Shown here in pieces: positions 1 through 64,000 of a stretch of 64,000 bases of DNA. Within the stretch, counting starts at the first letter, position 1, and every line of letters starts with the position of its first letter. The DNA is taken from assembly GCF_003955735.1 (NCBI RefSeq), contig NZ_CP034464.1, forward strand, positions 4,092,001 through 4,156,000, given 5' to 3'. This DNA is from Undibacterium parvum. Lineage in GTDB: Bacteria; Pseudomonadota; Gammaproteobacteria; Burkholderiales; Burkholderiaceae_D. The notes beneath the pieces were generated by a model. The model did not search any database, was not told the DNA's origin, and saw nothing but the letters and a program-made list of their open reading frames with translations. The translations under genes and the position numbers were made by a program.

Positions 1-42
1 GCGTAAGCGGCGCAGCACTATTCAAATATCGATAGGCCGGTA

Positions 43-101
43 GCGCATATTCCATGCGGCTCTCCGGCCTGCCTGGCCTGCAGCCCGCATGGGATATGCG
101 C
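43..101. repeat. Palindromic repeat, family C copy 1
   Basis: A hairpin-forming palindrome. The left arm (43-60) reads GCGCATATTCCATGCGGC and pairs with the right arm (83-101) around a 22-base GC-rich loop. The arms carry a T:G mismatch at ATATTCC/GGGATAT. The same core recurs at 9165 and 51131, and the copy at 51131 has the same mismatch. It lies just past the 3' end of the MaoC gene and has no T-run, so it looks like a dispersed repeat and not a terminator. The first 124 bases of the window hold no gene that I can see. Confidence 0.7.
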
Positions 102-124
102 GCTGGCGTGCCTGCTCAAAAAAA

Positions 125-580
125 TCACTCATAAATTCTAGCGATCGATACTGCCACGCAGACCGGTTTGTCGCCGCCTTCGCGCTCGACGCTGATTTCC
201 CAGCTCATTTGCGCACCATCAGTGATTTCCTCCACCGAGAGTAATTTCAAGTGTCCGCGCAACTTGCTACCCACCGGTACCGGGGCTGGGAAGCGTACTT
301 TGTTGAGCCCGTAATTGACGCCCATCTTGATGTAGCTGATGTGGATGGCATTTTGCATCAGCATAGGCAGCAGTGATAAAGTCAAAAAACCGTGCGCGAT
401 CGGTGTGCCAAAAGGCGATTCACGCTTGGCGCGCTCCACGTCTATGTGTATCCATTGCATGTCACCAGTGGCCTCGGCGAAGGTGTTGATACGTTGCTGG
501 GATATTTCTATCCAGTCCGATACCGCCACCTCTTGCCCTACCAAGGATGTGAGTTCTGCCAGGCTATGTATTTCACGCAT
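125..580 (-). CDS. MaoC-family dehydratase ((R)-enoyl-CoA hydratase type), 151 aa
   Basis: A single hot-dog-fold hydratase that probably hydrates an enoyl-CoA made by the neighbouring acyl-CoA dehydrogenases. The hydratase-2 signature is clear: GDMQWIHID at residues 39-47 supplies the Asp40/His45 catalytic pair, followed by PFG (56-58) and IAHG (61-64). The sequence resembles the NodN/MaoC subgroup. I chose the ATG at 580 because GAGGAG precedes it at good distance; a longer frame to 661 would run into the upstream gene. It is the last gene of a four-gene minus-strand set (ACAD, ACAD, MaoC, MaoC) and follows its partner by 22 bases. The exact substrate cannot be read from the sequence. Confidence 0.85.
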   Translation of the reverse strand: MREIHSLAELTSLVGQEVAVSDWIEISQQRINTFAEATGDMQWIHIDVERAKRESPFGTPIAHGFLTLSLLPMLMQNAIHISYIKMGVNYGLNKVRFPAPVPVGSKLRGHLKLLSVEEITDGAQMSWEISVEREGGDKPVCVAVSIARIYE

Positions 581-602
581 GCTGCACTCCTCAATGTTGG
601 AT

Positions 603-1127
603 TTATGCTGGACGACGGCCAAACATGCCCATGCCTTTGATGGTGCAGACCAGCTTGCCATCCTGATTGACTGCGCGCCACATGGTAAACACCACGCCTC
701 TATCGAGCTTGGAGCTGGAGGGGCGGCTGTCTAGCGTCTCGGCGCTGATGCTTAAAGTGTCGCCCGGGCGCACCGGTAAGATCCAGCGTACCTCGTCGAC
801 GCCGGGTGAACCCATGCTAGTTGATTCGTTTAAGAAGCCATCGACCACCATGCGCATGATCATGCTGCAGGTGTGCCAGCCGCTGGCGATGACGCCGCCA
901 AAGATGGAGTCAGAGGCGGCTTCTGTATCGATGTGGAAGGGCTGCGGATCAAACGCGGTGGCGAAAGTGATGATCTCAGCTTCGCTCACTTGGCGCTGAC
1001 CTAGTTCTATGACATGGCCGGGGATGAAGTCTTCAAAGTACCACTTATAGATTTTTGCGGGTTTTGCTGGTTTTGCTGGTTTTACCGGTTTTGCGAGATT
1101 TTCTGAAACTGCTGGATGGGTAGCCAT
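603..1127 (-). CDS. MaoC-family dehydratase with KPAK-repeat N-terminus, 174 aa
   Basis: A second hot-dog hydratase in tandem with the MaoC gene downstream. The catalytic motif is FDPQPFHID (residues 59-67), with Asp60 and His65 at the same five-residue spacing as in its partner; ASGWHT (81-86) follows. Both active sites look intact, so the two could be separate enzymes or a heteromer. The first 25 residues are odd: a low-complexity [13 protein letters not shown] stretch coded by a 9-base tandem repeat sits before the conserved domain, which begins near residue 28 (KWYFEDF). The ATG at 1127 is preceded by CAGGAG-like bases. It probably shares a transcript with the two acyl-CoA dehydrogenases. 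Confidence 0.85.
1052..1096. repeat. 9-base tandem repeat inside the MaoC gene
   Basis: About five imperfect 9-base units of the type GTTTTGCTG (plus strand) lie inside the N-terminal coding region of the 603-1127 gene and encode the KPA units. Unit length is a multiple of three, so gain or loss of a unit keeps the frame. Confidence 0.7.
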
Positions 1128-1213
1128 GCCTTACTCCTGAAACAAAAAGCGAAACTAAAAATAGTCTGGCGCAGGCTCTGCAATAGAGCACGCCAGACAC
1201 AAGCGTAGCAAAA

Positions 1214-2353
1214 TTAGGCGGCCGCCTTAAAGCCCGGCTGAGCGATAAAACGTGCCAGATGATGATCGGTGTCGCCCAAAGACAACTCTATCATGGTCAG
1301 GCGTTTAAACATGTGTGCTGCCGGCAGTTCGTTAGTGACGCCCATGCCGCCATGCAGTTGTACCGCTTGCTGGCCGATATAGCGCGCGGCTTGCCCTATG
1401 CGTGCCTTGGCGGCCGATACCGTGCGACGGCGCTCTTCGGCGTCTTCTGAGCTGAGCTTGACGGCAGCTAAGGTCGCCATCGAGCGCGCCTGTTCCAGCT
1501 CCATAAACATTTCTGCCATACGATGCTGCAGCACCTGAAATTTACCGATAGGCACGCCAAATTGCTGGCGGGTTTTTAAGTAATCCAGCGTGGCGGCAAA
1601 AATCGCTTCCATCACGCCTATCGCTTCGGCGCACAGCAGGGTAACGCCATAATCACAGCCAGCCTCTAACAGCGGCCAGCCTGCACCTTGGGTAACCAGT
1701 AAGGCCGATGAAGGCAGCTGAACTTGGTTAAACGTAATGTCGGCAGCGCGATAGCCATCGATGCTGCGATACTCGCGCCGGCTAATGCCGGCGGCGTTTG
1801 CATCGAGCACGAATAGGCTAATGCCGTCGCTGTCGCGCTGTGCGCCGCTGCTGCGTGCCGAGACGATTAATTGCCCAGCTTGTGCACCGTGTAGCACCAC
1901 GGTTTTGACGCCATTAATCACAAAACCATCGGCATTCTGGCTGGCGCTGGTGGCGATATTAAACAGCTCGTGGCGCGCTTGTTTCTCGTTAAGCGCCGCT
2001 GCCATTTGTAGTTCCCCGCTAGCGACTTGCTCAAGTAAATGATCGTGCTGGCCCGCGAGTTTTAAGAACTCGGCAGCCAATACGGTAGCGAAATAGGGCT
2101 CTATCACCAGGCCGCGCCCCAACTCTTGCATGATCACCAGCATGTCGATGGCCGTGCCGCTAAAGCCGCCTTGTGCTTCCGGTATAGGCAAGGCCAGTGC
2201 GCCTAGTTCGGCCAGTGCGGTCCAGGCTGATGGCGACACGCCCGCATCGGAAGCGATGATGTGCTTGCGCTGTTCGAAGTTGTAGTCTTTCTCTACCCAG
2301 CGCCGCAATGCATCGGCAAATTGGCTTTGTTCTTGTGTTAGATTGAAATCCAT
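1214..2353 (-). CDS. Acyl-CoA dehydrogenase family protein (short subunit type), 379 aa
   Basis: FAD-dependent acyl-CoA dehydrogenase fold: N-terminal helical domain, beta domain and C-terminal four-helix domain with QLHGGMGVTNE near residue 333. The C-terminal motif that usually carries the catalytic Glu (YEG.. in many members) reads SLGDTDHH here, so this chain may lack the standard base. It lies 55 bases downstream of a second, larger ACAD gene. Adjacent unequal ACAD genes often encode the two chains of an alpha2beta2 enzyme (as with ChsE1/ChsE2-type FadE pairs in actinobacteria). That such a heteromer forms here is inference. Start ATG at 2353 follows a GGAGATAA-like ribosome site. Confidence 0.85.
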   Translation of the reverse strand: MDFNLTQEQSQFADALRRWVEKDYNFEQRKHIIASDAGVSPSAWTALAELGALALPIPEAQGGFSGTAIDMLVIMQELGRGLVIEPYFATVLAAEFLKLAGQHDHLLEQVASGELQMAAALNEKQARHELFNIATSASQNADGFVINGVKTVVLHGAQAGQLIVSARSSGAQRDSDGISLFVLDANAAGISRREYRSIDGYRAADITFNQVQLPSSALLVTQGAGWPLLEAGCDYGVTLLCAEAIGVMEAIFAATLDYLKTRQQFGVPIGKFQVLQHRMAEMFMELEQARSMATLAAVKLSSEDAEERRRTVSAAKARIGQAARYIGQQAVQLHGGMGVTNELPAAHMFKRLTMIELSLGDTDHHLARFIAQPGFKAAA

Positions 2354-2408
2354 TTTTATCTCCTGATGTGGCTTATTGTGCTCATGACGCTTGCAGTGCG
2401 CAGGCCGG

Positions 2409-3611
2409 TCATAAGCCCAAAATCATTTGGGTGATGATATTTTTTTGTATTTCATTCGAGCCGCCGTAGATCGAGGTCTTACGGTAGTTGAAATAGTAAG
2501 ACGCCAGCGGCGCGGCATCATCATCGCCAACAATGCTGTGTTCGCTCTCGCCGTCTAAAAAGGCCGCATCAAACGGCAGGCTATACGGCCCGGCTGCTTC
2601 CATCATCAGCTCGGTCAGTCTTTGCTGAATCTCGGTGCCTTTGATTTTGAGTAAAGACGCCTCTGGCCCGGGGCGGCCGCTGTCTTGTGAAATCACGCGC
2701 AAGACGGTGATTTCTAAGGCCATCAATTCGATTTCCAGGACTGCCACTTTGCTGGCGTAAATCGGATCGCTCAGTAAGCTCGCAGCATTTTTTTGCTGTT
2801 CGCTGGCGTAGCGCTTCAGAAATTGCAACTCGCGTTTGGCGCGACCGACCGCTGCGATATTGGTGCGCTCATGGCCTAGCAAATATTTAGCGTAAGTCCA
2901 GCCCTTGTTCTCGTCGCCGATCAGGTTTTGTACTGGTACTTTGACGTTGTCGAAGAACACTTCATTCACTTCGTGGTCTTCGTCCAGCATGATGATGGGG
3001 CGCACCGTGATGCCCGGGGTTTTCATGTCTATCAGCAGGAAGGAAATACCTTCTTGTTTGCGCACGCCGGTGTCCGTGCGCACCAGGCAAAAGATCATGT
3101 CGGCGTGTTGCGCTAGCGTGGTCCAGGTCTTTTGTCCGTTCACCACATAGTGATCGCCTTCAAGACTGTTGACGCGCTCGGCGCGGGTTTTGATTGAGGC
3201 CAGATCCGAGCCGGAGCCGGGTTCTGAGTAACCCTGACACCACCAGTCATCGCAATTTAATATGCGCGGTAAAAAATAATCTTTTTGCGCTTGATTGCCG
3301 AAGGCCATGATCACCGGCGCCACCATCGCTACGCCGAAGGGCAGGATGGGCGGGGTGCCGGCGCGTGCGCATTCTTCTTCAAAGATGTGGCGGCGCGTGG
3401 CGCTCCAGCCTGTGCCGCCGAACTCTGTTGGCCAGCCAGTGGCCACCCAGCCTTGCTTGGCAAGGATCTTGTGCCAGCGCACATAATCTTCTTTGTGCAG
3501 GCGTTTATGCTGGAGTACTTTGTGTTTGAGGTCGGCCGGTAGGTTGGTTTCTAGGTAGCTGCGCACCTGATCGCGAAAACTCAGATCCTCGGTGTTGTAA
3601 TTTAAATCCAT
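2409..3611 (-). CDS. Acyl-CoA dehydrogenase family protein (long subunit type), 400 aa
   Basis: First gene of the ACAD-ACAD-MaoC-MaoC set. It shows the classical order of an ACAD: helical N-domain, a flavin-contacting W-C-Q-G-Y-S-E-P-G-S-G-S-D stretch near residue 125, WTTLAQHAD, and the C-terminal IYGGSNEIQ near residues 381-389. At the position where medium-chain enzymes have Glu (IYEG) there is Gly, as in many FadE-type proteins that work in pairs. I chose ATG 3611 because GTGGAGACG precedes it; the longer frame to 3656 has no ribosome site. A TetR-type operator lies about 55 bases upstream, consistent with acyl-CoA-responsive control. Confidence 0.88.
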   Translation of the reverse strand: MDLNYNTEDLSFRDQVRSYLETNLPADLKHKVLQHKRLHKEDYVRWHKILAKQGWVATGWPTEFGGTGWSATRRHIFEEECARAGTPPILPFGVAMVAPVIMAFGNQAQKDYFLPRILNCDDWWCQGYSEPGSGSDLASIKTRAERVNSLEGDHYVVNGQKTWTTLAQHADMIFCLVRTDTGVRKQEGISFLLIDMKTPGITVRPIIMLDEDHEVNEVFFDNVKVPVQNLIGDENKGWTYAKYLLGHERTNIAAVGRAKRELQFLKRYASEQQKNAASLLSDPIYASKVAVLEIELMALEITVLRVISQDSGRPGPEASLLKIKGTEIQQRLTELMMEAAGPYSLPFDAAFLDGESEHSIVGDDDAAPLASYYFNYRKTSIYGGSNEIQKNIITQMILGL

Positions 3612-3665
3612 TTCGTCTCCACTAGGATTGCGGTCGTTGAATAGGTATAATAACAATAAATAAAA

Positions 3666-3677
3666 GCACGACCGTTC
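3666..3677. promoter_or_regulatory. TetR-type operator upstream of the acyl-CoA dehydrogenase operon
   Basis: On the minus strand this reads GAACGGTCGTGC, an imperfect palindrome of form GnACGnTCGTnC. The same framework is seen as GTACGATCGTAC at 7109-7120, upstream of the phosphotransferase gene. TetR regulators of fatty-acid or branched-chain acyl degradation in proteobacteria are known to use palindromes of this general shape (FadP/PsrA class). The AT-rich segment TATTATAC between site and start may be the -10 region. Assignment to a named regulator is inference. Confidence 0.55.
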
Positions 3678-3742
3678 GCATTCGATTGTACAAGATATTT
3701 AGCGCAACGCCAGTACAAATCTAGATTCTTGAATAGAGGGAT

Positions 3743-3785
3743 GAAAAAAAGAGCTGGGATACAACAGTATCGCCAGCTCTTTGTT
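3743..3785 (-). terminator. Rho-independent terminator after the DUF2863 gene
   Basis: A hairpin with arms 3748-3762 and 3767-3782 (AAAGAGCTGG.. paired with ..CCAGCTCTTT, one mismatch), followed on the minus strand by a run of seven T. It ends the GST-DUF2863 transcript about 30 bases after the stop codon. Confidence 0.85.
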
Positions 3786-3816
3786 TTCTAAGGTGGGGCA
3801 ATGCCCAGTACTTAGG

Positions 3817-5043
3817 CTAGTGAAAATGTTCAGAACCTTGCGGTGGTGTGCTCTCTGGCATTTCGGTATGGACCAAATCGCCTTCTTTATCCGAGAACAA
3901 GGGCGCGCTGCAATCGTCGCAAAATTCCATGGCAAAAATGTCCGGGATGCGTAGTAAGTTATTCACGCCGCATTCAAGCAAGATGGCAGGGATTTCACCC
4001 GGTAAATTGTCGTCATCGGCATTGCCCATGGCGTTGATCTCATCATCTTGCTGATACAGCGGCCACACCACACCATAAATGACTTCTGGCGCATTGCTCA
4101 GGGTAAAACTGACGCGATACTCATCGATTTGCCCAGGCACCTCTTGTGTTCCAAAACCAGCCACAATGGCATTGAGTTCACTCGCTTCCACCTCTAGGGT
4201 TTGGGTCAGGTAAAACACCGCAGAACGGATGGAGATAGGGCGTATCCGGATATCGGCCTCGCGGCAAGCGGTGTAATACGCCTCGGGCAGCAATAACTCT
4301 ACGCTGCAGCCGGGCAATAGGCGCATCACGATAGGTGCCGCCTGCTCTTGCCACCTGGCGAGAATTTCGCTCTTGGCCAGGGCGCAATCAAATGGTGAGG
4401 CGATACTTTGCCAGCGAAATAGGGGCTGGCCCGCGGGCACTACCACCACGCCTAGTAAATAGCGGCTATCGGCCAAAAATGGCACGGTTTGCGGTAACTC
4501 TTGCGGTGCCAATGGGGCTTCTTGCTTCAAGAGATTAAAAACAGTTTTCTCCATCAAAGCATAAGCGTCGCAGTGAGTAGGCGGCAACTGATCGATGGCG
4601 AACAGGTGCGGCAATATCCGCAAACGAGCTTGCTCCGAGAGTAGCAGTTGTTGCCACAAGCTAGTGATGGCTTCGGTCTTGGCGGCAGGGATAGCGCCAG
4701 AGGCGATCTCGAAACGGCTCCAGGCCAATACCGGTGCCACCATCAGTAATACGTCGTATTGCTCATTTTTGTACTCGATGCGGCTGGAGGTGCAGATAGA
4801 CTCCATGGTTTCGAGTAATACCTCATAGGCATTCGGATGGTTTTTGAATAAATGTTCGGCGGCAGCATCGAGCACGCTTTGATGTTTTTGCTGGAGATTT
4901 TTGGCAACCAGGGTATCGAGTTGCGCTTGCCAGGCGATATCTTCGATACGACTGGCCGATTGCGCTACTGCTAGCGACAGATTGGCCAGTCGCATACCAT
5001 CTGCAACTAATTTATTTGATTTTTTTTCTGGTGATCGTCGCAT
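3817..5043 (-). CDS. DUF2863 family protein, 408 aa
   Basis: Function unknown. I recognise it as a DUF2863 protein, a family largely limited to Betaproteobacteria: basic N-terminus (MRRSPEKKSNKL), a conserved early helix with SRIEDIAWQAQL (residues 31-42), and an acidic C-terminal part with DDDNLPGEIPAILLECG. It has no signal peptide and no membrane segment, so it is probably cytoplasmic. The tail is rich in Asp, Glu and His and contains FCDDCSAPLF, a Cys pair that could bind metal. It starts two bases after the stop of the GST gene, so the two are co-transcribed, and it is followed by a strong terminator. Confidence 0.75.
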   Translation of the reverse strand: MRRSPEKKSNKLVADGMRLANLSLAVAQSASRIEDIAWQAQLDTLVAKNLQQKHQSVLDAAAEHLFKNHPNAYEVLLETMESICTSSRIEYKNEQYDVLLMVAPVLAWSRFEIASGAIPAAKTEAITSLWQQLLLSEQARLRILPHLFAIDQLPPTHCDAYALMEKTVFNLLKQEAPLAPQELPQTVPFLADSRYLLGVVVVPAGQPLFRWQSIASPFDCALAKSEILARWQEQAAPIVMRLLPGCSVELLLPEAYYTACREADIRIRPISIRSAVFYLTQTLEVEASELNAIVAGFGTQEVPGQIDEYRVSFTLSNAPEVIYGVVWPLYQQDDEINAMGNADDDNLPGEIPAILLECGVNNLLRIPDIFAMEFCDDCSAPLFSDKEGDLVHTEMPESTPPQGSEHFH

Positions 5044-5045
5044 GT

Positions 5046-5738
5046 TTACTTTTTTGAATATTGAGTTTTGCCAAACAAGACATCTTTGGCTTTAGCGTCG
5101 TTCAGGGGCTTGCGTAAATCGCTCAAAACTTTGACGCCGCGTTGCACTGCCGGACGTTTGCTGATGGCATCGAACCAGCGTTTGGCATGCGGATAATCAG
5201 CCCAGTCTATGCCCTGATTATCGGCCGAACGCGCCCAAGGATAGACTGCGATATCGGCGATGCTGTAACTATTCCCGGCCAGATACGGCGTTTGCGAGAG
5301 CTGTTTTTCAATCACGCCATACAGACGTTTGGCCTCATTGGTGTAGCGGTCAAAGGCATAGTCTATTTTTTTCGGTGCATAGATACGGAAATGATGCGCC
5401 TGACCCAGCATAGGTCCAAAGCCGCCGACCTGGAACATCAGCCACTGCAAGGCATTATATTTCTCGCGATCAGTTTCACCCAGGAATTTACCGGTCTTGC
5501 CGGCCAGATACACTAGAATCGCGCCCGACTCAAACAGTGAGATCGGTTTGCCATCGGGGCCGTCGGCATCGACGATGGCGGGGATTTTATTATTCGGTGA
5601 GATCGCCAGAAACTCGGGCTTAAACTGATCGCCAGCGCCAATGTCGACGCCTATGGCGCGATACGGCAGGCCGCATTCTTCCAGCATGATATGAATTTTG
5701 TGCCCGTTAGGCGTAGGCCAGGAGTAAGCATCTATCAT
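5046..5738 (-). CDS. Glutathione S-transferase (YfcG/Nu-class-like), 230 aa
   Basis: Thioredoxin-fold N-domain followed by an all-helical C-domain. The N-terminus MIDAYSWPTPNGHKI and the NKIPAIVD stretch (residues 50-57, the cis-Pro region that binds glutathione), then LFESGAILVYLA, are typical of YfcG/YghU-type enzymes. These lack the usual catalytic Tyr/Ser and can act as disulfide-bond reductases. Length matches the family. Start ATG 5738 follows AAGGAAG. It is the first gene of a two-gene unit with the DUF2863 gene. Its physiological substrate cannot be told. Confidence 0.88.
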   Translation of the reverse strand: MIDAYSWPTPNGHKIHIMLEECGLPYRAIGVDIGAGDQFKPEFLAISPNNKIPAIVDADGPDGKPISLFESGAILVYLAGKTGKFLGETDREKYNALQWLMFQVGGFGPMLGQAHHFRIYAPKKIDYAFDRYTNEAKRLYGVIEKQLSQTPYLAGNSYSIADIAVYPWARSADNQGIDWADYPHAKRWFDAISKRPAVQRGVKVLSDLRKPLNDAKAKDVLFGKTQYSKK

Positions 5739-5761
5739 AGAATTCTTCCTTGAAAAGTCAT

Positions 5762-5806
5762 AAAAAAAATCGCTAACGTCATTATGCAGACGCTAGCGAT
5801 TTTTTG
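5762..5806. terminator. Bidirectional-looking terminator hairpin
   Basis: AATCGCTAACGTC pairs with GACGCTAGCGATT around an 8-base loop, with an A-run on one side and a T-run on the other, so it could act in both directions. It lies between the GST start and the 3' end of the minus-strand phosphotransferase gene and most likely ends the latter's transcript. Confidence 0.75.
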
Positions 5807-5880
5807 CTTGAATTTTAAGTAGGCCTAGCGGGACCGTAAGTGCTCTTGCGCTTGATACCCATTAATGCTTGTTGGCACTA

Positions 5881-5947
5881 TTAGGATGTACGCAAAATTG
5901 TTCCAGCTAGGCGAGCGCAACGACGCTGGGGCGGTTTTGCGTCAGTC
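5881..5947. repeat. Dispersed repeat family B, short copy (internally deleted)
   Basis: Inverted ends TACGCAAAATTG... and ...GCGGTTTTGCGT enclose CCAGCTAGGCG and ACGCTGGGGCGG. The copy at 42206-42307 (opposite orientation) has the same outer parts plus about 38 extra central bases with the GACAGTAC/GTACGGCAAGG core. This copy therefore looks like an internal-deletion derivative. It sits right at the 3' end of the phosphotransferase gene. Confidence 0.75.
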
Positions 5948-5951
5948 TTAA

Positions 5952-7019
5952 CTATTTGTTGGCATAACTCCAGCCCAACTCCGCCATAGGGCGTGCCGCC
6001 TCACCAGATTTTTTCGCCTGCGTACTCGATGCGGTACCGTCCACATAACGCTTCATGATGCCTTGCAAGATGCCGGCCATGCGAAACAGGTTGTAGGCCA
6101 GATAGAAATTGAAATCTTCCGGACGTATGGTTTTACCAGTGCGCTGGCAATATTTGGCTATGTATTCTTGCTCGCTAGGAATGCCTAATGCCTGGTGATC
6201 GAGGCCCGCAATGCCGCGGAATTGCCCTGGCTGCACATGCCAGCTCATGCAATGATAAGAAAAATCGGCCAGCGGATGGCCCAGGGTAGAGAGTTCCCAA
6301 TCGAGCAAGGCCAGTACGCGTGGCTCGGTAGGGTGGAACATCATATTGTCCATGCGATAGTCGCCATGCACGATGCTGGTGTCTTCACCGGCCGGGATAT
6401 GATCGGGCAGCCAGGCAATTAACTGATCCATGGCCTCGATTTTTTCGGTTTCGGAGGCGCGGTATTGTTTGGTCCAGCGATCGATCTGACGCGCGAAATA
6501 ATTGCCAGGTTTGCCGTAATCGGCCAGTCCAATGGCGGCGTAATCGATGGTATGGAGTTGCGCAATCACGCGGTTCATTTCATCGTAGATTTCGGCTCTT
6601 TGCGCAGGCGTCATGCCGGGCAGGGATTGATCCCATAAGACGCGGCCATCGACAAATTCCATAATAAAAAAGGCGCGACCAATGACCTCTTCATCGCTGC
6701 ACAAGGCGTATTGTTTGGCGGCCGGAAAGCCCGCTTTGTTCAAGGCATCCATCACTTTAAATTCACGTTCTATCGCATGTGCCGAAGGCAAGAGTTTAGC
6801 CGCTGGCCCAGGTTTTGCTCGCATCACATAATGCTGATCACCAGCACTAAGTTTAAAAGTGGGATTAGATTGGCCACCTTTAAATTGCTGCACCGTCAGC
6901 TGGTCCATTGCACTGGCATTAAAGCCCGCCACATGCTGGCGCATATATTCGGCCAATGCGCCTACATTAAATTGTTGACGTTCGCTAACGGGCATGGTGC
7001 CCATAAATTCTTCAAACAT
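5952..7019 (-). CDS. Phosphotransferase family protein (ACAD10/11-like kinase domain), 355 aa
   Basis: Aminoglycoside-phosphotransferase/choline-kinase fold. The catalytic loop is VHGDYRMDNMMF (residues 219-230, Asp and Asn of HGDxxxxN), and the metal-binding segment is LLDWELSTLGHP near residue 240. This subgroup is usually found beside acyl-CoA dehydrogenases and is homologous to the kinase domain of human ACAD10/ACAD11, which phosphorylates 4-hydroxyacyl-CoA. A role in hydroxy-fatty-acid catabolism is therefore plausible here. A near-perfect 24-base palindrome lies about 85 bases upstream and matches the site before the acyl-CoA dehydrogenase operon, so both units are probably in one regulon. 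Confidence 0.85.
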   Translation of the reverse strand: MFEEFMGTMPVSERQQFNVGALAEYMRQHVAGFNASAMDQLTVQQFKGGQSNPTFKLSAGDQHYVMRAKPGPAAKLLPSAHAIEREFKVMDALNKAGFPAAKQYALCSDEEVIGRAFFIMEFVDGRVLWDQSLPGMTPAQRAEIYDEMNRVIAQLHTIDYAAIGLADYGKPGNYFARQIDRWTKQYRASETEKIEAMDQLIAWLPDHIPAGEDTSIVHGDYRMDNMMFHPTEPRVLALLDWELSTLGHPLADFSYHCMSWHVQPGQFRGIAGLDHQALGIPSEQEYIAKYCQRTGKTIRPEDFNFYLAYNLFRMAGILQGIMKRYVDGTASSTQAKKSGEAARPMAELGWSYANK

Positions 7020-7102
7020 GTGGTCTCCGGCAATCAGGTTAGGGCTAAGGGACTAAAGCTGGCAAGCTGCTACGATTTTCTTGTTAGTCTATTCTAACTT
7101 AT

Positions 7103-7126
7103 AAAACAGTACGATCGTACTATTTT
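7103..7126. promoter_or_regulatory. TetR-type operator upstream of the phosphotransferase gene
   Basis: AAAACAGTACGATCGTACTATTTT is palindromic except for one C/A pair; the inner 14 bases (7108-7121) are perfect. It shares the GnACGnTCGTnC framework with the site at 3666-3677. Its place upstream of an acyl-CoA catabolic gene suggests a TetR-family repressor released by acyl-CoA. Confidence 0.65.
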
Positions 7127-7304
7127 ATTCTAGGGGTTTTCTAGGTTTTAATTAGCATGAGCGCTTGCCAGTGCTGCTCATGGAGATTGATTTTATTCCT
7201 AACATCGTAACAATAAGTGCAATGTCGTATCCTGTAAATTTTTCACATCTCAAGGCATTGCCAGGCTTTGCTAAGTGCCACCCCTTGCTCTTGAATTGGC
7301 GCTG

Positions 7305-7352
7305 AATGTACGCATATGCTTTAGCAGTTCGGTGCCCATTGCACCGTACATT
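7305..7352. other. Nested hairpin upstream of the DsbA-like gene
   Basis: Outer arms AATGTAC (7305-7311) and GTACATT (7346-7352) enclose a perfect inner hairpin CGGTGC (7330-7335)/GCACCG (7341-7346). There is no T-run, so it is not a standard terminator. It ends 44 bases before the DsbA-like start and would lie in its leader if transcription begins upstream. The rest of 7127-7304 holds only a CATGAGC/GCTCATG inverted repeat near 7157-7181. Confidence 0.4.
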
Positions 7353-7396
7353 TGATAGCTGCAGCGTAAGCGCTGGCAGCGGAAGGGCAATACAAA

Positions 7397-8044
7397 ATGA
7401 AGCAAGAGATCAAGATCGATTTCGTATCGGACGTGTCGTGCCCGTGGTGCATCATAGGTCTGAAGTCATTAGAAGCAGCAATACAAAATATCGGCGATGC
7501 CGCTAGCGTGCAAATACATTTTCAACCTTTTGAAATTAACCCGGCAATGCGGCCGGAGGGGCAGGATATCGCCGAACATCTGACCGAGAAATACGGCACC
7601 ACGCCGGCCCAGATCGCCCAGACTCGTGAGATGATCAGAGCGCGCGGTGCCGAAGTCGGGTTCAAGTTCGATATGGCCACGCGCAGCCGCATCTACAATA
7701 CTTTCGATGCGCACCGTTTGCTGCATTGGGCCGAACTGCAAGGGCGCCAGCATGCTTTGAAGCTAGCCTTGTTTGAAGTCTATTTTAGTCAAGGTGAAAG
7801 CCCAGCCGCACATGAGGTACTGCTGAGGGTGGCGGGCGAAGTTGGTTTAGATACGGTCGAGGCAGCGCGTATTCTGGAGTCCGACGCCTATGCGGCCGAG
7901 GTGCGCGAGCGCGAGCGTTTTTATCAGCAGCAAGGCATTAGTTCAGTGCCAGCTATCATCATCAATGAGCGCCACTTGATCTCAGGTGGCCAGCCTGCCG
8001 AGGTGTTTGAGGAAGCCTTGCGTAAGATCATGGTTCAGGGCTAA
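7397..8044 (+). CDS. DsbA family oxidoreductase (FrnE-like), 215 aa
   Basis: Thioredoxin-fold protein with the CPWC active site at residues 15-18 and the long helical insertion of the DsbA/FrnE family. The cis-Pro region is SSVPAIIINERHLISGGQP near residue 180. It has no signal peptide, so unlike true DsbA it is expected in the cytoplasm, as for FrnE-like polyketide/disulfide oxidoreductases. Length (about 215 aa) matches the family. ATG 7397 follows GGAAGGG. It stands alone on the plus strand, convergent with the peroxiredoxin gene. Confidence 0.85.
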   Translation: MKQEIKIDFVSDVSCPWCIIGLKSLEAAIQNIGDAASVQIHFQPFEINPAMRPEGQDIAEHLTEKYGTTPAQIAQTREMIRARGAEVGFKFDMATRSRIYNTFDAHRLLHWAELQGRQHALKLALFEVYFSQGESPAAHEVLLRVAGEVGLDTVEAARILESDAYAAEVRERERFYQQQGISSVPAIIINERHLISGGQPAEVFEEALRKIMVQG

Positions 8045-8065
8045 GGGCTAAACGGCGAATGATTT

Positions 8066-8091
8066 GATTAGCGCAATGCACTGCGCTAATC
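8066..8091. terminator. Hairpin between convergent genes
   Basis: GATTAGCGCA (8066-8075) pairs perfectly with TGCGCTAATC (8082-8091) over a 6-base loop, 22 bases after the DsbA-like stop. There is no clear T-run on the plus strand, so its terminator role is uncertain. Confidence 0.45.
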
Positions 8092-8181
8092 TATGCCAGA
8101 TGTTTGCTTGAATTAAAGCTGGAAATTGAACCAGGCTCGTCATTTCCAAAGAGGGAAAAAGCGAACCTGGCGAGAAAATGA

Positions 8182-8916
8182 TTAAGCGCGCGCCTTAATC
8201 CATGCATTGATCGCCGCACCGTCACCGATCAAGCTGCCGTTGACAAACATTTGCGGCGAAGTGGCTTTGCCCGCGACGGCTGACAATAAACGTTGGCGTA
8301 CATTGTCGGCCAAAGGCATTTCAAAATAGCTGACACCTGCGGCTTTGAGTTGCTCTTTGGCAGTCTCGCAAAATGGGCAACCCTCTTTGGTGAATAGCGC
8401 GACTTGCTCAGGTTTGGCAGCGTTCGGTGCAATGTGCTTGAGCATGCTGTCTGCGTCGGAGACCAGAAACGGGTCGCCTTCGACATCTGGCTCTATGAAC
8501 ATTTTGCTGACCACGCCGTTTTTGACCAGCATGGAATAACGCCATGAGCGTTTGCCAAAACCTATCGCTGATTTATCTACCAACATGCCCATGCCATCGG
8601 TGAACGTGCCATTGCCGTCAGCGATAGGGCGCACCGCTTTTAAGCCTTGGTCTTTGCCCCATGATTCCATCACAAAACCATCATTAACTGATACGCACAA
8701 AATACTGTCTACGCCATTGGCTTTAAATACCGGGGCAAGTTCTTCGTAACGCGGTAAATGAGTGGATGAACAGGTGGGTGTGAAGGCGCCGGGTAAGGAG
8801 AACACCACAACAGTTTTATTGTCAAACAATTCGGCGCTATTGGTCGCTACCCATTGGTTGTTTTCATGGAGTTTGAAATCGACTTGCGGTACTTTATTAC
8901 CTTCAAAATTTTGCAT
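8182..8916 (-). CDS. Peroxiredoxin-glutaredoxin hybrid (Prx5-Grx fusion), 244 aa
   Basis: Reduces hydrogen peroxide and organic hydroperoxides with electrons from glutathione. Residues 1-160 are a peroxiredoxin-5-type domain with peroxidatic Cys49 in PGAFTPTCSSTHLP. Residues 170-244 are a glutaredoxin with active site CPFC (180-183) and the TSPQMFVNG cis-Pro segment. The fused reductant makes the enzyme self-sufficient with glutathione, as known for hybrid Prx of Haemophilus and related bacteria. I chose ATG 8916, which follows AAAGGAT; the frame extends to 8982 without support. A single-gene unit. Confidence 0.93.
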   Translation of the reverse strand: MQNFEGNKVPQVDFKLHENNQWVATNSAELFDNKTVVVFSLPGAFTPTCSSTHLPRYEELAPVFKANGVDSILCVSVNDGFVMESWGKDQGLKAVRPIADGNGTFTDGMGMLVDKSAIGFGKRSWRYSMLVKNGVVSKMFIEPDVEGDPFLVSDADSMLKHIAPNAAKPEQVALFTKEGCPFCETAKEQLKAAGVSYFEMPLADNVRQRLLSAVAGKATSPQMFVNGSLIGDGAAINAWIKARA

Positions 8917-9164
8917 GATGTATCCTTTTATTGAAATAGGGAAGTGCGTTTTAGCGTGTCGGAATCTAGGATGCGATGGCAAGTTTAGCCTCTACAAGGT
9001 ATGCCACATAAAAGCAGTTCCTAGCGTCGTCATCATAGCGTGAAGATGGGGCTTAGGGCATTAAAACTTGTATTTGAAAACGCTGCTTTTCCTTTCAACT
9101 TACTAGCGGTCTGAGTCGTGCGAGCTCGTCGTTGCGGTAATAATTAAAATTTAGGCAGGTCCAC

Positions 9165-9181
9165 GCGCATATTCCATGCGC
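9165..9181. repeat. Family C repeat, half copy
   Basis: GCGCATATTCCATGCGC matches the left arm of the palindromes at 43-101 and 51126-51190, but the second arm is missing. It is flanked by GGCAGGTC on the left and AAGTCTGCC on the right, which are themselves roughly inverted. It lies in the 374-base stretch (8917-9290) between the peroxiredoxin and PEP-CTERM genes. I see no gene there. Confidence 0.55.
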
Positions 9182-9244
9182 TTTTTTAAGCGCGCAAGTC
9201 TGCCGCCATAATTTAGCGAGTAAGAGTATTGAAAACCTAATAGG

Positions 9245-9270
9245 CAAAAAATAACCCGCACTTGGCGGGC
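9245..9270 (-). terminator. Terminator after the PEP-CTERM gene
   Basis: On the minus strand, CCCGC (loop CAAGT) GCGGG is followed by TTATTTTTTG. The stem is short but GC-only, with a T-rich tail 20 bases after the stop codon. Confidence 0.7.
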
Positions 9271-9290
9271 CATTTGAGTTTGGCTTGATA

Positions 9291-9851
9291 TCAGGCTTTT
9301 TTGCGACGGGAAATTGCCAAGCCAGCCAGGCCAAGGCCAAAAAGCGCAAGCGTGAATGGTTCTGGGACTGCGCTTGTTTGTTGCGTCAAAATATTGTTAC
9401 TTTTTTCGATGGCAGGACCAACGCTGTACCCGACTTGAAATCCTAAACCATTAGGATCGAAATTCAGCAAATTAAAGGCACCGACCAAGTTGTAATGCAA
9501 GTCGATTTGGTCGCCGATCAGCCAATTGGCACTTGATGACGTCCAGACGCTCTCGCCGTAACTTCCTGTTAAATCATAAACCGTGTTAATTGCCTGTTTG
9601 GTAGGGGCGCTGACACTAACGGAAGAGGCCCCACCGTTAAATGAGGTAATCCAATCCAAAGCCGGGTTGGATACGTGTCCGAAGCCGAATTGATGTTGGA
9701 AGCCTGATCCTAGGGTCGTTATGGTACCCACGATATCAAATGATATATTTGAAGACGTTGCCGATAAATTGTTGAGGACTACGTTGGCATTTGACGTAGC
9801 GGCTGACAATGCCAGCGCAAACCCTGCGAGCAACTTACATAATTTTTTCAT
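9291..9851 (-). CDS. PEP-CTERM sorting-domain protein, 186 aa
   Basis: A secreted surface protein of unknown function. Residues 1-22 are a signal peptide (basic start, hydrophobic core, cleavage after SNA). The middle is rich in Ser, Asn, Gly and Thr. The C-terminus (residues 162-186) is a textbook PEP-CTERM signal: VPEP, a hydrophobic helix LALFGLGLAGLAI, then SRRKKA. Such proteins are recognised by an exosortase (EpsH/XrtA type) and are often linked to exopolysaccharide. No exosortase is visible in this window, so it must be elsewhere. ATG 9851 follows CAGGAGAAG, and a terminator follows the stop. Confidence 0.88.
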   Translation of the reverse strand: MKKLCKLLAGFALALSAATSNANVVLNNLSATSSNISFDIVGTITTLGSGFQHQFGFGHVSNPALDWITSFNGGASSVSVSAPTKQAINTVYDLTGSYGESVWTSSSANWLIGDQIDLHYNLVGAFNLLNFDPNGLGFQVGYSVGPAIEKSNNILTQQTSAVPEPFTLALFGLGLAGLAISRRKKA

Positions 9852-10089
9852 GGTGCTTCTCCTGTTTATTATTGAACGATCAGCTACAAAGATTTTTTGC
9901 CGTCGTTTTGTTAATGCCGGCGGAAATTTATAGCTAACATTTCCCTAAGCAAAATATGTGCCGGAAATTTTTATTCAATATAATCAAGGTATTCGGATTG
10001 TTGGCGAACTCGATTGCAGGATCGATGTAAATTTTTTCGACACAATAGTGTGAGTTCAAAGTTTGCTGTTGGCCATGTCGAGGGCGATT

Positions 10090-10707
10090 TCAGGCCGGAT
10101 CATTCAAGAGTTTTTGCTGTAGCTGCCGGCGTACTTCTGGCCACTCATCGTCGATAATGCTAAAGCGTACCGAGTTGCGTTTGCGGCCGTCTGGCATGAT
10201 GCGTTCATTTCTGACTATACCTTCTTGCTTTGCACCCAGGCGTAGTATGGCCTTGCGTGATTTTTGGTTGATTTCATCGGTGCTCAGTTGCACCCTTACG
10301 TATGCCATCTGTTCGAAGGCATGACTTAACATCAGAAACTTGGCCTCAGTATTGACGAAGGTTTTTTGCCACGAAGCGGCGATCCAGGTGCTGCCAATTT
10401 CCAGTTTGCGATGTTGCCTGTCGATTTTCCAAAAACGGGTAGAGCCTATGATTTGCCCTGTGCTTAATAGCACGATCACATAGGGGCTGACGCTGCCAGC
10501 CTGCTGCCCATCCAATGCTGTTTGGATATACGCGTGCACGGTGGTGGCGGACGGTATCACGGTAAACGGCAAATCCCAGAGTTCGCCATCGCCAGCGGCC
10601 AGCAGCAAGGCGGCGGCGTCTGACATGCGTAGAGGCCGCAGCAAAATTCTTGAGCCGTGCAATGACTGCGGGATAGACGTCGGGTTTGATACTTTGGGTG
10701 ATTCCAT
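10090..10707 (-). CDS. GNAT family N-acetyltransferase (RimJ/RimL-like), 205 aa
   Basis: Acetyltransferase_3-type GNAT fold: HGSRILLRPLRMSDAAAL at the start, then IIGSTRFWKIDRQHRKLEIGSTWI and a C-terminal LRLGAKQEGIVRNERIMPDGRKRNSVRFSII segment that is typical of RimL-like proteins acting on protein or peptide N-termini. I chose ATG 10707; a TTG frame start at 10743 gives 12 more residues, and neither has a good ribosome site. The 238 bases upstream of the PEP-CTERM gene, which lead into this gene's 3' end, hold nothing that I recognise. The substrate is unknown. Confidence 0.75.
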   Translation of the reverse strand: MESPKVSNPTSIPQSLHGSRILLRPLRMSDAAALLLAAGDGELWDLPFTVIPSATTVHAYIQTALDGQQAGSVSPYVIVLLSTGQIIGSTRFWKIDRQHRKLEIGSTWIAASWQKTFVNTEAKFLMLSHAFEQMAYVRVQLSTDEINQKSRKAILRLGAKQEGIVRNERIMPDGRKRNSVRFSIIDDEWPEVRRQLQQKLLNDPA

Positions 10708-10753
10708 GAGCGGCCAGCGATGTCGCGAATAAAATAGAAACAATCAAGCAGGC

Positions 10754-11116
10754 TTACACATCCATCGGCTTATTTGCATTGAGATCGGAAAAACCCTTAA
10801 TCAGACGGTAGGCTTTCCATATCCACGCGCCTACGAAGATTAGCCATGCCAAAGGGATGCCTATGATGCTGAAGAATAGTACAACGCCTAAGATCAGCCA
10901 GAATAAATACCAAAAGAATGAGCGTATCTGCCAGGTGTGATGGCTGTAGACGAAGGTGCCGGCAGCGTCGCCACGTTTGACGTAACTAATGACGAGCGGG
11001 ATCCAGGAGAGGGTACCCATGGAAAACACCAGACTGGCGGCATGAAATAGATACAGCATCCAGGCCAGATTTTTAAGAGTTTGCAGCTTTTCGTCTAAAA
11101 CAAGTTCTTGTGTCAT
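10754..11116 (-). CDS. DUF4870-like small membrane protein, 120 aa
   Basis: Predicted inner-membrane protein with three hydrophobic segments (residues about 17-45, 67-85 and 85-101) and short polar ends. The layout, with SWIPLVISYVKR and an H-x-W-Q-I-R-S-F-F-W-Y-L stretch, resembles the DUF4870 family. Function is unknown. The stop lies 10 bases from the alternative TTG start of the acetyltransferase gene, so they may be co-transcribed. ATG 11116 lies next to a family A palindrome that separates it from serB. Confidence 0.6.
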   Translation of the reverse strand: MTQELVLDEKLQTLKNLAWMLYLFHAASLVFSMGTLSWIPLVISYVKRGDAAGTFVYSHHTWQIRSFFWYLFWLILGVVLFFSIIGIPLAWLIFVGAWIWKAYRLIKGFSDLNANKPMDV

Positions 11117-11156
11117 GCTGGCCTTTTATGGGCGTTGTAGATTTGGTATTTATATC

Positions 11157-11236
11157 ATACTCCCGCCTAGTATGTTTTTAGCGCGGCCTAACTGTATGCG
11201 CAACTAGGGTATTTTTTGAAAAATAAAGGGGAGTAT
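11157..11236. repeat. 80-bp palindromic element, family A copy 1
   Basis: Exactly 80 bases bounded by inverted ATACTCCC and GGGGAGTAT, with CTAGTAT inside one end, an A/T-rich arm at the other, and a TGCGCA core. On the minus strand it aligns end to end with the 80-base copy at 44414-44493. It lies between serB (3' end) and the DUF4870-like gene. Confidence 0.75.
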
Positions 11237-11250
11237 CGCTAGAGCATGGC

Positions 11251-12114
11251 CTAGTTGAGTAAATTCAATACCCCATCCAGACCGACAAAATTGAGTGCCA
11301 CATCGGCTTGCGCGCGCACTACCGGTTTGGCGCGGAAGGCCACCGACATACCAGCGATTTTCATCATTTTCAAATCGTTAGCACCGTCGCCCATGACGAT
11401 GGCCTGGCTAGTGGCTATCCCCATTTCGGCGCAGACGCGTTCTACCGTGCGCTGTTTTTCGTCGGCATCGACGATGCCGCCGACCACTTTGCCGGTGAGC
11501 TTGCCGTCGGCGATTTCCAGTACATTGGCATGCGTGTAGTCAAGCTTTAGACGGGTTTTCATGCGGTCGGTGAAGAAGGTGAAACCGCCTGATACCAACA
11601 GGGTTTTTAATCCGGCTTGCTGGATTGCCTTAAGCATTTTGTCTGCGCCCAGTGACAATTGCAGACGTTCGTCGTAAACTTTTTGCAGGGCCGACGCATC
11701 CAGGCCTTTCAGCAGGGCGACACGGCGCGTCAGGCTTTCTTGAAACTCGAGCTCGCCGCGCATCGCCGCTTCGGTGATTTCTGAGACCTGCGCTTTTAAA
11801 CCTTGCATGTCAGCGATTTCGTCTATGCATTCTATGGTGATCAGGGTGGAGTCCATATCCATCGCCACCAGTTTAAAGTCGCTGAGTTTTCTTGCGCTAG
11901 TGGCGAAGTTGCTGTCTATCTGCGTGGCAAAACATTCGGCGCTGATTTGCTGCTGCAATTCTGCTGTGCAGGTGGCTTGCTGTAAGCGCACCGCCTGTGG
12001 TGAAATTTTCAGAATGTCGCTAGCCTGGCTCTGGTCAGCGATGCGCTGTATCAATGCCATGTCATTCTGGTCGAAGGTGCGCAAGGCTTGCAGGGTAATG
12101 TTGATCAGGTTCAT
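11251..12114 (-). CDS. serB: Phosphoserine phosphatase SerB, 287 aa
   Basis: Final step of serine synthesis: phosphoserine to serine, by a HAD-family phosphatase in the cytoplasm. The catalytic motif DMDST is at residues 86-90 (Asp86 nucleophile, Asp88 acid/base), followed by IECIDEIAD. HAD motif 2 is LLVSGGFTFFTDRMK, and motif 3 is IVMGDGANDLKMM. The first 80 residues form the divergent N-terminal domain seen in proteobacterial SerB; the ACT-like part is short compared with the 322-residue E. coli enzyme. It lies 55 bases downstream of mfd on the same strand, so it may be read from the mfd transcript. Confidence 0.95.
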   Translation of the reverse strand: MNLINITLQALRTFDQNDMALIQRIADQSQASDILKISPQAVRLQQATCTAELQQQISAECFATQIDSNFATSARKLSDFKLVAMDMDSTLITIECIDEIADMQGLKAQVSEITEAAMRGELEFQESLTRRVALLKGLDASALQKVYDERLQLSLGADKMLKAIQQAGLKTLLVSGGFTFFTDRMKTRLKLDYTHANVLEIADGKLTGKVVGGIVDADEKQRTVERVCAEMGIATSQAIVMGDGANDLKMMKIAGMSVAFRAKPVVRAQADVALNFVGLDGVLNLLN

Positions 12115-12169
12115 GCTCTGTGGTCGTTTAATTGTTAGGAATGATAGCGTCTGTGGGCAGCGGCAGCGG

Positions 12170-15100
12170 CTATTGCAGGGCCTTCATGGTGCTCTTGATT
12201 TGCGCCACGCGGGCCGCCAGATCGGGCATGTTGGCGGTGATGCGCAATTTGTCCTGGCCATTGAGTTTGATGTGCTTATTTTTTTGCACCAGTTCTATGA
12301 TGCGCATCGCGTCGATAGGCGGTTGCGGCTCGAACTGCAGACTGACCGCTTCGCTGTGGGCATCGATCTTGATGATGCCCAGAGGTTTGGCGGCGACCCG
12401 CAATCTATGCGTCTCTAGGAGCGATTTGACTGGATCGGGCAGTTTGCCGAAGCGGTCTATCATCTCTTCCTGTATGTCGTCGATGGCGTCCGCCTTGCTG
12501 CAATTGGCCAAGCGCTTATAGATGGACAGACGTTCATGCACATCGCCGCAGAAATCATTCGGCAATAGGGCAGGGATGTGCAGATTAATCTCAGTCATGG
12601 TTGACAGTGGTGCCGCCAGATCGGGTTCTTTACCGTTTTTCAGCGAGCGCACCGCTTCACTGAGCATGTCTGAATACATCTGGAAACCGATCTCGTGCAT
12701 TTCGCCCGATTGATTGTCGCCTAGCACTTCACCGGCACCGCGTATTTCCAGATCGTGCATTGCCAGGTAAAAGCCGCTACCGAGTTCTTCCATTTGCTGA
12801 ATCGCATCGAGACGGCGACTCGCTTGCTTAGTCAAACTTTGCACATCGGCCACCAGCAAATACGCATAGGCTTGATGATGCGAGCGGCCGACGCGGCCGC
12901 GCAGTTGGTGTAATTGCGCCAGGCCAAATTTATCAGCCCTGTGCATGATGATGGTGTTAGCGGTAGGGACGTCGATACCGGTTTCGATAATCGTGGTACA
13001 CAGCAAAATATTGTAGCGTTGCGCGACAAAATCGCGCATGACTTTTTCCAGATCGCGTTCGTGTAATTGGCCGTGGCCGACCGCAATGCGCGCTTCGGGG
13101 ATCAAGGCTTCCAGCATGGCCTTGCGGTTTTCTATGGTCTCGACCTCGTTGTGCAGGAAGTACACCTGACCGCCGCGTTTTAGCTCGCGCAGGCAGGCTT
13201 CGCGGATCACCGAATTATCTTCGCTGCGCACAAAGGTTTTGATCGCCAGACGTTTTTGCGGGGCGGTGGCGATGATGGAGAAATCGCGCAGACCTTCCAG
13301 TGCCATGCCCAGGGTGCGCGGTATCGGCGTTGCGGTCAGGGTCAAGACATCGACCTCGGCGCGCAAAGATTTTAAGGCTTCTTTCTGGCGCACCCCGAAG
13401 CGGTGCTCTTCATCGATGATGACCAAACCTAGGCGCGAAAATTTAATATCGTCAGACAGTAATTTATGCGTGCCGATGATGATGTCCAAAGTGCCGTCTT
13501 GCATGCCTTTGAGAGCTTGCGTGATTTCTTTGCCGCTGCGAAAACGTGACAGCTCGGCGATCCGCACCGGCCAATTGGCAAAACGGTCGGCAAAGGTCTG
13601 GGCGTGCTGCTCGGCCAGCAAGGTCGTGGGCGCGAGGATTGCCACCTGTTTGCCACCCATCACGGCGACAAAAGCGGCGCGTAAGGCGACCTCGGTCTTG
13701 CCAAAGCCGACATCGCCGCAGATCAGCCTGTCCATAGGTTTGCCGGAGGTCATGTCTTCAATTACTGCTGTAATTGCGGCGGCCTGATCGGCGGTTTCTT
13801 CAAAGCCAAAACTGTCGGCAAAGGCCTCGTAGTCTTTGTGTGAAAATTCAAAGGCATGGCCCTGGCGTAAGGCGCGGCGCGCATACAGATTAAGTAATTC
13901 GGCAGCGGTGTCACGGATCTGCTGCGCTGCCTTGCGTTTGGCTTTTTCCCAGTGCCCTGAACCTAGCGCATGCAAGGGCGCGTCATCAGGAGATGCGCCG
14001 GAATAGCGTGAGATCACGTGTAACTGTGCGACCGGCACGTAGAGCTTGGTTTCTTTAGCGTATTCCAGATGCAGGAACTCGGTTTCGCCTTCGCCCAGAT
14101 CCATGCTGATCAAGCCCATGTAGCGGCCTATGCCATGATTGCTGTGCACCACCGGGTCACCGATTTTTAGCTCGGAGAGATCGCGCACCATGTGCTCGAC
14201 CTGGGTCACGCCTTCTTGTTTTTTGCGACCTATACGTTTACCGGAACCAGCATACAACTCAGTCTCGGTCACGAATGCAATTTCGTCGAGCACGAAGCCG
14301 CTATGCAGTGGTGCTACACCGAGCATCAGTTTGGCGTCCGAGGTGATAAAGTCGGTATAGCCTTCACACAATGTGAGCGGGATCGCGTATTCGTTGAAAT
14401 ACTGTTGCAGGGTTTCGCGCCGGCCTAGCGATTCGGCGCAGATTAAGACGCGCTGTTTGCTCTGCAGTAAAAACGCGCGCAAATTGCTGAGTGGATCATC
14501 GGCGCGTCGGTTCACTGCCAGATCTGGCAAGAAACTGGAGATCTCAGAAGCTGCGCCGCCACTATTTAAGACCCAGCGCGCCTGCGATTTGAGTGCGCCG
14601 AAAAAATCTTCATCGCGCAAGAACAGCGTTTCTGGTGCCAGCACCGGACGCTGCCGGTCCGATTTTAAAAATTGATAGCGCGAACGGGTATCGACCCAAA
14701 AGCGCTGTATCGCTTCATCAATGTCGCCGAGCAAGGCAAAATGGCTGTGCTCGGGTAGGTAGTCGAACAGAGTCGCGGTGCTGTCAAAAAACAGCGGCAG
14801 GTAATATTCTATGCCGGCCGAGGGGATGCCGCCGCTGATGTCTTTGTAGATCATGGAGCGTGAAGGATCGCCCTCAAACTGCTCGCGCCAGCGGCTGCGG
14901 AAACCAGTGCGTGCCGCCTCGTCCATAGGAAACTCGCGCCCCGGCAATAAGCGCACTTCGCGTACCGGGTAAAGTGAGCGCTGAGTGTCGGCATCAAAGG
15001 TGCGTATGGTTTCTATGCTGTCGCCAAATAGATCGAGGCGATATGGCAGTACCGAACCCATAGGGAAAATATCGATCAGGCCGCCGCGCACCGAGTATTC

Positions 15101-15589
15101 GCCGGGTGACATCACTTGTGAAACATGCGCGTAACCAGCTAGCGTCAATTGTGACTTTAAACGCGCTTCATTCAGCACTTCGCCTTGCTTGAAGAAAAAA
15201 GTGTAGGCAGCGAGAAACGAAGGCGGTGCCATCCGCACCAAGGCGGTGGTGGCGGGCACCAGCAGCACATCGCAATTGCCGGCACTGATTTCATGCAAAG
15301 TGGCCAGACGCTCAGAGACCAAATCCTGATGCGGTGAAAAGGCATCGTAGGGCAGGGTTTCCCAGTCTGGCAGCAGATGGCAGCGCAGATTCTGATCAAA
15401 CCAGGGGATTTCAGCGAGCAGGCGTTGCGCATCGGCCGGATTGGCCACAAACACAGTCAGCATGCGTTTTTGCGCTTTGAGTGCGAGCGCGCTCACTGCT
15501 AGCGCATAGGCGTCGGCCGATCCGTGTAAATTAGGGAGAGCAAAACGATTGCCGGGCTTGGGAAGAGCTTTGACGAGATCAAATGACAT
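12170..15589 (-). CDS. mfd: Transcription-repair coupling factor Mfd, 1139 aa
   Basis: ATP-dependent translocase that removes RNA polymerase stalled at DNA damage and recruits UvrA. Domain order fits Mfd: a UvrB-like N-terminal part (LPDWETLPYDAFSPH), the RNA-polymerase-interacting CarD-like domain (GDPVVHSNHGIGRYMGL), then the RecG-like motor with Walker A GDVGFGKTE, DEEH box, TATPIPRTL and QLRGRVGRS, and a C-terminal TRCF domain. I chose ATG 15589, which gives a length close to E. coli Mfd (1148 aa). A TTG start 102 bases upstream is possible but adds unconserved residues. Divergent from ispD. Confidence 0.96.
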   Translation of the reverse strand: MSFDLVKALPKPGNRFALPNLHGSADAYALAVSALALKAQKRMLTVFVANPADAQRLLAEIPWFDQNLRCHLLPDWETLPYDAFSPHQDLVSERLATLHEISAGNCDVLLVPATTALVRMAPPSFLAAYTFFFKQGEVLNEARLKSQLTLAGYAHVSQVMSPGEYSVRGGLIDIFPMGSVLPYRLDLFGDSIETIRTFDADTQRSLYPVREVRLLPGREFPMDEAARTGFRSRWREQFEGDPSRSMIYKDISGGIPSAGIEYYLPLFFDSTATLFDYLPEHSHFALLGDIDEAIQRFWVDTRSRYQFLKSDRQRPVLAPETLFLRDEDFFGALKSQARWVLNSGGAASEISSFLPDLAVNRRADDPLSNLRAFLLQSKQRVLICAESLGRRETLQQYFNEYAIPLTLCEGYTDFITSDAKLMLGVAPLHSGFVLDEIAFVTETELYAGSGKRIGRKKQEGVTQVEHMVRDLSELKIGDPVVHSNHGIGRYMGLISMDLGEGETEFLHLEYAKETKLYVPVAQLHVISRYSGASPDDAPLHALGSGHWEKAKRKAAQQIRDTAAELLNLYARRALRQGHAFEFSHKDYEAFADSFGFEETADQAAAITAVIEDMTSGKPMDRLICGDVGFGKTEVALRAAFVAVMGGKQVAILAPTTLLAEQHAQTFADRFANWPVRIAELSRFRSGKEITQALKGMQDGTLDIIIGTHKLLSDDIKFSRLGLVIIDEEHRFGVRQKEALKSLRAEVDVLTLTATPIPRTLGMALEGLRDFSIIATAPQKRLAIKTFVRSEDNSVIREACLRELKRGGQVYFLHNEVETIENRKAMLEALIPEARIAVGHGQLHERDLEKVMRDFVAQRYNILLCTTIIETGIDVPTANTIIMHRADKFGLAQLHQLRGRVGRSHHQAYAYLLVADVQSLTKQASRRLDAIQQMEELGSGFYLAMHDLEIRGAGEVLGDNQSGEMHEIGFQMYSDMLSEAVRSLKNGKEPDLAAPLSTMTEINLHIPALLPNDFCGDVHERLSIYKRLANCSKADAIDDIQEEMIDRFGKLPDPVKSLLETHRLRVAAKPLGIIKIDAHSEAVSLQFEPQPPIDAMRIIELVQKNKHIKLNGQDKLRITANMPDLAARVAQIKSTMKALQ

Positions 15590-15831
15590 AGACTGCAAAA
15601 CTTGGGTTGGAAGCGAAACACTGAGATCTAAGTCGGCGCAATTGCTGGGAACGCGCACCTGACAAGGATTTGGCTTTAAAATGAGGCTCAATTATAAACG
15701 AAGCGAGTGGCGCTGTTTTTTAGAGTGGCCGCTTCTGGCTAGTGAGTTGGCCGATTCAGGCTTGATCGTGAAGTTTTTTGAAGTATTTTGAAGTTTCTGT
15801 CCCTGCTGTCAGCCGATAAACCGAATTAAAT

Positions 15832-15858
15832 CACCTTAATCACCTTAATCACCTTAAT
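15832..15858. repeat. Tandem CACCTTAAT repeat before ispD
   Basis: Three perfect copies of the 9-base unit CACCTTAAT end 15 bases before the GTG start of ispD. A looser 10-base repeat (TGAAGTNTTT, three units) lies at about 15768-15797. The 284-base mfd/ispD divergent region holds no gene. The repeats could change promoter spacing if their copy number varies. Confidence 0.7.
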
Positions 15859-15873
15859 TAAAATTAAATCCGC

Positions 15874-16590
15874 GTGAATCAGACTCTTTCCAGTAATCCT
15901 ACTTCTCTTCCCGCAGTGCGTTATGTGGCCTTAATCCCCGCTGCAGGCGTCGGTGCCCGTATGGGCGGCGGCACCCCCAAGCAATATCTGCAGATTGATG
16001 ATCAGCCCATCTTGCGCCATACGGTGCAGGCATTTTTACTGGCAAAACAGATCGCCCATACTTATGTGGTTGTGAGTGCCGAGGATGGCTATGTCGATGC
16101 CGCCCTGAGCGGCATGGAGAATGTCAGTATCTTGCGTTTCGGCGGTGCCACCCGACGTGACACGGTCAGCAATGGCCTGGCAGCGCTGGCAGCGCAATTG
16201 TCGGTGGATGATTGGGTCTTGGTGCACGATGCGGCACGGCCCGGTTTAACGCCAGCGCTGATCACGCACTTGATACAACAAGTGGGCGAGCATGCGGTCG
16301 GTGGTTTGTTGGCCTTGCCAGTAGTTGATACCGTTAAACGGGTGGTGGCGGGACGGGTTGAGACCATCGCGCGCGATGGCCTGTGGCTGGCGCAGACGCC
16401 GCAAATGTTTCGCTATCTAATTTTGTCGGATGCCTTAGCTGCTGCCAGTGAAGTGACCGATGAGGCCAGCGCGATCGAGGCGGCCGGCTTGATACCGCTA
16501 TTGGTCGAGGGCCATGCCTGTAATTTGAAAGTGACCTTGCCAGCCGATCTGGCGCTGGCGCAGCGTTATCTGAGTGGGTCTATGGGCTAA
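15874..16590 (+). CDS. ispD: 2-C-methyl-D-erythritol 4-phosphate cytidylyltransferase IspD, 238 aa
   Basis: Third step of the MEP isoprenoid pathway: MEP plus CTP gives CDP-ME. The nucleotide-binding loop AAGVGARMGGGTPKQYL (residues 23-39) with its Gly/Arg/Lys signature and the VHDAARPGL motif are clear. Length is normal for the family. The start is GTG at 15874 without a clear ribosome site; an internal start would cut the conserved core closely. ispF follows at 16746, but a degenerate family A palindrome sits between them, so the usual tight ispD-ispF spacing is broken. Confidence 0.95.
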   Translation: MNQTLSSNPTSLPAVRYVALIPAAGVGARMGGGTPKQYLQIDDQPILRHTVQAFLLAKQIAHTYVVVSAEDGYVDAALSGMENVSILRFGGATRRDTVSNGLAALAAQLSVDDWVLVHDAARPGLTPALITHLIQQVGEHAVGGLLALPVVDTVKRVVAGRVETIARDGLWLAQTPQMFRYLILSDALAAASEVTDEASAIEAAGLIPLLVEGHACNLKVTLPADLALAQRYLSGSMG

Positions 16591-16625
16591 ACGATGGGCT
16601 TATTGTTGTGTTTGTTGAAGAGTGG

Positions 16626-16708
16626 ATACTCCTATCTAGTATCACTCTCATGCAGTGGTTTGCCCGCATGTTGATTGCGCAAATCGCACTTACTTCCCTA
16701 TACTCCCC
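16626..16708. repeat. Family A palindrome, degenerate copy between ispD and ispF
   Basis: Begins ATACTCCTATCTAGTAT, matching the CTAGTAT end of the copy at 11157. It has a TTGCGCA core and ends near ATACTCCCC at 16700-16708. The second end is in the same orientation as the first, unlike the intact copies, so this copy is rearranged or decayed. Confidence 0.5.
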
Positions 16709-16745
16709 TAAAATCTATTATATTTAATTGCATAGCGAGCCTCAA

Positions 16746-17249
16746 ATGAATCAAACTTCTGCTACTTTTCCGCCTTTTCGAATTGGCCAAGGTTACGATT
16801 GCCATGCGCTGGTAACGGGCCGCAAGCTGATCATAGGCGGGGTCGATATTCCACATAAAACCGGCTTGCTCGGGCATTCTGATGCCGATGTTTTATTACA
16901 CGCAATTACCGATGCGCTGTTCGGTGCTGCCGGTTTGGGCGATATCGGCAGGCATTTTCCTGATACCGATACCCAGTTTGCCGGGACTGATTCGCGCGTG
17001 CTGCTACGTGAGGCGGTGGTGCGCTTGCATGCGGCGGGTTTTGTGGTGGGTAACCTGGACGCTACTATCATCGCCCAGCAACCGAAGATGGCACCGCATA
17101 TCGCTGCCATGGTCGCGAATATTGCCGCTGATCTGCAGGTTGCTAAAGAGTGCGTCAACATCAAAGCCAAGACCAATGAAAAGCTCGGCTATTTGGGGCG
17201 CGAAGAAGGGATCGCTGCCGAAGCGGTGGTACTGGTGTTTCGCGCCTAA
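16746..17249 (+). CDS. ispF: 2-C-methyl-D-erythritol 2,4-cyclodiphosphate synthase IspF, 167 aa
   Basis: Fifth step of the MEP pathway: CDP-ME-2-phosphate is cyclised to MEcPP with release of CMP. The zinc site GYDCHAL (Asp18, His20) and [17 protein letters not shown], with the third metal ligand, are present, as are the HFPDTD loop and [13 protein letters not shown] near the C-terminus. The protein forms a trimer. I chose ATG 16746; a TTG frame start at 16728 adds six residues inside the repeat's flank. Length is a little above the usual 159 because of a short N-terminal tail. Confidence 0.95.
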
Positions 17250-17340
17250 TCGGACTAGACTGGATGCTGTGATTCGCGCTCCGTAGGCGCAGCTGATTTG
17301 TTTCGCTGTATTGGCTTAATTGTTGTTTTAGGAGTTGAAA

Positions 17341-17610
17341 ATGGAAAAAGAAAAACTGAAAAGCCTGCTCAAGCAATTGCATGAGGGTTTACTTAATACC
17401 GAGCACGTCGATGATGATGTGAAATCTTTACTGCTCAATTTAAATAATGATATCCATGAGGTGCTTAACAACGATGTGCCGGATGATCCGATTTATTCGG
17501 CCTTGAGCGAGCGCTCGCAAGCGCTGTCGGCACGCTTCGCGGCGCAGCATCCTAAGCTAGAACCGGTCTTGCGCGAATTGGGCGGTATGTTGGAAAAAAT
17601 GGGCGTTTAA
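17341..17610 (+). CDS. DUF4404 family protein, 89 aa
   Basis: Small, acidic, helical protein of unknown function. The heptad-like N-terminus KEKLKSLLKQLHEGL and the conserved ending LEPVLRELGGMLEKMG match the DUF4404 family. There is no membrane segment or signal peptide. ATG 17341 is well placed after TTAGGAGTTGAAA. It is followed by a strong terminator, so it either ends the ispD-ispF unit or is its own gene. Confidence 0.75.
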   Translation: MEKEKLKSLLKQLHEGLLNTEHVDDDVKSLLLNLNNDIHEVLNNDVPDDPIYSALSERSQALSARFAAQHPKLEPVLRELGGMLEKMGV

Positions 17611-17634
17611 ATGAGTGTGTAAACACCTGAAATA

Positions 17635-17673
17635 AAAAGCCCGCGCATCGTCATTGATGCGCGGGCTTTTTTT
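17635..17673. terminator. Strong terminator between convergent genes
   Basis: AAAGCCCGCGCATC pairs with GATGCGCGGGCTTT over a 6-base loop, followed by T7. The A-run on the left makes it usable from the opposite strand as well (3' end of the flavin oxidoreductase at 17709). Confidence 0.93.
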
Positions 17674-17708
17674 ATGCTTAGTCCATCGTGAGGATGAACC
17701 AAGCAAGC

Positions 17709-18953
17709 TTATGCAGGCAGGGCGATTTGGTGATCGACGCTAAACTGATAATCGCGGAACACATGTTCTGCCGTCAGCAATTGATAGCTACCGTCAGGCA
17801 ATTGGCGCGTAGTGTCTTTTAAACGGTAGGTGTAGTGACCGCAAGTCCAGCATTTAAAATTGCGCATGTGGGTACACAGGCAGGTTTTATCCATCACCAC
17901 GATATTTTTTTCATCGGGATGTGCCGCCACTTCACGGTTGTAGGAAGTGATGTAGGCGCAACCGCCATTGCCGTCCAGCAGATAGCCATACGATTCGCAA
18001 CCTGGGCGTATGCCTGAGCCGATTGCCGGTGTGTTGGTCAGCATGCGCATAGGGTAGCCAGTCGGCGATATCGTATTGACTTCGATGTTGCTCTCGGTTG
18101 CCTTGAAATATTCTTGCTTAACGTCTTCTGGCAAACCACATTCATTGGTGACCGTGAAGCGGGTCGCGACCTGAACTGCGGCAGCACCGTTTTCCAGGAA
18201 AGACACGGCATCGCTACCGGTAAAAATACCACCGGCGGCAATGAGCGGGATGTCCAGATTTTCGGTTTTTAAATACAGTGCGATCTCGGCGATGATGGTT
18301 TGCAGATCGTATTTTGCCCAGTCCAGACCAAAACCTAGGTGGCCGCCAGCTAAGGGGCCTTCGACCACGATGTAATCGGGCAGGCGATTGAGCTTGGCAT
18401 TCTTGCGCAAGAAAATCTGTAGCGCACGCACCGAAGAGACAATGATGCCGAGCTTGGCATCGCGAAAGCGCGGGTGATCTTCCATTAAGCCGAATGAGCC
18501 GAAGTGCAAACCAGCGCTCAGGGTGATGCCATCGATACCGGCGTCGAGTGAAGAGGCCAGGCGCACCTTGAGGGTTTCGCGCGGGCCATTCATGGTCAGC
18601 TTTTCCATGCAGTTGACGAAAATCATACCGTCACCGCGTTTCGCTTCCATGGTTTTGCCGACGTGATTCTTGGTCGCTTCTGCCAGGCGACCCAGATCAA
18701 ATTTAATATCGGTTTTGTCCGAATTATTGATGTTGTACTTGTATTGCTTGGTTTTCTCTTTGACGAAACTGGTGTCGAAACGGCGATCCGAGACGTCTTC
18801 CATCATGGCATCGGACAGGTGGCCGATGCCGCCAAGACGTGCCGCTTCCAGCGCCAACTCGGCAGTGGAAATATCCACGCCCATGCCGCCGATAATGATG
18901 GGAACCAGTTCTTGCTTGCCAAATTTCAGGCGAAAATCATCTACACGTTTCAT
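17709..18953 (-). CDS. NAD(P)H-dependent flavin oxidoreductase (nitronate monooxygenase family) with Cys-rich tail, 414 aa
   Basis: TIM-barrel FMN enzyme of the 2-nitropropane dioxygenase/nitronate monooxygenase family: IIIGGMGVDISTAELA at the start, EGPLAGGHLGFG in the middle, and AAGGIFTGSDAVSFLENGAAAVQ for phosphate binding of FMN. It is longer than the usual 320-360 aa because of a C-terminal extension with a cysteine group: GCESYGY, GGCAY, then CLC-x7-CWTC about 40-50 residues from the end. The spacing could bind an Fe-S cluster or zinc. I chose ATG 18953 (AAGGATGACA ribosome site); an ATG at 18957-18959 overlaps it. The true substrate is unknown. Confidence 0.8.
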   Translation of the reverse strand: MKRVDDFRLKFGKQELVPIIIGGMGVDISTAELALEAARLGGIGHLSDAMMEDVSDRRFDTSFVKEKTKQYKYNINNSDKTDIKFDLGRLAEATKNHVGKTMEAKRGDGMIFVNCMEKLTMNGPRETLKVRLASSLDAGIDGITLSAGLHFGSFGLMEDHPRFRDAKLGIIVSSVRALQIFLRKNAKLNRLPDYIVVEGPLAGGHLGFGLDWAKYDLQTIIAEIALYLKTENLDIPLIAAGGIFTGSDAVSFLENGAAAVQVATRFTVTNECGLPEDVKQEYFKATESNIEVNTISPTGYPMRMLTNTPAIGSGIRPGCESYGYLLDGNGGCAYITSYNREVAAHPDEKNIVVMDKTCLCTHMRNFKCWTCGHYTYRLKDTTRQLPDGSYQLLTAEHVFRDYQFSVDHQIALPA

Positions 18954-19135
18954 TGTCATCCTTGAAGCACATCGTATTTTAAAGCCTATGCTGTCGCATT
19001 TTTACCATTCGAAAATGGGCGCTGGTGTTGGCTAGTGTTATGTGCTGCTACTTTGTTAAATTGAGTGTCTCATTGTGGCGAATTCTGCTACTTTTATGCC
19101 TCTCGCCAGAGGGTAAATCTATTGCAGGCGCAATT

Positions 19136-19823
19136 CTACCCTACGATGCTTTTCTTGTGATTGCCTTGATGCGGCCCGGTCTTGATGCGGAACAGGAAGT
19201 GCTTAAAAATCGTATTCAAATTATAGTGTTCAAAAATGACTATGCCATTACAAAGACGAGAGATCACCCGGTGGTTCTTCACCCGCCAACACGCCGTTAT
19301 TGAGTGCCAGACCTTCGCCTTTTCTAACCAGGTAGTCGGTGTGCTCATACACATTGGGGCAGCCAGTTTCAGCTATCAGGGCTTTAATGATCGTCACTTT
19401 CCAGGCGTCTACGCCAGCCGCCTCGAACTTGCAACTTAAAAAGCCCGGCTTGACGGCGTGGTAATCGACGATCAAACCAGGTAGATCGTCTTCTTCCCCG
19501 TTGATCAGGCGTTGCGGCCTAGCGTTGCTGGCAATAAGTTTTTTTCGTTTGGCCAGTGCAGCTTTGACGCGCCGTTTAAACAGGGCGTGATCGATTGCTT
19601 CGTTCTCGTCAAAGCTCCAGACTCTGGCGCGGATTTGCGATTTAGGGCTCCAGCCGGCACGCGCCAAAAATTCGCCAGAAGAAGAACGCACCAGTGCGGT
19701 GGCGCCCGACTTCATTTTTTCATCGTATTTGCCATCGACTTTGTCGATTGCAGATAAATAAATCCAGGGATGGCGTTCCAGCAAACTTTTTTCCTTGCCT
19801 TGTTTGATGGTGAGGATGAGCAT
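19136..19823 (-). pseudogene. rlmI: Broken rlmI-like 23S rRNA methyltransferase gene
   Basis: The 191-residue open frame (19248-19823) is the N-terminal half of an RlmI-type m5C methyltransferase: KEKSLLERHPWIY (PUA domain), IRARVWSFDENEAID, RLINGEEDDLPGLIVDYH, and VRKGEGLALNNGVLAGEEPP. It then stops. The next bases in another frame read FEHYNLN...RIKTG, reminiscent of the EEHG..KTG region of RlmI, up to a stop at 19136. The SAM-binding Rossmann domain (NCFSYTGGF, DPP) is absent, so about half of the roughly 395-residue protein is gone through a frameshift plus deletion. What remains cannot be a working methyltransferase. The stretch 18954-19135 holds no recognisable gene. Confidence 0.75.
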
Positions 19824-19917
19824 AATAATTCTTTCGGTATGGGTGGCCTGTATTTTGGCCTGATGATGTTGGTTCTCGTTGAATACTCAGGGCGTGCCGC
19901 TGCGTTTGCTGGCAGTG

Positions 19918-20673
19918 TTATTGATACGCCAAAAACAAGAAGACAGTTGGTTTTTTGTGGAAATCTGGTGCTTGATTGGCGTTGAGTCGTTTCTTCCAGT
20001 CGGCCGCACTCAGTGTTTGTATGCTTTCCGATTCCAGCGTGAGATCGGTGGCGACGCAAATCAAACTGCTGGCGTGGCAAGTGCTGGCCAGCGCTTCTAG
20101 CATGGCTGCATTGCGATACGGGGTTTCTATCAAAAGCTGGGTTTGCAGTTCTTTTTTGGAGCGCTCTTCCAGTTCCTTGATACGCTTGGCACGTAAGCCG
20201 GTGTCGGTCGGTAAGTAGCCGTGAAAAGCAAAACTCTGGCCGTTCAAACCGCTGGCCATCAGTGCAAGTAACAGGGAGGAGGGGCCAACCAGGGGGCGCA
20301 CGCAAATGTGCCGCTGATGCGCTAGCCTGACCAGATTGGCGCCAGGGTCTGCCACTGCCGGAACGCCGGCTTCAGAGATCAGGCCGACGTCATGTCCTTG
20401 CAAGAGCGGACTGAGTAAGGTTTCCAGTGCTGCCGCCGGGGTGTTGACATTGAGTTCGGTGATACTGAGTTCTTGCATGGGCTTGGCCAATGGATGACTC
20501 TGACTGAGCAATTTCAGATAGGCGCGCGTGGTTTTGGCATTTTCAGCGACAAAGTGCGTCAGTTCTGCCGTCATCTTTTGTACGGTGCTCGGAATGATTT
20601 GAGCCAGTAAGTGCGCTTGCTGGGCTTCAGTTTGTCCTAGGGTGTTAGGGATGAGGTAAAGTGTGCCGGCCAT
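19918..20673 (-). CDS. Tetrapyrrole-methylase-family SAM-dependent methyltransferase (RsmI-related), 251 aa
   Basis: Belongs to the TP_methylase superfamily, near RsmI (16S rRNA 2'-O-methyl C1402). GTLYLIPNTLG at the start, then GLISEAGVPAVADPG (residues 97-111) and VGPSSLLLALMASGLNGQSFAFHGYLP are the SAM- and substrate-binding segments. It is shorter than RsmI (about 286 aa) and lacks the C-terminal extension. In Burkholderiales a gene of this type commonly sits beside maf and rpmF, as here. The substrate of this paralogue is not established. ATG 20673 lies 121 bases after the maf stop, with a family A repeat in between. Confidence 0.8.
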   Translation of the reverse strand: MAGTLYLIPNTLGQTEAQQAHLLAQIIPSTVQKMTAELTHFVAENAKTTRAYLKLLSQSHPLAKPMQELSITELNVNTPAAALETLLSPLLQGHDVGLISEAGVPAVADPGANLVRLAHQRHICVRPLVGPSSLLLALMASGLNGQSFAFHGYLPTDTGLRAKRIKELEERSKKELQTQLLIETPYRNAAMLEALASTCHASSLICVATDLTLESESIQTLSAADWKKRLNANQAPDFHKKPTVFLFLAYQ

Positions 20674-20711
20674 AATGTGTTCTTTAATTTTTTAAATTGT
20701 TCTGAGTTATT

Positions 20712-20793
20712 ATACTGGGTAGGGGTATCGGGATGAGCGCAGCGTTCGCGCTTTATCTATGCGCGCAAACAGCCTTAGCTATCGGATACTCCC
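20712..20793. repeat. Family A palindrome, degenerate copy beside maf
   Basis: Begins ATACTGGGTAGGGGTAT, close to the ATACTGCGGTAGGGTAT end of the copy at 33006. It has ATCTATGCGCGCAAA in the core and ends GGATACTCCC one base before the maf stop codon. The second end is not inverted as in the intact copies. Confidence 0.5.
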
Positions 20794-21435
20794 TCATTTG
20801 AAGAAGGCTACGGCTAGCTTTCTGAGCATGCCGGTGAGCGCGATGAGCGGCAAACCGGTGAGCGCAGTCGGATCCTCGCTGACAATTTTTTCTAGGATGG
20901 CAATCCCCAGCGCTTCGTTCTTGGCGCTGCCGGCGCAATCATAGGGCTGCTCTATGTGCAAATAAGCATCGAGTTCGGCATCGCTCAGGTCGCGAAAATG
21001 CACCAGGGTTTGTATATTCTGTATTTGTACTTGAGGCGCACTGGCGTCGCGCTCGGATCTGCCGTCGAATACGCACAGTGCAGTATGAAAGACCACTTGC
21101 TTGCCGCGCATTTTTTGCAATTGTTGCAGGGCGAATTGATGATTGCCAGGCTTGCCAATTTGCTCGCCCTCTAGTGTTGCAACCTGGTCTGAGCCTATAA
21201 TGATGCTTCCCGGACGGATTTTCGCAATTGCGGCGGCTTTTTCTTGCGCCAGGCGCAGTGCGGTTTGCTCTGGCGCCTCATGCGGGCAGGCCGTTTCGTC
21301 GATTTCTGGCGCGATACTCTCGAAAGGCAGGCGCAGGCGCGCCAGTAATTCGGCTCGATAAGTTGAGCTGGATGCTAAAATGAGCGGCTGACTCAAAGCT
21401 TTGTTCGGTAGCGTGTTATTGGTTGTAGATTGCAT
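20794..21435 (-). CDS. maf: Maf-family nucleotide pyrophosphatase (YceF type), 213 aa
   Basis: Hydrolyses non-canonical nucleotides; the YceF subgroup prefers m7GTP. Key motifs: LILASSSTYRAELL at the start, PEIDETA, GSDQVATLEG (Asp catalytic) and the ending SEDPTALTGLPLIALTGML. The C-terminal pattern fits YceF rather than the dTTP/UTPase YhdE. I chose ATG 21435; a TTG at 21465 in the same frame is possible, and neither has a ribosome site. It diverges from yceD-rpmF, a common arrangement (yceF next to yceD-rpmF). Confidence 0.9.
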   Translation of the reverse strand: MQSTTNNTLPNKALSQPLILASSSTYRAELLARLRLPFESIAPEIDETACPHEAPEQTALRLAQEKAAAIAKIRPGSIIIGSDQVATLEGEQIGKPGNHQFALQQLQKMRGKQVVFHTALCVFDGRSERDASAPQVQIQNIQTLVHFRDLSDAELDAYLHIEQPYDCAGSAKNEALGIAILEKIVSEDPTALTGLPLIALTGMLRKLAVAFFK

Positions 21436-21548
21436 TTTGTGTGATTTTTTTACAAATAAGCGCAAGTTGAGTCGATTATTGCGGCAAGTCTTTGACTAAT
21501 AAGCCGCAACCCTGTTATTATCGCAGGTTTTCTGGGTCCAAATATCCT

Positions 21549-22085
21549 ATGCAAGCATTTGTGATTGACGCTTTCTCGTTTAGCCAACTCAAAGAGCGGC
21601 GCGATGGCAGTATCTTAATCTCAGATTTGCCGCGCTTATCGGCCGAGTGTGCTGCTACTGATGGTGCGCTGTCATGGTCGCTTGAGGGCGGCATGGCAAA
21701 GATGGGGCATCCGTTGTTGCGTTTGACGGTTACCGGTGAAGTGCAGTTGATGTGTCAACGTTGCCTCACTAGCTACGCGTTTGAAGTGGACTCAGTCTCA
21801 GAATTAATTCTCGCCAAAAACGATGAGCATGCCGATGAAATTGAGGCGCTGATCGAAGATGAAGAGATTGATGTAGTAGTAGGCAGTAAAACATTCAATA
21901 TCATGGATTTGATTGAGGATGAGGCGCTGCTGGCAATACCCCAATCGCCCAAGCATACAGTATGCCCTGATGTCGTAGTTGATTCGTCAGTATCATCAAG
22001 CTCACCAGTGGCAGCGATTGAAGCAGGAGCGAGTAAGAAGCCATCTCCTTTCGCTGTGCTGAAGAAGATAAATGGGCGTACCTAG
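21549..22085 (+). CDS. yceD: YceD family protein (DUF177), 178 aa
   Basis: Large-ribosomal-RNA accumulation protein. The DUF177 domain carries the CxxC pair in MCQRCLTSY (near residue 73) and a second Cys in KHTVCPDVV. In E. coli YceD is needed for normal 23S rRNA levels and is encoded directly before rpmF, as here. ATG 21549 lies after a weak ribosome site; the frame is open further back to 21492. The C-terminus SSSPVAAIEAGASKKPSPFAVL matches the family's FAVLKKL ending. Transcribed with rpmF and probably plsX. Confidence 0.88.
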   Translation: MQAFVIDAFSFSQLKERRDGSILISDLPRLSAECAATDGALSWSLEGGMAKMGHPLLRLTVTGEVQLMCQRCLTSYAFEVDSVSELILAKNDEHADEIEALIEDEEIDVVVGSKTFNIMDLIEDEALLAIPQSPKHTVCPDVVVDSSVSSSSPVAAIEAGASKKPSPFAVLKKINGRT

Positions 22086-22208
22086 TGGCATTATTCTGAA
22101 AAGACACTGAGGTCGAAGTATTGTTAGGGATTTTTGATGAACAATGTGCTCATTGTTCATTCAAATGTGTTAAATTTTAGAAACATTTTTTAAGTATTAG
22201 GAGTTATC

Positions 22209-22391
22209 ATGGCTGTTCAGCAAAACAAAAAGACACCTTCCAAGCGTGGCATGCACCGTTCACACGATTTCTTGGTTGCACCGCAACTGAGTATCGAGCC
22301 TACAACTGGCGAAACACATATGCGTCACCATATCAGCCCAACTGGCTTTTACCGTGGTCGTAAAGTATTGAAGACTAAGAACGACGAGTAA
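22209..22391 (+). CDS. rpmF: 50S ribosomal protein L32, 60 aa
   Basis: Small basic ribosomal protein: [20 protein letters not shown], then [21 protein letters not shown], all standard for L32. The ribosome site TTAGGAGTTATC is strong. The 123-base spacer after yceD contains a GAACAATG/CATTGTTC hairpin (22140-22159). A terminator follows the gene, so plsX probably has its own promoter or depends on read-through. Confidence 0.98.
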
Positions 22392-22408
22392 TATCGTTCT
22401 TGGTGATG

Positions 22409-22449
22409 AAGCGGCGTAGCGAGTCTCGTACTTGACGCCGCTTTTTTTT
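22409..22449 (+). terminator. Terminator after rpmF
   Basis: AAGCGGCGT pairs with ACGCCGCTT around a 17-base loop and is followed by T8. It starts 18 bases after the rpmF stop. Confidence 0.88.
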
Positions 22450-22610
22450 ATCTTAAAATTTGCGTGCCCGCTGTTGGTGTTAACTTGATCTGAATAATCA
22501 TTTGCGTCTATGGTTTTTTGGTCTGAGAGTGAAAAAGCGCAAAGCGAGTGGCCTTTATCTTGCGTAACTTGTTAAGATGGCGGCTTCTCGATGAAGTTTA
22601 GTATTACTAC

Positions 22611-23705
22611 ATGACAATAAAAATCTCAATCGACTGCATGGGTGGTGATCATGGCCCTTCAGTTACAGTAGCAGCAGCAGTCTCGTTCGTGAATCGCGAG
22701 CCAGATGCTGAATTTTTGCTGGTAGGTGCTGAAGCAATTATTCAGGCTGAGCTAAAAAAGAATCGCTGCCTCAATCATCCCAGGATCTCTATTGTGAATG
22801 CCACTGAGGTGGTGACTATGGACGATCCTATAGAAGTGGCTCTGCGCAGGAAGAAAGATTCCTCGATGCGGGTCGCGGTCACTCTGGTTAAAGATGGGCG
22901 CGCGCAAGCCTGCGTCTCTGCTGGAAATACCGGTGCTTTGATGGCGGTGTCGCGCTATGTGCTCAAAACCATGCCTGGCGTTGATAGGCCTGCCATCTGC
23001 AGTATCTTACCGAATCAAAAAAATCAGCCTACCTATATGCTTGACTTGGGTGCAAACGTTGATTGCGAGCCTTTGCATTTGCATCAGTTTGCCATCATGG
23101 GTTCTGCGCTGGTCGCTGCTTTGGAGAATAAGCCTAAGCCTAGTATAGGTTTGCTCAATGTTGGCGTGGAAGATATCAAGGGTAATGATGTCGTGAAAAA
23201 AACGGCAGAGTTATTGCGCGCCGATCATGCGCGCGGCTTATTGAATTTCTATGGAAATGTCGAAGGCAATGACATTTTTAAAGGGACTACGGATATTGTG
23301 GTTTGTGATGGTTTTGTCGGCAATGTCACGCTTAAGGCGATCGAGGGTATGGGGCGTTTTGTAAAAAGCACACTGACTGATGCCTTTCGCAGTAGTCCTC
23401 TGAATATGCTGGGCGCTTTGATTGCGCGCGGTGCCATGAAGTCGATTTCTGCAACCATGAATCCGTCAAATTATAACGGCGGTAGTTTGTTGGGGCTGCG
23501 AGGCTTGGTGTTTAAGAGTCACGGCGGTGCCGATAAATATAGTTATGAGTGGGCGATACAGCGCGCCTTTGATGCTGCAAAAAATGATGTGTTATCGCGC
23601 ATTTCCGCCTCTATGGCCTTGTTAATGCCGGCTCCTGAGCCTGCATCTCCAGTCGCGGATGATGTCGCCTCAATCAACGAAACTATTTCACAGAAGACAG
23701 CATGA
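22611..23705 (+). CDS. plsX: Phosphate acyltransferase PlsX, 364 aa
   Basis: Makes acyl-phosphate from acyl-ACP, the first step of phospholipid synthesis by the PlsX/PlsY route. [19 protein letters not shown] at the start, [11 protein letters not shown] and [14 protein letters not shown] are the family's conserved segments, and length is normal. The last bases overlap the fabH start (ATGA). The 160 bases upstream contain a possible promoter with -10 TTAAGAT. First gene of the fab cluster. Confidence 0.96.
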
Positions 23706-24688
23706 CTTTCTTTAGTAAAATTATCGGGACTGGCAGTTATCTGCCACCAAAGCGAGTGACAAATCAAGATTTGACTGTGCAATTAGCGGCCAATGGGATT
23801 GAGACCTCGGACGAATGGATTTTTTCTCGCAGTGGTATTTCTGCGCGTCATTATGCCGAGCCTTCAGTTACCTCGAGTGACTTGGCGCTGGCGGCGGCAC
23901 AGCGTGCGCTGGAGGCTGCTAATTTGCAGGCCAATGATATCGACTTGATTATTCTGGCTACTTCCACTCCGGATTTTTTAGGTGGTTTTCCCAGTACGGC
24001 TTGTGTGCTCCAACATAAGTTGGGTATCAATAATGGTGCGGCTGCGGTCGATGTGCAGGCTGTGTGCAGCGGCTTTATCTATGCGATGGCGATGGCCGAT
24101 AGCATGATTAAAACCGGCGCGCACAAGAATGTACTGGTGGTTGGTGCTGAAGTGTTTTCGCGCATACTTAATTTTGAAGATAGAACGACCTGCGTCTTGT
24201 TCGGTGATGGCGCTGGTGCAATCGTCATGTCGCAGTCTGCCGAACCCGGTGTATTGGCGACAAAATTGCACGCAGACGGTAGTCAGTCGCATGTTTTATG
24301 TGTGTCAGGCAATGTCAACGCGGGCGTACTCAGCGGTAGTGCATTTTTGTATATGGACGGCAAGGCGGTGTTTAAGTTGGCGGTTAGTGCGCTGGAAAAA
24401 GTGGCGAACGAGGTATTGGAAATTGCTGTTTTGGATGCGAGTCAAATCGATTGGCTGGTGCCGCATCAGGCCAATATCCGCATCATGCAAAGCACCGCAA
24501 AAAAACTCGATATGCCTATGGATAAGGTCGTCGTTACTGTTGATCAGCATGGTAATACCTCGGCGGCATCGATACCGCTGGCATTGGACGTGGCAATTAG
24601 AGATGGCCGCATACAAAAAGGGCAAACCGTGATGTTAGAAGGTGTCGGTGGTGGCTTTACCTGGGGTGCTGCTATCGTCAAAATGTAA
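23702..24688 (+). CDS. fabH: 3-oxoacyl-ACP synthase III FabH, 328 aa
   Basis: Starts fatty-acid synthesis by condensing acetyl-CoA with malonyl-ACP. The thiolase-fold triad is visible: Cys in [11 protein letters not shown], His in VPHQANIRI and Asn in [23 protein letters not shown] at the start is typical. It overlaps plsX by four bases (ATGA), so translation is coupled. The 199 bases after the stop are AT-rich and hold no gene; repeated TTCATTAAA units lie just before fabD. Confidence 0.96.
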
Positions 24689-24887
24689 ATTTTTTTTTTG
24701 CTCGCAAATTAATTTTAGAATACTAATTCTTCATATTGCTGATTGATCCTTATTGAATACTGTGCTGTGATGCGAAGAGATTGATCGCAGTGTTGATTTT
24801 AGTATTAATCTGCAAGCTAAACTATTTATCAGTTTCCTTTAGTTAAATTTCATTAAAATTCATTAAACTCATTAGTTAACTCTTAAT

Positions 24888-25829
24888 ATGACTCAATTTG
24901 CTTTTGTTTTTCCTGGTCAGGGCTCGCAGGCCATAGGTATGTTAAATGGCTTTGCCGACAATGTGATTGTGCGCCAGACTATGCTTGAGGCCTCGGATGT
25001 TTTGGGCTTTGATATAGCCAAGATGATTGCTGAAGGTCCTAAAGAAGCACTGGATTTAACAACTAACACTCAGCCCGTGATGTTGACTGCTGCAGTTGCA
25101 TGCTATCGCGCCTGGTTGGGTGCCGGTGGTATGCCTCCGGCTATTGTCGCTGGGCATAGCTTGGGTGAGTATTCTGCCTTGGTTGCCGCTGGCGTCATCG
25201 CTTTTAAAGATGCGCTCCCCTTAGTGCGTTTTCGTGCGCAAGCGATGCAAGAAGCTGTGCCAGTCGGGCAGGGTGGTATGGCTGCCATTTTAGGTTTGAG
25301 CGACGAAGATGTGATTGCCGCTTGTGCCGAGGCGATGCTTGATCAGTCTGCAGGTGTGGTTGAGGCGGTTAATTTTAATGCGCCAGCCCAGGTGGTGATT
25401 GCCGGTAGTAAGCTTGCAGTAGAGCGCGCTTGCGAGATCGCCAAGTCAAAAGGGGCAAAAAGAGCCTTGATCTTACCGGTATCGGCACCATTTCATTCCT
25501 CATTGTTAAAGCCGGCCTCGGATAAATTGCGTGAGTATATGCAAGGGCTGACATTTTCATCGCCTGCTATCACTCTGATCAATAATGTCGATGTGGCGGT
25601 GGTCAGTGATGCTGCGGCCATCAAGGATGCCTTGGTGCGTCAGGCGGCAAGTCCCGTACGCTGGGTTGAGACGGTGCAGAAAATTGGTGCCAGCGGTGTG
25701 ACTCACGTCATCGAGTGTGGTCCTGGTAAGGTTTTGGCTGGCTTGACCAAAAGAATTAATGCAGAGTTGGTTGGGGAGGCTATGTTTGATCAGGCTTCAC
25801 TGGATAAAGTAATGGAACTTCTTAAATGA
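24888..25829 (+). CDS. fabD: Malonyl-CoA-ACP transacylase FabD, 313 aa
   Basis: Loads malonate onto ACP. FVFPGQGSQAIGM at the start, the serine nucleophile in GHSLGEYSAL (near residue 92), the active-site Arg in VRFRAQAMQEAVP and His in SAPFHSSLL are all present. Normal length. It ends inside the fabG start (ATGA overlap), so the two are coupled. Confidence 0.96.
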   Translation: MTQFAFVFPGQGSQAIGMLNGFADNVIVRQTMLEASDVLGFDIAKMIAEGPKEALDLTTNTQPVMLTAAVACYRAWLGAGGMPPAIVAGHSLGEYSALVAAGVIAFKDALPLVRFRAQAMQEAVPVGQGGMAAILGLSDEDVIAACAEAMLDQSAGVVEAVNFNAPAQVVIAGSKLAVERACEIAKSKGAKRALILPVSAPFHSSLLKPASDKLREYMQGLTFSSPAITLINNVDVAVVSDAAAIKDALVRQAASPVRWVETVQKIGASGVTHVIECGPGKVLAGLTKRINAELVGEAMFDQASLDKVMELLK

Positions 25830-26602
25830 CACAAGCAATCACACAAGTAATGACAAATCAACTGAGTAATCAGGTCGCACTGGTCACAGGCGCCTCGCGC
25901 GGCATAGGTAAAGCGATTGCGGTGGCGCTGGCGCGGGCTGGCGCTACTGTGGTTGGTACTGCCACCTCGGTGGCGGGTGCAGAAGCAATTTCAGCCTATC
26001 TGAAGGAAATCAATCCTGAAGCGGGTAAGGGGGTCGCCTTCGACGTCAATGACGTGCCGCGTTGCACTTCCCTCATCGATGAAATTCAAAAAGAATACGG
26101 TAGCTTGTCTATCCTGGTTAATAACGCTGGCATCACTCAGGATCAATTGGCGATGCGCATGAAGGATGAGGAATGGGATAGCGTGATAGCGACCAATCTG
26201 AGTTCGGTCGGGCGTCTGTCGCGCGCTGTGCTGCGCGGCATGATGAAAGCTAGGCATGGTCGCATCATTAATATCACGTCGGTAGTCGGTTCTTCCGGCA
26301 ACCCTGGTCAGATGAACTATGCAGCGGCCAAGGCTGGTGTGGCGGGTATGAGTCGCGCTTTGGCGCGTGAGATCGGCAGTCGCAATATCACGGTCAATTG
26401 CATAGCCCCTGGTTTTATCGATACGGATATGACGCAAGCGCTGACGGATGATCAAAAATCAGCTATTTTGCAACAAATCCCTATGGCGAAACTGGGTAAG
26501 CCCGAGGATATTGCCGCTGCAACTGTTTTTCTTGCTTCGGCAGAAGCGGGGTATATTACGGGAATTACCTTACATGTGAATGGCGGCATGTATTTGTGTT
26601 AA
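25826..26602 (+). CDS. fabG: 3-oxoacyl-ACP reductase FabG, 258 aa
   Basis: NADPH-dependent reduction of 3-oxoacyl-ACP. Short-chain dehydrogenase fold with TGASRGIG (cofactor loop), NNAG, catalytic Ser in ITSVVGSSG and the YxxxK motif in MNYAAAKAG, then IAPGFIDTDMT. ATG 25826 overlaps fabD. An ATG at 25850 would give the more usual 250 residues (MTNQLSNQ), and the sequence does not decide between them. Confidence 0.95.
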   Translation: MTQAITQVMTNQLSNQVALVTGASRGIGKAIAVALARAGATVVGTATSVAGAEAISAYLKEINPEAGKGVAFDVNDVPRCTSLIDEIQKEYGSLSILVNNAGITQDQLAMRMKDEEWDSVIATNLSSVGRLSRAVLRGMMKARHGRIINITSVVGSSGNPGQMNYAAAKAGVAGMSRALAREIGSRNITVNCIAPGFIDTDMTQALTDDQKSAILQQIPMAKLGKPEDIAAATVFLASAEAGYITGITLHVNGGMYLC

Positions 26603-26671
26603 TGTTTTTTTGAGCGCGTTTTCTGAGAAAATCAAAGGAATTAGCCGAAGATATTCTTGGAAAATGCAAAT

Positions 26672-26702
26672 TTGCTTTTTTCGCGCGCAGATCTGCTAAA
26701 AT
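26672..26702 (+). promoter_or_regulatory. Probable acpP promoter
   Basis: TTGCTT and TAAAAT are separated by 19 bases, just before GCGCGC and 36 bases ahead of the acpP ATG. An independent promoter for acpP fits the high demand for ACP. The spacing is a little long, so confidence is moderate. Confidence 0.4.
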
Positions 26703-26737
26703 GCGCGCACTTTCTGTAACCACCACTGGAGACACAT

Positions 26738-26977
26738 ATGTCCGATATCGAACAACGCGTTAGGAAAATCGTCGCTGAGCAACTGGGCGTCGCTGATGCT
26801 GACATCAAGATTGAATCATCTTTCGTAGATGATCTTGGTGCAGACTCACTCGACACAGTAGAGCTCGTGATGGCACTCGAAGATGAATTCGAAATGGAAA
26901 TCCCTGACGAACAAGCTGAAAAAATCACTACGGTGAAACAAGCGATCGACTACGCTACAGCACACGTCAAAGCCTAA
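26738..26977 (+). CDS. acpP: Acyl carrier protein AcpP, 79 aa
   Basis: Carries growing acyl chains on a phosphopantetheine attached to Ser37, within [12 protein letters not shown]. It is a small, very acidic four-helix protein of standard length. The ribosome site CTGGAGACACAT precedes ATG 26738. It lies between fabG and fabF as in most proteobacteria. Confidence 0.98.
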
Positions 26978-27010
26978 TTCAGACGCATCGTTTAAATCCA
27001 GGAGAAACGC

Positions 27011-28255
27011 TTGAGCCTTACGCTTAAACGTCGCGTAGTAGTTACTGGTCTTGGTTGCGTGACCCCAGTCGGCAATAATATTGCCGACACATGGGGAGCA
27101 ATCACCGCAGGCAAGTCCGGAATTGCAGCGATTACCAAATTTGATGCCACTCCCTTCACCACGCATATTGCTGGCGAAGTCAAGGGCTTCAATATTGAAG
27201 AATACATTCCCGCTAAAGAAGCTCGAAACATGGATACTTTTATCCATTTCGGCATTGCAGCTGGGATTCAGGCCTTTCAAGATAGTGGACTGGTAGTCAA
27301 CGACGAAAATGCCGAGCGTATTGGCGTTGTGGTCGGCTCTGGTATGGGTGGCTTGCCTTTGATTGAAGATAATAAAGATAGTCTGACCGCGCGTGGTCCA
27401 CGCCGGATTAGTCCTTTCTTTGTTCCTGCTTCAATTATTAATATGGTTTCCGGTAATTTATCGATCAAATTTGGACTGAAAGGTCCTAATCTGGCGATTG
27501 TTACTGCTTGCTCAACTGGTTTGCATTGCATAGGTTCGGCCGCTCGTATGATTGAGTACGGCGACGCTGATGTGATGCTGGCTGGCGGCTCTGAATCTAC
27601 TATTTCACCGTTGGGTTTGGGTGGCTTCGCTTCTGCCCGCGCCTTATCTACTCGCAATGACGATCCGACTACTGCATCCCGACCATGGGATAAAGATAGA
27701 GATGGTTTTGTGATGGGTGAGGGTGCTGGTGTGATGGTGCTGGAAGAGTATGAGCACGCCAAAGCCCGTGGCGCAAAAATTTATGCCGAAGTTTTAGGTT
27801 TTGGTATGAGTGGAGATGCTTATCACATCACCACCCCTACCATCGATGGCCCACGTCGCAGTATGCTCAATGCATTGAAAAATGCAGGTCTCAATCCTGA
27901 TCAGATTAATTACCTGAATGCACATGGCACGTCCACGTCCTTGGGTGATAAAAATGAAACGGACGCGATTAAAGCGGCTTTCGCTGATCACGCATATAAG
28001 TTGACGGTTAATTCGACCAAGTCGATGACAGGACACTTATTGGGTGGTGCTGGTGGTTTGGAATCTATTTTGACAGTGCTGGCACTGCATCATCAGGTTT
28101 CTCCTCCTACCATCAATATCTTTAATCAAGATCCTGAATGTGATCTTGATTATTGCGCTAACACCGCAAGAGATATGCCGATTACCTATGCGATGAAAAA
28201 CAATTTTGGTTTCGGCGGTACTAACGGCACCTTGATTTTTGGTAAAGTGGCATAG
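27011..28255 (+). CDS. fabF: 3-oxoacyl-ACP synthase II FabF, 414 aa
   Basis: Elongating condensing enzyme of fatty-acid synthesis. Catalytic triad: Cys in [12 protein letters not shown], His in [12 protein letters not shown] and His in [12 protein letters not shown]. The start is TTG at 27011, supported by the strong ribosome site AGGAGAAACGC and by the conserved beginning [14 protein letters not shown]; no ATG lies nearby. A strong terminator follows, so the fab cluster ends here. Confidence 0.96.
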
Positions 28256-28306
28256 TTTGAACTAGTTTGAGAATCAAATAAGCTGACCGGGGTTTTGGTC
28301 GCAATC

Positions 28307-28345
28307 CGGCACTTCATTTTTAAGTAAATCGAAGTGCCGTTTTTT
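28307..28345 (+). terminator. Terminator ending the fab cluster
   Basis: CGGCACTTC (28307-28315) pairs with GAAGTGCCG (28331-28339), followed by T6. Confidence 0.92.
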
Positions 28346-28370
28346 ATTCTGCGCACTCAAGTGAGGGACT

Positions 28371-28883
28371 ATGATGAGCTCTAAGTCGACTTCCATGGCC
28401 CTTGCGATGACGTTGCATCCATCACGCGTCTTGCTGTGGTTGGTGTTGCTGATGTTCGTGCTTGCTAATGCAGCGTGTGGTTTTACACTCTATCATCTGA
28501 ATTTGCTTTGGTGGTGGAAAACCCTGTTGCTGATTCTGGCGTTGGGGCTTAGTACTCTGGCCTTGCTCAAATTTATTCGGGGGCGGCGCAGTGTGTATCT
28601 GGAAATATCCGACTCGGGCGGCATCATAGTGCGCCAACTCAATGCGCAGAGTGAACCGGGATCTTCAGTGACAGCGAGTTCGGATGTGCAGAGTAGCTAC
28701 TCTGAGTATGTGTTGATCTTGCATTTACGCCTGACAAGCGCTGCAATCATGGTCATTCCGGTGCTGCGTGATAGCCTCAGTGCGGACGACTTTAGAAAAT
28801 TGTCTATTGTGCTGCGCTGGATGGCGGCACATGCCAATGATGAACAAAGTCGCATTCTTGAGGATGCGACTGGGAACTTTTGA
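28371..28883 (+). CDS. YgfX-like small membrane protein, 170 aa
   Basis: Two adjacent hydrophobic helices (about residues 20-40 and 46-64), a basic turn KFIRGRRSVYLE, then a soluble domain ending DSLSADDFRKLSIVLRW. This layout, with the D-S-x3-x2-F-R-x-L-x2-x-L ending, resembles YgfX/CptA of E. coli, a membrane protein paired there with SdhE (YgfY). No SdhE homologue is next to it here. In Burkholderiales a protein of this kind is often found between fabF and rpoE. ATG 28371 and ATG 28374 are both possible. Its 3' end carries the rpoE promoter. Function here is not established. Confidence 0.55.
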   Translation: MMSSKSTSMALAMTLHPSRVLLWLVLLMFVLANAACGFTLYHLNLLWWWKTLLLILALGLSTLALLKFIRGRRSVYLEISDSGGIIVRQLNAQSEPGSSVTASSDVQSSYSEYVLILHLRLTSAAIMVIPVLRDSLSADDFRKLSIVLRWMAAHANDEQSRILEDATGNF

Positions 28884-28901
28884 ACGGGCATCCGTGTCTA
28901 C
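28873..28901 (+). promoter_or_regulatory. Sigma-E-type promoter of the rpoE operon
   Basis: GGAACTT (28873-28879), a 17-base spacer and TCTAC (28897-28901) match the RpoE/AlgU promoter form (GAACTT-N16/17-TCTNA) apart from the final base. It overlaps the end of the YgfX-like gene and lies about 70 bases before the rpoE start. This implies autoregulation of the envelope-stress sigma factor. Confidence 0.65.
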
Positions 28902-28970
28902 TGAATACTTAGCGTATTTGCGATGTGCTGGATTGTCGTTTCGGCGAATGAACAACATGGGAAAGTGTGA

Positions 28971-29573
28971 GTGACGACAGAACGCGAAATTGATCAACTC
29001 CTAGTCGAGCGGGTCCAGCGTGGCGATAAAAAGGCATTTGAGCTTCTAGTTTCCAAGTATCAAAGGAAATTAATGCGGCTCGTGTCTAGGCTCGTCCACG
29101 ATCAGGCTGAGGCCGAAGACGTGGTGCAAGAATCGTTTATCAAGGCGTATCGCGCTTTGGCCAATTTTCGCGGTGATGCGGCGTTTTATACTTGGTTGTA
29201 TCGCATCGGCATCAATACGGCGAAGAACCATTTGGTCTCGCAAGGGCGGCGCGCGCCGACTTCGACCGATGCCGATATCGAAGAGGCGGAAACTTTTGTC
29301 GACGCCGATGGACTAAGAGATATGAACACGCCAGAGTCTCTGCTGGCAAGTAAGCAGATCGCAGAAACGGTCAATGCGGCGATGATGTCGCTGCCGGAAG
29401 AGTTGCGCAATGCCATATCGCTGCGTGAGATAGAAGGAATGAGTTATGAAGAAATTTCCGAAGTCATGCTATGCCCGATAGGGACGGTACGCAGTCGCAT
29501 TTTTAGAGCGCGCGAAGCAATTGCGCAAAAATTGCGCCCCTTGCTGGGGACGAACTTGGATCAGCGTTGGTAA
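28971..29573 (+). CDS. rpoE: RNA polymerase sigma factor RpoE (AlgU type), 200 aa
   Basis: ECF sigma factor for the envelope stress response. Region 2: RGDKKAFELLVSKYQRKL and EAEDVVQESFIKAYRAL. Region 4: LPEELRNAISLREIEGMSYEEI and CPIGTVRSRIFRAREAI. Start is GTG 28971; an upstream ATG is closed by a stop. It is followed by its anti-sigma partners rseA and rseB and the protease mucD. The promoter upstream fits self-activation. Confidence 0.96.
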   Translation: MTTEREIDQLLVERVQRGDKKAFELLVSKYQRKLMRLVSRLVHDQAEAEDVVQESFIKAYRALANFRGDAAFYTWLYRIGINTAKNHLVSQGRRAPTSTDADIEEAETFVDADGLRDMNTPESLLASKQIAETVNAAMMSLPEELRNAISLREIEGMSYEEISEVMLCPIGTVRSRIFRAREAIAQKLRPLLGTNLDQRW

Positions 29574-29660
29574 GCCGAGACAAAAAGCCGCGCGGCATTG
29601 ACAAAATTAGCACTATTTGCAGTATTTGAAGTGATGGCAAGACCTTATTTGGACCAGATC

Positions 29661-30329
29661 ATGAAAACAGAAAACACCCATTATCAAAGCATTTCCAGTT
29701 TGCTTGATGGCGAACTCAGCGATGCGCAATTGGATGCGGCCTTGGCGAGCTTGGCCGATCCGCGCCAGCGCGATGCGCGCCAGGCATGGGATGTGTATCA
29801 ACAAATTGGCGATGTGCTGCGTTCGGACGATCTGGCGATGCCATTGAGCCCAGATTTTTCCGCAAAATTTTCTGCTTTGCTCGATGCCGAGCCAGTCTTG
29901 CTGGCACCGCAATTACGCGCCGATGTCAGCATTAAGCCTGTTGCTGCGAGTTCAGCGATCAAGCAAAGTATCGCCCGTTATATGGCGATGACGAGTATGG
30001 CGGCGGCTGCCGCTGTGGCGTTTTTGATGGCGCCGCAAATTATTCCTTTATTCAGCGCTCCCTCGACCACGGGCATGCAAATGGCCAGGCTCAACGTGCC
30101 GACGAATGTGCCTGCCGGGACGCAAAATTCTGGCGTGCAGCTGGCTTCGAATCAGCTCAGTTCTGAACCTGTCGCCCAGAGTGAAAATCAAATCGAGATG
30201 CTGCGTGATCCGCGCTTAGATAGTTATTTACTGGCGCATCAGAAATTTTCGCCTTCTATGGCTAATGGCCCGCAATATGTGAGCCGTGCCAATGTAGTTG
30301 CAGCGGCTGCGCCCGCCAGCGAGAAATAA
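29661..30329 (+). CDS. rseA: Anti-sigma-E factor RseA (MucA), 222 aa
   Basis: Single-pass inner-membrane protein that holds RpoE inactive. The cytoplasmic N-domain begins YQSISSLLDGELSD and carries the AWDVYQQIGDVLRSDDL segment typical of RseA. The membrane helix is around residues 112-132 (MAMTSMAAAAAVAFLMAPQI, interrupted by small residues), followed by a periplasmic tail. I chose ATG 29661, which sits after GGACCAG; the frame is open further upstream. It is adjacent to rpoE and rseB. Regulated proteolysis is expected by family, not seen. Confidence 0.9.
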   Translation: MKTENTHYQSISSLLDGELSDAQLDAALASLADPRQRDARQAWDVYQQIGDVLRSDDLAMPLSPDFSAKFSALLDAEPVLLAPQLRADVSIKPVAASSAIKQSIARYMAMTSMAAAAAVAFLMAPQIIPLFSAPSTTGMQMARLNVPTNVPAGTQNSGVQLASNQLSSEPVAQSENQIEMLRDPRLDSYLLAHQKFSPSMANGPQYVSRANVVAAAAPASEK

Positions 30330-31364
30330 GTGACTATGGCTTTACCGTCATTCAAATCGCGTTGGTGTCTGCTCGCCTTAATCGCCATGCTGAGCGCCAT
30401 GCCCGCTTTGCAGGCGCAAGCAGCGGACACTCAAGAAATCCAGGCGACTTTGCGTAAGGCGCAGACTGCTGCGCAAAAACTTAATTATTCCGGCACCTTC
30501 ATCTATCAGCAAGCCAATCAAATTCGCACCTCGCGTATTTTTCATATTGTCGATGCGCATGGCGAGCTAGAAAAGCTGGAAATACTCGATGGCAAGCCGC
30601 GCGAATATCTGCGCCGCAATGATGAAGTAAGCTGCTATTTGCCTGAGAGTAAAACCGTGCAAGTAGAGAAGAACGTCACGCAAGAGGTTTTTCCTGCTTT
30701 GCTGACGAATAATTTAAGCAGCCTGCCCGATTTTTATAACATCAAAAAAAGTGAAGTCAGTCGGGTCGCCGGTTTGGCTTGCCAGACCCTCAGCTTAGAG
30801 CCTAAAGATGCGCTGCGCTATGGCTATCGACTCTGCATAGAAGCAGCGTCGGGCCTACTGCTCAGAGCGCAGACCGTGAATGCCAAGCAAGAGGTGATAG
30901 AACAAATCGCCTTCACGCAAGTGGCGATCGGTGAGGTCGACAAAACCCATCTGAAACCAAGTTTTCCAAATACTGCGCAATGGCAGCTTGAAAATCTCAC
31001 GGTGCAGGCCAATATTAATTCTGGATGGACGGTGAAGTCGCTGCCAGCAGGCTTTAAAAAAACCCGTGAAATGCGCCGCTTGATTCCGCTCTCGGCTGCC
31101 GCGATTGCCGCCAACGCGGGTTCGACAAAAGCCGACGCGACCAAATCGCATCAGGTGGTGCAGATGATTTTTTCTGATGGTATATCGAGCATCTCTGTAT
31201 TTATTGAGCCAGATACGGGCAGTCGTACCGAGGGCAATTTACAGCAGGGCGCGATGACGATCATGGGTAAACGTCAGGCCGATCATTGGCTGACGGTGGT
31301 AGGCGAAGTACCCTTGGCAGCGATTAAACAAGTGATTAACTCGATAGAATTTAAATCTAAGTGA
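30330..31364 (+). CDS. rseB: Periplasmic sigma-E regulator RseB (MucB), 344 aa
   Basis: Binds the periplasmic part of RseA and protects it from cleavage until envelope damage is sensed. Signal peptide at residues 1-34 (ALIAMLSAMPALQAQA). The MucB/RseB N-domain has KLNYSGTFIYQQANQIRTSRI and the C-domain ends with GKRQADHWLTVVGEVP. GTG 30330 directly follows the rseA stop; ATG 30336 is an alternative start two codons later. Translationally coupled with rseA. Confidence 0.93.
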   Translation: MTMALPSFKSRWCLLALIAMLSAMPALQAQAADTQEIQATLRKAQTAAQKLNYSGTFIYQQANQIRTSRIFHIVDAHGELEKLEILDGKPREYLRRNDEVSCYLPESKTVQVEKNVTQEVFPALLTNNLSSLPDFYNIKKSEVSRVAGLACQTLSLEPKDALRYGYRLCIEAASGLLLRAQTVNAKQEVIEQIAFTQVAIGEVDKTHLKPSFPNTAQWQLENLTVQANINSGWTVKSLPAGFKKTREMRRLIPLSAAAIAANAGSTKADATKSHQVVQMIFSDGISSISVFIEPDTGSRTEGNLQQGAMTIMGKRQADHWLTVVGEVPLAAIKQVINSIEFKSK

Positions 31365-31378
31365 GAAAGAGTCAGACG

Positions 31379-32881
31379 ATGAAAAAATCTCAGTTTTTTG
31401 TGAATGCGAAAAGTGTTTCAACTTTGTTTTCTACGCTCTTAACGACGGCAGTCTTGAGCGCATCTATGGTCGTGCTTGCCCCTGGCGTACTAGGTTTGAC
31501 GCCGTCCGCAATGGCCGCCAGCGTTGCCGGCTTACCTGATTTTACTGAGCTGGTCGAAAAAACAGGCCCGGCCGTAGTGAATATTCGCACCACCGAAAAA
31601 GTCATGCAAGGGCAAGCCATGCCGGGCATGGAAGACGAGCAGATGCAGGAGTTTTTCCGGCGATTCTTTGGCGCGCCTATGCCTAAACAGGCACCGGCAC
31701 CAAAAAACCGCAAAGCACCGCAACAGCAAGAAGAGGAAGTGCCACGGGGAGTTGGTTCTGGTTTCATTATTTCGCAAGATGGCTATGTGTTGACCAACAC
31801 CCATGTGGTGGATGGCGCCTCTGAGGTCTACGTTAAATTGACCGATAAACGCGAATTTAAGGCCAAGGTCATCGGTGCCGATAAGCGTACCGACGTTGCC
31901 GTATTAAAGATAGAAGGCGGTAAATTGCCGCGTCTAAATATCGGTGATTCTGAAAAAATTAAGGCTGGCGAGTGGGTCATTGCCATCGGTTCACCATTTG
32001 ATTTAGATAATACTGTCACTGCCGGTATCGTTTCTGCTAAGGCACGTGACACTGGTGATTATTTGCCGCTGATACAAACAGACGTGGCGGTCAATCCAGG
32101 TAATTCCGGCGGTCCTTTGATTAATATGCGCGGTGAAGTGATAGGGATTAACTCGCAAATTTATAGTCGCTCTGGTGGTTATATGGGGATTTCGTTTGCG
32201 ATTCCTATCGATGAAGCGATGCGCGTGGTCGAGCAACTGAAGTCTTCTGGCAAGGTGACGCGTGGGCGTATCGGCGTGCAAATCGGCGAGGTTTCTAAAG
32301 ACGTCGCTGAGTCTATCGGTCTGCCTAAGGCACAAGGTGCCTTGGTATCACGGGTAGAGTCCGGTGGTCCTGCCGAAAAAGCTGGCTTGCAAGACGGCGA
32401 CGTGATCTTGAAATTTAATGGCGTCGCAGTCGAAAAATCGAGTGATTTACCGAGAATGGTCGGTGTGACTAAGCCCGGTAGTAAGGCCGTCGTTTCGGTC
32501 TGGCGTAAGGGCGCGGCGCGCGAAGTGACGGTCACTATCGCCGAAGTCGAAGCAGATAAATCGGCGCAGAAAGCAGATAAAAAATCCAAGAAAGAGCAAG
32601 CCTCCAATGTTCTGGGTATTTATGTTTCAGACTTGAGCGATGCGCAAAGAAAAGAAGTGCCAGGCGGGCAAGGCGTGGTGATAGACACGGTTGATGGTGC
32701 CGCGGCACAGGTGGGGTTGCGTGCGGGTGACATCATCTTGACGATGAATAATGCCGACGTTAAAGATGCCAAGCAGTTTGCCGCTATGCTGGCCAAGCTC
32801 GACCCTAAGAAGGCGGCAGTGTTGTTAGTACGGCGCGGTGATGCAACGCAATTTGTGCCGATACGTCCACAGGCACAGTAA
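31379..32881 (+). CDS. mucD: DegP/MucD-type periplasmic serine protease, 500 aa
   Basis: Protease and chaperone of the envelope stress response. Signal peptide at the N-terminus (ending near AMAASVA). The trypsin-like domain has catalytic His142 (TNTHVV), Asp172 (RTDVAVLK) and Ser243 (GNSGGP), followed by two PDZ domains (GRIGVQIGEV onward, and VLGIYVSDL onward). A low-complexity PKQAPAPKNRKAPQQQEEE loop lies near residues 100-120. I chose ATG 31379; a GTG at 31361 overlaps the rseB stop. It closes the rpoE operon and is followed by a strong terminator. Confidence 0.94.
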   Translation: MKKSQFFVNAKSVSTLFSTLLTTAVLSASMVVLAPGVLGLTPSAMAASVAGLPDFTELVEKTGPAVVNIRTTEKVMQGQAMPGMEDEQMQEFFRRFFGAPMPKQAPAPKNRKAPQQQEEEVPRGVGSGFIISQDGYVLTNTHVVDGASEVYVKLTDKREFKAKVIGADKRTDVAVLKIEGGKLPRLNIGDSEKIKAGEWVIAIGSPFDLDNTVTAGIVSAKARDTGDYLPLIQTDVAVNPGNSGGPLINMRGEVIGINSQIYSRSGGYMGISFAIPIDEAMRVVEQLKSSGKVTRGRIGVQIGEVSKDVAESIGLPKAQGALVSRVESGGPAEKAGLQDGDVILKFNGVAVEKSSDLPRMVGVTKPGSKAVVSVWRKGAAREVTVTIAEVEADKSAQKADKKSKKEQASNVLGIYVSDLSDAQRKEVPGGQGVVIDTVDGAAAQVGLRAGDIILTMNNADVKDAKQFAAMLAKLDPKKAAVLLVRRGDATQFVPIRPQAQ

Positions 32882-32898
32882 AGATTTGCCTCGTAGAG

Positions 32899-32936
32899 AA
32901 AAAGCTGCCCGCCAAAAATGCGGGCAGCTTTTTTTA
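32899..32936 (+). terminator. Terminator of the rpoE-mucD operon
   Basis: AAAGCTGCCCGC pairs with GCGGGCAGCTTT over a short A-rich loop and is followed by T-runs. Confidence 0.95.
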
Positions 32937-33005
32937 TTCTGGGAAAGTCTAGGCAGGATTTATAATGTCGCCTTACTGGCGCGCCTGTAAATCCGTGTTT
33001 TAGGC

Positions 33006-33085
33006 ATACTGCGGTAGGGTATATTTGCAATGCGCACGATCTATATGCGCAAAGTCATGGTTTTATTTTATTTTTAGGGGAGTAT
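33006..33085. repeat. 80-bp palindromic element, family A copy 3
   Basis: Exactly 80 bases, bounded by ATACTGCGG on the left and GGGGAGTAT on the right, with paired TGCGCA cores around CGATCTATA. On the minus strand it starts ATACTCCCCTAAAAATAAAA and matches the copies at 34850 and 44414. It lies between the mucD terminator and the glutaredoxin-like gene and ends 37 bases before that gene's start. Confidence 0.75.
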
Positions 33086-33122
33086 CCCCATTTATGTTTT
33101 TTTGGGGCGAGGTATTTTTAGG

Positions 33123-33380
33123 ATGAACCAGTTCACACTTTATTCGCGCAGTTATTGCCATCTGTGCGATGACATGCTGCAGCAATTGCTGCCTTACCAG
33201 GCGCAGTATGCCTTTGAGATTAAAGTCATCGATCTCGATACCGAGGCGAGCCCAGAATTGTTGGCGATCTACGATGAATTGGTGCCGGTCTTGCTGGGCC
33301 AAAAAGAGGGTGCCGAGCCGCAACAAATCTGCCACTATTTTTTAGATGCAGTAAAACTGAAAGCTTTTTTTGATGAGTAA
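33123..33380 (+). CDS. Glutaredoxin family protein (DUF836-like), 85 aa
   Basis: Small thioredoxin-fold protein with a CxxC site in YSRSYCHLCDDML (Cys11 and Cys14) and the DLDTEASPELLAIYDELVPVLL segment with the cis-Pro. It belongs to the short glutaredoxin-like family often found after mucD in Burkholderiales. The partner and substrate are unknown. I chose ATG 33123; a TTG at 33102 in frame is the alternative. It is 30 bases ahead of rnhB and probably co-transcribed with it. Confidence 0.8.
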   Translation: MNQFTLYSRSYCHLCDDMLQQLLPYQAQYAFEIKVIDLDTEASPELLAIYDELVPVLLGQKEGAEPQQICHYFLDAVKLKAFFDE

Positions 33381-33410
33381 TTTGAATGCGAATTTTGGTG
33401 AGTAAGCACG

Positions 33411-34016
33411 ATGACTAAGACTGAATTAGTTTTTTCTATGGATGCTTACGCCGGCGAGTTGATCTGCGGCGTGGATGAAGCCGGACGTGGCCCCTTGGCG
33501 GGGCCGGTGATGGCGGCAGCGGTGATCCTCGATCCTGCGCATCCTATCGCTGGTTTGCGCGACTCTAAAAAATTGTCCGAAGCCAAGCGTGATCTGCTTG
33601 CGATAGAAATCAAAAAATATGCTTTGGCGTGGGCCGTGGCCGAATGTTCAGAGCAAGAAATCGATGAGATTAATATCTTGCAAGCGAGTCTGCTGGCCAT
33701 GCGGCGTGCCATCGAGGCCTTGGCGGTGACGCCGACTTTGGCCTTAATCGATGGCAATCGTTGCCCCGTCATGCTGCTGCGTGCAGAAGCGATCGTCAAA
33801 GGCGACGATAAGGTGGCGGCAATTTCAGCCGCGTCCATATTGGCCAAAACGGCGCGTGATCATAGATTGGCGGAGCTGCACTTGGTTTATCCGCAGTACG
33901 CTTTGGATCAGCATAAAGGCTATCCGACCGCCTTGCATCTGGCGCGTTTGCGCGAGCATGGTGTCTCTCCTATCCACAGAAAATCTTATGCGCCGGTAAA
34001 GGCCTTGCTGAAGTGA
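33411..34016 (+). CDS. rnhB: Ribonuclease HII, 201 aa
   Basis: Cuts RNA in RNA/DNA hybrids and single ribonucleotides in DNA. The catalytic acidic residues are in [15 protein letters not shown] (Asp/Glu) and LIDGN, and [16 protein letters not shown] is the third conserved block. Normal length. It overlaps the following methyltransferase gene at TGATG. Confidence 0.95.
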
Positions 34017-34798
34017 TGAAAACAATTAGCTCACGCGATAACCCGCTGTATAAAGAACTCAAGCATCTTGCCACTAGCTCGCAGGCACGCCGCAAATCGG
34101 GTCGCACCTTACTCGATGGGGTGCATTTATGTCAGGCCTATCGCCAGCACTTAGGCGAGCCGCAATTGTGTATCGTCTCCGAAAGTAGCGCCCAGCATCA
34201 TGAAGTGGCACCTATGGTGGCACGCTGCCTGGCGGCGGGTACGCAAACGATTTGCATGCCCGATGCGCTGTATCACGCCTTGAGCCAGGTCGAGCATGGG
34301 GTAGGTTTGATGTTTATTGTCGCTACGCCTAGCCCTGAGTTCCCGGCGCAACTCTCGCATTGCTCGGTGGTGCTGGATAATTTGCAAGATCCGGGCAATC
34401 TCGGTTCTATCTTGCGCAGCGCCGCAGCGGCTGGCATCAAGAATGTCTTTTGCAGCATAGGTACCGCGTTTGCCTGGTCACCGAAAGTGATGCGGGCCGG
34501 CATGGGCGCGCATTTTCTGTTGAATATTTTTGAAAACGTGAACTTGCATAGCTTGCTCGCATCCGCCACGATCCCGGTGCTGGCAACCAGTTCGCATACA
34601 TCGCAAACGATTTATCAGGTCGATTTGAATCAACCGGTAGTCTGGTTGTTTGGGCATGAAGGCCAAGGTGTGGCGGACGATTTGATGGCGATGGCCACAC
34701 ACACGGTGACGATACCGCAACGTCCCGAGATAGAGTCGCTCAACGTGGCAGCCAGCGCGGCGATTTGCTTCTTTGAGCAAGTGCGGCAAAGCCAATAA
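34016..34798 (+). CDS. TrmH/SpoU-family RNA methyltransferase, 260 aa
   Basis: SPOUT-class SAM-dependent 2'-O-ribose methyltransferase. The N-terminal substrate-binding domain starts with SRDNPLYKELKHLA. The C-terminal knot domain carries the three SpoU motifs: LDNLQDPGNLGSILRSAAA (N and R), VWLFGHEGQGV and IPQRPEIESLNVAASAAI. The target RNA is not certain (RlmB/TsnR-like). It overlaps rnhB (ATG 34016; GTG 34013 also possible), so translation is coupled. Confidence 0.88.
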   Translation: MKTISSRDNPLYKELKHLATSSQARRKSGRTLLDGVHLCQAYRQHLGEPQLCIVSESSAQHHEVAPMVARCLAAGTQTICMPDALYHALSQVEHGVGLMFIVATPSPEFPAQLSHCSVVLDNLQDPGNLGSILRSAAAAGIKNVFCSIGTAFAWSPKVMRAGMGAHFLLNIFENVNLHSLLASATIPVLATSSHTSQTIYQVDLNQPVVWLFGHEGQGVADDLMAMATHTVTIPQRPEIESLNVAASAAICFFEQVRQSQ

Positions 34799-34849
34799 GC
34801 GGCTTAGAGAAAACAGTAAAACACGCAGTAAAAATAGGACTAAAGCGAC

Positions 34850-34940
34850 ATACTCCCCTAAAAAAAAGTTTCCCTAAATTGCTTGCGCACATAGATCATG
34901 CGCAAGCGGCTAGGTGTAAGGAAATACACTGGGGGAGTAT
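34850..34940. repeat. Family A palindromic element, copy 4 (91 bp)
   Basis: Bounded by ATACTCCCC and GGGGGAGTAT, with a perfect inner pair GCTTGCGCA (34881-34889) and TGCGCAAGC (34899-34907) around CATAGATCA. It is slightly longer than the 80-base copies. It sits between two convergent genes (the methyltransferase and ppsR), where it could also serve as a terminator-like structure. Confidence 0.75.
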
Positions 34941-34980
34941 CTCTTGTGTGACATGCAAAGAGGGGTGTAGCTCCAGCTCT

Positions 34981-35829
34981 TTAGTAAATTTTTATATCCG
35001 ATTTAATCTCTTGCAAGATGGTGGTGGCGATCTCTTCTATCGACTTGGTGGTAGACGATAACCAACGTATTCCTTCACGCTTCATCATTGCTTCGGCTTC
35101 GTTGACCTCGTAGCGGCAATTCTCTAGCGCCGCATATTTACTGCCGGGGCGACGTTCATTACGGATTTCGGACAGGCGCTCTGGTGCGATGCTTAGTCCA
35201 AACATTTTCGCTCTAAATTCTGGCAGTGCTGAAGGCAGGCGGCCGCGCTCGAAATCGTCGGGGATTAAAGGATAATTGGCGGCCTTGATGCCGTATTGCA
35301 TCGCCAAATACAGACTGGTCGGTGTCTTGCCCGAGCGCGAAACGCCGACCAGGATCACATCGGCAGTCGACAGATTCTTATTCGATTGTCCGTCGTCATG
35401 TGCCAGAGAAAAGTTAATCGCCTCGATGCGATTTTTATACTCTTCACTATCGGTAATATTGTGGCTACGTCCTACCGTGTGCGTCGATTTCACGCCCAAC
35501 TCTTGTTCCAGCGGCGCCACGAAGGTCTGTATCAGATCCATGTGCATGCCTTTTGACTTAAAAACCACATCGGCCAACTCGACTTGCACCAGGGTGGAAA
35601 AAACGATGGGGCGACTGCCTTCGGCGTTAAAGGCGTCATTGATCTTGCGTGCCGCTTCATGCGCCTTGTCCAGGGTGTCGATGAAGGGCAGACGAATTTG
35701 CTTAAATTTCAAATCAAACTGGGTCAGCACCGAGTGGCCGAAAGTTTCAGCGGTAATGCCGGTACCATCGGAGACGAAAAACACGGTGCGATTGGCAGAA
35801 GGAAGTGGAGCTTGTTTGATGTCTGGCAT
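34981..35829 (-). CDS. ppsR: PEP synthase regulatory kinase/phosphatase PpsR, 282 aa
   Basis: ADP-dependent kinase and Pi-dependent phosphorylase that switches PpsA off and on (DUF299 family). [16 protein letters not shown] at the start, the P-loop-like [15 protein letters not shown] (near residue 149) and the C-terminal [17 protein letters not shown] segment are family hallmarks. Divergent from its target ppsA, the usual pairing. The shared 232-base intergenic region holds a TTTACA/TGTAAA palindrome. Confidence 0.94.
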
Positions 35830-35938
35830 GAGAAATGTCGTGTAGGTGTAGTGAGAGAGATGAAAGTGAGATGAAAAGAATTTATCGCAAAACCGAAGAA
35901 AAAGAGGGTAAATCCTTTTCTAGTCTCGATAAATTTGC

Positions 35939-35953
35939 TTTACACAATGTAAA
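35939..35953. promoter_or_regulatory. Palindromic candidate operator between ppsR and ppsA
   Basis: TTTACACAATGTAAA, a perfect 6+3+6 inverted repeat about 110 bases ahead of the ppsA start. It may bind a carbon-source regulator; no regulator is identified. Confidence 0.35.
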
Positions 35954-36061
35954 ATGGCGCAACAGCAGCGGACTCTGGCATCTAGAATAACAAAAAAAGC
36001 CGGACAGGCGAAGCAAGAAAATTGCAGCTCACAGATTTCTTACCATCAAAAAGAGGTTGTT

Positions 36062-38494
36062 ATGTCCAACGCAATAAATACCGAGGCTAGTATTGATACT
36101 ACGTACGTCGCTTTATTTGAGCATTTACGCATGACGGATGTTGAATCCGTCGGCGGTAAAAATGCCTCATTAGGCGAAATGATTAGCCAATTGGCTAACG
36201 CAGGAGTGCGGGTTCCGGGTGGCTTTGCCACTACGGCGCAAGCCTTCCGTGACTTTTTATCGCATAGCCAAGACGGTGGCGCGCCACTGGCGCAACGCAT
36301 TGCCGACCGTCTCGTTACGCTAGACATCGAAGATGTACGCGAATTGGCCAAAGCCGGTGCCGAGATCCGTCAATGGATCATAGAAACACCGTTTCAGCCA
36401 CGTCTACAGAAAGAAATCGAAGAGTTCTACAACAAACTGGTGGCCGATTCGAGCGCCGAGATGTCGTTCGCAGTGCGCTCTTCGGCCACCGCCGAAGATT
36501 TGCCAGACGCGTCTTTCGCTGGTCAACAAGAGACTTTCTTGAACGTCGTCGGTATCGACAATGTGCTGGAGGCAATGAAACATGTGTTTGCCTCGCTGTA
36601 CAACGATAGAGCGATTTCCTACCGCGTACACAAAGGTTTTACCCATGCTGAGGTCGCTTTGTCGGCCGGTGTGCAGCGTATGGTGCGTTCCGATTTGGGC
36701 GCGGCTGGTGTGATGTTTACGATAGACACCGAATCCGGCTTTAAGGATGTGGTTTTCATCACATCTAGCTATGGTCTGGGCGAAACGGTGGTGCAGGGTG
36801 CGGTCAATCCGGACGAATTCTATGTCCACAAGCCTATGCTGGAATTAGGTAAGTTGCCTGTGATCCGTCGCAATATCGGTTCTAAACTGATTAAGATGGA
36901 GTTCACTGGTGAAGCCAAGGCTGGTCGCTCGGTAAAGACGGTCGACGTGCCGGTAGAAATGCGTAACCGCTATTCTCTCGATGATGCTGAAGTGGTTGAA
37001 CTGGCAAAATACGCCGTGATCATCGAGAAGCATTATGGTCGCCCTATGGATATCGAATGGGGTAAAGATGGTCGCGACGGCAAGCTGTATATTTTGCAAG
37101 CGCGTCCTGAAACCGTAAAGTCGCAACAAAAATCGACCGATGCCCAGCAGCGTTTCCGTCTCAAAGGTACCGGCATCGTGCTCGCTTCGGGTCGTGCCAT
37201 TGGTCAAAAAATCGGTGCTGGTCGTGTGCGTGTGATTCACGATCCGTCTGAGATGGAGCGCGTACAACCGGGCGACGTGTTGGTGGCGGATATGACTGAT
37301 CCTAACTGGGAGCCAGTCATGAAGCGCGCTGCCGCGATCGTGACGAATCGTGGTGGCCGTACTTGCCATGCTGCGATTATCGCGCGTGAACTGGGTGTGC
37401 CTGCGGTGGTTGGTTGCGGTGATGCGACTGATACGCTGAAAGACGGCATGCTGGTCACCGTATCTTGTGCAGAGGGCGACGAAGGTAAAATTTACGACGG
37501 TTTGATCGAGACCGAAGTGACTGAGGAAATTCGCGGTGAATTGCCGAAATTGCCTTTGAAGATCATGCTCAACGTTGGCAATCCACAACTGGCGTTTGAT
37601 TTCCAGTCTGTGCCTAATGAAGGCGTTGGTTTGGCCCGCTTAGAATTTATCATCAACAACAATATCGGTGTCCATCCAAAAGCGATTTTGGAATATCCGA
37701 ATATCGATCCAGCCCTGAAAAAGGCGGTTGAATCGGTAGCGCGTGGCCATGCCTCGCCAAAAGCGTTTTACGTCGATAAATTGGCAGAAGGCGTGGCAAC
37801 CATCGCTGCTGCATTCTGGCCGAAAAAAGTCATCGTGCGTTTGTCAGACTTTAAATCCAATGAGTATAAAAAACTCATAGGCGGATCGCGTTACGAGCCG
37901 GATGAAGAGAATCCTATGCTCGGTTTCCGTGGCGCAGCGCGTTATCTGGCATCCGATTTCGCCGAGTCTTTTGAGATGGAATGTCTGGCCATGAAGCGCG
38001 TGCGCAACGACATGGGTTTGACTAACGTTGAGATCATGGTGCCGTTTGTGCGTACCTTGGGCCAGGCGCAAAAAGTGGTCGATTTGCTGGGGCAGAACGG
38101 ATTGAAACGCGGTGAAAATGGCTTGCGTCTGATCATGATGTGCGAAGTTCCTTCTAATGCTATTTTGGCTGAGCAATTCTTAGAGCATTTCGATGGCTTC
38201 TCTATCGGCTCTAACGATCTAACTCAACTCACTTTGGGCTTGGACAGGGATTCTGGCATGCCTTTGTTGGCAGCAGACTTTGACGAGCGTGATCCTGCAG
38301 TATTAGCCTTGTTGTCGCAAGCGATTGCCGCTTGCCGTAAGCTCGGTAAGTACGTTGGTATTTGCGGCCAGGGGCCATCGGATCATCCGGATTTTGCGGC
38401 ATGGTTGATGAAAGAGGGCATAGAAACCATTTCTCTGAATCCTGATTCTGTGATCGACACCTGGAAGCAATTGGCTGCTTTGGCAAATAAATAA
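36062..38494 (+). CDS. ppsA: Phosphoenolpyruvate synthase PpsA, 810 aa
   Basis: Converts pyruvate and ATP to PEP, AMP and phosphate, for gluconeogenesis. Domain order: ATP-grasp N-domain ([34 protein letters not shown]), the swivelling phospho-His domain with [15 protein letters not shown] (His436), and the PEP-utilising barrel with a catalytic Cys in [11 protein letters not shown]. Length is close to the E. coli enzyme (792 aa). I chose ATG 36062 (AGAGGTTGTT ribosome site); the frame is open upstream to 35954. Control by the divergent PpsR is expected. Confidence 0.96.
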
Positions 38495-38522
38495 GTCAAA
38501 ATTCTAGCGTTATGCTTGAATA

Positions 38523-38557
38523 AAAACGCCTTCATGTACTGCATGAAGGCGTTTTTT
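38523..38557 (+). terminator. Terminator after ppsA
   Basis: AAAACGCCTTCATG pairs with CATGAAGGCGTTTT over a short loop, with T6. Confidence 0.93.
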
Positions 38558-38603
38558 AGTTTCTAACTTTGCTTTTTTATATAAATGCGCTAGACTAAAC
38601 GCA

Positions 38604-38693
38604 TAGCAATAGTGATAAGAAAAAGATTAAAAACTTCGAAAATAATTCACAGAAAAACCCTCGTTCATCTTCTCAGATGGCGAGGGTTTTTTT
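38604..38693 (+). ncRNA. Candidate small RNA downstream of ppsA
   Basis: A second strong terminator (AAACCCTCG../..CGAGGGTTT plus T7, 38653-38693) follows the ppsA terminator with no gene between them. About 17 bases separate TTTGCT (near 38571) from TAGACT (near 38594), which could be a promoter giving a transcript of about 90 bases that ends at this hairpin. The hairpin itself is solid; the promoter is weak. It could instead be a back-up terminator. Confidence 0.35.
38653..38693 (+). terminator. Second terminator downstream of ppsA
   Basis: AAACCCTCG pairs with CGAGGGTTT; the inner TCATC/GATGG partly pair too. T7 follows. It lies about 100 bases before the nfeD-like gene. Confidence 0.9.
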
Positions 38694-38800
38694 GTGAGCA
38701 GATTACCGATGACTAATTATTTTTAATGATAGAAACTGTAGAAGTTAAACCAAGTTAAATTGCGTTGAGTTAACTTAATAGCCAAGGAGAAATCTAAACT

Positions 38801-39235
38801 ATGAATGCATGGATGAGTTGGTTGGCGCTAGCCGCTGTGGTCGTGATACTGGAGCTATTTACCGGTACCTTTTATTTGCTGATGATTTCCATCGGTCTGG
38901 TGGCTGGTGCCGTGATCGCGCTACTGGGTGCCGGCACAGAGATGCAAACCTTGAGTGCAGCCTTGGTCGGTGCCTTGGCGACTGTGTTACTACATAAGAG
39001 TAAATATGGCTGGCGTGAACGTCAGGATGCTAGCCGCAATCCAGATGTGAATATGGACATAGGTCAAAGTATCACGGTGCAGCAATGGCAGGATCAGGGC
39101 GGCGGTAAATTCACTGCGCGTGCCATGTATCGCGGTGCGATGTGGGATGTGGAGTTACAGCATTCGGCACCGGCTGCCGGCGTGTTTGTGATAGTAGAAA
39201 TTGTTGGAAGTCGTTTAATGGTAAGACCGTCGTAA
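38801..39235 (+). CDS. NfeD family membrane protein, 144 aa
   Basis: Two to three N-terminal membrane helices (residues 7-25, 26-45 and 48-65), then a cytoplasmic OB-fold domain (DIGQSITVQQWQDQGGGKFTARAMYRGAMWDVEL). Members pair with stomatin-like SPFH proteins, and one is encoded directly downstream. This is the short NfeD1b-type form without the protease domain. The role is probably membrane-domain organisation or quality control, inferred from the pairing. ATG 38801 follows AAGGAGAAATC. Confidence 0.85.
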   Translation: MNAWMSWLALAAVVVILELFTGTFYLLMISIGLVAGAVIALLGAGTEMQTLSAALVGALATVLLHKSKYGWRERQDASRNPDVNMDIGQSITVQQWQDQGGGKFTARAMYRGAMWDVELQHSAPAAGVFVIVEIVGSRLMVRPS

Positions 39236-39295
39236 TCAGGCGTAAAAATTTTGTAGTGTAGCTTTTATTGTCGTAAGAAATTAAAGGGAAATATT

Positions 39296-40237
39296 ATGGA
39301 AAGTTTTGGAGGCGTCGCCTTTATTTTATTTATTTTAGCCATCGTTTTCGTGGTTAAGACTGTTAATGTGGTGCCACAACAGCACGCCTGGGTGGTCGAG
39401 CGTTTGGGTAAATATCATGCCACTCTGGGCCCTGGTTTAAATATCGTGGTGCCGTTTATCGACAGGATTGCCTACAAACATATACTCAAAGAAATTCCGC
39501 TCGATGTGCCGCCGCAAGTTTGTATTACCCGCGACAATACGCAATTACAAGTAGATGGGATTTTGTATTTTCAGATCACTGATCCTATGCGCGCCTCTTA
39601 TGGCTCATCCAATTACATCGCCGCAATTACGCAATTGGCGCAAACCACTTTGCGCTCGGTGATCGGTAAGATGGAATTGGATAAAACCTTTGAGGAGCGC
39701 GATCATATCAACACCAGTATCGTCAATGCGATTGATGAGTCCGCTGCCAACTGGGGCGTCAAGGTGCTGCGTTATGAGATTAAGGATCTGACTCCACCGA
39801 AAGAAATTTTGCATGCGATGCAGGCACAGATTACCGCCGAGCGTGAAAAACGCGCCTTGATTGCCGCCTCTGAAGGCCGTAAGCAAGAGCAAATTAATAT
39901 CGCGACTGGTGAGCGTGAGGCCTCAATTGCTAAATCCGAAGGTGAGATGCAGGCGTCTATCAATCGCGCCCAAGGACAGGCTGCAGCAATCTTGGCGATT
40001 GCCGAAGCCAGCGCGGAAGCCTTGCGTAAAACGGCGAGCGCGATCCGTGAACCCGGCGGTGCCGATGCAGTAAATTTAAAAGTCGCGGAACAATATGTGG
40101 CGGCCTTTAGTAACCTCGCCAAAACCAATAATTCTATTATCGTCCCCGCCAATCTGAGTGATATCAGTGGCCTGATCGCTGGTGCCATGCAGGTGGTTAA
40201 ATCACAAAAACCTATCGATTTCCAAGGTACTAAATAG
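39296..40237 (+). CDS. SPFH/band 7 (stomatin-like) protein, 313 aa
   Basis: Anchored in the inner membrane by an N-terminal helix (residues 5-25). The band 7 domain begins VVPQQHAWVVERLGKYHATLGPGLN and contains the ERDHINTSIVNAID stretch. A long coiled-coil rich in Ala, Glu and Arg spans about residues 180-250 (EREKRALIAASEGRKQ). It resembles the QmcA/paraslipin subgroup and is expected to form large oligomeric rings. Encoded with an NfeD partner, the typical pair. Downstream lies a 550-base region without a gene. Confidence 0.9.
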   Translation: MESFGGVAFILFILAIVFVVKTVNVVPQQHAWVVERLGKYHATLGPGLNIVVPFIDRIAYKHILKEIPLDVPPQVCITRDNTQLQVDGILYFQITDPMRASYGSSNYIAAITQLAQTTLRSVIGKMELDKTFEERDHINTSIVNAIDESAANWGVKVLRYEIKDLTPPKEILHAMQAQITAEREKRALIAASEGRKQEQINIATGEREASIAKSEGEMQASINRAQGQAAAILAIAEASAEALRKTASAIREPGGADAVNLKVAEQYVAAFSNLAKTNNSIIVPANLSDISGLIAGAMQVVKSQKPIDFQGTK

Positions 40238-40341
40238 TGTCATTTGTAGGCGTAGGTAGTCGCAGACTTACGCTTGGGTAGTTTGCCTATGAGTAATAGC
40301 AGCAGAATTTAGCCGCAGGGTTGACTCACAAGAGTATCAAG

Positions 40342-40398
40342 ATGCATGTCAGGTTTTAGCCTTCTAACCGTAGGCTAGAAAATGGCATGCATTTTTTT
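40342..40398 (+). terminator. Long imperfect hairpin and T-run after the stomatin-like gene
   Basis: ATGCATG (40342-40348) to CATGCAT (40386-40392), with about 21 mostly paired bases per arm (GTTTTAGCCT against AGGCTAGAAAA), followed by seven T. It lies 105 bases after the stop. The shape fits a terminator. Confidence 0.7.
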
Positions 40399-40569
40399 AT
40401 GCCGGATAGAGCGGAATCAAAAATTGTCTAAAGCATGCGTATCAAGCTTCATAGTATTTAAGCCGCGAGCAGCGGCTTGCGCATCGATTTTTATCAGACC
40501 TCATGCCTTAAAAACAGAATTATATTTTTTAATGCGCCGCATGTACCAACTTTTGTAATGTGAAACATG

Positions 40570-40651
40570 AATTTCATAATGTGGGATTGACGTTGGGAAT
40601 GCACAAATTATATTTATCATTTGAAGAAAATCAATTTCATAACATGGGATT
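40570..40651. promoter_or_regulatory. Direct repeats upstream of aceA
   Basis: AATTTCATAATGTGGGATT (40570-40588) and AATTTCATAACATGGGATT (40633-40651) differ at two of 19 positions and are exactly 63 bases apart, about six helical turns. A third partial match (TTGTAATGTG) and a TGAAA/TTTCA inverted repeat lie next to the first. This looks like a regulator array for the glyoxylate-shunt gene. Confidence 0.55.
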
Positions 40652-40696
40652 TTGTATTTATCTTATTGATTTATAAGTGATAAATAATATTTATAT

Positions 40697-40740
40697 GTCT
40701 TATATAAGACATTGCTGCTGTGCGGTAAATATTCTATTAT
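40697..40740 (+). promoter_or_regulatory. Probable aceA promoter with upstream palindrome
   Basis: A perfect 14-base palindrome GTCTTATATAAGAC (40697-40710) abuts TTGCTG (40712-40717). A 17-base spacer then leads to TATTAT (40735-40740), about 47 bases before the aceA ATG. The position suggests an activator or operator site at the -35 region. Confidence 0.5.
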
Positions 40741-40786
40741 TTCTCTTGAGCTTAGGTAATTGCATTTTTCTATAGAGAGATAAATC

Positions 40787-42085
40787 ATGGCAACACGTGA
40801 ACAACAAATTGCGGCTGTTCAGGAGGATTGGGATACGAACCCCCGTTGGGTCGGTATCCAACGTAATTACACCGCCGCCGATGTGGTTAATTTGCGTGGG
40901 TCATTGCAGGTTGAACATACTCTAGCGAAAAATGGCGCGATCAAATTATGGAGTTTGCTCAACAACACATCTTATTTGAATGCGCTCGGTGCCATGACTG
41001 GCAATCAAGCCTTGCAACAAGTAAAGGCGGGCTTGAAGGCGATTTACCTGTCTGGTTGGCAGGTGGCGGGCGATGCTAATCTTGCTGGAGAAATGTACCC
41101 GGATCAATCGCTGTATCCGGTTAATTCAGTACCCTCGGTAGTCAAGAGTATCAATAACTGTTTGGCGCGCGCTGACCAAATTCAATGGTCGGAGGGGCAA
41201 GGGGATACCGATTTTTTTGCGCCTATCATCGCCGATGCCGAAGCTGGGTTTGGTGGCGTCTTAAATGCCTTCGAGCTCATGAAGTCTATGATAGAAGCAG
41301 GCGCATCCGGAGTGCATTTTGAAGATCAATTGGCCTCGGTGAAAAAGTGCGGTCACATGGGTGGCAAAGTGCTAGTGCCGACCCGCGAAGCGATAGAGAA
41401 GCTCAATGCTGCGCGTCTGGCCGCTGACGTCATGGGTACGCCCACCGTTTTGCTGGCGCGCACCGATGCGGAGGCCGCAGATTTGCTTACCTCCGACATT
41501 GATGCGAATGACCAGCTATTTTTGACCGGTGAGCGCACTGTGGAAGGTTTTTATAAAACCACACCAGGCTTGCAGCAGGCGATCGCCCGTGGTCTGGCGT
41601 ATGCACCGTATGCTGACATGATCTGGTGTGAAACGGCTAAGCCGGATCTGGAATTTGCCAAGGCCTTCGCCAAGGCGATACATGCTCAATTTCCGGGTAA
41701 ATTATTGGCGTATAACTGCTCGCCTTCGTTTAACTGGAAGAAAAATCTGGATGATTCGACCATCGCCAAATTCCAAAAAGAATTGGGTAAGATGGGGTAT
41801 AAATTCCAATTTATTACCCTGGCAGGTTTTCATGCCCTGAACTACAGTATGTTTAATTTGGCGCATGCTTACGCCAGACGCCAGATGTCAGCCTTTGTGG
41901 AGTTGCAAGAGGCTGAATTCGCAGCGGCGGAGCGAGGCTTTACCGCGGTCAAGCATCAACGTGAAGTCGGCACTGCTTACTTCGATGCGGTGACTCAGGC
42001 GATACAGCAAGGTCAGTCGTCGACCACCGCTTTGCATGGCTCTACCGAAGATGCGCAATTTTTTGATGAGCAGAAAGTGGCCTGA
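40787..42085 (+). CDS. aceA: Isocitrate lyase AceA, 432 aa
   Basis: Splits isocitrate into glyoxylate and succinate, the first step of the glyoxylate shunt, needed for growth on acetate and fatty acids. The catalytic signature [10 protein letters not shown] is at residues 186-195, with Cys188. [10 protein letters not shown] and the C-terminal [10 protein letters not shown] are also family hallmarks. Length matches the shorter proteobacterial form (E. coli 434 aa). ATG 40787 follows AGAGAGATAAATC. It stands alone; malate synthase is not in the window. It complements ppsA and the acyl-CoA genes on the left. Confidence 0.96.
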
Positions 42086-42115
42086 TTAAATTGCGACTTG
42101 GGCTAGTAGCTAAAC

Positions 42116-42144
42116 CACGCGATCTCGATGGCGTGTTTTTTTTT
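42116..42144 (+). terminator. Weak terminator after aceA
   Basis: CACGC (42116-42120) pairs with GCGTG (42131-42135), followed by T9. The stem is short but the T-run is long. Confidence 0.6.
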
Positions 42145-42205
42145 CGGCTAGTCGCTTTTGAGTTGGAGCGTGGCTGCTGATGGCTGGCAATGAGTTAATA
42201 TAGTC

Positions 42206-42307
42206 GGACTTACGCAAAACCGCCCCAGCGTTGTTGTGTCCGCCTTGCCGTACTGAAGTACTGTCTTCGGCTGCACGCCTAGCTGGACCAATTTTGTGTA
42301 AATCCTA
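42206..42307. repeat. Dispersed repeat family B, full copy
   Basis: About 102 bases with inverted ends GGACTTACGCAAAACCG and TTTTGTGTAAATCCTA. CCCCAGCGTTGTTG and GCCTAGCTGGACC lie inside, with the central CCTTGCCGTACTGAAGTACTGTCTTC. On the minus strand it matches the shortened copy at 5881-5947 outside the centre and shares the GACAGTAC../..GTACGGCAAG core with the copy at 46382-46484. Confidence 0.75.
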
Positions 42308-42379
42308 TATAGATGAAGAAACGAAGAATTTTTTGCTGTGACAAGCGCTGTGCCGCTATTGGCTTTGATAAAAGTGAAT

Positions 42380-43054
42380 ATGAATCCTAGAACGAGAATT
42401 AAAATTTGCGGTTTTACGCGTGCCGAAGATATCCAGATTGCGGTTGCCGCTGGGGTGGATGCTTTGGGTTTTGTGTTTTATCCGCCAAGTCCACGCTATG
42501 TCAGTCCAGCCCTGGCCGGACATTTGTTGGTAGCTTTGCCGCCCTTTGTGATGGCTGTGGGTTTGTTTGTGAATCCTAGTGTAGAAGACGTGCTGGCCGC
42601 GGTAGCGCAAGCGCCGCTGCAGATGCTGCAATTTCATGGAGATGAAACGGCGGAGCAGTGTCATCAGCTCGCCAGCGCCGTGAATCGTCCCTTTATGCGG
42701 GTATTCCGAGTGAAAGCCGACACAAGTGGCGCGGATTTGTTAGAATATGAAGCTCAGTGTCGTGCAACGAGCCCTTTATTTAGTGGTTTATTGCTCGATA
42801 CCTTTGTCGATAGCTTCGGTGGTAGTGGAAAGGTTTTTGATTGGTCTCTAATCCCAAAAGAACTCGCGCCTCGGGTCGTTTTAAGTGGTGGCTTGAGCGT
42901 ACTAAACGCGACTGACGCGGTCAGCCGTGTTCGACCTTTTGCGGTCGACATCAGTAGTGGTGTCGAGGCAGCGAAAGGTATCAAGGATGCAGCCAAAATG
43001 CGCGCTTTTGTAGCCGCTGTCAGATTGGCTGACAATCAGGATAGTGCCGCGTAA
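42380..43054 (+). CDS. trpF: Phosphoribosylanthranilate isomerase TrpF, 224 aa
   Basis: Third step of tryptophan synthesis from anthranilate: Amadori rearrangement of PRA to CdRP. TIM barrel with [18 protein letters not shown] (the active-site Cys is the C of ICG), [18 protein letters not shown] with the catalytic Asp, and the phosphate-binding [10 protein letters not shown] chose ATG 42380; a GTG at 42338 in frame would add 14 unlikely residues. trpB follows after 35 bases. Confidence 0.95.
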
Positions 43055-43089
43055 GCGCACCCTCCCCAAAAAAAATCGCAAGGACTAGT

Positions 43090-44361
43090 ATGAAAGAATT
43101 ATCTCCTCTTGACACTCAATTCGAGCGTCAGGCACTGCAGCCGCAAGCGATCTATCATGCGGCAACTTATAATTTTCCCGATGCGCGCGGCCATTTCGGC
43201 ACCTATGGCGGCAGCTTTGTTTCCGAAACTTTGACGCATGCTTTAAGTGAGTTGAAAGACGCTTACGCCAAATATCAACATGATCCCGAATTTTTAGCCG
43301 AGTTTCGCCATGAGCTAAAACATTACGTCGGTCGTCCGTCTCCCGTGTATCACGCCAAGCGTTGGTCCGAAATCATGGGCGGCGCGCAGATTTATTTCAA
43401 GCGTGAAGATCTTAATCACACCGGCGCGCACAAGATCAATAATGTCATCGGTCAGGCTTTGCTGGCCAAACGCATGGGCAAGCCACGCGTGATTGCTGAG
43501 ACTGGCGCTGGTCAGCATGGCGTCGCCACCGCCACCATCTGCGCCCGCTTTGGTTTGGAATGCGTGATTTACATGGGTTCAGAAGACATTAAGCGTCAGG
43601 CCCAAAACGTGTATCGCATGAAGCTCTTGGGCGCAACGGTGGTGCCGGTAGAGTCGGGCTCCAAGACGCTCAAGGACGCCTTGAACGAAGCCATGCGCGA
43701 CTGGGTTGCCAACGTAGACAATACTTTTTACATCATCGGTACCGTGGCCGGTCCGCATCCTTATCCTATGATGGTGCGCGATTTTCAATCTGTGATCGGT
43801 GAGGAATGCCTGTGGCAGATGCCGGAAGTGAGCGGACGTCAACCCGATGCGGTGGTCGCTTGTGTTGGTGGCGGCTCGAATGCGATGGGGATTTTTTATC
43901 CGTATATCGATCAAAAAGATGTGCAACTGATCGGTGTAGAGGCGGCCGGTGAGGGCATGGAGTCCGGCAAGCATTCCGCTTCGCTGACGGCCGGTTCACC
44001 TGGTGTCTTGCACGGCAATCGCACTTATTTGCTGCAGGATGAAAATGGTCAGGTGATAGAGACTCATTCAGTCTCGGCTGGCTTGGATTATCCGGGCGTC
44101 GGGCCCGAGCATGCCTGGTTAAAAGATCTGGGTCGTGCTCAATACGTCACGATTACCGATGAAGAGGCGCTCAAGGCTTTCCACGATTGCTGTCGTATCG
44201 AAGGCATTATCCCGGCGCTGGAATCGAGTCATGCCTTGGCCTATGCGGCGAAGTTGGCGGCGACCTGGCCCAAGGATAAGATTATTCTGGCTAATCTTTC
44301 TGGGCGCGGCGATAAGGATATGCATACCGTGGCAGAAAAAGCGGGCTTGAATTTTTATTGA
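43090..44361 (+). CDS. trpB: Tryptophan synthase beta chain TrpB, 423 aa
   Basis: PLP enzyme that joins indole and serine. The PLP lysine is Lys115 in [12 protein letters not shown]. The phosphate-binding [10 protein letters not shown] and the GVEAAG and [11 protein letters not shown] endings are present. Length is at the upper end for the family because of an N-terminal extension of about 25 residues. A CTGGGAG/CTCCCAG hairpin without a T-run follows at 44373-44399, then a family A repeat before trpA. Confidence 0.96.
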
Positions 44362-44413
44362 GATGGCTGGGCCTGGGAGTGTGAGAGTTGCGCTCCCAGT
44401 CTCGCTGAATCAT

Positions 44414-44493
44414 ATACTCCCCTTATTTTTACAATAAACTAGGCCATTTGCGCACGTATTCATTGCGCGCTTAAAAAATACTAGTGGGAGTAT
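44414..44493. repeat. 80-bp palindromic element, family A copy 5, inside the trp operon
   Basis: ATACTCCCCTTATTTTTACA at the left and TACTAGTGGGAGTAT at the right, with TTTGCGCA and TGCGCGC in the core. It is 80 bases long, the same as the copies at 11157 and 33006. It lies in the 195-base gap between trpB and trpA, where these genes usually lie close together or overlap. Confidence 0.8.
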
Positions 44494-44556
44494 ATTCATA
44501 TTGTTTTTTTTGCATCTGCTGGTTGCATTTGCAGTTGCACTTTTGGATAGATCGCT

Positions 44557-45354
44557 ATGTCAAGAATACAAGCATGTCTGGCTGCATTGGCAGCCAAAAA
44601 TAAAAAAGCGCTGATACCCTTCATCACTGCCGGCGATCCAGCGCCCGAGTTGACCGTGCCTCTAATGCATGCCATGGTCGAGGGCGGTGCGGACATCATA
44701 GAATTAGGCGTGCCGTTTTCTGATCCTATGGCCGATGGCCCGGTGATACAGCGCGCCTCCGAGCGCGCCTTGTTGCGCGGCGTGGGTTTGCGTAATGTTT
44801 TGGAATTTGTGCGTGAATTTCGCGAAACCAATCAATTGACACCGGTGGTCTTGATGGGCTACGCCAATCCTATCGAGCGTATGGGGCAAGATCGCTTCAT
44901 CGCGCAAGCGGCGCAAGTGGGCGTGGACGGCGTGCTGGTGGTGGATTATCCGCCCGAAGAATGCGAAGAATTTACCGCGAAAATGCAGCAAAATGAGATG
45001 GATACCATCTTTTTGCTGGCACCAACCTCGACCGATGAACGTATCGCGCAAGTGGGTAAAGTTGCCAGTGGTTACGTGTATTATGTCTCACTCAAAGGCG
45101 TGACGGGGTCGGGAAGCTTGGATCTGGAGTCGGTGGCGGCGATGATGCCGCGCATCAAAAAACACGTGAAAGTGCCGGTGGGCGTGGGTTTTGGTATCCG
45201 TGACGGGGCCACCGCCAGGGCGATTTCTACGGTCTGCGATGCGGTGGTGATAGGCTCGCGCATCATACAAGAACTAGAAAATACTCCGCCTGAAAATGCA
45301 GTTGCTGCAGTGAAATCATTTATTTCTGGTGTCAGACAGGCTTTGGACGAGTAA
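44557..45354 (+). CDS. trpA: Tryptophan synthase alpha chain TrpA, 265 aa
   Basis: Cleaves indole-3-glycerol phosphate to indole, which passes to TrpB. TIM barrel with [12 protein letters not shown], the catalytic Glu in [19 protein letters not shown], Asp in VVDYPPEE and the phosphate-binding GFGIRDG. Normal length. Its ribosome site is weak (GGATAGATCGCT), and a palindromic repeat separates it from trpB, so coupling between the two chains may be looser than usual. Confidence 0.96.
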
Positions 45355-45471
45355 AATACGCGCCGAACCGGTTTATTGTCTGCCTTCGTAAGACTAAGGC
45401 AGCACGGTAATAAAGAAAAAAATGCTATTTGCGGGTAAGATCTGCCCGTAAGTCGAATTTAGGAGAAATTT

Positions 45472-46344
45472 ATGAGTTGGCTAGAAAAACTACTTCCACC
45501 GCGCATACAACGCTCGGTATCTTCAAACCGTAAGTCCATGCCAGAAGGACTGTGGGTTAAATGCCCGTCCTGCGAGGCAGTGCTTTATCGTTCTGATCTG
45601 GAGGCCAATGTTCATGTTTGCCCTAAATGCAGCCATCACTTGCGGATCAGCGCACGTGAGCGCCTCGATGCTTTGCTCGATGCCGGTGGTCGCTATGAAA
45701 TCGGTCAGGAAGTCTTGCCGGTCGATACACTGAAATTTAAAGATAGTAAAAAATATCCAGATCGTCTGAAAGACGCGCTGGAAACGACTGGTGAAACCGA
45801 TGCCATGGTGGTCATGGGTGGCTCGGTGATGAGCGTGCCTTTGGTGATGGCTTGCTTTGAATTTGGTTTCATGGGCGGCTCCATGGGCTCGGTAGTCGGT
45901 GAGCGTTTTGTGCGCGGCGTGCAGGCAGCGCTGGAGCAAAAAGTACCGTTTGTGTGCTTTACCGCCACTGGTGGTGCCCGTATGCAAGAAGGCTTATTGT
46001 CTTTGATGCAGATGGCCAAGACCACTTCTATGCTGACTAAATTGTCAGAGAAAAAACTGCCATTTATTTCAGTCTTGACCGATCCAACCATGGGTGGTGT
46101 TTCCGCCTCGTTTGCCTTCATGGGTGACGTGGTCATCGCAGAACCTAAGGCGCTGATCGGCTTTGCCGGCCCACGCGTGATCGAAAACACTGTGCGTGAA
46201 AAATTGCCGGAAGGCTTTCAGCGCGCCGAGTTTTTGGTGCAAAAAGGTGCGGTAGACATGATCGTCGATAGACGCAATCTGCGTGAAGAAATCGCCCGTC
46301 TGCTGGCGTTGCTGCAAAACCAACCAGCCGACGCTGTCGCTTAA
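45472..46344 (+). CDS. accD: Acetyl-CoA carboxylase carboxyltransferase beta subunit AccD, 290 aa
   Basis: Transfers CO2 from carboxybiotin to acetyl-CoA, with AccA. The N-terminal zinc finger has Cys31, Cys34, Cys50 and Cys53 (CPSC..CPKC), followed by the crotonase-like carboxyltransferase domain with [15 protein letters not shown] and [15 protein letters not shown]. Ribosome site AGGAGAAATTT. It sits between trpA and folC as is common in Burkholderiales. A TGCCTT/AAGGCA hairpin lies in the leader (about 45380-45402). Confidence 0.97.
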
Positions 46345-46363
46345 ATTTTCTCTTTTTCCAATT

Positions 46364-46504
46364 AGCCCGAATTGCCTGTCAATTCCATTTCTAAATCATT
46401 CGTGAACCCGAAGGTGAAGCGCAGACAGTACAAACGTACGGCAAGCGAAACCGACAAAGTGCACCGATGATTTAGACATGGAATAAGGTTTTTCGGGCTT
46501 TTTT
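46364..46504 (+). terminator. Terminator between accD and folC, split by a repeat
   Basis: AGCCCGAA (46364-46371) pairs perfectly with TTCGGGCT (46492-46499), followed by T-run 46500-46504. The 120 bases between the arms are almost wholly a family B palindromic repeat, which can itself fold. The layout suggests that the repeat was inserted into the loop of an older terminator. Confidence 0.6.
46382..46484. repeat. Family B-related palindromic repeat, 103 bp
   Basis: Near-perfect inverted ends ATTCCATTTCTAAATCAT and ATGATTTAGACATGGAAT. The centre has GCAGACAGTACAAACGTACGGCAAGCG, sharing the GACAGTAC/GTACGGCAAG core with the copy at 42206-42307. It lies inside a terminator loop. Confidence 0.75.
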
Positions 46505-46510
46505 CATCCT

Positions 46511-47800
46511 ATGCAAACTACTCCAAACACCTTAAACGCCTGGTTGTCGCTACTCGAAACGCGTCATTTCAAAGAGATAGACATGGGTCTCGATCGCGTG
46601 CGCGCAGTCAAAGAAAAGCTCGGCATAGAGTACGCTTGTCCGGTGATTATGGTGGCCGGTACCAATGGCAAGGGCTCCACTTGCGCCATGCTGGAAGCCA
46701 TACTGTTGCAGGCTGGTTATCGGGTCGGGTTGTATAGTAAGCCGCATTTTTTAGATTTCAATGAGCGCGCCCGCATTAATGGTGAAATGGTCAGTGATCA
46801 AGTCTTTATCGATACTTTTGATCAGGTAGAGGCGGCGCGTGGCGACGTCTCTATGACGTATTTTGAATTTACCACGCTGGCGATTTGCAAATTACTGGCC
46901 GAGGCCAAACTCGATGTGGTGATACTGGAGGTTGGTCTTGGTGGGCGGCTCGATGCGGTCAATGTGATCAATGCCGACGTTTCTATCGTCACCAGCGTGG
47001 ATATTGATCATGTCGATTACCTCGGTGATACCCGCGAAAAAATCGGCTTTGAGAAAGCCGGCATTTTCCGCACCGGAAGGACGGCGATTTGCAGCGATCC
47101 TTTGCCGCCGCAAAGTCTGATCGATCATGCATTAGAGATCGGTGCTGATTTGTGGTTGTTTGGCCGCGATTTTAATTACAACGGCGATAAGCAACAGTGG
47201 AATTTTGCCGGGCGTGAACAGCGTCGCAACTCTCTGGGATATCCAAGTTTGCGCGGTGCCAATCAATTATTGAATGCAGCGGCAGTGTTGGCGGCGCTGG
47301 AAGCCTTGCGTGACCGCTTGCCAATTGGTGCGCAGGAAGTCAGAAATGGTCTGGCTATGGTTGATTTGCCGGGGCGTTTTCAAGTTATGCCGGGGCGTCC
47401 TACGGTGGTGCTCGATGTTGCGCATAATCCGCATGCAGCCGCAACCTTGGCGCAAAACTTTGACAACATGGGTTTTCATGCCTACACCTATGCGGTGTTC
47501 GGCAGCATGCTCGATAAAGATATTGCTGGGGTGATCGCGCAAATGAAGGGCAAGATCGACCATTGGTGTGTTTGTGATTTGCCCTTGCCACGCGCTGCCA
47601 CTGCGGCCCAGCTGCGCGAGCAACTTTTGCAGGCTAATGTGCTGCAAGATGTAGAACATAGTATCCAGGAATTTAGCTCGCCCGAGCAAGCCTACGCCTT
47701 TGCACTCAGCAAAGCCGGTGAAAATGATAGAATAGCGGTCTTTGGATCTTTTCTCACCGTTGCTGGTGTCATGAGAGCCAGAAAATCCCAAACTCACTGA
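46511..47800 (+). CDS. folC: Bifunctional dihydrofolate/folylpolyglutamate synthase FolC, 429 aa
   Basis: Adds glutamate to dihydropteroate and to folates, ATP-dependent. Mur-ligase-like fold: ATP loop VAGTNGKGSTCAMLEA (near residue 50), EVGLGGRLDAVN, the DIDHVDYLG and VLDVAHNPHAAATLA motifs, and the C-terminal VFGSFLTVAGVM. Normal length. The ATG lies only seven bases after the T-run of the terminator and has no clear ribosome site, which is odd. Confidence 0.95.
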   Translation: MQTTPNTLNAWLSLLETRHFKEIDMGLDRVRAVKEKLGIEYACPVIMVAGTNGKGSTCAMLEAILLQAGYRVGLYSKPHFLDFNERARINGEMVSDQVFIDTFDQVEAARGDVSMTYFEFTTLAICKLLAEAKLDVVILEVGLGGRLDAVNVINADVSIVTSVDIDHVDYLGDTREKIGFEKAGIFRTGRTAICSDPLPPQSLIDHALEIGADLWLFGRDFNYNGDKQQWNFAGREQRRNSLGYPSLRGANQLLNAAAVLAALEALRDRLPIGAQEVRNGLAMVDLPGRFQVMPGRPTVVLDVAHNPHAAATLAQNFDNMGFHAYTYAVFGSMLDKDIAGVIAQMKGKIDHWCVCDLPLPRAATAAQLREQLLQANVLQDVEHSIQEFSSPEQAYAFALSKAGENDRIAVFGSFLTVAGVMRARKSQTH

Positions 47801-47863
47801 GAATTTCATGCTAAAGCGACATCGCCAGGTTTTGAAATTCCTTAACTAATCTTATATCTGCCC

Positions 47864-48931
47864 ATGGGTTTACTCTCGCGCTTCAAGCAAAAGCAAGAAA
47901 CATCTGAGGATAGGGATAGCGGCGAGTTTCGCTCGCGCTCCGAGGAAGAAAGTAGTTCTGCGCGCGGTGATAAAAAAAGTAGTGCGCGACCTAGTAAAGC
48001 TGCACGCAGGGAAAAACCAGCAGATCCGGCCCTGCCTGAAAAAAAGCGTGCCAGACGGCGTCTGATTGGTGCCTTGGCCTTAGTGCTGGCTGCCATCATA
48101 GGTTTGCCTATGCTGCTCGATTCTGAGCCCAAGCCTTTGGCTGACGATATAAATATTCAGATCCCGTCGAAGGATAAATCCCAGCCTTTGCCCGCACCTA
48201 GTGAACGTGCCAAGCCGCGCTCAGTGAGCGCGCTCGATAGTACCGACGGTGGTGAAGAAATCATCCCCGCGCCTAGTCCTACTCCTAGTAGCAGTGAGAG
48301 TAAAAATAAGCCTAAGAGCAGCGAGCTAACTAGCACTACTGCAGTAAAAAATACGAGTGCAGTTGCAGCGCTGGCAGCCACCAAAAAAGAGCAGGGCGGT
48401 AGCAGCGGTTCTGAAGCAAAAACCGTCGCTGTACGTCCTGAAACTAAAGCCGATACTAAAGCGGAAACTAAGGTCGAAACTAAGTCGGATAACTCGGCAG
48501 CAGCAAAGCAAAATGCAGCGCAAACCACTGCAAGTCCAGCAAAAACAGCGTCTAAGCCAAATTATTCTGAAGTTGCTGTCAGCACGAATAAAGCGGAAGT
48601 AAAAACTAATAGCGTTGATGAAGCTGCGCGCGCACTGGCGATACTTGAGGCTAAGCCGGCGAATAAGTCTGCTGTCAAAACCGAGGCTACCGACAAGGCA
48701 GACGCACATTATGTGGTGCAGGTAGCCGCTTTGGCGACCACTGAAAAAGTGGCAGAGTTACAGGCTAAGTTAAATGCCGGTGGGATTAAATCGTATACGC
48801 AAAAAGTGGCGACCACTTCTGGTGAAAAAATACGGGTAAGGGTGGGGCCGTTTGCTTCGAAAGAAGAAGCCGAAAAAGCACGCACGAAATTGAGTAAGCT
48901 CGGTTTGGGCGGTACTCTGATACCCAATTGA
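47864..48931 (+). CDS. SPOR domain-containing membrane protein (DedD-like), 355 aa
   Basis: One membrane helix (about residues 66-86, LIGALALVLAAIIGLPMLLD) after a highly charged N-terminus, a long low-complexity linker rich in Lys, Thr, Ala and Ser (including TKADTKAETKVETKSD), and a C-terminal SPOR domain from about residue 280 (YVVQVAALATTEKVAELQAKL). SPOR domains bind denuded peptidoglycan at the division septum. It sits between folC and cvpA, the position of dedD in E. coli. Linker sequence and length vary greatly between relatives. Confidence 0.88.
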   Translation: MGLLSRFKQKQETSEDRDSGEFRSRSEEESSSARGDKKSSARPSKAARREKPADPALPEKKRARRRLIGALALVLAAIIGLPMLLDSEPKPLADDINIQIPSKDKSQPLPAPSERAKPRSVSALDSTDGGEEIIPAPSPTPSSSESKNKPKSSELTSTTAVKNTSAVAALAATKKEQGGSSGSEAKTVAVRPETKADTKAETKVETKSDNSAAAKQNAAQTTASPAKTASKPNYSEVAVSTNKAEVKTNSVDEAARALAILEAKPANKSAVKTEATDKADAHYVVQVAALATTEKVAELQAKLNAGGIKSYTQKVATTSGEKIRVRVGPFASKEEAEKARTKLSKLGLGGTLIPN

Positions 48932-48954
48932 TGTAAGACTTAGGCTAGGCCGCA

Positions 48955-49443
48955 ATGACCTTATTTGATTACCTCCTACTGTTTATTTTGGTCTGTTCCG
49001 TCATCATCAGCACCATGCGCGGCTTGATTAAAGAAATTCTTTCCTTAATCAGCTGGATAGTCTCACTGGTATTGGCCAATGCCTATGGGGCGACACTAGC
49101 TGAACTGCTACCGTCCGTAGTGCCAGGGCAAATGTTGCGATTAATTGTTTCTTTTTTAATCTTGTTTATTGGCGTGCGTTTGCTAATGTATTTGTTAATG
49201 TTGGCTGTTGATGCGCTGATCAAGGCGAGTGGTTTGACACTGGCGGACCGTGGTCTGGGTGGCTTGTTTGGTTTGGCGCGTGGCTGCGTGATCGTCATGG
49301 CAGTGGTTTTGATTTGCGGTATGACCGCGATCCCGCAGCAAGCCTTCTGGAAGAATGCCTTGTTTAGCCCTATGGCAGAGACTGCGGTGCAAACCGCGAT
49401 GCCATTTTTGCCTGGCTCTGTGACGGATCATGTGAAATTCTGA
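48955..49443 (+). CDS. cvpA: CvpA family membrane protein, 162 aa
   Basis: Inner-membrane protein with four hydrophobic segments (residues about 4-21, 28-47, 62-85 and 98-118), including the conserved RGLIKEILSLISWI and DRGLGGLFGLARG. In E. coli CvpA is needed for colicin V secretion and bile resistance and is encoded before purF, as here. It starts 23 bases after the SPOR gene. Confidence 0.92.
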   Translation: MTLFDYLLLFILVCSVIISTMRGLIKEILSLISWIVSLVLANAYGATLAELLPSVVPGQMLRLIVSFLILFIGVRLLMYLLMLAVDALIKASGLTLADRGLGGLFGLARGCVIVMAVVLICGMTAIPQQAFWKNALFSPMAETAVQTAMPFLPGSVTDHVKF

Positions 49444-49501
49444 TCATTGCTACCGTATTCGTTTTCCAATTCGTTTTTAATTTGTTTTTTAGGAGTCCAG
49501 C

Positions 49502-51019
49502 ATGTGTGGCATCGTTGGCGTAGTTTCAAATAATCCCGTTAATCAATTGCTTTATGATGCCTTGCTGCTGTTGCAGCATCGTGGTCAGGATGCAGCTGGT
49601 ATCGCCACTAGTCATGGTAATAAATTTGCCATGCATAAGGCTAATGGTCTGGTCAAAGACGTGTTTCGTACCCGGAATATGCGTTCTCTGCCAGGTAATG
49701 TTGGTATCGGTCAGGTGCGTTATCCAACCGCCGGTTCTACCAGCGAAGAAGAAGCGCAACCGTTTTATGTCAACGCACCTTTCGGTATCGTGCTGGCACA
49801 TAACGGCAATTTAACCAATGCCGCAGAACTCAAGATAGAGTTGTTTAAGAATGACATGCGTCATCTGAACACTGATTCTGACTCTGAAGTCTTGCTCAAT
49901 ATTCTGGCGCATCAGATACAGGAAGTTACTAGCGGTTATTCGCTCGATCCAGCTGCCTTGTTCCGCGCTGTGGCTATGCTGCATAGACGCGTACGCGGCT
50001 CTTACGCGGTAGTGGCGCATATTGCCGGCTACGGTTTGCTGGCATTTCGCGATCCTTACGGTATCCGTCCTTTGTGTCTGGGTATTTCGCGCAGCGAAAA
50101 AGGCACAGAGTACATGTTGGCCAGCGAGTCGGTAGCGCTGGAAGGTCTGGGCTTTAAATTTGTACGTGATGTCGAACCAGGTGAGGCTATCTTTATCGAT
50201 GTCGACGGTCAGATGTTTAACGAACAGTGTGCCGAGAACCCGACCCTCAATCCATGCGCGTTTGAGTACGTGTATCTGGCGCGCCCTGATTCAATTATCG
50301 ATGGCGCATCGGTGTATTTGACACGCTTGAAAATGGGTGAGTACCTGGCTGAAAAAGTACGCAGCCAGATCAGTGATGGTGAGATCGATGTCGTCATGCC
50401 TATTCCTGATTCATCGCGTCCATCGGCGATGGAATTGGCACTGAAATTAAACTTGAATTACCGCGAAGGGTTTATCAAAAACCGCTATATCGGTCGCACT
50501 TTCATGATGCCTGGTCAAGCCATACGTAAAAAATCGGTACGTCAAAAGCTCAATGCGATTGGTTCAGAATTCAAAGGAAAAAGTGTCTTGCTGGTCGATG
50601 ATTCCATCGTGCGTGGCACCACTAGTCGTGAGATCGTGCAGATGGCACGCGAATCTGGCGCGCGTCGTGTGATCTTCGCGTCGGCGGCGCCTCCGGTGCA
50701 GTTTCCGAATGTCTACGGTATCGATATGCCTACCCGTAGCGAGTTGATCGCTTACGGCCGTAGTATTGATGAAGTGTGCCGTGAGATCACTGCCGATGCC
50801 TTGGTGTATCAAGATGTCGATGCCATGAAGCGCTCGATCTCGGATGTGAATCCGGCTTTGCGTAGCATAGAGGCGTCCTGCTTTGATGGTCACTACATTA
50901 CCGGCGACGTCACTTCTGCCTACCTCGATAGATTGGAAGCAGCAAGAAATAGTCCGCGTCCTGATACAGAAGATATTTTGCGCTCGCAATTGAATTTGAA
51001 TCTGGCTGGTACGGATTAA
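49502..51019 (+). CDS. purF: Amidophosphoribosyltransferase PurF, 505 aa
   Basis: First committed step of purine synthesis: PRPP plus glutamine gives phosphoribosylamine. Ntn-type glutaminase domain with Cys2 as nucleophile (MCGIVGVVSN), GQVRYPTAG, and a phosphoribosyltransferase domain with the PRPP loop VLLVDDSIVRGTT. Length matches the family. Ribosome site TTAGGAGTCC. A strong terminator ends the unit. Confidence 0.97.
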   Translation: MCGIVGVVSNNPVNQLLYDALLLLQHRGQDAAGIATSHGNKFAMHKANGLVKDVFRTRNMRSLPGNVGIGQVRYPTAGSTSEEEAQPFYVNAPFGIVLAHNGNLTNAAELKIELFKNDMRHLNTDSDSEVLLNILAHQIQEVTSGYSLDPAALFRAVAMLHRRVRGSYAVVAHIAGYGLLAFRDPYGIRPLCLGISRSEKGTEYMLASESVALEGLGFKFVRDVEPGEAIFIDVDGQMFNEQCAENPTLNPCAFEYVYLARPDSIIDGASVYLTRLKMGEYLAEKVRSQISDGEIDVVMPIPDSSRPSAMELALKLNLNYREGFIKNRYIGRTFMMPGQAIRKKSVRQKLNAIGSEFKGKSVLLVDDSIVRGTTSREIVQMARESGARRVIFASAAPPVQFPNVYGIDMPTRSELIAYGRSIDEVCREITADALVYQDVDAMKRSISDVNPALRSIEASCFDGHYITGDVTSAYLDRLEAARNSPRPDTEDILRSQLNLNLAGTD

Positions 51020-51061
51020 TTTTCTGTTTGCTGCGCACTTCTTGTGAAGTGTGCCTTGAAT

Positions 51062-51097
51062 AAAAGCCTGTCGCCTGTTTGGCGACAGGCTTTTTTA
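51062..51097 (+). terminator. Terminator after purF
   Basis: AAAAGCCTGTCGCC pairs with GGCGACAGGCTTTT over TGTTT, followed by T-rich sequence. Confidence 0.95.
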
Positions 51098-51125
51098 TTT
51101 GGGTGTTTTTTTAGTGACACTGCCA

Positions 51126-51190
51126 GCGCCCATATTCCATGCGCCTTTGCGGGCAGGTAGGCTGGGAAGGCGCATGGGATATGCGTGTCG
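51126..51190. repeat. Palindromic repeat, family C copy 3
   Basis: CATATTCCATGCGCCTT (51131-51147) pairs with AAGGCGCATGGGATATG (51167-51183), 17 base pairs with a single T:G mismatch at the same place as in the copy at 43-101. Both copies are preceded by GCCAGCG on the strand reading into the hairpin. The 375 bases between purF and the TonB receptor hold this repeat and the purF terminator; I see no gene there. Confidence 0.75.
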
Positions 51191-51395
51191 GGCAGGGTGG
51201 TTGCGTAAATATTTTGCTGGCGCGTATCCTAAAGTAACAGTCGCCATGTGTTTGTTTCAATTCTATACAAAATTTCATGCTCAAACGCTCGCGTAGACTA
51301 GGCTTTTAAAAATACAATGTGTCTTGTTGGACCAGCCATGCGTGAATATATTTATTCGGGCTCGCCAGTCCCAATGTAGAGATGAAAACTATTTT

Positions 51396-53714
51396 ATGCC
51401 TCCGAATTTCCGTATACGCGCCACTGCACTGGCTTTCAGTGCAGCCTTTTCTTTCCCTGTCTTCAGTAATGCTCAATCACTGCCAGTAACCGCTACGCCC
51501 ACGCCTGCGCCCAAGGGTGATGAGCTTGATCTCACTTCAAATAGGCTGGAGAAAACCGATCAGACGGAGTCCTCAGCGCAAAATAAAAATAAACCTAAGG
51601 CGAAGAATGTCGAGCCAGTCGAGGTCATACAAAGTGTGAATGTGAATGCCGCACGTCAAACGGATTTAGAGGTGCGCCGTAGTTCTACCGCTGCTAAATT
51701 GATTTTTGGTCGTGAAGAGTTGGACAGAAATGGCGATGCCAGCATAGGCGAGATTCTAAAACGCCTGCCAGGAGTGACGATAGGCGGCAAGCCGGGGCGG
51801 GGCGGCGATATTCGCATGCGCGGTATGGGCAGCGGCTATACGCAGATTTTGCTCAATGGTGAAGCCGCACCACGCGGCTTTTCCATGGATAGTTTGTCGC
51901 CTGATCAGGTCGAGCGCATCGAGGTGATTCGCGGGCCAGTGGCGGAATACAGTACCCAGGCGATCGCCGGAACCATCAATATAGTTTTACGTGAAGAATA
52001 TAAGCAAAAAGATATAGAGCTTAAAATTTCTGACAGCCTTGAGCAAGATAGGCATGCTCCGAATATTTCCCTCACGTATCCGGGGCAAGTCGGCAGCTTA
52101 TCGTATGCCTTGAACGGCTCTATCTTTCGGAATCAGCAGTTGGACGAAGCGCAAACTCATAACCTGGAAAAGGATGGGCAAGGGCAAGTCACTTTGACAC
52201 AAGATATCCTTGATCAGAGCACTCGCCATTCGCAAGGCCTGCAGTTCGCACCGCGCCTGAGTTACCGTTTCGAGAATGGTGACAGCCTGATGTTGCAGCC
52301 CTTCATTATGAATTCGCGTAGTCAAACCGAGAGTCTGAGTGAGTTGATCCAGACGCCGCAAAGCACCGCGCAATATGCGAGCGCGCTATCCAGCGGACAG
52401 TCAGAGCATAGTTTTGGCCGCGGTTTTAGTAACTGGCAGCACAAATTTTCCGATAATTCCAAGTTGATGGTGAAACTGGGTGGTGGTGCCGGGCGTCAGG
52501 AGAGCAATTCTTTGCGTAAGGAGTACGATGCAGGCGGACTGTTATTGAATACGATTTCGGATGTGAATAATACGCACGATAGTAGCCTTAATCTTGGTGC
52601 TAAATACAACCGTGCTTTGGGCGAAAGTCATAGCCTGGCCATGGGTTTGGATCTGGAGGCGGGCAAACGCAGTCAAACCCGTATTTCTCTGCAGAATGGG
52701 CTGCCGCAGTTTGCTGATTCCGGTGATGATCTCGATGCCAGCACGCGCCGGGTTGCCTTATTTGCGCAAGATGAATTCGATCTGAGTCCGCAATGGTCTG
52801 CCTATGCGGGCTTGCGCTGGGAGGGTATCCGCACTAGTAGTAGCGCTGTGGCTCTATCCGCTGCTGCGGTAGAAAACACCAGTAGTGTTTGGAGTCCGGT
52901 TCTGCATTCAGTGTGGCGGCTTTCTGGTGCCAGCAAAAATCAGATACGCATGAGCTTAACGCGTAGTTATCGTGCGCCTAGTTTGAGTGATTTGATTGCT
53001 ATCCCTAGTATTTCTTCGGTAAATAGTCCGACTAAACCGGATCGTAGCGGTAATCCTAATCTCAAGCCGGAGTTGTCGACGGGTGTCGATCTCGCTTATG
53101 AACAATATTTGACACGCGCCGGTATCATGAGTGCCAATCTGTTTGTGCGTAGTATCGACGATTTGATACGGCGACGTACTGAGTTGGTCAATACGCTCAC
53201 TGGTCCACGCTGGGTATCTGCTCCAGTAAATGTCGGGCATGCACTTGCCAGCGGCATAGAGCTAGAGGCGAAGTTTCAATTTCAGGAATTTTTCCCTAGT
53301 GCGCCGGCAATTGATTTTCGCAGCAACTATAGCCATTTTTGGTCCAGGGTCGACGATATCGCAGGTCCGAATAATCGCTTAGACCAGCAGCCAGTGCAAA
53401 CAGCGAACCTGGGTTTGGATTATCGCGCAGCAGGCCTGCCTTTAACGCTGGGTGGGAGCCTGAATTGGACGCCCGCCTATGAGACTCAGAACAGTGATAC
53501 GCAACTTAGCAGCGCAGGCATAAAGCGTCAGATCGATGTGTACGGTCTGTGGAAGTTCAGTCCTAACCTGCAGTTACGTTTGTCGGCAAATAATTTTCAG
53601 GCGGATGATTATCGGAGCGGTAGTGTCGTCACCACCGGCGGCGTTTATCATGAGGGCAGCAGCACATCCAAGACTTATACCACCTGGACACTCAAGCTAG
53701 AAATGAAAATATAA
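51396..53714 (+). CDS. TonB-dependent receptor, 772 aa
   Basis: Outer-membrane active transporter. Signal peptide of about 26 residues (ATALAFSAAFSFPVFSNA). The plug domain has IFGREELDRNGDASIGEILKRL, GGDIRMRGMGSGYTQILLNG and VERIEVIRGP, and the 22-strand barrel ends in a terminal aromatic-like strand (TTWTLKLEMKI, last residue Ile rather than Phe). A TonB box is not clear. No Fur-box-like site or partner ABC importer is visible next to it, so the ligand (siderophore, heme, cobalamin or sugar) cannot be named. I chose ATG 51396; the frame is open to 51324. Confidence 0.9.
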   Translation: MPPNFRIRATALAFSAAFSFPVFSNAQSLPVTATPTPAPKGDELDLTSNRLEKTDQTESSAQNKNKPKAKNVEPVEVIQSVNVNAARQTDLEVRRSSTAAKLIFGREELDRNGDASIGEILKRLPGVTIGGKPGRGGDIRMRGMGSGYTQILLNGEAAPRGFSMDSLSPDQVERIEVIRGPVAEYSTQAIAGTINIVLREEYKQKDIELKISDSLEQDRHAPNISLTYPGQVGSLSYALNGSIFRNQQLDEAQTHNLEKDGQGQVTLTQDILDQSTRHSQGLQFAPRLSYRFENGDSLMLQPFIMNSRSQTESLSELIQTPQSTAQYASALSSGQSEHSFGRGFSNWQHKFSDNSKLMVKLGGGAGRQESNSLRKEYDAGGLLLNTISDVNNTHDSSLNLGAKYNRALGESHSLAMGLDLEAGKRSQTRISLQNGLPQFADSGDDLDASTRRVALFAQDEFDLSPQWSAYAGLRWEGIRTSSSAVALSAAAVENTSSVWSPVLHSVWRLSGASKNQIRMSLTRSYRAPSLSDLIAIPSISSVNSPTKPDRSGNPNLKPELSTGVDLAYEQYLTRAGIMSANLFVRSIDDLIRRRTELVNTLTGPRWVSAPVNVGHALASGIELEAKFQFQEFFPSAPAIDFRSNYSHFWSRVDDIAGPNNRLDQQPVQTANLGLDYRAAGLPLTLGGSLNWTPAYETQNSDTQLSSAGIKRQIDVYGLWKFSPNLQLRLSANNFQADDYRSGSVVTTGGVYHEGSSTSKTYTTWTLKLEMKI

Positions 53715-53823
53715 GTGCCAGCGCGCTTTCCCAGGGCTTTTTGCATGGCGCCTCATGCTGCGATGCAGCGCGTTCGCGCCGGGCGGAGTACAATGGGGTA
53801 CCTGTATTTTTGTTGGCCAAATC

Positions 53824-54669
53824 ATGCTGTCGCCACTGCTCAATGTTGATCTTCATTGCCACTCCACTATTTCGGATGGGGTATTCGCGCCTGACTTAGT
53901 CGCAGCAAGAGCGGCGGCAAACGGTGTTGATGTGTGGGCTTTAACCGATCACGATGAAGTACGCGGCATTCCTAAGGCTCGTGCGGCGGCTTCTGATCTT
54001 GGTATGCGCTTTATCACAGGGCTAGAAATTTCAGTAACCTGGGCGGGGCGCACCATCCATATCGTCGGTTTGAATATTGACGAAACCAATGAAGATCTAT
54101 TGGCTGGTTTGGTCATGACACGCTCTGGGCGGCAACGACGCGCTGAAGACATGGCAGCAGATTTGGCGCGCGTGGGTATCCCGAATGTGTATCAAGGTGC
54201 CTTGAAGTATGTCGGCAATCCAGATTTAATTTCACGTTCGCATTTTGCCCGTTATCTGGTCGAGATTGGTGTCTGTGAAAACGTCTCAGCAGTATTTAAG
54301 AAATATTTAACCGAAGGTAAGCCCGGTTTTGTTCCGCATCGCTGGGCAACTTTAGCGGAAGCGGTGGGCTGGATACGTCGTGCTGGCGGGGTGGCCGTGG
54401 TTGCGCATCCAGGTCGCTATGATTTAAGTTCTATCGCTTTCGACGCCTTTTTTCGCGAGTTTAAGGTCTACGGCGGTGCGGCGATTGAAGTCGTGACAGG
54501 TAGTCATAGCGTGGCTCAGTATCACGAATATACCAAGGTGGCCAAACGTTACGGCTTTATGGCCTCGCGTGGCTCTGATTTTCATGCGCCTGATGAGATG
54601 TTGCCGGATTTAGGGTGTTTGCCGCCGCTGGCTAAAGAGCTCACTCCAGTCTGGAATGATTGGGTGTAA
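53824..54669 (+). CDS. PHP domain phosphoesterase (RNase AM/YciV-like), 281 aa
   Basis: Metal-dependent phosphoesterase. The PHP metal-site motifs are NVDLHCHSTISDG, WALTDHDEVRG, GLEISV and VAVVAHPGRYD, and SRGSDFHAPDE closes the site. Related to YciV (RNase AM), a 5'-3' exonuclease that also hydrolyses 3',5'-nucleoside bisphosphates. ATG 53824 marks the conserved start; the frame is open to 53755. Confidence 0.88.
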   Translation: MLSPLLNVDLHCHSTISDGVFAPDLVAARAAANGVDVWALTDHDEVRGIPKARAAASDLGMRFITGLEISVTWAGRTIHIVGLNIDETNEDLLAGLVMTRSGRQRRAEDMAADLARVGIPNVYQGALKYVGNPDLISRSHFARYLVEIGVCENVSAVFKKYLTEGKPGFVPHRWATLAEAVGWIRRAGGVAVVAHPGRYDLSSIAFDAFFREFKVYGGAAIEVVTGSHSVAQYHEYTKVAKRYGFMASRGSDFHAPDEMLPDLGCLPPLAKELTPVWNDWV

Positions 54670-54791
54670 GCCTGCAAGCTTGATTTTTCTAGCTTAAGCC
54701 TCATCTAGCAGTCTTGTTTGCACTAAGATTCGCTGTATAAACATTGCTCATATGAGTTTGTGCTGAATAATTTTTTTTGAAGGGTGTACGC

Positions 54792-55667
54792 ATGAAACGT
54801 ATTTTCTTATTTTTAGCAACCAATCTGGCCGTCATGTTGGTGATGTCGCTGGTCTTGTCTTTGTTTGGCGTGAATCGCTATCTCACCGCCAATGGACTCA
54901 ATCTGACTAGTCTGATGGGTTTTTCGCTGGTGGTTGGTTTCGTGGGCGCGTTTTTCTCTTTGTTGATCAGTAAGCCTATGGCGAAGTGGTCGACTGGTGC
55001 CCGGGTCATCGATGCGCCGTCCTCGAGTACCGAATTGTGGTTGGTGAGCACTGTCAAAACCTTGGCTGAACGCGCTGGAATAGCGACGCCTGAGGTGGCT
55101 GTGTATCAGGGTGAGGCGAACGCCTTTGCGACTGGCGCATTTAAAAATTCTGCTCTGGTGGCAGTTTCTACTGGCCTGCTTGAAAGCATGAATAAGGAAG
55201 AAATCGAAGCCGTGTTAGGCCATGAAATTGCGCATATCGCCAATGGTGATATGGTGACCATGGCCTTGATACAGGGTGTAGTGAATACCTTCGTGGTGTT
55301 TTTAGCGCGCGTGGTTGGCTATGCGATCGATAAAGCCGTGTTCCGCAATGGCGATAACGACAGGCCAGGGATTGGCTACATGGTTACCGTGTTTGTTTGT
55401 GAGATGATTTTCGGCATCGCCGCTTCTATGATCGTGGCTTGGTTCTCGCGTCAGCGTGAGTTTCGTGCTGATGCAGGTTCGGCTAAATTGCTCGGTAACC
55501 AGCTCCCTATGATACATGCCCTAGCGCGTTTGGGTGGTATGGCGCCGGGCGAATTACCTAAGTCTATGGCTGCTGCCGGTATCAATGATAAGCCGGGCTG
55601 GGGCGCGCTGTTTTCTACCCATCCTCCTATGGAGCAGCGTATAGCTGCTTTGCAGAATTTAAAATAA
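54792..55667 (+). CDS. htpX: Membrane metalloprotease HtpX, 291 aa
   Basis: Quality-control protease of the inner membrane (M48 family). Two N-terminal membrane helices (residues 4-24 and 34-56), the zinc motif HEIAH at residues 144-148, two further helices near 157-180 and 195-218, and the third ligand in [13 protein letters not shown]. Length matches E. coli HtpX (293 aa). ATG 54792 follows GAAGGGTG. Confidence 0.95.
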
Positions 55668-55716
55668 TCGTCGGTTTATATTTTGGCCTTAGGTGCAAGC
55701 TTAAGGCCTTTCTTCT

Positions 55717-56340
55717 ATGAGTCAATTTTTTCAAATCCATCCCGAAAATCCACAGCTACGTTTGATTAAACAGGCGGTGCAGATGATACATCAGGGTGGT
55801 ATCGTCGCGCTCCCTACGGATTCTTGTTACGCTCTTGTTTGTCACCTCGACGATAAGGATGCAGTCATTCGCTTGCGACGCATACGCGGGGTCGACGACA
55901 AGCATCATTTAACCTTGTTATGTAGAGATTTGTCTGAAATCGCCTTGTATGCCAAGGTGGATAATCGCCAGTTTAGATTGCTCAAAGCGGCTACCCCGGG
56001 GCCATATACTTTTATTTTGGAGGCGACCAAAGAAGTGCCGCGCCGTCTTAGTCATCCATCGCGTAAGACCATAGGTTTGCGGGTGCCGGAGAATCGCATC
56101 ACGCATGCTTTGCTCGAAGAGTTGGGGCAGCCCCTGCTAGGCGCGACTCTGATTTTGCCGAACGAAGATGAGCCGCTGACCGACCCCGAAATTATTCGTG
56201 AACGCCTTGAAAAACTGGTCGATCTGGTGATCGATGGCGGCGCCTGCAGTCTGGTCCCAACCAGCGTGATCGATATGACTCATGAAACGCCCGAGCTAAT
56301 ACGTCAGGGCAGGGGTGACGTAGGCTTGTTTGGTCTGTGA
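55717..56340 (+). CDS. YrdC/Sua5-type L-threonylcarbamoyladenylate synthase family protein, 207 aa
   Basis: The YrdC fold is clear: GGIVALPTDSCYALVCHLDD, KHHLTLLCRDLSEI, PGPYTFILEAT and IGLRVPENRITHALLEELGQPLLGATLI. It is closest to the YciO subgroup (about 206 aa), whose role in tRNA t6A synthesis is less certain than that of TsaC itself. In E. coli yciO lies next to yciV (RNase AM), and here the PHP gene is also near, with htpX in between. Confidence 0.88.
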   Translation: MSQFFQIHPENPQLRLIKQAVQMIHQGGIVALPTDSCYALVCHLDDKDAVIRLRRIRGVDDKHHLTLLCRDLSEIALYAKVDNRQFRLLKAATPGPYTFILEATKEVPRRLSHPSRKTIGLRVPENRITHALLEELGQPLLGATLILPNEDEPLTDPEIIRERLEKLVDLVIDGGACSLVPTSVIDMTHETPELIRQGRGDVGLFGL

Positions 56341-56386
56341 TGGCGCAACTTATTTTTTGTAATTTTACTTTGTTGAAAAACTATCC

Positions 56387-57046
56387 ATGAATGAATTGAT
56401 ACAAACCGTCGCGGTGTATGCGCTGCCGGTTATTTTTGCAATTACTTTGCATGAGGCGGCACATGCCTTTGCCGCGAAATATTTTGGCGATATGACTGCG
56501 TATAGCCAAGGACGGGTCAGCTTAAACCCTTTACTGCACATAGATCCGTTTGGCACTATTGTGATTCCCGCGGTTTTGTATCTGGCGACAGGTGGCGCCT
56601 TTTTGTTTGGTTATGCCAAGCCGGTGCCGGTTAACTTCTCCAATTTACGCCATCCTAAGCGTGATATGGCCTGGGTCTCTCTGGCTGGGCCCGCTGCGAA
56701 TTTTTTAATGGCTTTTCTGTGGCTGTTCTTTGCCTTGTCATTAAGCTCTATGGGGGTTGACGAAGATTTTTTTCTGCGCATGGCCAGAGCGGGCGTGCTG
56801 ACTAACTTGGTGATGTTTGCTTTTAATTTGTTTCCTATTCCGCCTTTGGATGGGGGGCGAATTTTGGTCAGTTTATTGCCTTACAAGATGGCACATAAGT
56901 TTGCCCAGATAGAGCCCTACGGTTTTTTTATCGTGATGGGCCTAGTGATGTTGCATGTACTTCAGTTTTGGATGGCGCCAGTGATGTTCATCGCCAATTT
57001 ATTGCTGCAGTTAATGATCTCGCCTTTTAGTTTTTTGCTCGGCTAG
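56387..57046 (+). CDS. Site-2 protease family membrane protein (M50), 219 aa
   Basis: Intramembrane zinc metalloprotease. The zinc motif HEAAH lies in the first membrane segment (residues 22-26), and the second ligand region is NLFPIPPLDGGRIL near residue 145. About five or six hydrophobic segments. It belongs to the short M50B group without a PDZ domain. Substrate unknown. Starts 46 bases after the YciO-like gene. Confidence 0.88.
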   Translation: MNELIQTVAVYALPVIFAITLHEAAHAFAAKYFGDMTAYSQGRVSLNPLLHIDPFGTIVIPAVLYLATGGAFLFGYAKPVPVNFSNLRHPKRDMAWVSLAGPAANFLMAFLWLFFALSLSSMGVDEDFFLRMARAGVLTNLVMFAFNLFPIPPLDGGRILVSLLPYKMAHKFAQIEPYGFFIVMGLVMLHVLQFWMAPVMFIANLLLQLMISPFSFLLG

Positions 57047-57079
57047 TTGTCTCCATATTTTCCAAGCAAAGTGACCAAT

Positions 57080-57703
57080 ATGGCGCATACCCCTGACTTC
57101 AATTCCTCAAATAGCGCAATAGCCTCTGCTTGGGTGCACCGGTTTTTGCCGCTGATACCTAAGGATGCCGGACCAGTACTTGATCTGGCATGCGGTAGTG
57201 GACGGCATACACGGCTCTTGCTCGATGCTGGGTATGAGGTCTGGGCGCTGGATAAAGAGGCGGCCTTACTAGCGCCTTTGGAGGTGCTGGGTGCACGTTG
57301 CTTGCAGTTTGATCTGGAGTCGCCGGCTGACGGCGATGCCGCTGAAACGTCCAATTGGCCGTTTCAGCCAGCTATGTTTGCTGGCATCATCGTGACCAAT
57401 TATTTGCATAGACCCTTATTCCCCTACTTAAATGCGGCTTTGAATCATCAGGGTGTCTTGATTTATGAAACCTTCGCGCTAGGCAATGAAACCTATGGAC
57501 GCCCCAAGAATCCTGACTTCTTATTGCAAGATGGGGAACTTTTGCGCGAATTTCTGTCTGATACTATGCCAAATCAAAAAAATCATTGCATCGCCTATGA
57601 GCATGGCTATGTAGAAAAACCGGCTCCAGCCATGCTGCAAAGGATATGCCTGCGCTCGCTAGGGTCTGGCTTGGCTTATGCGGGCGTTCTGGATAGAATT
57701 TGA
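57080..57703 (+). CDS. Class I SAM-dependent methyltransferase, 207 aa
   Basis: Rossmann-fold methyltransferase with the SAM loop VLDLACGSGRHTRLLLDAG, the acidic Asp at WALDKEA, and VTNYLHRPLFPYL as motif IV. The RPLFPYL segment resembles the TehB-like/tellurite-type group, but the substrate is unknown. I chose ATG 57080; a TTG at 57047, directly after the protease stop, would add 11 residues. Confidence 0.75.
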   Translation: MAHTPDFNSSNSAIASAWVHRFLPLIPKDAGPVLDLACGSGRHTRLLLDAGYEVWALDKEAALLAPLEVLGARCLQFDLESPADGDAAETSNWPFQPAMFAGIIVTNYLHRPLFPYLNAALNHQGVLIYETFALGNETYGRPKNPDFLLQDGELLREFLSDTMPNQKNHCIAYEHGYVEKPAPAMLQRICLRSLGSGLAYAGVLDRI

Positions 57704-57790
57704 CGCTCTTTTGCTTGAATTTCTAGCGATTCTCGCCCATACATGAGGGCGATCCGCTACAATCAGGGTTTTACTTTTTCTCGCGCTAAC

Positions 57791-58675
57791 ATGACTATGA
57801 TACAAGGAAGTCTGGTTGCTATTGTGACCCCAATGCATGCAGATGGCAGTCTTGATTTGCCTTGCTTGCGCAAATTAATCGATTGGCATATTGCAGAGGG
57901 TACTGACGGCATCGTGATCGTCGGCACCACCGGTGAATCACCGACTGTCAGCGTTGAAGAGCACTGTGAATTAATCCGGGTAGCAGTCGAGCATACGAAT
58001 AAACGGGTACCGATTATCGCTGGTTCCGGTGGCAACTCCACCGCAGAAGCGATCGTCTTGACCAAGTTTGCCAAAGCTAGCGGTGCCGATGCCTCGCTGC
58101 AAGTGGTGCCTTACTATAATCGTCCTACCCAAGAAGGGATGTATCAGCATTTCAAAAAAATCGCTGAATCAGTTGATATCCCGGTTATTTTGTATAACGT
58201 GCCAGGTCGTACCGTGGCCGATATGTCAAACGAGACTATGCTGCGTTTGGCGCAAGTGCCTGGCATCATAGGTGTCAAAGAAGCGAGTGGTAATATTGCG
58301 CGCGATACAGATTTGATCCGTTTGGCGCCAGAGTCATTTGCCGTCTATTCGGGCGATGATGCAACCGCGATGGCCTTGATGTTTTGCGGTGGTAAAGGGA
58401 ATATTTCGGTGACTGCCAATGTGGCACCACGTGCCATGCATGACTTGTGTGCCGCTGCTATGCGTGGCGATATCAAGGAGGCGATCGCGATTAATAATCG
58501 TTTGATACCTTTGCATAATAAGTTATTTATAGAGCCAAATCCTCTGCCAGTAAAATGGGCCATGATGGAGATGGGTTTGATACCGACAGGCATGCGTTTG
58601 CCTTTAGTGCCTATGTCGGAACAATTTCATGAACCTGTGCGCGCTGCGATGCGTGAATCGGGTATTTTGAAATAA
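57791..58675 (+). CDS. dapA: 4-hydroxy-tetrahydrodipicolinate synthase DapA, 294 aa
   Basis: First committed step of lysine and diaminopimelate synthesis: condenses pyruvate with aspartate semialdehyde. TIM barrel with [18 protein letters not shown], the active-site Tyr in YYNRPTQEG and the Schiff-base Lys in [10 protein letters not shown]. Start ATG 57791 or 57797; the second matches the E. coli length of 292. bamC follows after 74 bases, the same order as in E. coli (dapA-bamC). Confidence 0.95.
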
Positions 58676-58749
58676 GTTTTTTCTTGGGCCAGGCTTTTGC
58701 TCTGGTCTCAGTTTGATTTTAATTGATAATAATTCGTAGGGACTTTCAC

Positions 58750-59907
58750 ATGGCAAAAAGCTTTGTTGCTAATAAAGAGATGAATCGTGCTTTATTGCTG
58801 GTTGGCGTAATCGGTTTAGCTGGTTGCACTTCAACTGGGTTTGAATCTAATCGCATTGATTACAAGAGTGCCAGTAAAGTAAGTACGGTCGCTTTGGAAG
58901 TTCCTCCTGATTTAACGCAAATTCGTAGAGATAGTCGCTTCGCTATTCCGGAAGCGAACCAAGGTAGTGCTACCGCCTCCAGCTACAATCTGCAGAAGTC
59001 ATCGACTGCACCGGTAGTGGCGAGCGCCATGATCGCGCCGAATCAAGTGCAAGATATGCGTATAGAGCGCGATGGTTCGCAGCGCTGGTTAAGCGTTAAG
59101 CGTACGCCAGAAGCCCTGTGGCCTTTGCTGAAGGACTTTTGGCAAGATCTGGGTTTCCTGATCAGCATAGAAAAACAAGATGCTGGCATCATGGAAACCG
59201 ATTGGGCAGAAAACCGCGCCAAGATTCCGCAAGACATGTTGCGCAATACCTTGGGCAAGGTCTTAGATTCGCTGTATTCGACTGGGGAGAGAGATAAATT
59301 TCGTACCCGTCTAGAGCGTGCAGCGAACGGCAACGTAGAAATTTACATCAGTCATCGCGGTGCGCAAGAGGTCTTGGTCGGCGTGCAAAAAGATGGCACC
59401 ACCTGGACTCCTAGACCTTCCGATAGCGGCTTGGAAGCTGAATTTTTGACGCGCCTGATGGTGCGTCTGGGTTCCGATGGCGAGCGCGCGAAAGTTGCGG
59501 TGAACGCAGTTGCTACAGTAAAACCACGCTCACAACTGCTCAAAGATGGCACAATCAGCTATGTCGAGACCGATGAGGGCTTTGACCGTTCATGGCGTAG
59601 AGTTGGTTTGGCCTTAGATCGTATGGGCTTTACCGTCGAGGATAGAGATCGTTCACAAGGCGTGTATTTTGTTCGTTATATTGATCAAGATATCGATGCC
59701 AAAACCAAGGGTGCCAGCGATGGTATGCTTTCTAAGTTGTTTTCCTGGGGCAGCAGTGATGCCACCAAAAACTCTCAGAAATACCGCGTACAAGTCAAGG
59801 ATAGCGGCGAATTAAGTCGCGTCACGGTACTCAATAACGAGGGTAAGCCAGAAGAGTCCGCGGTATCGAGTAAAATCCTGACGCTGCTCAATGAGCAATT
59901 GAAGTAA
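58750..59907 (+). CDS. bamC: Outer membrane assembly lipoprotein BamC, 385 aa
   Basis: Lipoprotein of the BAM complex that inserts beta-barrel proteins. Lipobox LAGC with Cys26 as lipidation site. The N-terminal extended segment (SKVSTVALEVPPDLTQI) is the one that contacts BamD in E. coli, followed by two helix-grip domains (about residues 110-230 and 260-385). ATG 58750 follows TAGGGACTT; the frame is open to 58723. A strong terminator follows. Confidence 0.92.
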   Translation: MAKSFVANKEMNRALLLVGVIGLAGCTSTGFESNRIDYKSASKVSTVALEVPPDLTQIRRDSRFAIPEANQGSATASSYNLQKSSTAPVVASAMIAPNQVQDMRIERDGSQRWLSVKRTPEALWPLLKDFWQDLGFLISIEKQDAGIMETDWAENRAKIPQDMLRNTLGKVLDSLYSTGERDKFRTRLERAANGNVEIYISHRGAQEVLVGVQKDGTTWTPRPSDSGLEAEFLTRLMVRLGSDGERAKVAVNAVATVKPRSQLLKDGTISYVETDEGFDRSWRRVGLALDRMGFTVEDRDRSQGVYFVRYIDQDIDAKTKGASDGMLSKLFSWGSSDATKNSQKYRVQVKDSGELSRVTVLNNEGKPEESAVSSKILTLLNEQLK

Positions 59908-59968
59908 GCCGCTAAAAATAGTCGGAATAAGCCTTAGCGGGGTAGATCCCGAACTACACTTAGAGGTA

Positions 59969-60003
59969 TAAAAAATGAGCCCGCGATGGGCTCATTTTTT
60001 TTT
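59969..60003 (+). terminator. Terminator after bamC
   Basis: AAAATGAGCCC pairs with GGGCTCATTTT over GCGAT, followed by T-run. Confidence 0.93.
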
Positions 60004-60076
60004 GCGCGTCACGGTGGCAGGCTAGGGCGCAATCTGCATGCGGTCGGCAGCCTTGCCTGCCCGGTTAGCGAGTATC

Positions 60077-60115
60077 CATGCGGGTTTCGAGCATGGCATG
60101 CTGGAAACCCGCATG
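60077..60115. repeat. Palindrome upstream of flhB, possible distant family C copy
   Basis: CATGCGGGTTTC (60077-60088) pairs perfectly with GAAACCCGCATG (60104-60115), and the loop is itself near-palindromic (AGCATGGCATGCT). The TATCCATGCG beginning resembles the family C core ATATTCCATGCG. Confidence 0.5.
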
Positions 60116-60189
60116 CCTATTGCACAAGCGCGGTGTTTTTATTTTGTTAATGATCCCCACTTCAGGTTTAATCTGCTCAGCTGTCTTGC

Positions 60190-60347
60190 CATTGCAGGCA
60201 ATGATGGTGCGCTTGCTTGCACTTGCTCAAAAGCAAGTGATTCCAAGAAGTAGGGGGTAATTAATCGTGTATTCGCGGCATCTAGGTGCGCCGATTTCGC
60301 GAATAATCCTTACTGTAAATCTGTCAATTCTTTGTCTTGACAGTAAG
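60190..60347. other. Hairpin-rich leader region before flhB
   Basis: Four perfect inverted repeats: CATTGC/GCAATG (60190-60203), CACTTGCT/AGCAAGTG (60220-60239), TATTCGCG/CGCGAATA (60270-60305) and CTTACTGT/ACAGTAAG (60309-60347). Inside the last one, CTGTCAA (60321-60327) can instead pair with TTGACAG (60337-60343), so two alternative folds exist. No T-runs follow. No gene is seen in 60004-60369, so this looks like the promoter and leader of the flagellar operon. Confidence 0.5.
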
Positions 60348-60369
60348 TGAAGATGAATTGGAGTCGGCC

Positions 60370-61545
60370 ATGGCCGAAGATAGCGATCTCGAAAGAACCG
60401 AACCGGCCTCACCCAAGCGTCTAGAACAGGCGCGGGAAGAGGGCGATGTGCCGCGCTCCAGAGAGTTGTCGACCTGTACCATTTTGCTGGCCGCTGGTGG
60501 CTCCTTGTGGGTGGCAGGAGACGGTTTGATACGCGAGTTGAGTCATGCCTTGATCGCTTTTTTGTCGATGGAGCGGGCCTTGGCGTACGACTCGACCATG
60601 TTGCTGACGCTAGTTTCACGCACGCTAGAGCAGATTTTGTTGGCGTTTGCACCGATCGCCGGGCTCTTGATCTTGGTGGCGCTCGGTTCGCCTCTGTTGA
60701 TCGGTGGTTGGTTGTTTAGTGCCAAGGCCTTGCAGCCGAATTTTTCACGCATGAATCCCATGTCCGGTCTGGTGAATATGGTTTCTAGCAGGGCGGCAGC
60801 CGAGTTGTTCAAAGCAATTATGAAGACAATTTTGGTCGGCAGCATTGCATGGCTCGTGGTCTCGCATCAAAAAGAGGCAATTTTCGGACTGGCGCTGGAA
60901 CCTTTAAAGCAAGGTAGTGCGCATCTTGGAAGCATGTTGGCCGTTTGTTTTTTGTCTATCGTTGGCGGCTTGATTTTGATCGCGGCGATCGATGCGCCAT
61001 ATCAAATGTGGCATTACTCGAATAAATTAATGATGACGCATCAGGAAGTGGTGCAGGAATCGAAAGAGGCGAACGGTAATCCTCAGGTGAAAGCCAAAAT
61101 TCGCCAGCAGCAGCGCGAGATGGCGCGCCGCCGCATGATGGCAGAAGTGCCTACCGCCGACGTGATTGTGACCAATCCTACGCATTTTGCGGTGGCCTTG
61201 AAATACAAGGAGGGCGGTACGGGCGCGCCACGGGTGGTCGCCAAAGGTGCAGATGCGGTCGCCGCGAAAATTCGTGAGTTGGGTAAGGAAAATAATATTC
61301 CCTTGCTGGAAGCTCCGCCCCTGGCGCGTGCCTTGTTTAAACATACCGAGTTGGGCGATGAAATACCTGAGGCTCTGTACGCGGCCGTGGCGGAAGTGCT
61401 GGCCTATGTATTTCAATTGCGTGGTTTCCGTCAGCATGGAGGTATGCGCCCGGTGGAGCCTTCCGATTTACCAGTTCCCTTAGAGTTGGATCCTAACAAT
61501 GCGCCTAACAATGCACCGAACAATCAGTTGGAAGCTAAAGTATGA
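60370..61545 (+). CDS. flhB: Flagellar export switch protein FlhB, 391 aa
   Basis: Switches flagellar type III export from hook to filament substrates. Four membrane helices between about residues 30 and 210, then a cytoplasmic domain with the self-cleavage motif NPTH. The cleaved Asn is residue 269, the same number as in Salmonella FlhB, which supports ATG 60370 (ribosome site TTGGAGTCGGCC). The C-terminal tail has a 12-base tandem repeat coding NNAP units (61494-61528). The stop overlaps the flhA start. Confidence 0.95.
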   Translation: MAEDSDLERTEPASPKRLEQAREEGDVPRSRELSTCTILLAAGGSLWVAGDGLIRELSHALIAFLSMERALAYDSTMLLTLVSRTLEQILLAFAPIAGLLILVALGSPLLIGGWLFSAKALQPNFSRMNPMSGLVNMVSSRAAAELFKAIMKTILVGSIAWLVVSHQKEAIFGLALEPLKQGSAHLGSMLAVCFLSIVGGLILIAAIDAPYQMWHYSNKLMMTHQEVVQESKEANGNPQVKAKIRQQQREMARRRMMAEVPTADVIVTNPTHFAVALKYKEGGTGAPRVVAKGADAVAAKIRELGKENNIPLLEAPPLARALFKHTELGDEIPEALYAAVAEVLAYVFQLRGFRQHGGMRPVEPSDLPVPLELDPNNAPNNAPNNQLEAKV

Positions 61546-63626
61546 ATGGTTTTAAATTCCCGGCATGGATGACAGCGATACCAGGTCAGGCCTTGGCTGC
61601 GCCTATCCTGATTATCATGATGCTGGCGATGATGATTTTGCCGCTGCCGGCTTTCGTGTTGGATATATTTTTTAGTTTCAATATTGCGCTGGCGATTATC
61701 GTCTTGCTGACCAGTTTGTATACGGTAAAGCCGCTCGATTTTATGGTGTTTCCTACCGTACTTTTGGTCAGCACCATGCTGCGTTTGTCATTGAACGTGG
61801 CCTCCACCCGCGTGGTACTGACCGAGGGACATACCGGGCCAGATGCCGCCGGTAAGGTGATCGAGGCGTTCGGTCACTTTTTGATTGGCGGTAACTATAC
61901 CGTCGGTATCGTGGTATTTATTATTCTGACCATCATTAACTTTACCGTGGTGACCAAAGGTGCCGGGCGTATTGCTGAGGTTGGTGCCCGGTTTGCCTTA
62001 GATGCGATGCCAGGTAAGCAAATGGCGATCGATGCGGATTTAAATGCCGGCTTGATCGCTGAACCTGAAGCACGCCGCCGCCGTACCGAAGTGGCGCAAG
62101 AAGCAGAATTTTATGGCGCGATGGATGGTGCGAGTAAATACGTCAGAGGTGATGCGGTAGCCGGTATTGTGATTACCATCATCAACGTGATCGGCGGCCT
62201 GGTAGTCGGTATTGTCCAGCATGACCTGGATTTTTCGAATGCCCTAAAGATTTATACTCTACTGGCAATTGGTGATGGCCTGGTTGCACAAATCCCCTCA
62301 TTGATCATCTCTACCGCTGCCGGTGTGGTGGTTTCTCGAGTCGCTAGCGATGAAGATATTGGCGGTCAATTGATCAATCAATTATTTGCTAAGCCGCAGG
62401 TCTTGCAGATTACCGCGGTGATTGTGGGTGGCATGGGTATCATTCCTGGTATGCCGCATATTGCCTTCATCTTATTAGCAGCAGTGCTCGGTGGTGGCGG
62501 GTATTTGCTCAGTAAAAAAGCGCAACAGGTGGCTCCTGTTGAGACTAAAGCGGAAGCGCCGCTCGCCTCGGCTGAAGTGGAAGAGGCTACCTGGCAAGAT
62601 ATTTTGCCAGTCGATACCTTAGGTCTGGAAGTCGGTTATCGCTTGATCCCTTTGGTGGATAAGGCGCAGGGCGGTGAGCTATTGCGCCGCATTAAGGGCA
62701 TACGTAAAAAATTCGCGCAAGAAGTCGGTTTTCTTTCGCCGCCTGTGCATATTCGAGACAACCTGGAGTTGCGACCATCGGCCTATAAAATCACCCTGAA
62801 AGGCGTGGATGTTGGTGTCGGTGAGGCGAATAACGGGCAGTATCTGGCGATAGATCCGGGTATGGTGTCGGGGACTTTGCCTGGTGTGGTCACGACCGAC
62901 CCGGCCTTTGGTTTGCCGGCAGTGTGGATAGAGGCGAGCATGCGTGAACACGCACAGGCGCTGGGCTACACCGTGGTCGATGCAGGTACTGTGATCGCCA
63001 CCCATTTAAATCATTTGATTACCTCGCATGCGGCAGAGCTGCTGGGGCGGCATGAAGTCCAGCAATTATTGGATCACCTCGCCAAAGACACGCCTAAATT
63101 AATCGAAGATCTAGTGCCTAAATTGTTGCCCTTGTCGGTGGTTCAAAAAGTCTTGCAAAACCTTTTGATCGAAGGCGTACACATCCGGGATATGCGCAGC
63201 ATTATTGAAACCCTTACCGAGTTCGGCGCGCAAACCCAAGATGCCAATGATTTAACCAGTTATGTGCGGGTTGCTTTGGGACGTGCCATCGTCCAGCAAA
63301 TTTTCCCGTCCGGTAATGAGCTCACTGTGATGACGCTGGATAACCGTTTGGAGCGTTTGCTGATGCAAGCCTTGCAGACTAGCGGCGCCGATGGTGCAGG
63401 CATAGAGCCAGGTCTAGCCGATACACTGGCGAGTCAGACTGAAACTGCAGCCCAGCATCAAGAGCAGATGGGGCTTACTCCCGTGCTGCTGGTACCAAAT
63501 CAATTGCGTGCCTTGTTGGCGCGCTTCTTGAAGCGTACTTTGCCACAATTAAAAGTGTTGTCGCACGCAGAAATACCCGAGACAAAAACAATTAGAGTCA
63601 CTAGTTTGGTAGGAGGTCAATTATGA
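61542..63626 (+). CDS. flhA: Flagellar export gate protein FlhA, 694 aa
   Basis: Main export-gate protein of the flagellar type III apparatus. Eight membrane helices in the first 320 residues, with the conserved FHIPEP-type loop (PTVLLVSTMLRLSLNVASTR, and MPGKQMAIDADLNAGLI). The cytoplasmic four-subdomain ring part starts near residue 345 and contains LEVGYRLIPLVD and AVWIEASMREHAQALGYTVVD. Length is typical. It overlaps flhB and flhF by ATGA junctions, so the three are translated in a coupled way. Confidence 0.97.
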   Translation: MNGFKFPAWMTAIPGQALAAPILIIMMLAMMILPLPAFVLDIFFSFNIALAIIVLLTSLYTVKPLDFMVFPTVLLVSTMLRLSLNVASTRVVLTEGHTGPDAAGKVIEAFGHFLIGGNYTVGIVVFIILTIINFTVVTKGAGRIAEVGARFALDAMPGKQMAIDADLNAGLIAEPEARRRRTEVAQEAEFYGAMDGASKYVRGDAVAGIVITIINVIGGLVVGIVQHDLDFSNALKIYTLLAIGDGLVAQIPSLIISTAAGVVVSRVASDEDIGGQLINQLFAKPQVLQITAVIVGGMGIIPGMPHIAFILLAAVLGGGGYLLSKKAQQVAPVETKAEAPLASAEVEEATWQDILPVDTLGLEVGYRLIPLVDKAQGGELLRRIKGIRKKFAQEVGFLSPPVHIRDNLELRPSAYKITLKGVDVGVGEANNGQYLAIDPGMVSGTLPGVVTTDPAFGLPAVWIEASMREHAQALGYTVVDAGTVIATHLNHLITSHAAELLGRHEVQQLLDHLAKDTPKLIEDLVPKLLPLSVVQKVLQNLLIEGVHIRDMRSIIETLTEFGAQTQDANDLTSYVRVALGRAIVQQIFPSGNELTVMTLDNRLERLLMQALQTSGADGAGIEPGLADTLASQTETAAQHQEQMGLTPVLLVPNQLRALLARFLKRTLPQLKVLSHAEIPETKTIRVTSLVGGQL

Positions 63627-64000
63627 ACGTCAGAAAATTTACAGCCAATACGTCGCGCGAGGCAATCCGCATGTTGCGCGATGCCCTGGGCTCAGATGCC
63701 GTTATTTTATCCAATCGCGTGGTTGATGGCAGGGTGGAGATACTAGCGATGGCAGATGCCGCGATTAATTCAATCGCGACGCCGGCCATCGATGCTGTGG
63801 CAGTACCGGCTATGCCTAGTTTTACTCCCAGGGGCAATGCGCAGTTAGACCTGAATCGATATGCGAGTACCGCATTGCCATCGAATGAGAACGCTAGCGG
63901 CATGAGTGCAGCGGAATTTTCAGATGTAATGACTGAAATTCGATCCATGCGCGGCATGTTGGAGTCGCAATTGGCGGAATTGTCGTGGGCGAATACACAA
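63623..64000 (+). CDS. flhF: Flagellar biosynthesis GTPase FlhF (5' part, cut by window end)
   Basis: The first 126 residues only. MNVRKFTANTSREAIRMLRD followed by ALGSDAVILSNRVVDG is the FlhF N-terminal signature; then a variable linker and the start of a helical segment (MTEIRSMRGMLESQLAELSW). The SRP-type GTPase domain lies beyond the window. FlhF sets flagellar position and number, mainly in polar flagellates. ATG 63623 overlaps the flhA stop and follows AGGAGGTCAATT. Confidence 0.93.
   Translation, partial: MNVRKFTANTSREAIRMLRDALGSDAVILSNRVVDGRVEILAMADAAINSIATPAIDAVAVPAMPSFTPRGNAQLDLNRYASTALPSNENASGMSAAEFSDVMTEIRSMRGMLESQLAELSWANTQ

Follow-up and report, generated by a model that had tools for sequence, protein, structure and literature searches.

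The window, i.e. the whole stretch of 64,000 nucleotides that was analysed (G000:C1:4092001-4156000, on the 4.91 Mb contig of Undibacterium parvum, genome G000), carries six intergenic copies of a palindromic element of about 80 bp (Table 1). Re-reading the sequence, we found the four well-formed copies where an initial annotation had placed them, at 11157, 33006, 34850 and 44414, three being exactly 80 bases long. The two copies it had called decayed, at 16626 and 20712, are better described as copies with one or both terminal boxes inverted in place; they lie outside the 80 profile matches given below. The right end of the 16626 copy reads ATACTCCCC (from 16700) where GGGGAGTAT is expected, and both copies reach ~8-9 bases further right once the turned box is included. 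TAC-N8/9-GTA is present in 6/6 window copies, with a C-tract that is weak or turned in some. The element between trpB (assigned from its PALP match and position) and trpA (assigned by Pfam) has the top R1 profile score of the genome, 70.1 bits. The nearest named relatives of this trpA, in a comparison that may have left out the record of the genome itself, are from Undibacterium (88% identity).

Comparison with the relative G014 revealed an ortholog of the 11157 element at the matching junction in identical orientation and a 90-bp long variant at the junction corresponding to 34850. By eye, the turned right box of 16626 recurs at its orthologous G014 junction, as does the combination of turned left and normal right box of 33006, while the junction of 20712 holds a degenerate remnant. 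A long near-perfect core stem extending beyond TGCGCA, comparable to that of 34850, is also seen elsewhere in G000 (L476, G000:C1:2134635-2135651, at ~455-490).

Table 1. Positions of the elements and related features (window coordinates unless a contig or locus is named)
Feature	Position	Strand	Boxes and other parts	Neighbouring genes
Element, usual arrangement	11157..11236	+	left box 11157-11173 (TAC-N9-GTA), right box 11220-11236	weakly DUF4870-like gene / HAD-type gene
Element, right box turned in place	16626..16716	+	left box 16626-16642 (TAC-N9-GTA)	downstream of IspD gene
Weak copy, both boxes turned	20712..20802	+	left ATACTGGGTAGGGGTAT 20712-20728, right ATACTCCC from 20786	
Element, left box turned, right box normal	33006..33085	+	left ATACTGCGGTAGGGTAT 33006-33022	trypsin/PDZ-type protease gene / RNase HII gene
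Long variant, 91 bp	34850..34940	-	extended core stem GCTTGCGCA/TGCGCAAGC	convergent SpoU-type methylase and kinase/pyrophosphorylase genes
Element between trpB and trpA	44414..44493	-	left box on trpA side, 44477-44493, TAC-N8-GTA	trpB / trpA
Divergent PF02583 gene, outside window	G000:C1:1556055-1556366	minus		
PF02583 upstream box to second ATACTCCCC	L432 1381-1461 and equivalents			
~145-bp repeats	L158 4734-4879, 8894-9025, 10528-10680, 11225-11377; L156 6434-6577, 10511-10655			

A genome-wide family at conserved gene junctions

In an oriented copy, the left box ATACTCCCCnCnAGTAT (17 bp) is followed by an AT-rich spacer, a TGCGCA-N9-TGCGCA core, a second spacer and the right box nAAAAATnGGGGAGTAT. 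The ends form terminal inverted repeats (ATACTCCC/GGGAGTAT), though the boxes can be turned singly. Exact ATACTCCC-N50-80-GGGAGTAT pairs occur 38 times in G000 vs 0 for the reversed pattern, which bears out the annotation in that the palindromes are an intergenic, repeated family whose ends and core stay constant. Searching the genome for further copies with R1, a sequence-only profile built from 35 copies, gave 80 distinct places at or above 25.7 bits, i.e. many beyond the window, and one further match at 25.2 bits. The figure of 80 is a lower bound, since 16626, 20712 and further box-turned sites fall outside it; at least some of 12 further G000 box sites (e.g. L474, L477, L482 and L483) look like additional box-turned copies. 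Turning of a box in place, with little change in length, was seen by eye at the left end in at least 8/80 and at the right end in 7/80 G000 copies. Three left-turned copies (1177953, 1123275 and 59205) have a G006 ortholog in the usual orientation, and their turns are therefore probably derived. In the related genome G015 a symmetrical pattern gave 91 places; too strict a spacing of the boxes gave 16.

Four G000 copies (C1:405780, 1060599, 2846935 and 3993577) have upstream flanks in common, are 94-96% alike and belong to a larger repeated unit. Two further copies, at 22393 and 4909330, are near-identical, have the same flanks and lie near opposite contig ends, the latter ~1 kb from the end; 4909330, which is counted among the 80, is probably an assembly duplicate of 22393, arising where the two ends of the circular contig overlap. 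Carriage by viruses was considered and rejected: of 92 exact matches in viral contigs, 4 had GTA near the left box and none was element-like by eye, and we took them as chance. Literature searches covering titles and abstract openings found no paper describing these elements, and those with the box sequence had unrelated papers alone among the matches listed.

Assigning junction classes with a simple codon-usage ORF caller, we found that of the 80 G000 places 41 are co-directional, 19 convergent and 5 divergent, while 3 overlap a predicted ORF and 12 are unclassified. Convergent junctions thus make up 19/65 classified places vs 3/32 in the small background of window gaps of at least 60 bp (26 co-directional, 3 convergent and 3 divergent). 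The 41 co-directional copies are unbiased in orientation relative to transcription (22 co, 19 anti). Structured RNA at gene ends, i.e. terminators or mRNA-processing hairpins, would agree with the share of convergent junctions, with the few copies that have long perfect core stems (34850; L476) and with cores that remain inverted repeats in several species. This explanation appears highly improbable to us: orientation shows no preference, the consensus fold retains the invariant outer stem only, and inversion of a single box counts against it because it breaks that stem. The paired TGCGCA core of the initial annotation stood in so far as the half-sites form an inverted repeat, but not as a covarying stem, the middle core pair being broken in 17/35 copies. 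Neither alignment folding nor pair counts supported the core; compensated change was found in 0/8 pairs by alignment folding, and covariation was at shuffle level among 35 G000 copies, for which the core helix was examined. Rfam gave no match within the window. The annotation had also raised conserved RNA structures at the same places in relatives; copies do lie at relatives' junctions, yet with single boxes inverted and cores that do not covary. Recognition of the double strand by a protein fits the elements better than an RNA stem.

Flanking-protein matches were used to compare junctions across the genus. For 15/15 G014 elements and 9/9 G006 elements tested, mostly top matches of R1 and hence of a model built from G000, the same junction also holds a G000 element in identical orientation. 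Six of the G014-G000 pairs are identical, flanks included, and reflect recent exchange. In G033, 7/33 tested elements match a G000 element, or 8/34 with trpB-trpA, the denominator counting elements regardless of gene order, and all are co-oriented by eye; in G015, 2/22 elements match a G000 element junction. The trpB-trpA junction carries an element in 14/30 genus members read, one of them decayed (G019) and the 13 intact ones co-oriented. The remaining 16/30 species have different intergenic DNA there, and no clean empty site was seen among them. G033 and G027, which align over 82.6 kb at 91.6% identity, have 3/3 alignable elements in common. Outside the genus, the element pattern was found in 0/9 genomes of other genera of the same family. 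Among 386 genomes of other families 7 had it, each a single time, and the reversed control likewise gave 7 single occurrences.

Seven large-genome species have one copy each, at one junction in all seven. The right part of this copy (L337-L341, L343 and L344, at about position 1500) runs into the predicted 5' end of what by eye looks like a sugar-binding protein gene, and the copy may for this reason be exapted.

G000 and G014, otherwise diverged, also have blocks of ~10-14 kb that are 99-100% identical (L156/L157, L158/L159 and L160/L161; in G000 at C1:1836000-1855000, 2308000-2326000 and 2340000-2354000), due to recent exchange or chimeric assembly. Within the blocks, small ORFs and elements are arrayed like cassettes together with other repeats. 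Some of these repeats, ~145 bp long and bounded by inverted ends of GTGGGCAC type, make up a second family (Table 1). Integron-like arrays were rejected as a description of the elements: some copies do lie in arrays with small ORFs and repeats, yet most are single and dispersed.

Sequence constraint, concerted core change and mobility

Comparison of seven G000-G033 orthologous junctions showed that the 20-bp flanks are randomised (identity 0.26 and 0.29 vs 0.31 at mismatched junctions), with left and right box identities of 0.64 and 0.72 (0.67 and 0.74 among non-orthologous copies). Box identity was 0.70 and 0.77 in six G000-G006 pairs and 0.73 and 0.83 in nine G000-G014 pairs; in the latter randomisation is incomplete, the flanks being 0.52 and 0.48 identical vs 0.31. 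The comparison leaves out 4909330 and the six identical G000-G014 pairs, and it used, like the own-profile, copy-similarity and duplication tests below, copies within set length limits. Conservation extends beyond the ends, with A at -2 in 42/62 and T at +2 in 49/62 G000 copies, indicating that the ends are not clean insertion boundaries.

The core differs between species as a dialect: TGCGCA..TGCGCA in G000, TGTCCA..TGGACA in G015 and GCCC..GCTGA.. in G033. The left boxes of G003 are palindromic (ATACCCCCGGGGGTAT). In 10/10 orthologous pairs (8 distinct G000 loci) each copy scored best with the profile of its own genome, the tested copies having been left out of the profiles. An old insertion that decayed neutrally would not arrive at such an own-genome core consensus. 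Copies within a genome resemble nearly independent draws from the profile with a slight excess of similarity (sd 0.053 vs 0.045 for 50 G000 copies, after 12 array, shared-flank or duplicate copies were dropped), an excess that is larger in G033 and G015 than in G000. Near-independence of the copies is more readily explained by selection for a common target than by recent copying; with the small excess of similarity, gene conversion may have contributed to the concerted core change.

We asked how these results bear on the annotated view of the elements as mobile, namely as a MITE- or REPIN-like family moved by a transposase that recognizes the ends, now mostly quiet and with later species-specific waves. 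The repeated, palindromic and intergenic nature of the family held, and its inverted ends, 80-bp size and dozens of copies, few of them between divergent genes, are what such a family would have; some copies are moreover duplicated with their flanks (the four at 405780, 1060599, 2846935 and 3993577) or placed in arrays. What found little support is the mobility, given that relatives have copies at matching junctions and in the same orientation. New waves could not refill an identical site in the same orientation and yet match the core of the host. The flanks of 62 G000 copies showed no target site duplication (k = 2-10 bp, no excess over shuffled flanks), and the conserved A and T outside the ends also speak against insertion. 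We thus regard mobility as quite unlikely for the present copies, weakly supported and disfavoured as it is; it may describe a distant origin of the elements.

A RAYT gene flanked by the same ends, which the initial annotation had suggested looking for, did not emerge; the search for a mobilising gene covered this one family (PF01797). PF01797 is present in 42/43 genus genomes, element-free ones included, and does not track the elements, so that a REPIN/RAYT system was rejected; none of these genes adjoins an element in G000 or G033, and in G015 one element lies downstream of a RAYT gene. A RAYT-type gene is located just 5' of a gene that by eye resembles one for glutamate synthase in G000, G033 and G015 (L241, L242 and L243), with other short repeats between the two.

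Known systems resemble the family in part. MITEs such as ERIC and Correia elements are likewise short and intergenic, with inverted ends and tens of copies; ERIC counts differ greatly among taxa, and an IHF site is present in a Correia copy (PMC10969869). Unlike these, the elements here lack target duplication, are conserved in position, orientation and outer bases, and have boxes that invert in place. REPINs are inverted pairs maintained over long periods together with a protein that is passed on vertically (PMC8049555), a likeness to the present family, which unlike them tracks a CsoR-family gene instead of RAYT.

A CsoR-family gene that co-occurs with the elements

The form of the RcnR operator prompted us to search 43 genus genomes for PF02583 (DUF156), the left box of the elements, TAC-N8/9-GTA around a C-tract, having the published form of CsoR-family operators. 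In the CsoR study (PMC3902906), operators are TAC/GTA inverted repeats spanning nine bases around G-tracts with AT flanks, three of them are given for S. lividans, and the RLXR motif of helix 1 was tested for DNA binding. PF02583 was found in 28/43 genomes, and a divergent member of the family (50.5-62.6 bits) is present in 26 and missing from 17. Among 36 genus genomes this gene was found in 22/22 with an R1 match and 0/14 without (Fisher 2.6e-10, relatedness ignored). Over all 43 genomes, with element presence taken as R1 at E <= 0.001 or pattern (pattern only, without R1, for G060, G061 and G064), elements occur in 24/26 genomes with the gene and 1/17 without (Fisher 9.1e-9, relatedness ignored), i.e. 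the gene is present in 24/25 element-bearing and 2/18 element-free genomes; five of the 43 are less than 75% complete, these being without the gene or seen by pattern only. The exceptions are G062, with one exact element and no divergent gene, and G066 and G064, with the gene and no element found; in addition, G021 has the gene and about four elements (E <= 0.05), and the gene-less G009 has two weak partial R1 matches (E 0.026 and 0.037). The divergent gene is thus not sufficient for elements, as seen in G066, G064, G021 and the large-genome species. The other PF02583 genes, numbering 15 in 14 genomes, show no such tracking of the elements; about half of the element-rich genomes have at least one.

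A trpA+trpB tree of 38 genus genomes was inspected by eye. Ten of them form a deep clade that is without gene and elements. The other clade shows two absences of the gene, one in G005 and one in G001/G012/G062, and these genomes have 0, 0, 0 and 1 elements, so that by eye only two further gene losses within the element-bearing clade are informative on the co-occurrence. Relatives of the divergent protein at 66-70% identity are named Collimonas, Massilia or Solimicrobium, a wider distribution than that of the elements.

The gene has a box of its own. ATACT-N6/7-AGTAT was found within 130 bp upstream of the divergent PF02583 gene in 25/26 genomes (22 exact; the miss is G019), with the C-tract mostly absent. 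As controls, the 15 other PF02583 genes had 0 exact and 3 one-mismatch boxes in the 230 bp surrounding their starts, and among window genes the box was found at 4/51, all four adjoining an element, and at 0/47 others.

The G000 protein matches the PF02583 profile with 59.7 bits (cut-off 22.8) and is predicted to have three helices (mean pLDDT 82.7), with InrS and CsoR among its six solved relatives. The curated subtypes RicR, FrmR and RcnR were not reached (31.5/175, 26.4/133 and 20.4/138 bits vs cut-offs). The RLAR motif of helix 1 is invariant in 20/20 aligned proteins, Cys50 is present in 19/20, and a Met is aligned opposite a CsoR His, both positions having presumed ligand roles.

We propose, with a probability of roughly 0.6, that the elements are fixed composite binding sites whose end boxes would be bound by the divergent CsoR/RcnR/FrmR-family protein, with an effect at the DNA level genome-wide; that they are fixed composite sites with end boxes for a CsoR-like protein, leaving the effect aside, seems to us somewhat surer. 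Each element would consist of two 17-bp CsoR-type end boxes which, at a defined spacing, flank a third site, the inverted-repeat core. The left box, TAC-N8/9-GTA around the C-tract, would be a full operator form and the right one a half-box ending GGGGAGTAT, i.e. half an operator. The PF02583 protein proposed to bind them is probably autoregulated. It changes too little to account for the core dialects, and the core may be bound by a second, faster-changing partner. Since the ~80 sites lie mostly at co-directional or convergent junctions, seldom at divergent ones, and without orientation bias, the likeliest effect would be one on DNA, shaping or insulating it at gene ends and possibly answering a signal.

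The sites could instead be fixed ones for another factor, e.g. a nucleoid protein, and the link to PF02583 a coincidence arising from the history of the clade and from a box shape that is common. Gene and elements do divide along a single deep split between clades, some genomes have the gene and few elements, and the conserved PF02583 protein cannot read the core dialect. We consider this unlikely, because the link was predicted from the shape of the box ahead of the gene search, and the upstream box in 25/26 genomes and the two further co-losses would all have to be chance.

The proposed CsoR-type sites share with known operators the TAC/GTA inverted repeat of about nine-base spacing, the G/C-tract and AT flanks, alongside a PF02583 protein of RLXR type; unlike known operators (PMC3902906), few per genome and in promoters, they are dozens of 80-bp composites of two boxes plus core at junctions. 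Dispersed bacterial palindromes are usually classed as mobile elements or RNA hairpins; the present family behaves like protein-binding sites at fixed junctions amid randomising flanks and has a named candidate binder. How a bacterium gains dozens of sites, retains them and alters them together can thereby be tested directly in this family. The DNA uptake sequences of Neisseriaceae, ~12 bp and far more numerous, are likewise short dispersed sites with dialects that shift together among relatives, and they differ from the 80-bp composites found here. More tentatively, we suggest that in one Undibacterium clade a CsoR/RcnR-family repressor may have turned into a protein that binds the chromosome genome-wide, its composite 80-bp sites numbering in the tens and lying at conserved junctions, that a fast-evolving reader of the core could have led to dialects rewritten together, and that the network would dissolve upon loss of the repressor gene. 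If true, a metal-sensor-type repressor would have become a genome-scale DNA-binding protein.

At the start of the PF02583 gene, the sequence ..GAT ACT CCC CC.. provides a second ATACTCCCC ~73 bp past the upstream box, near the spacing of the elements (Table 1), which may be chance.
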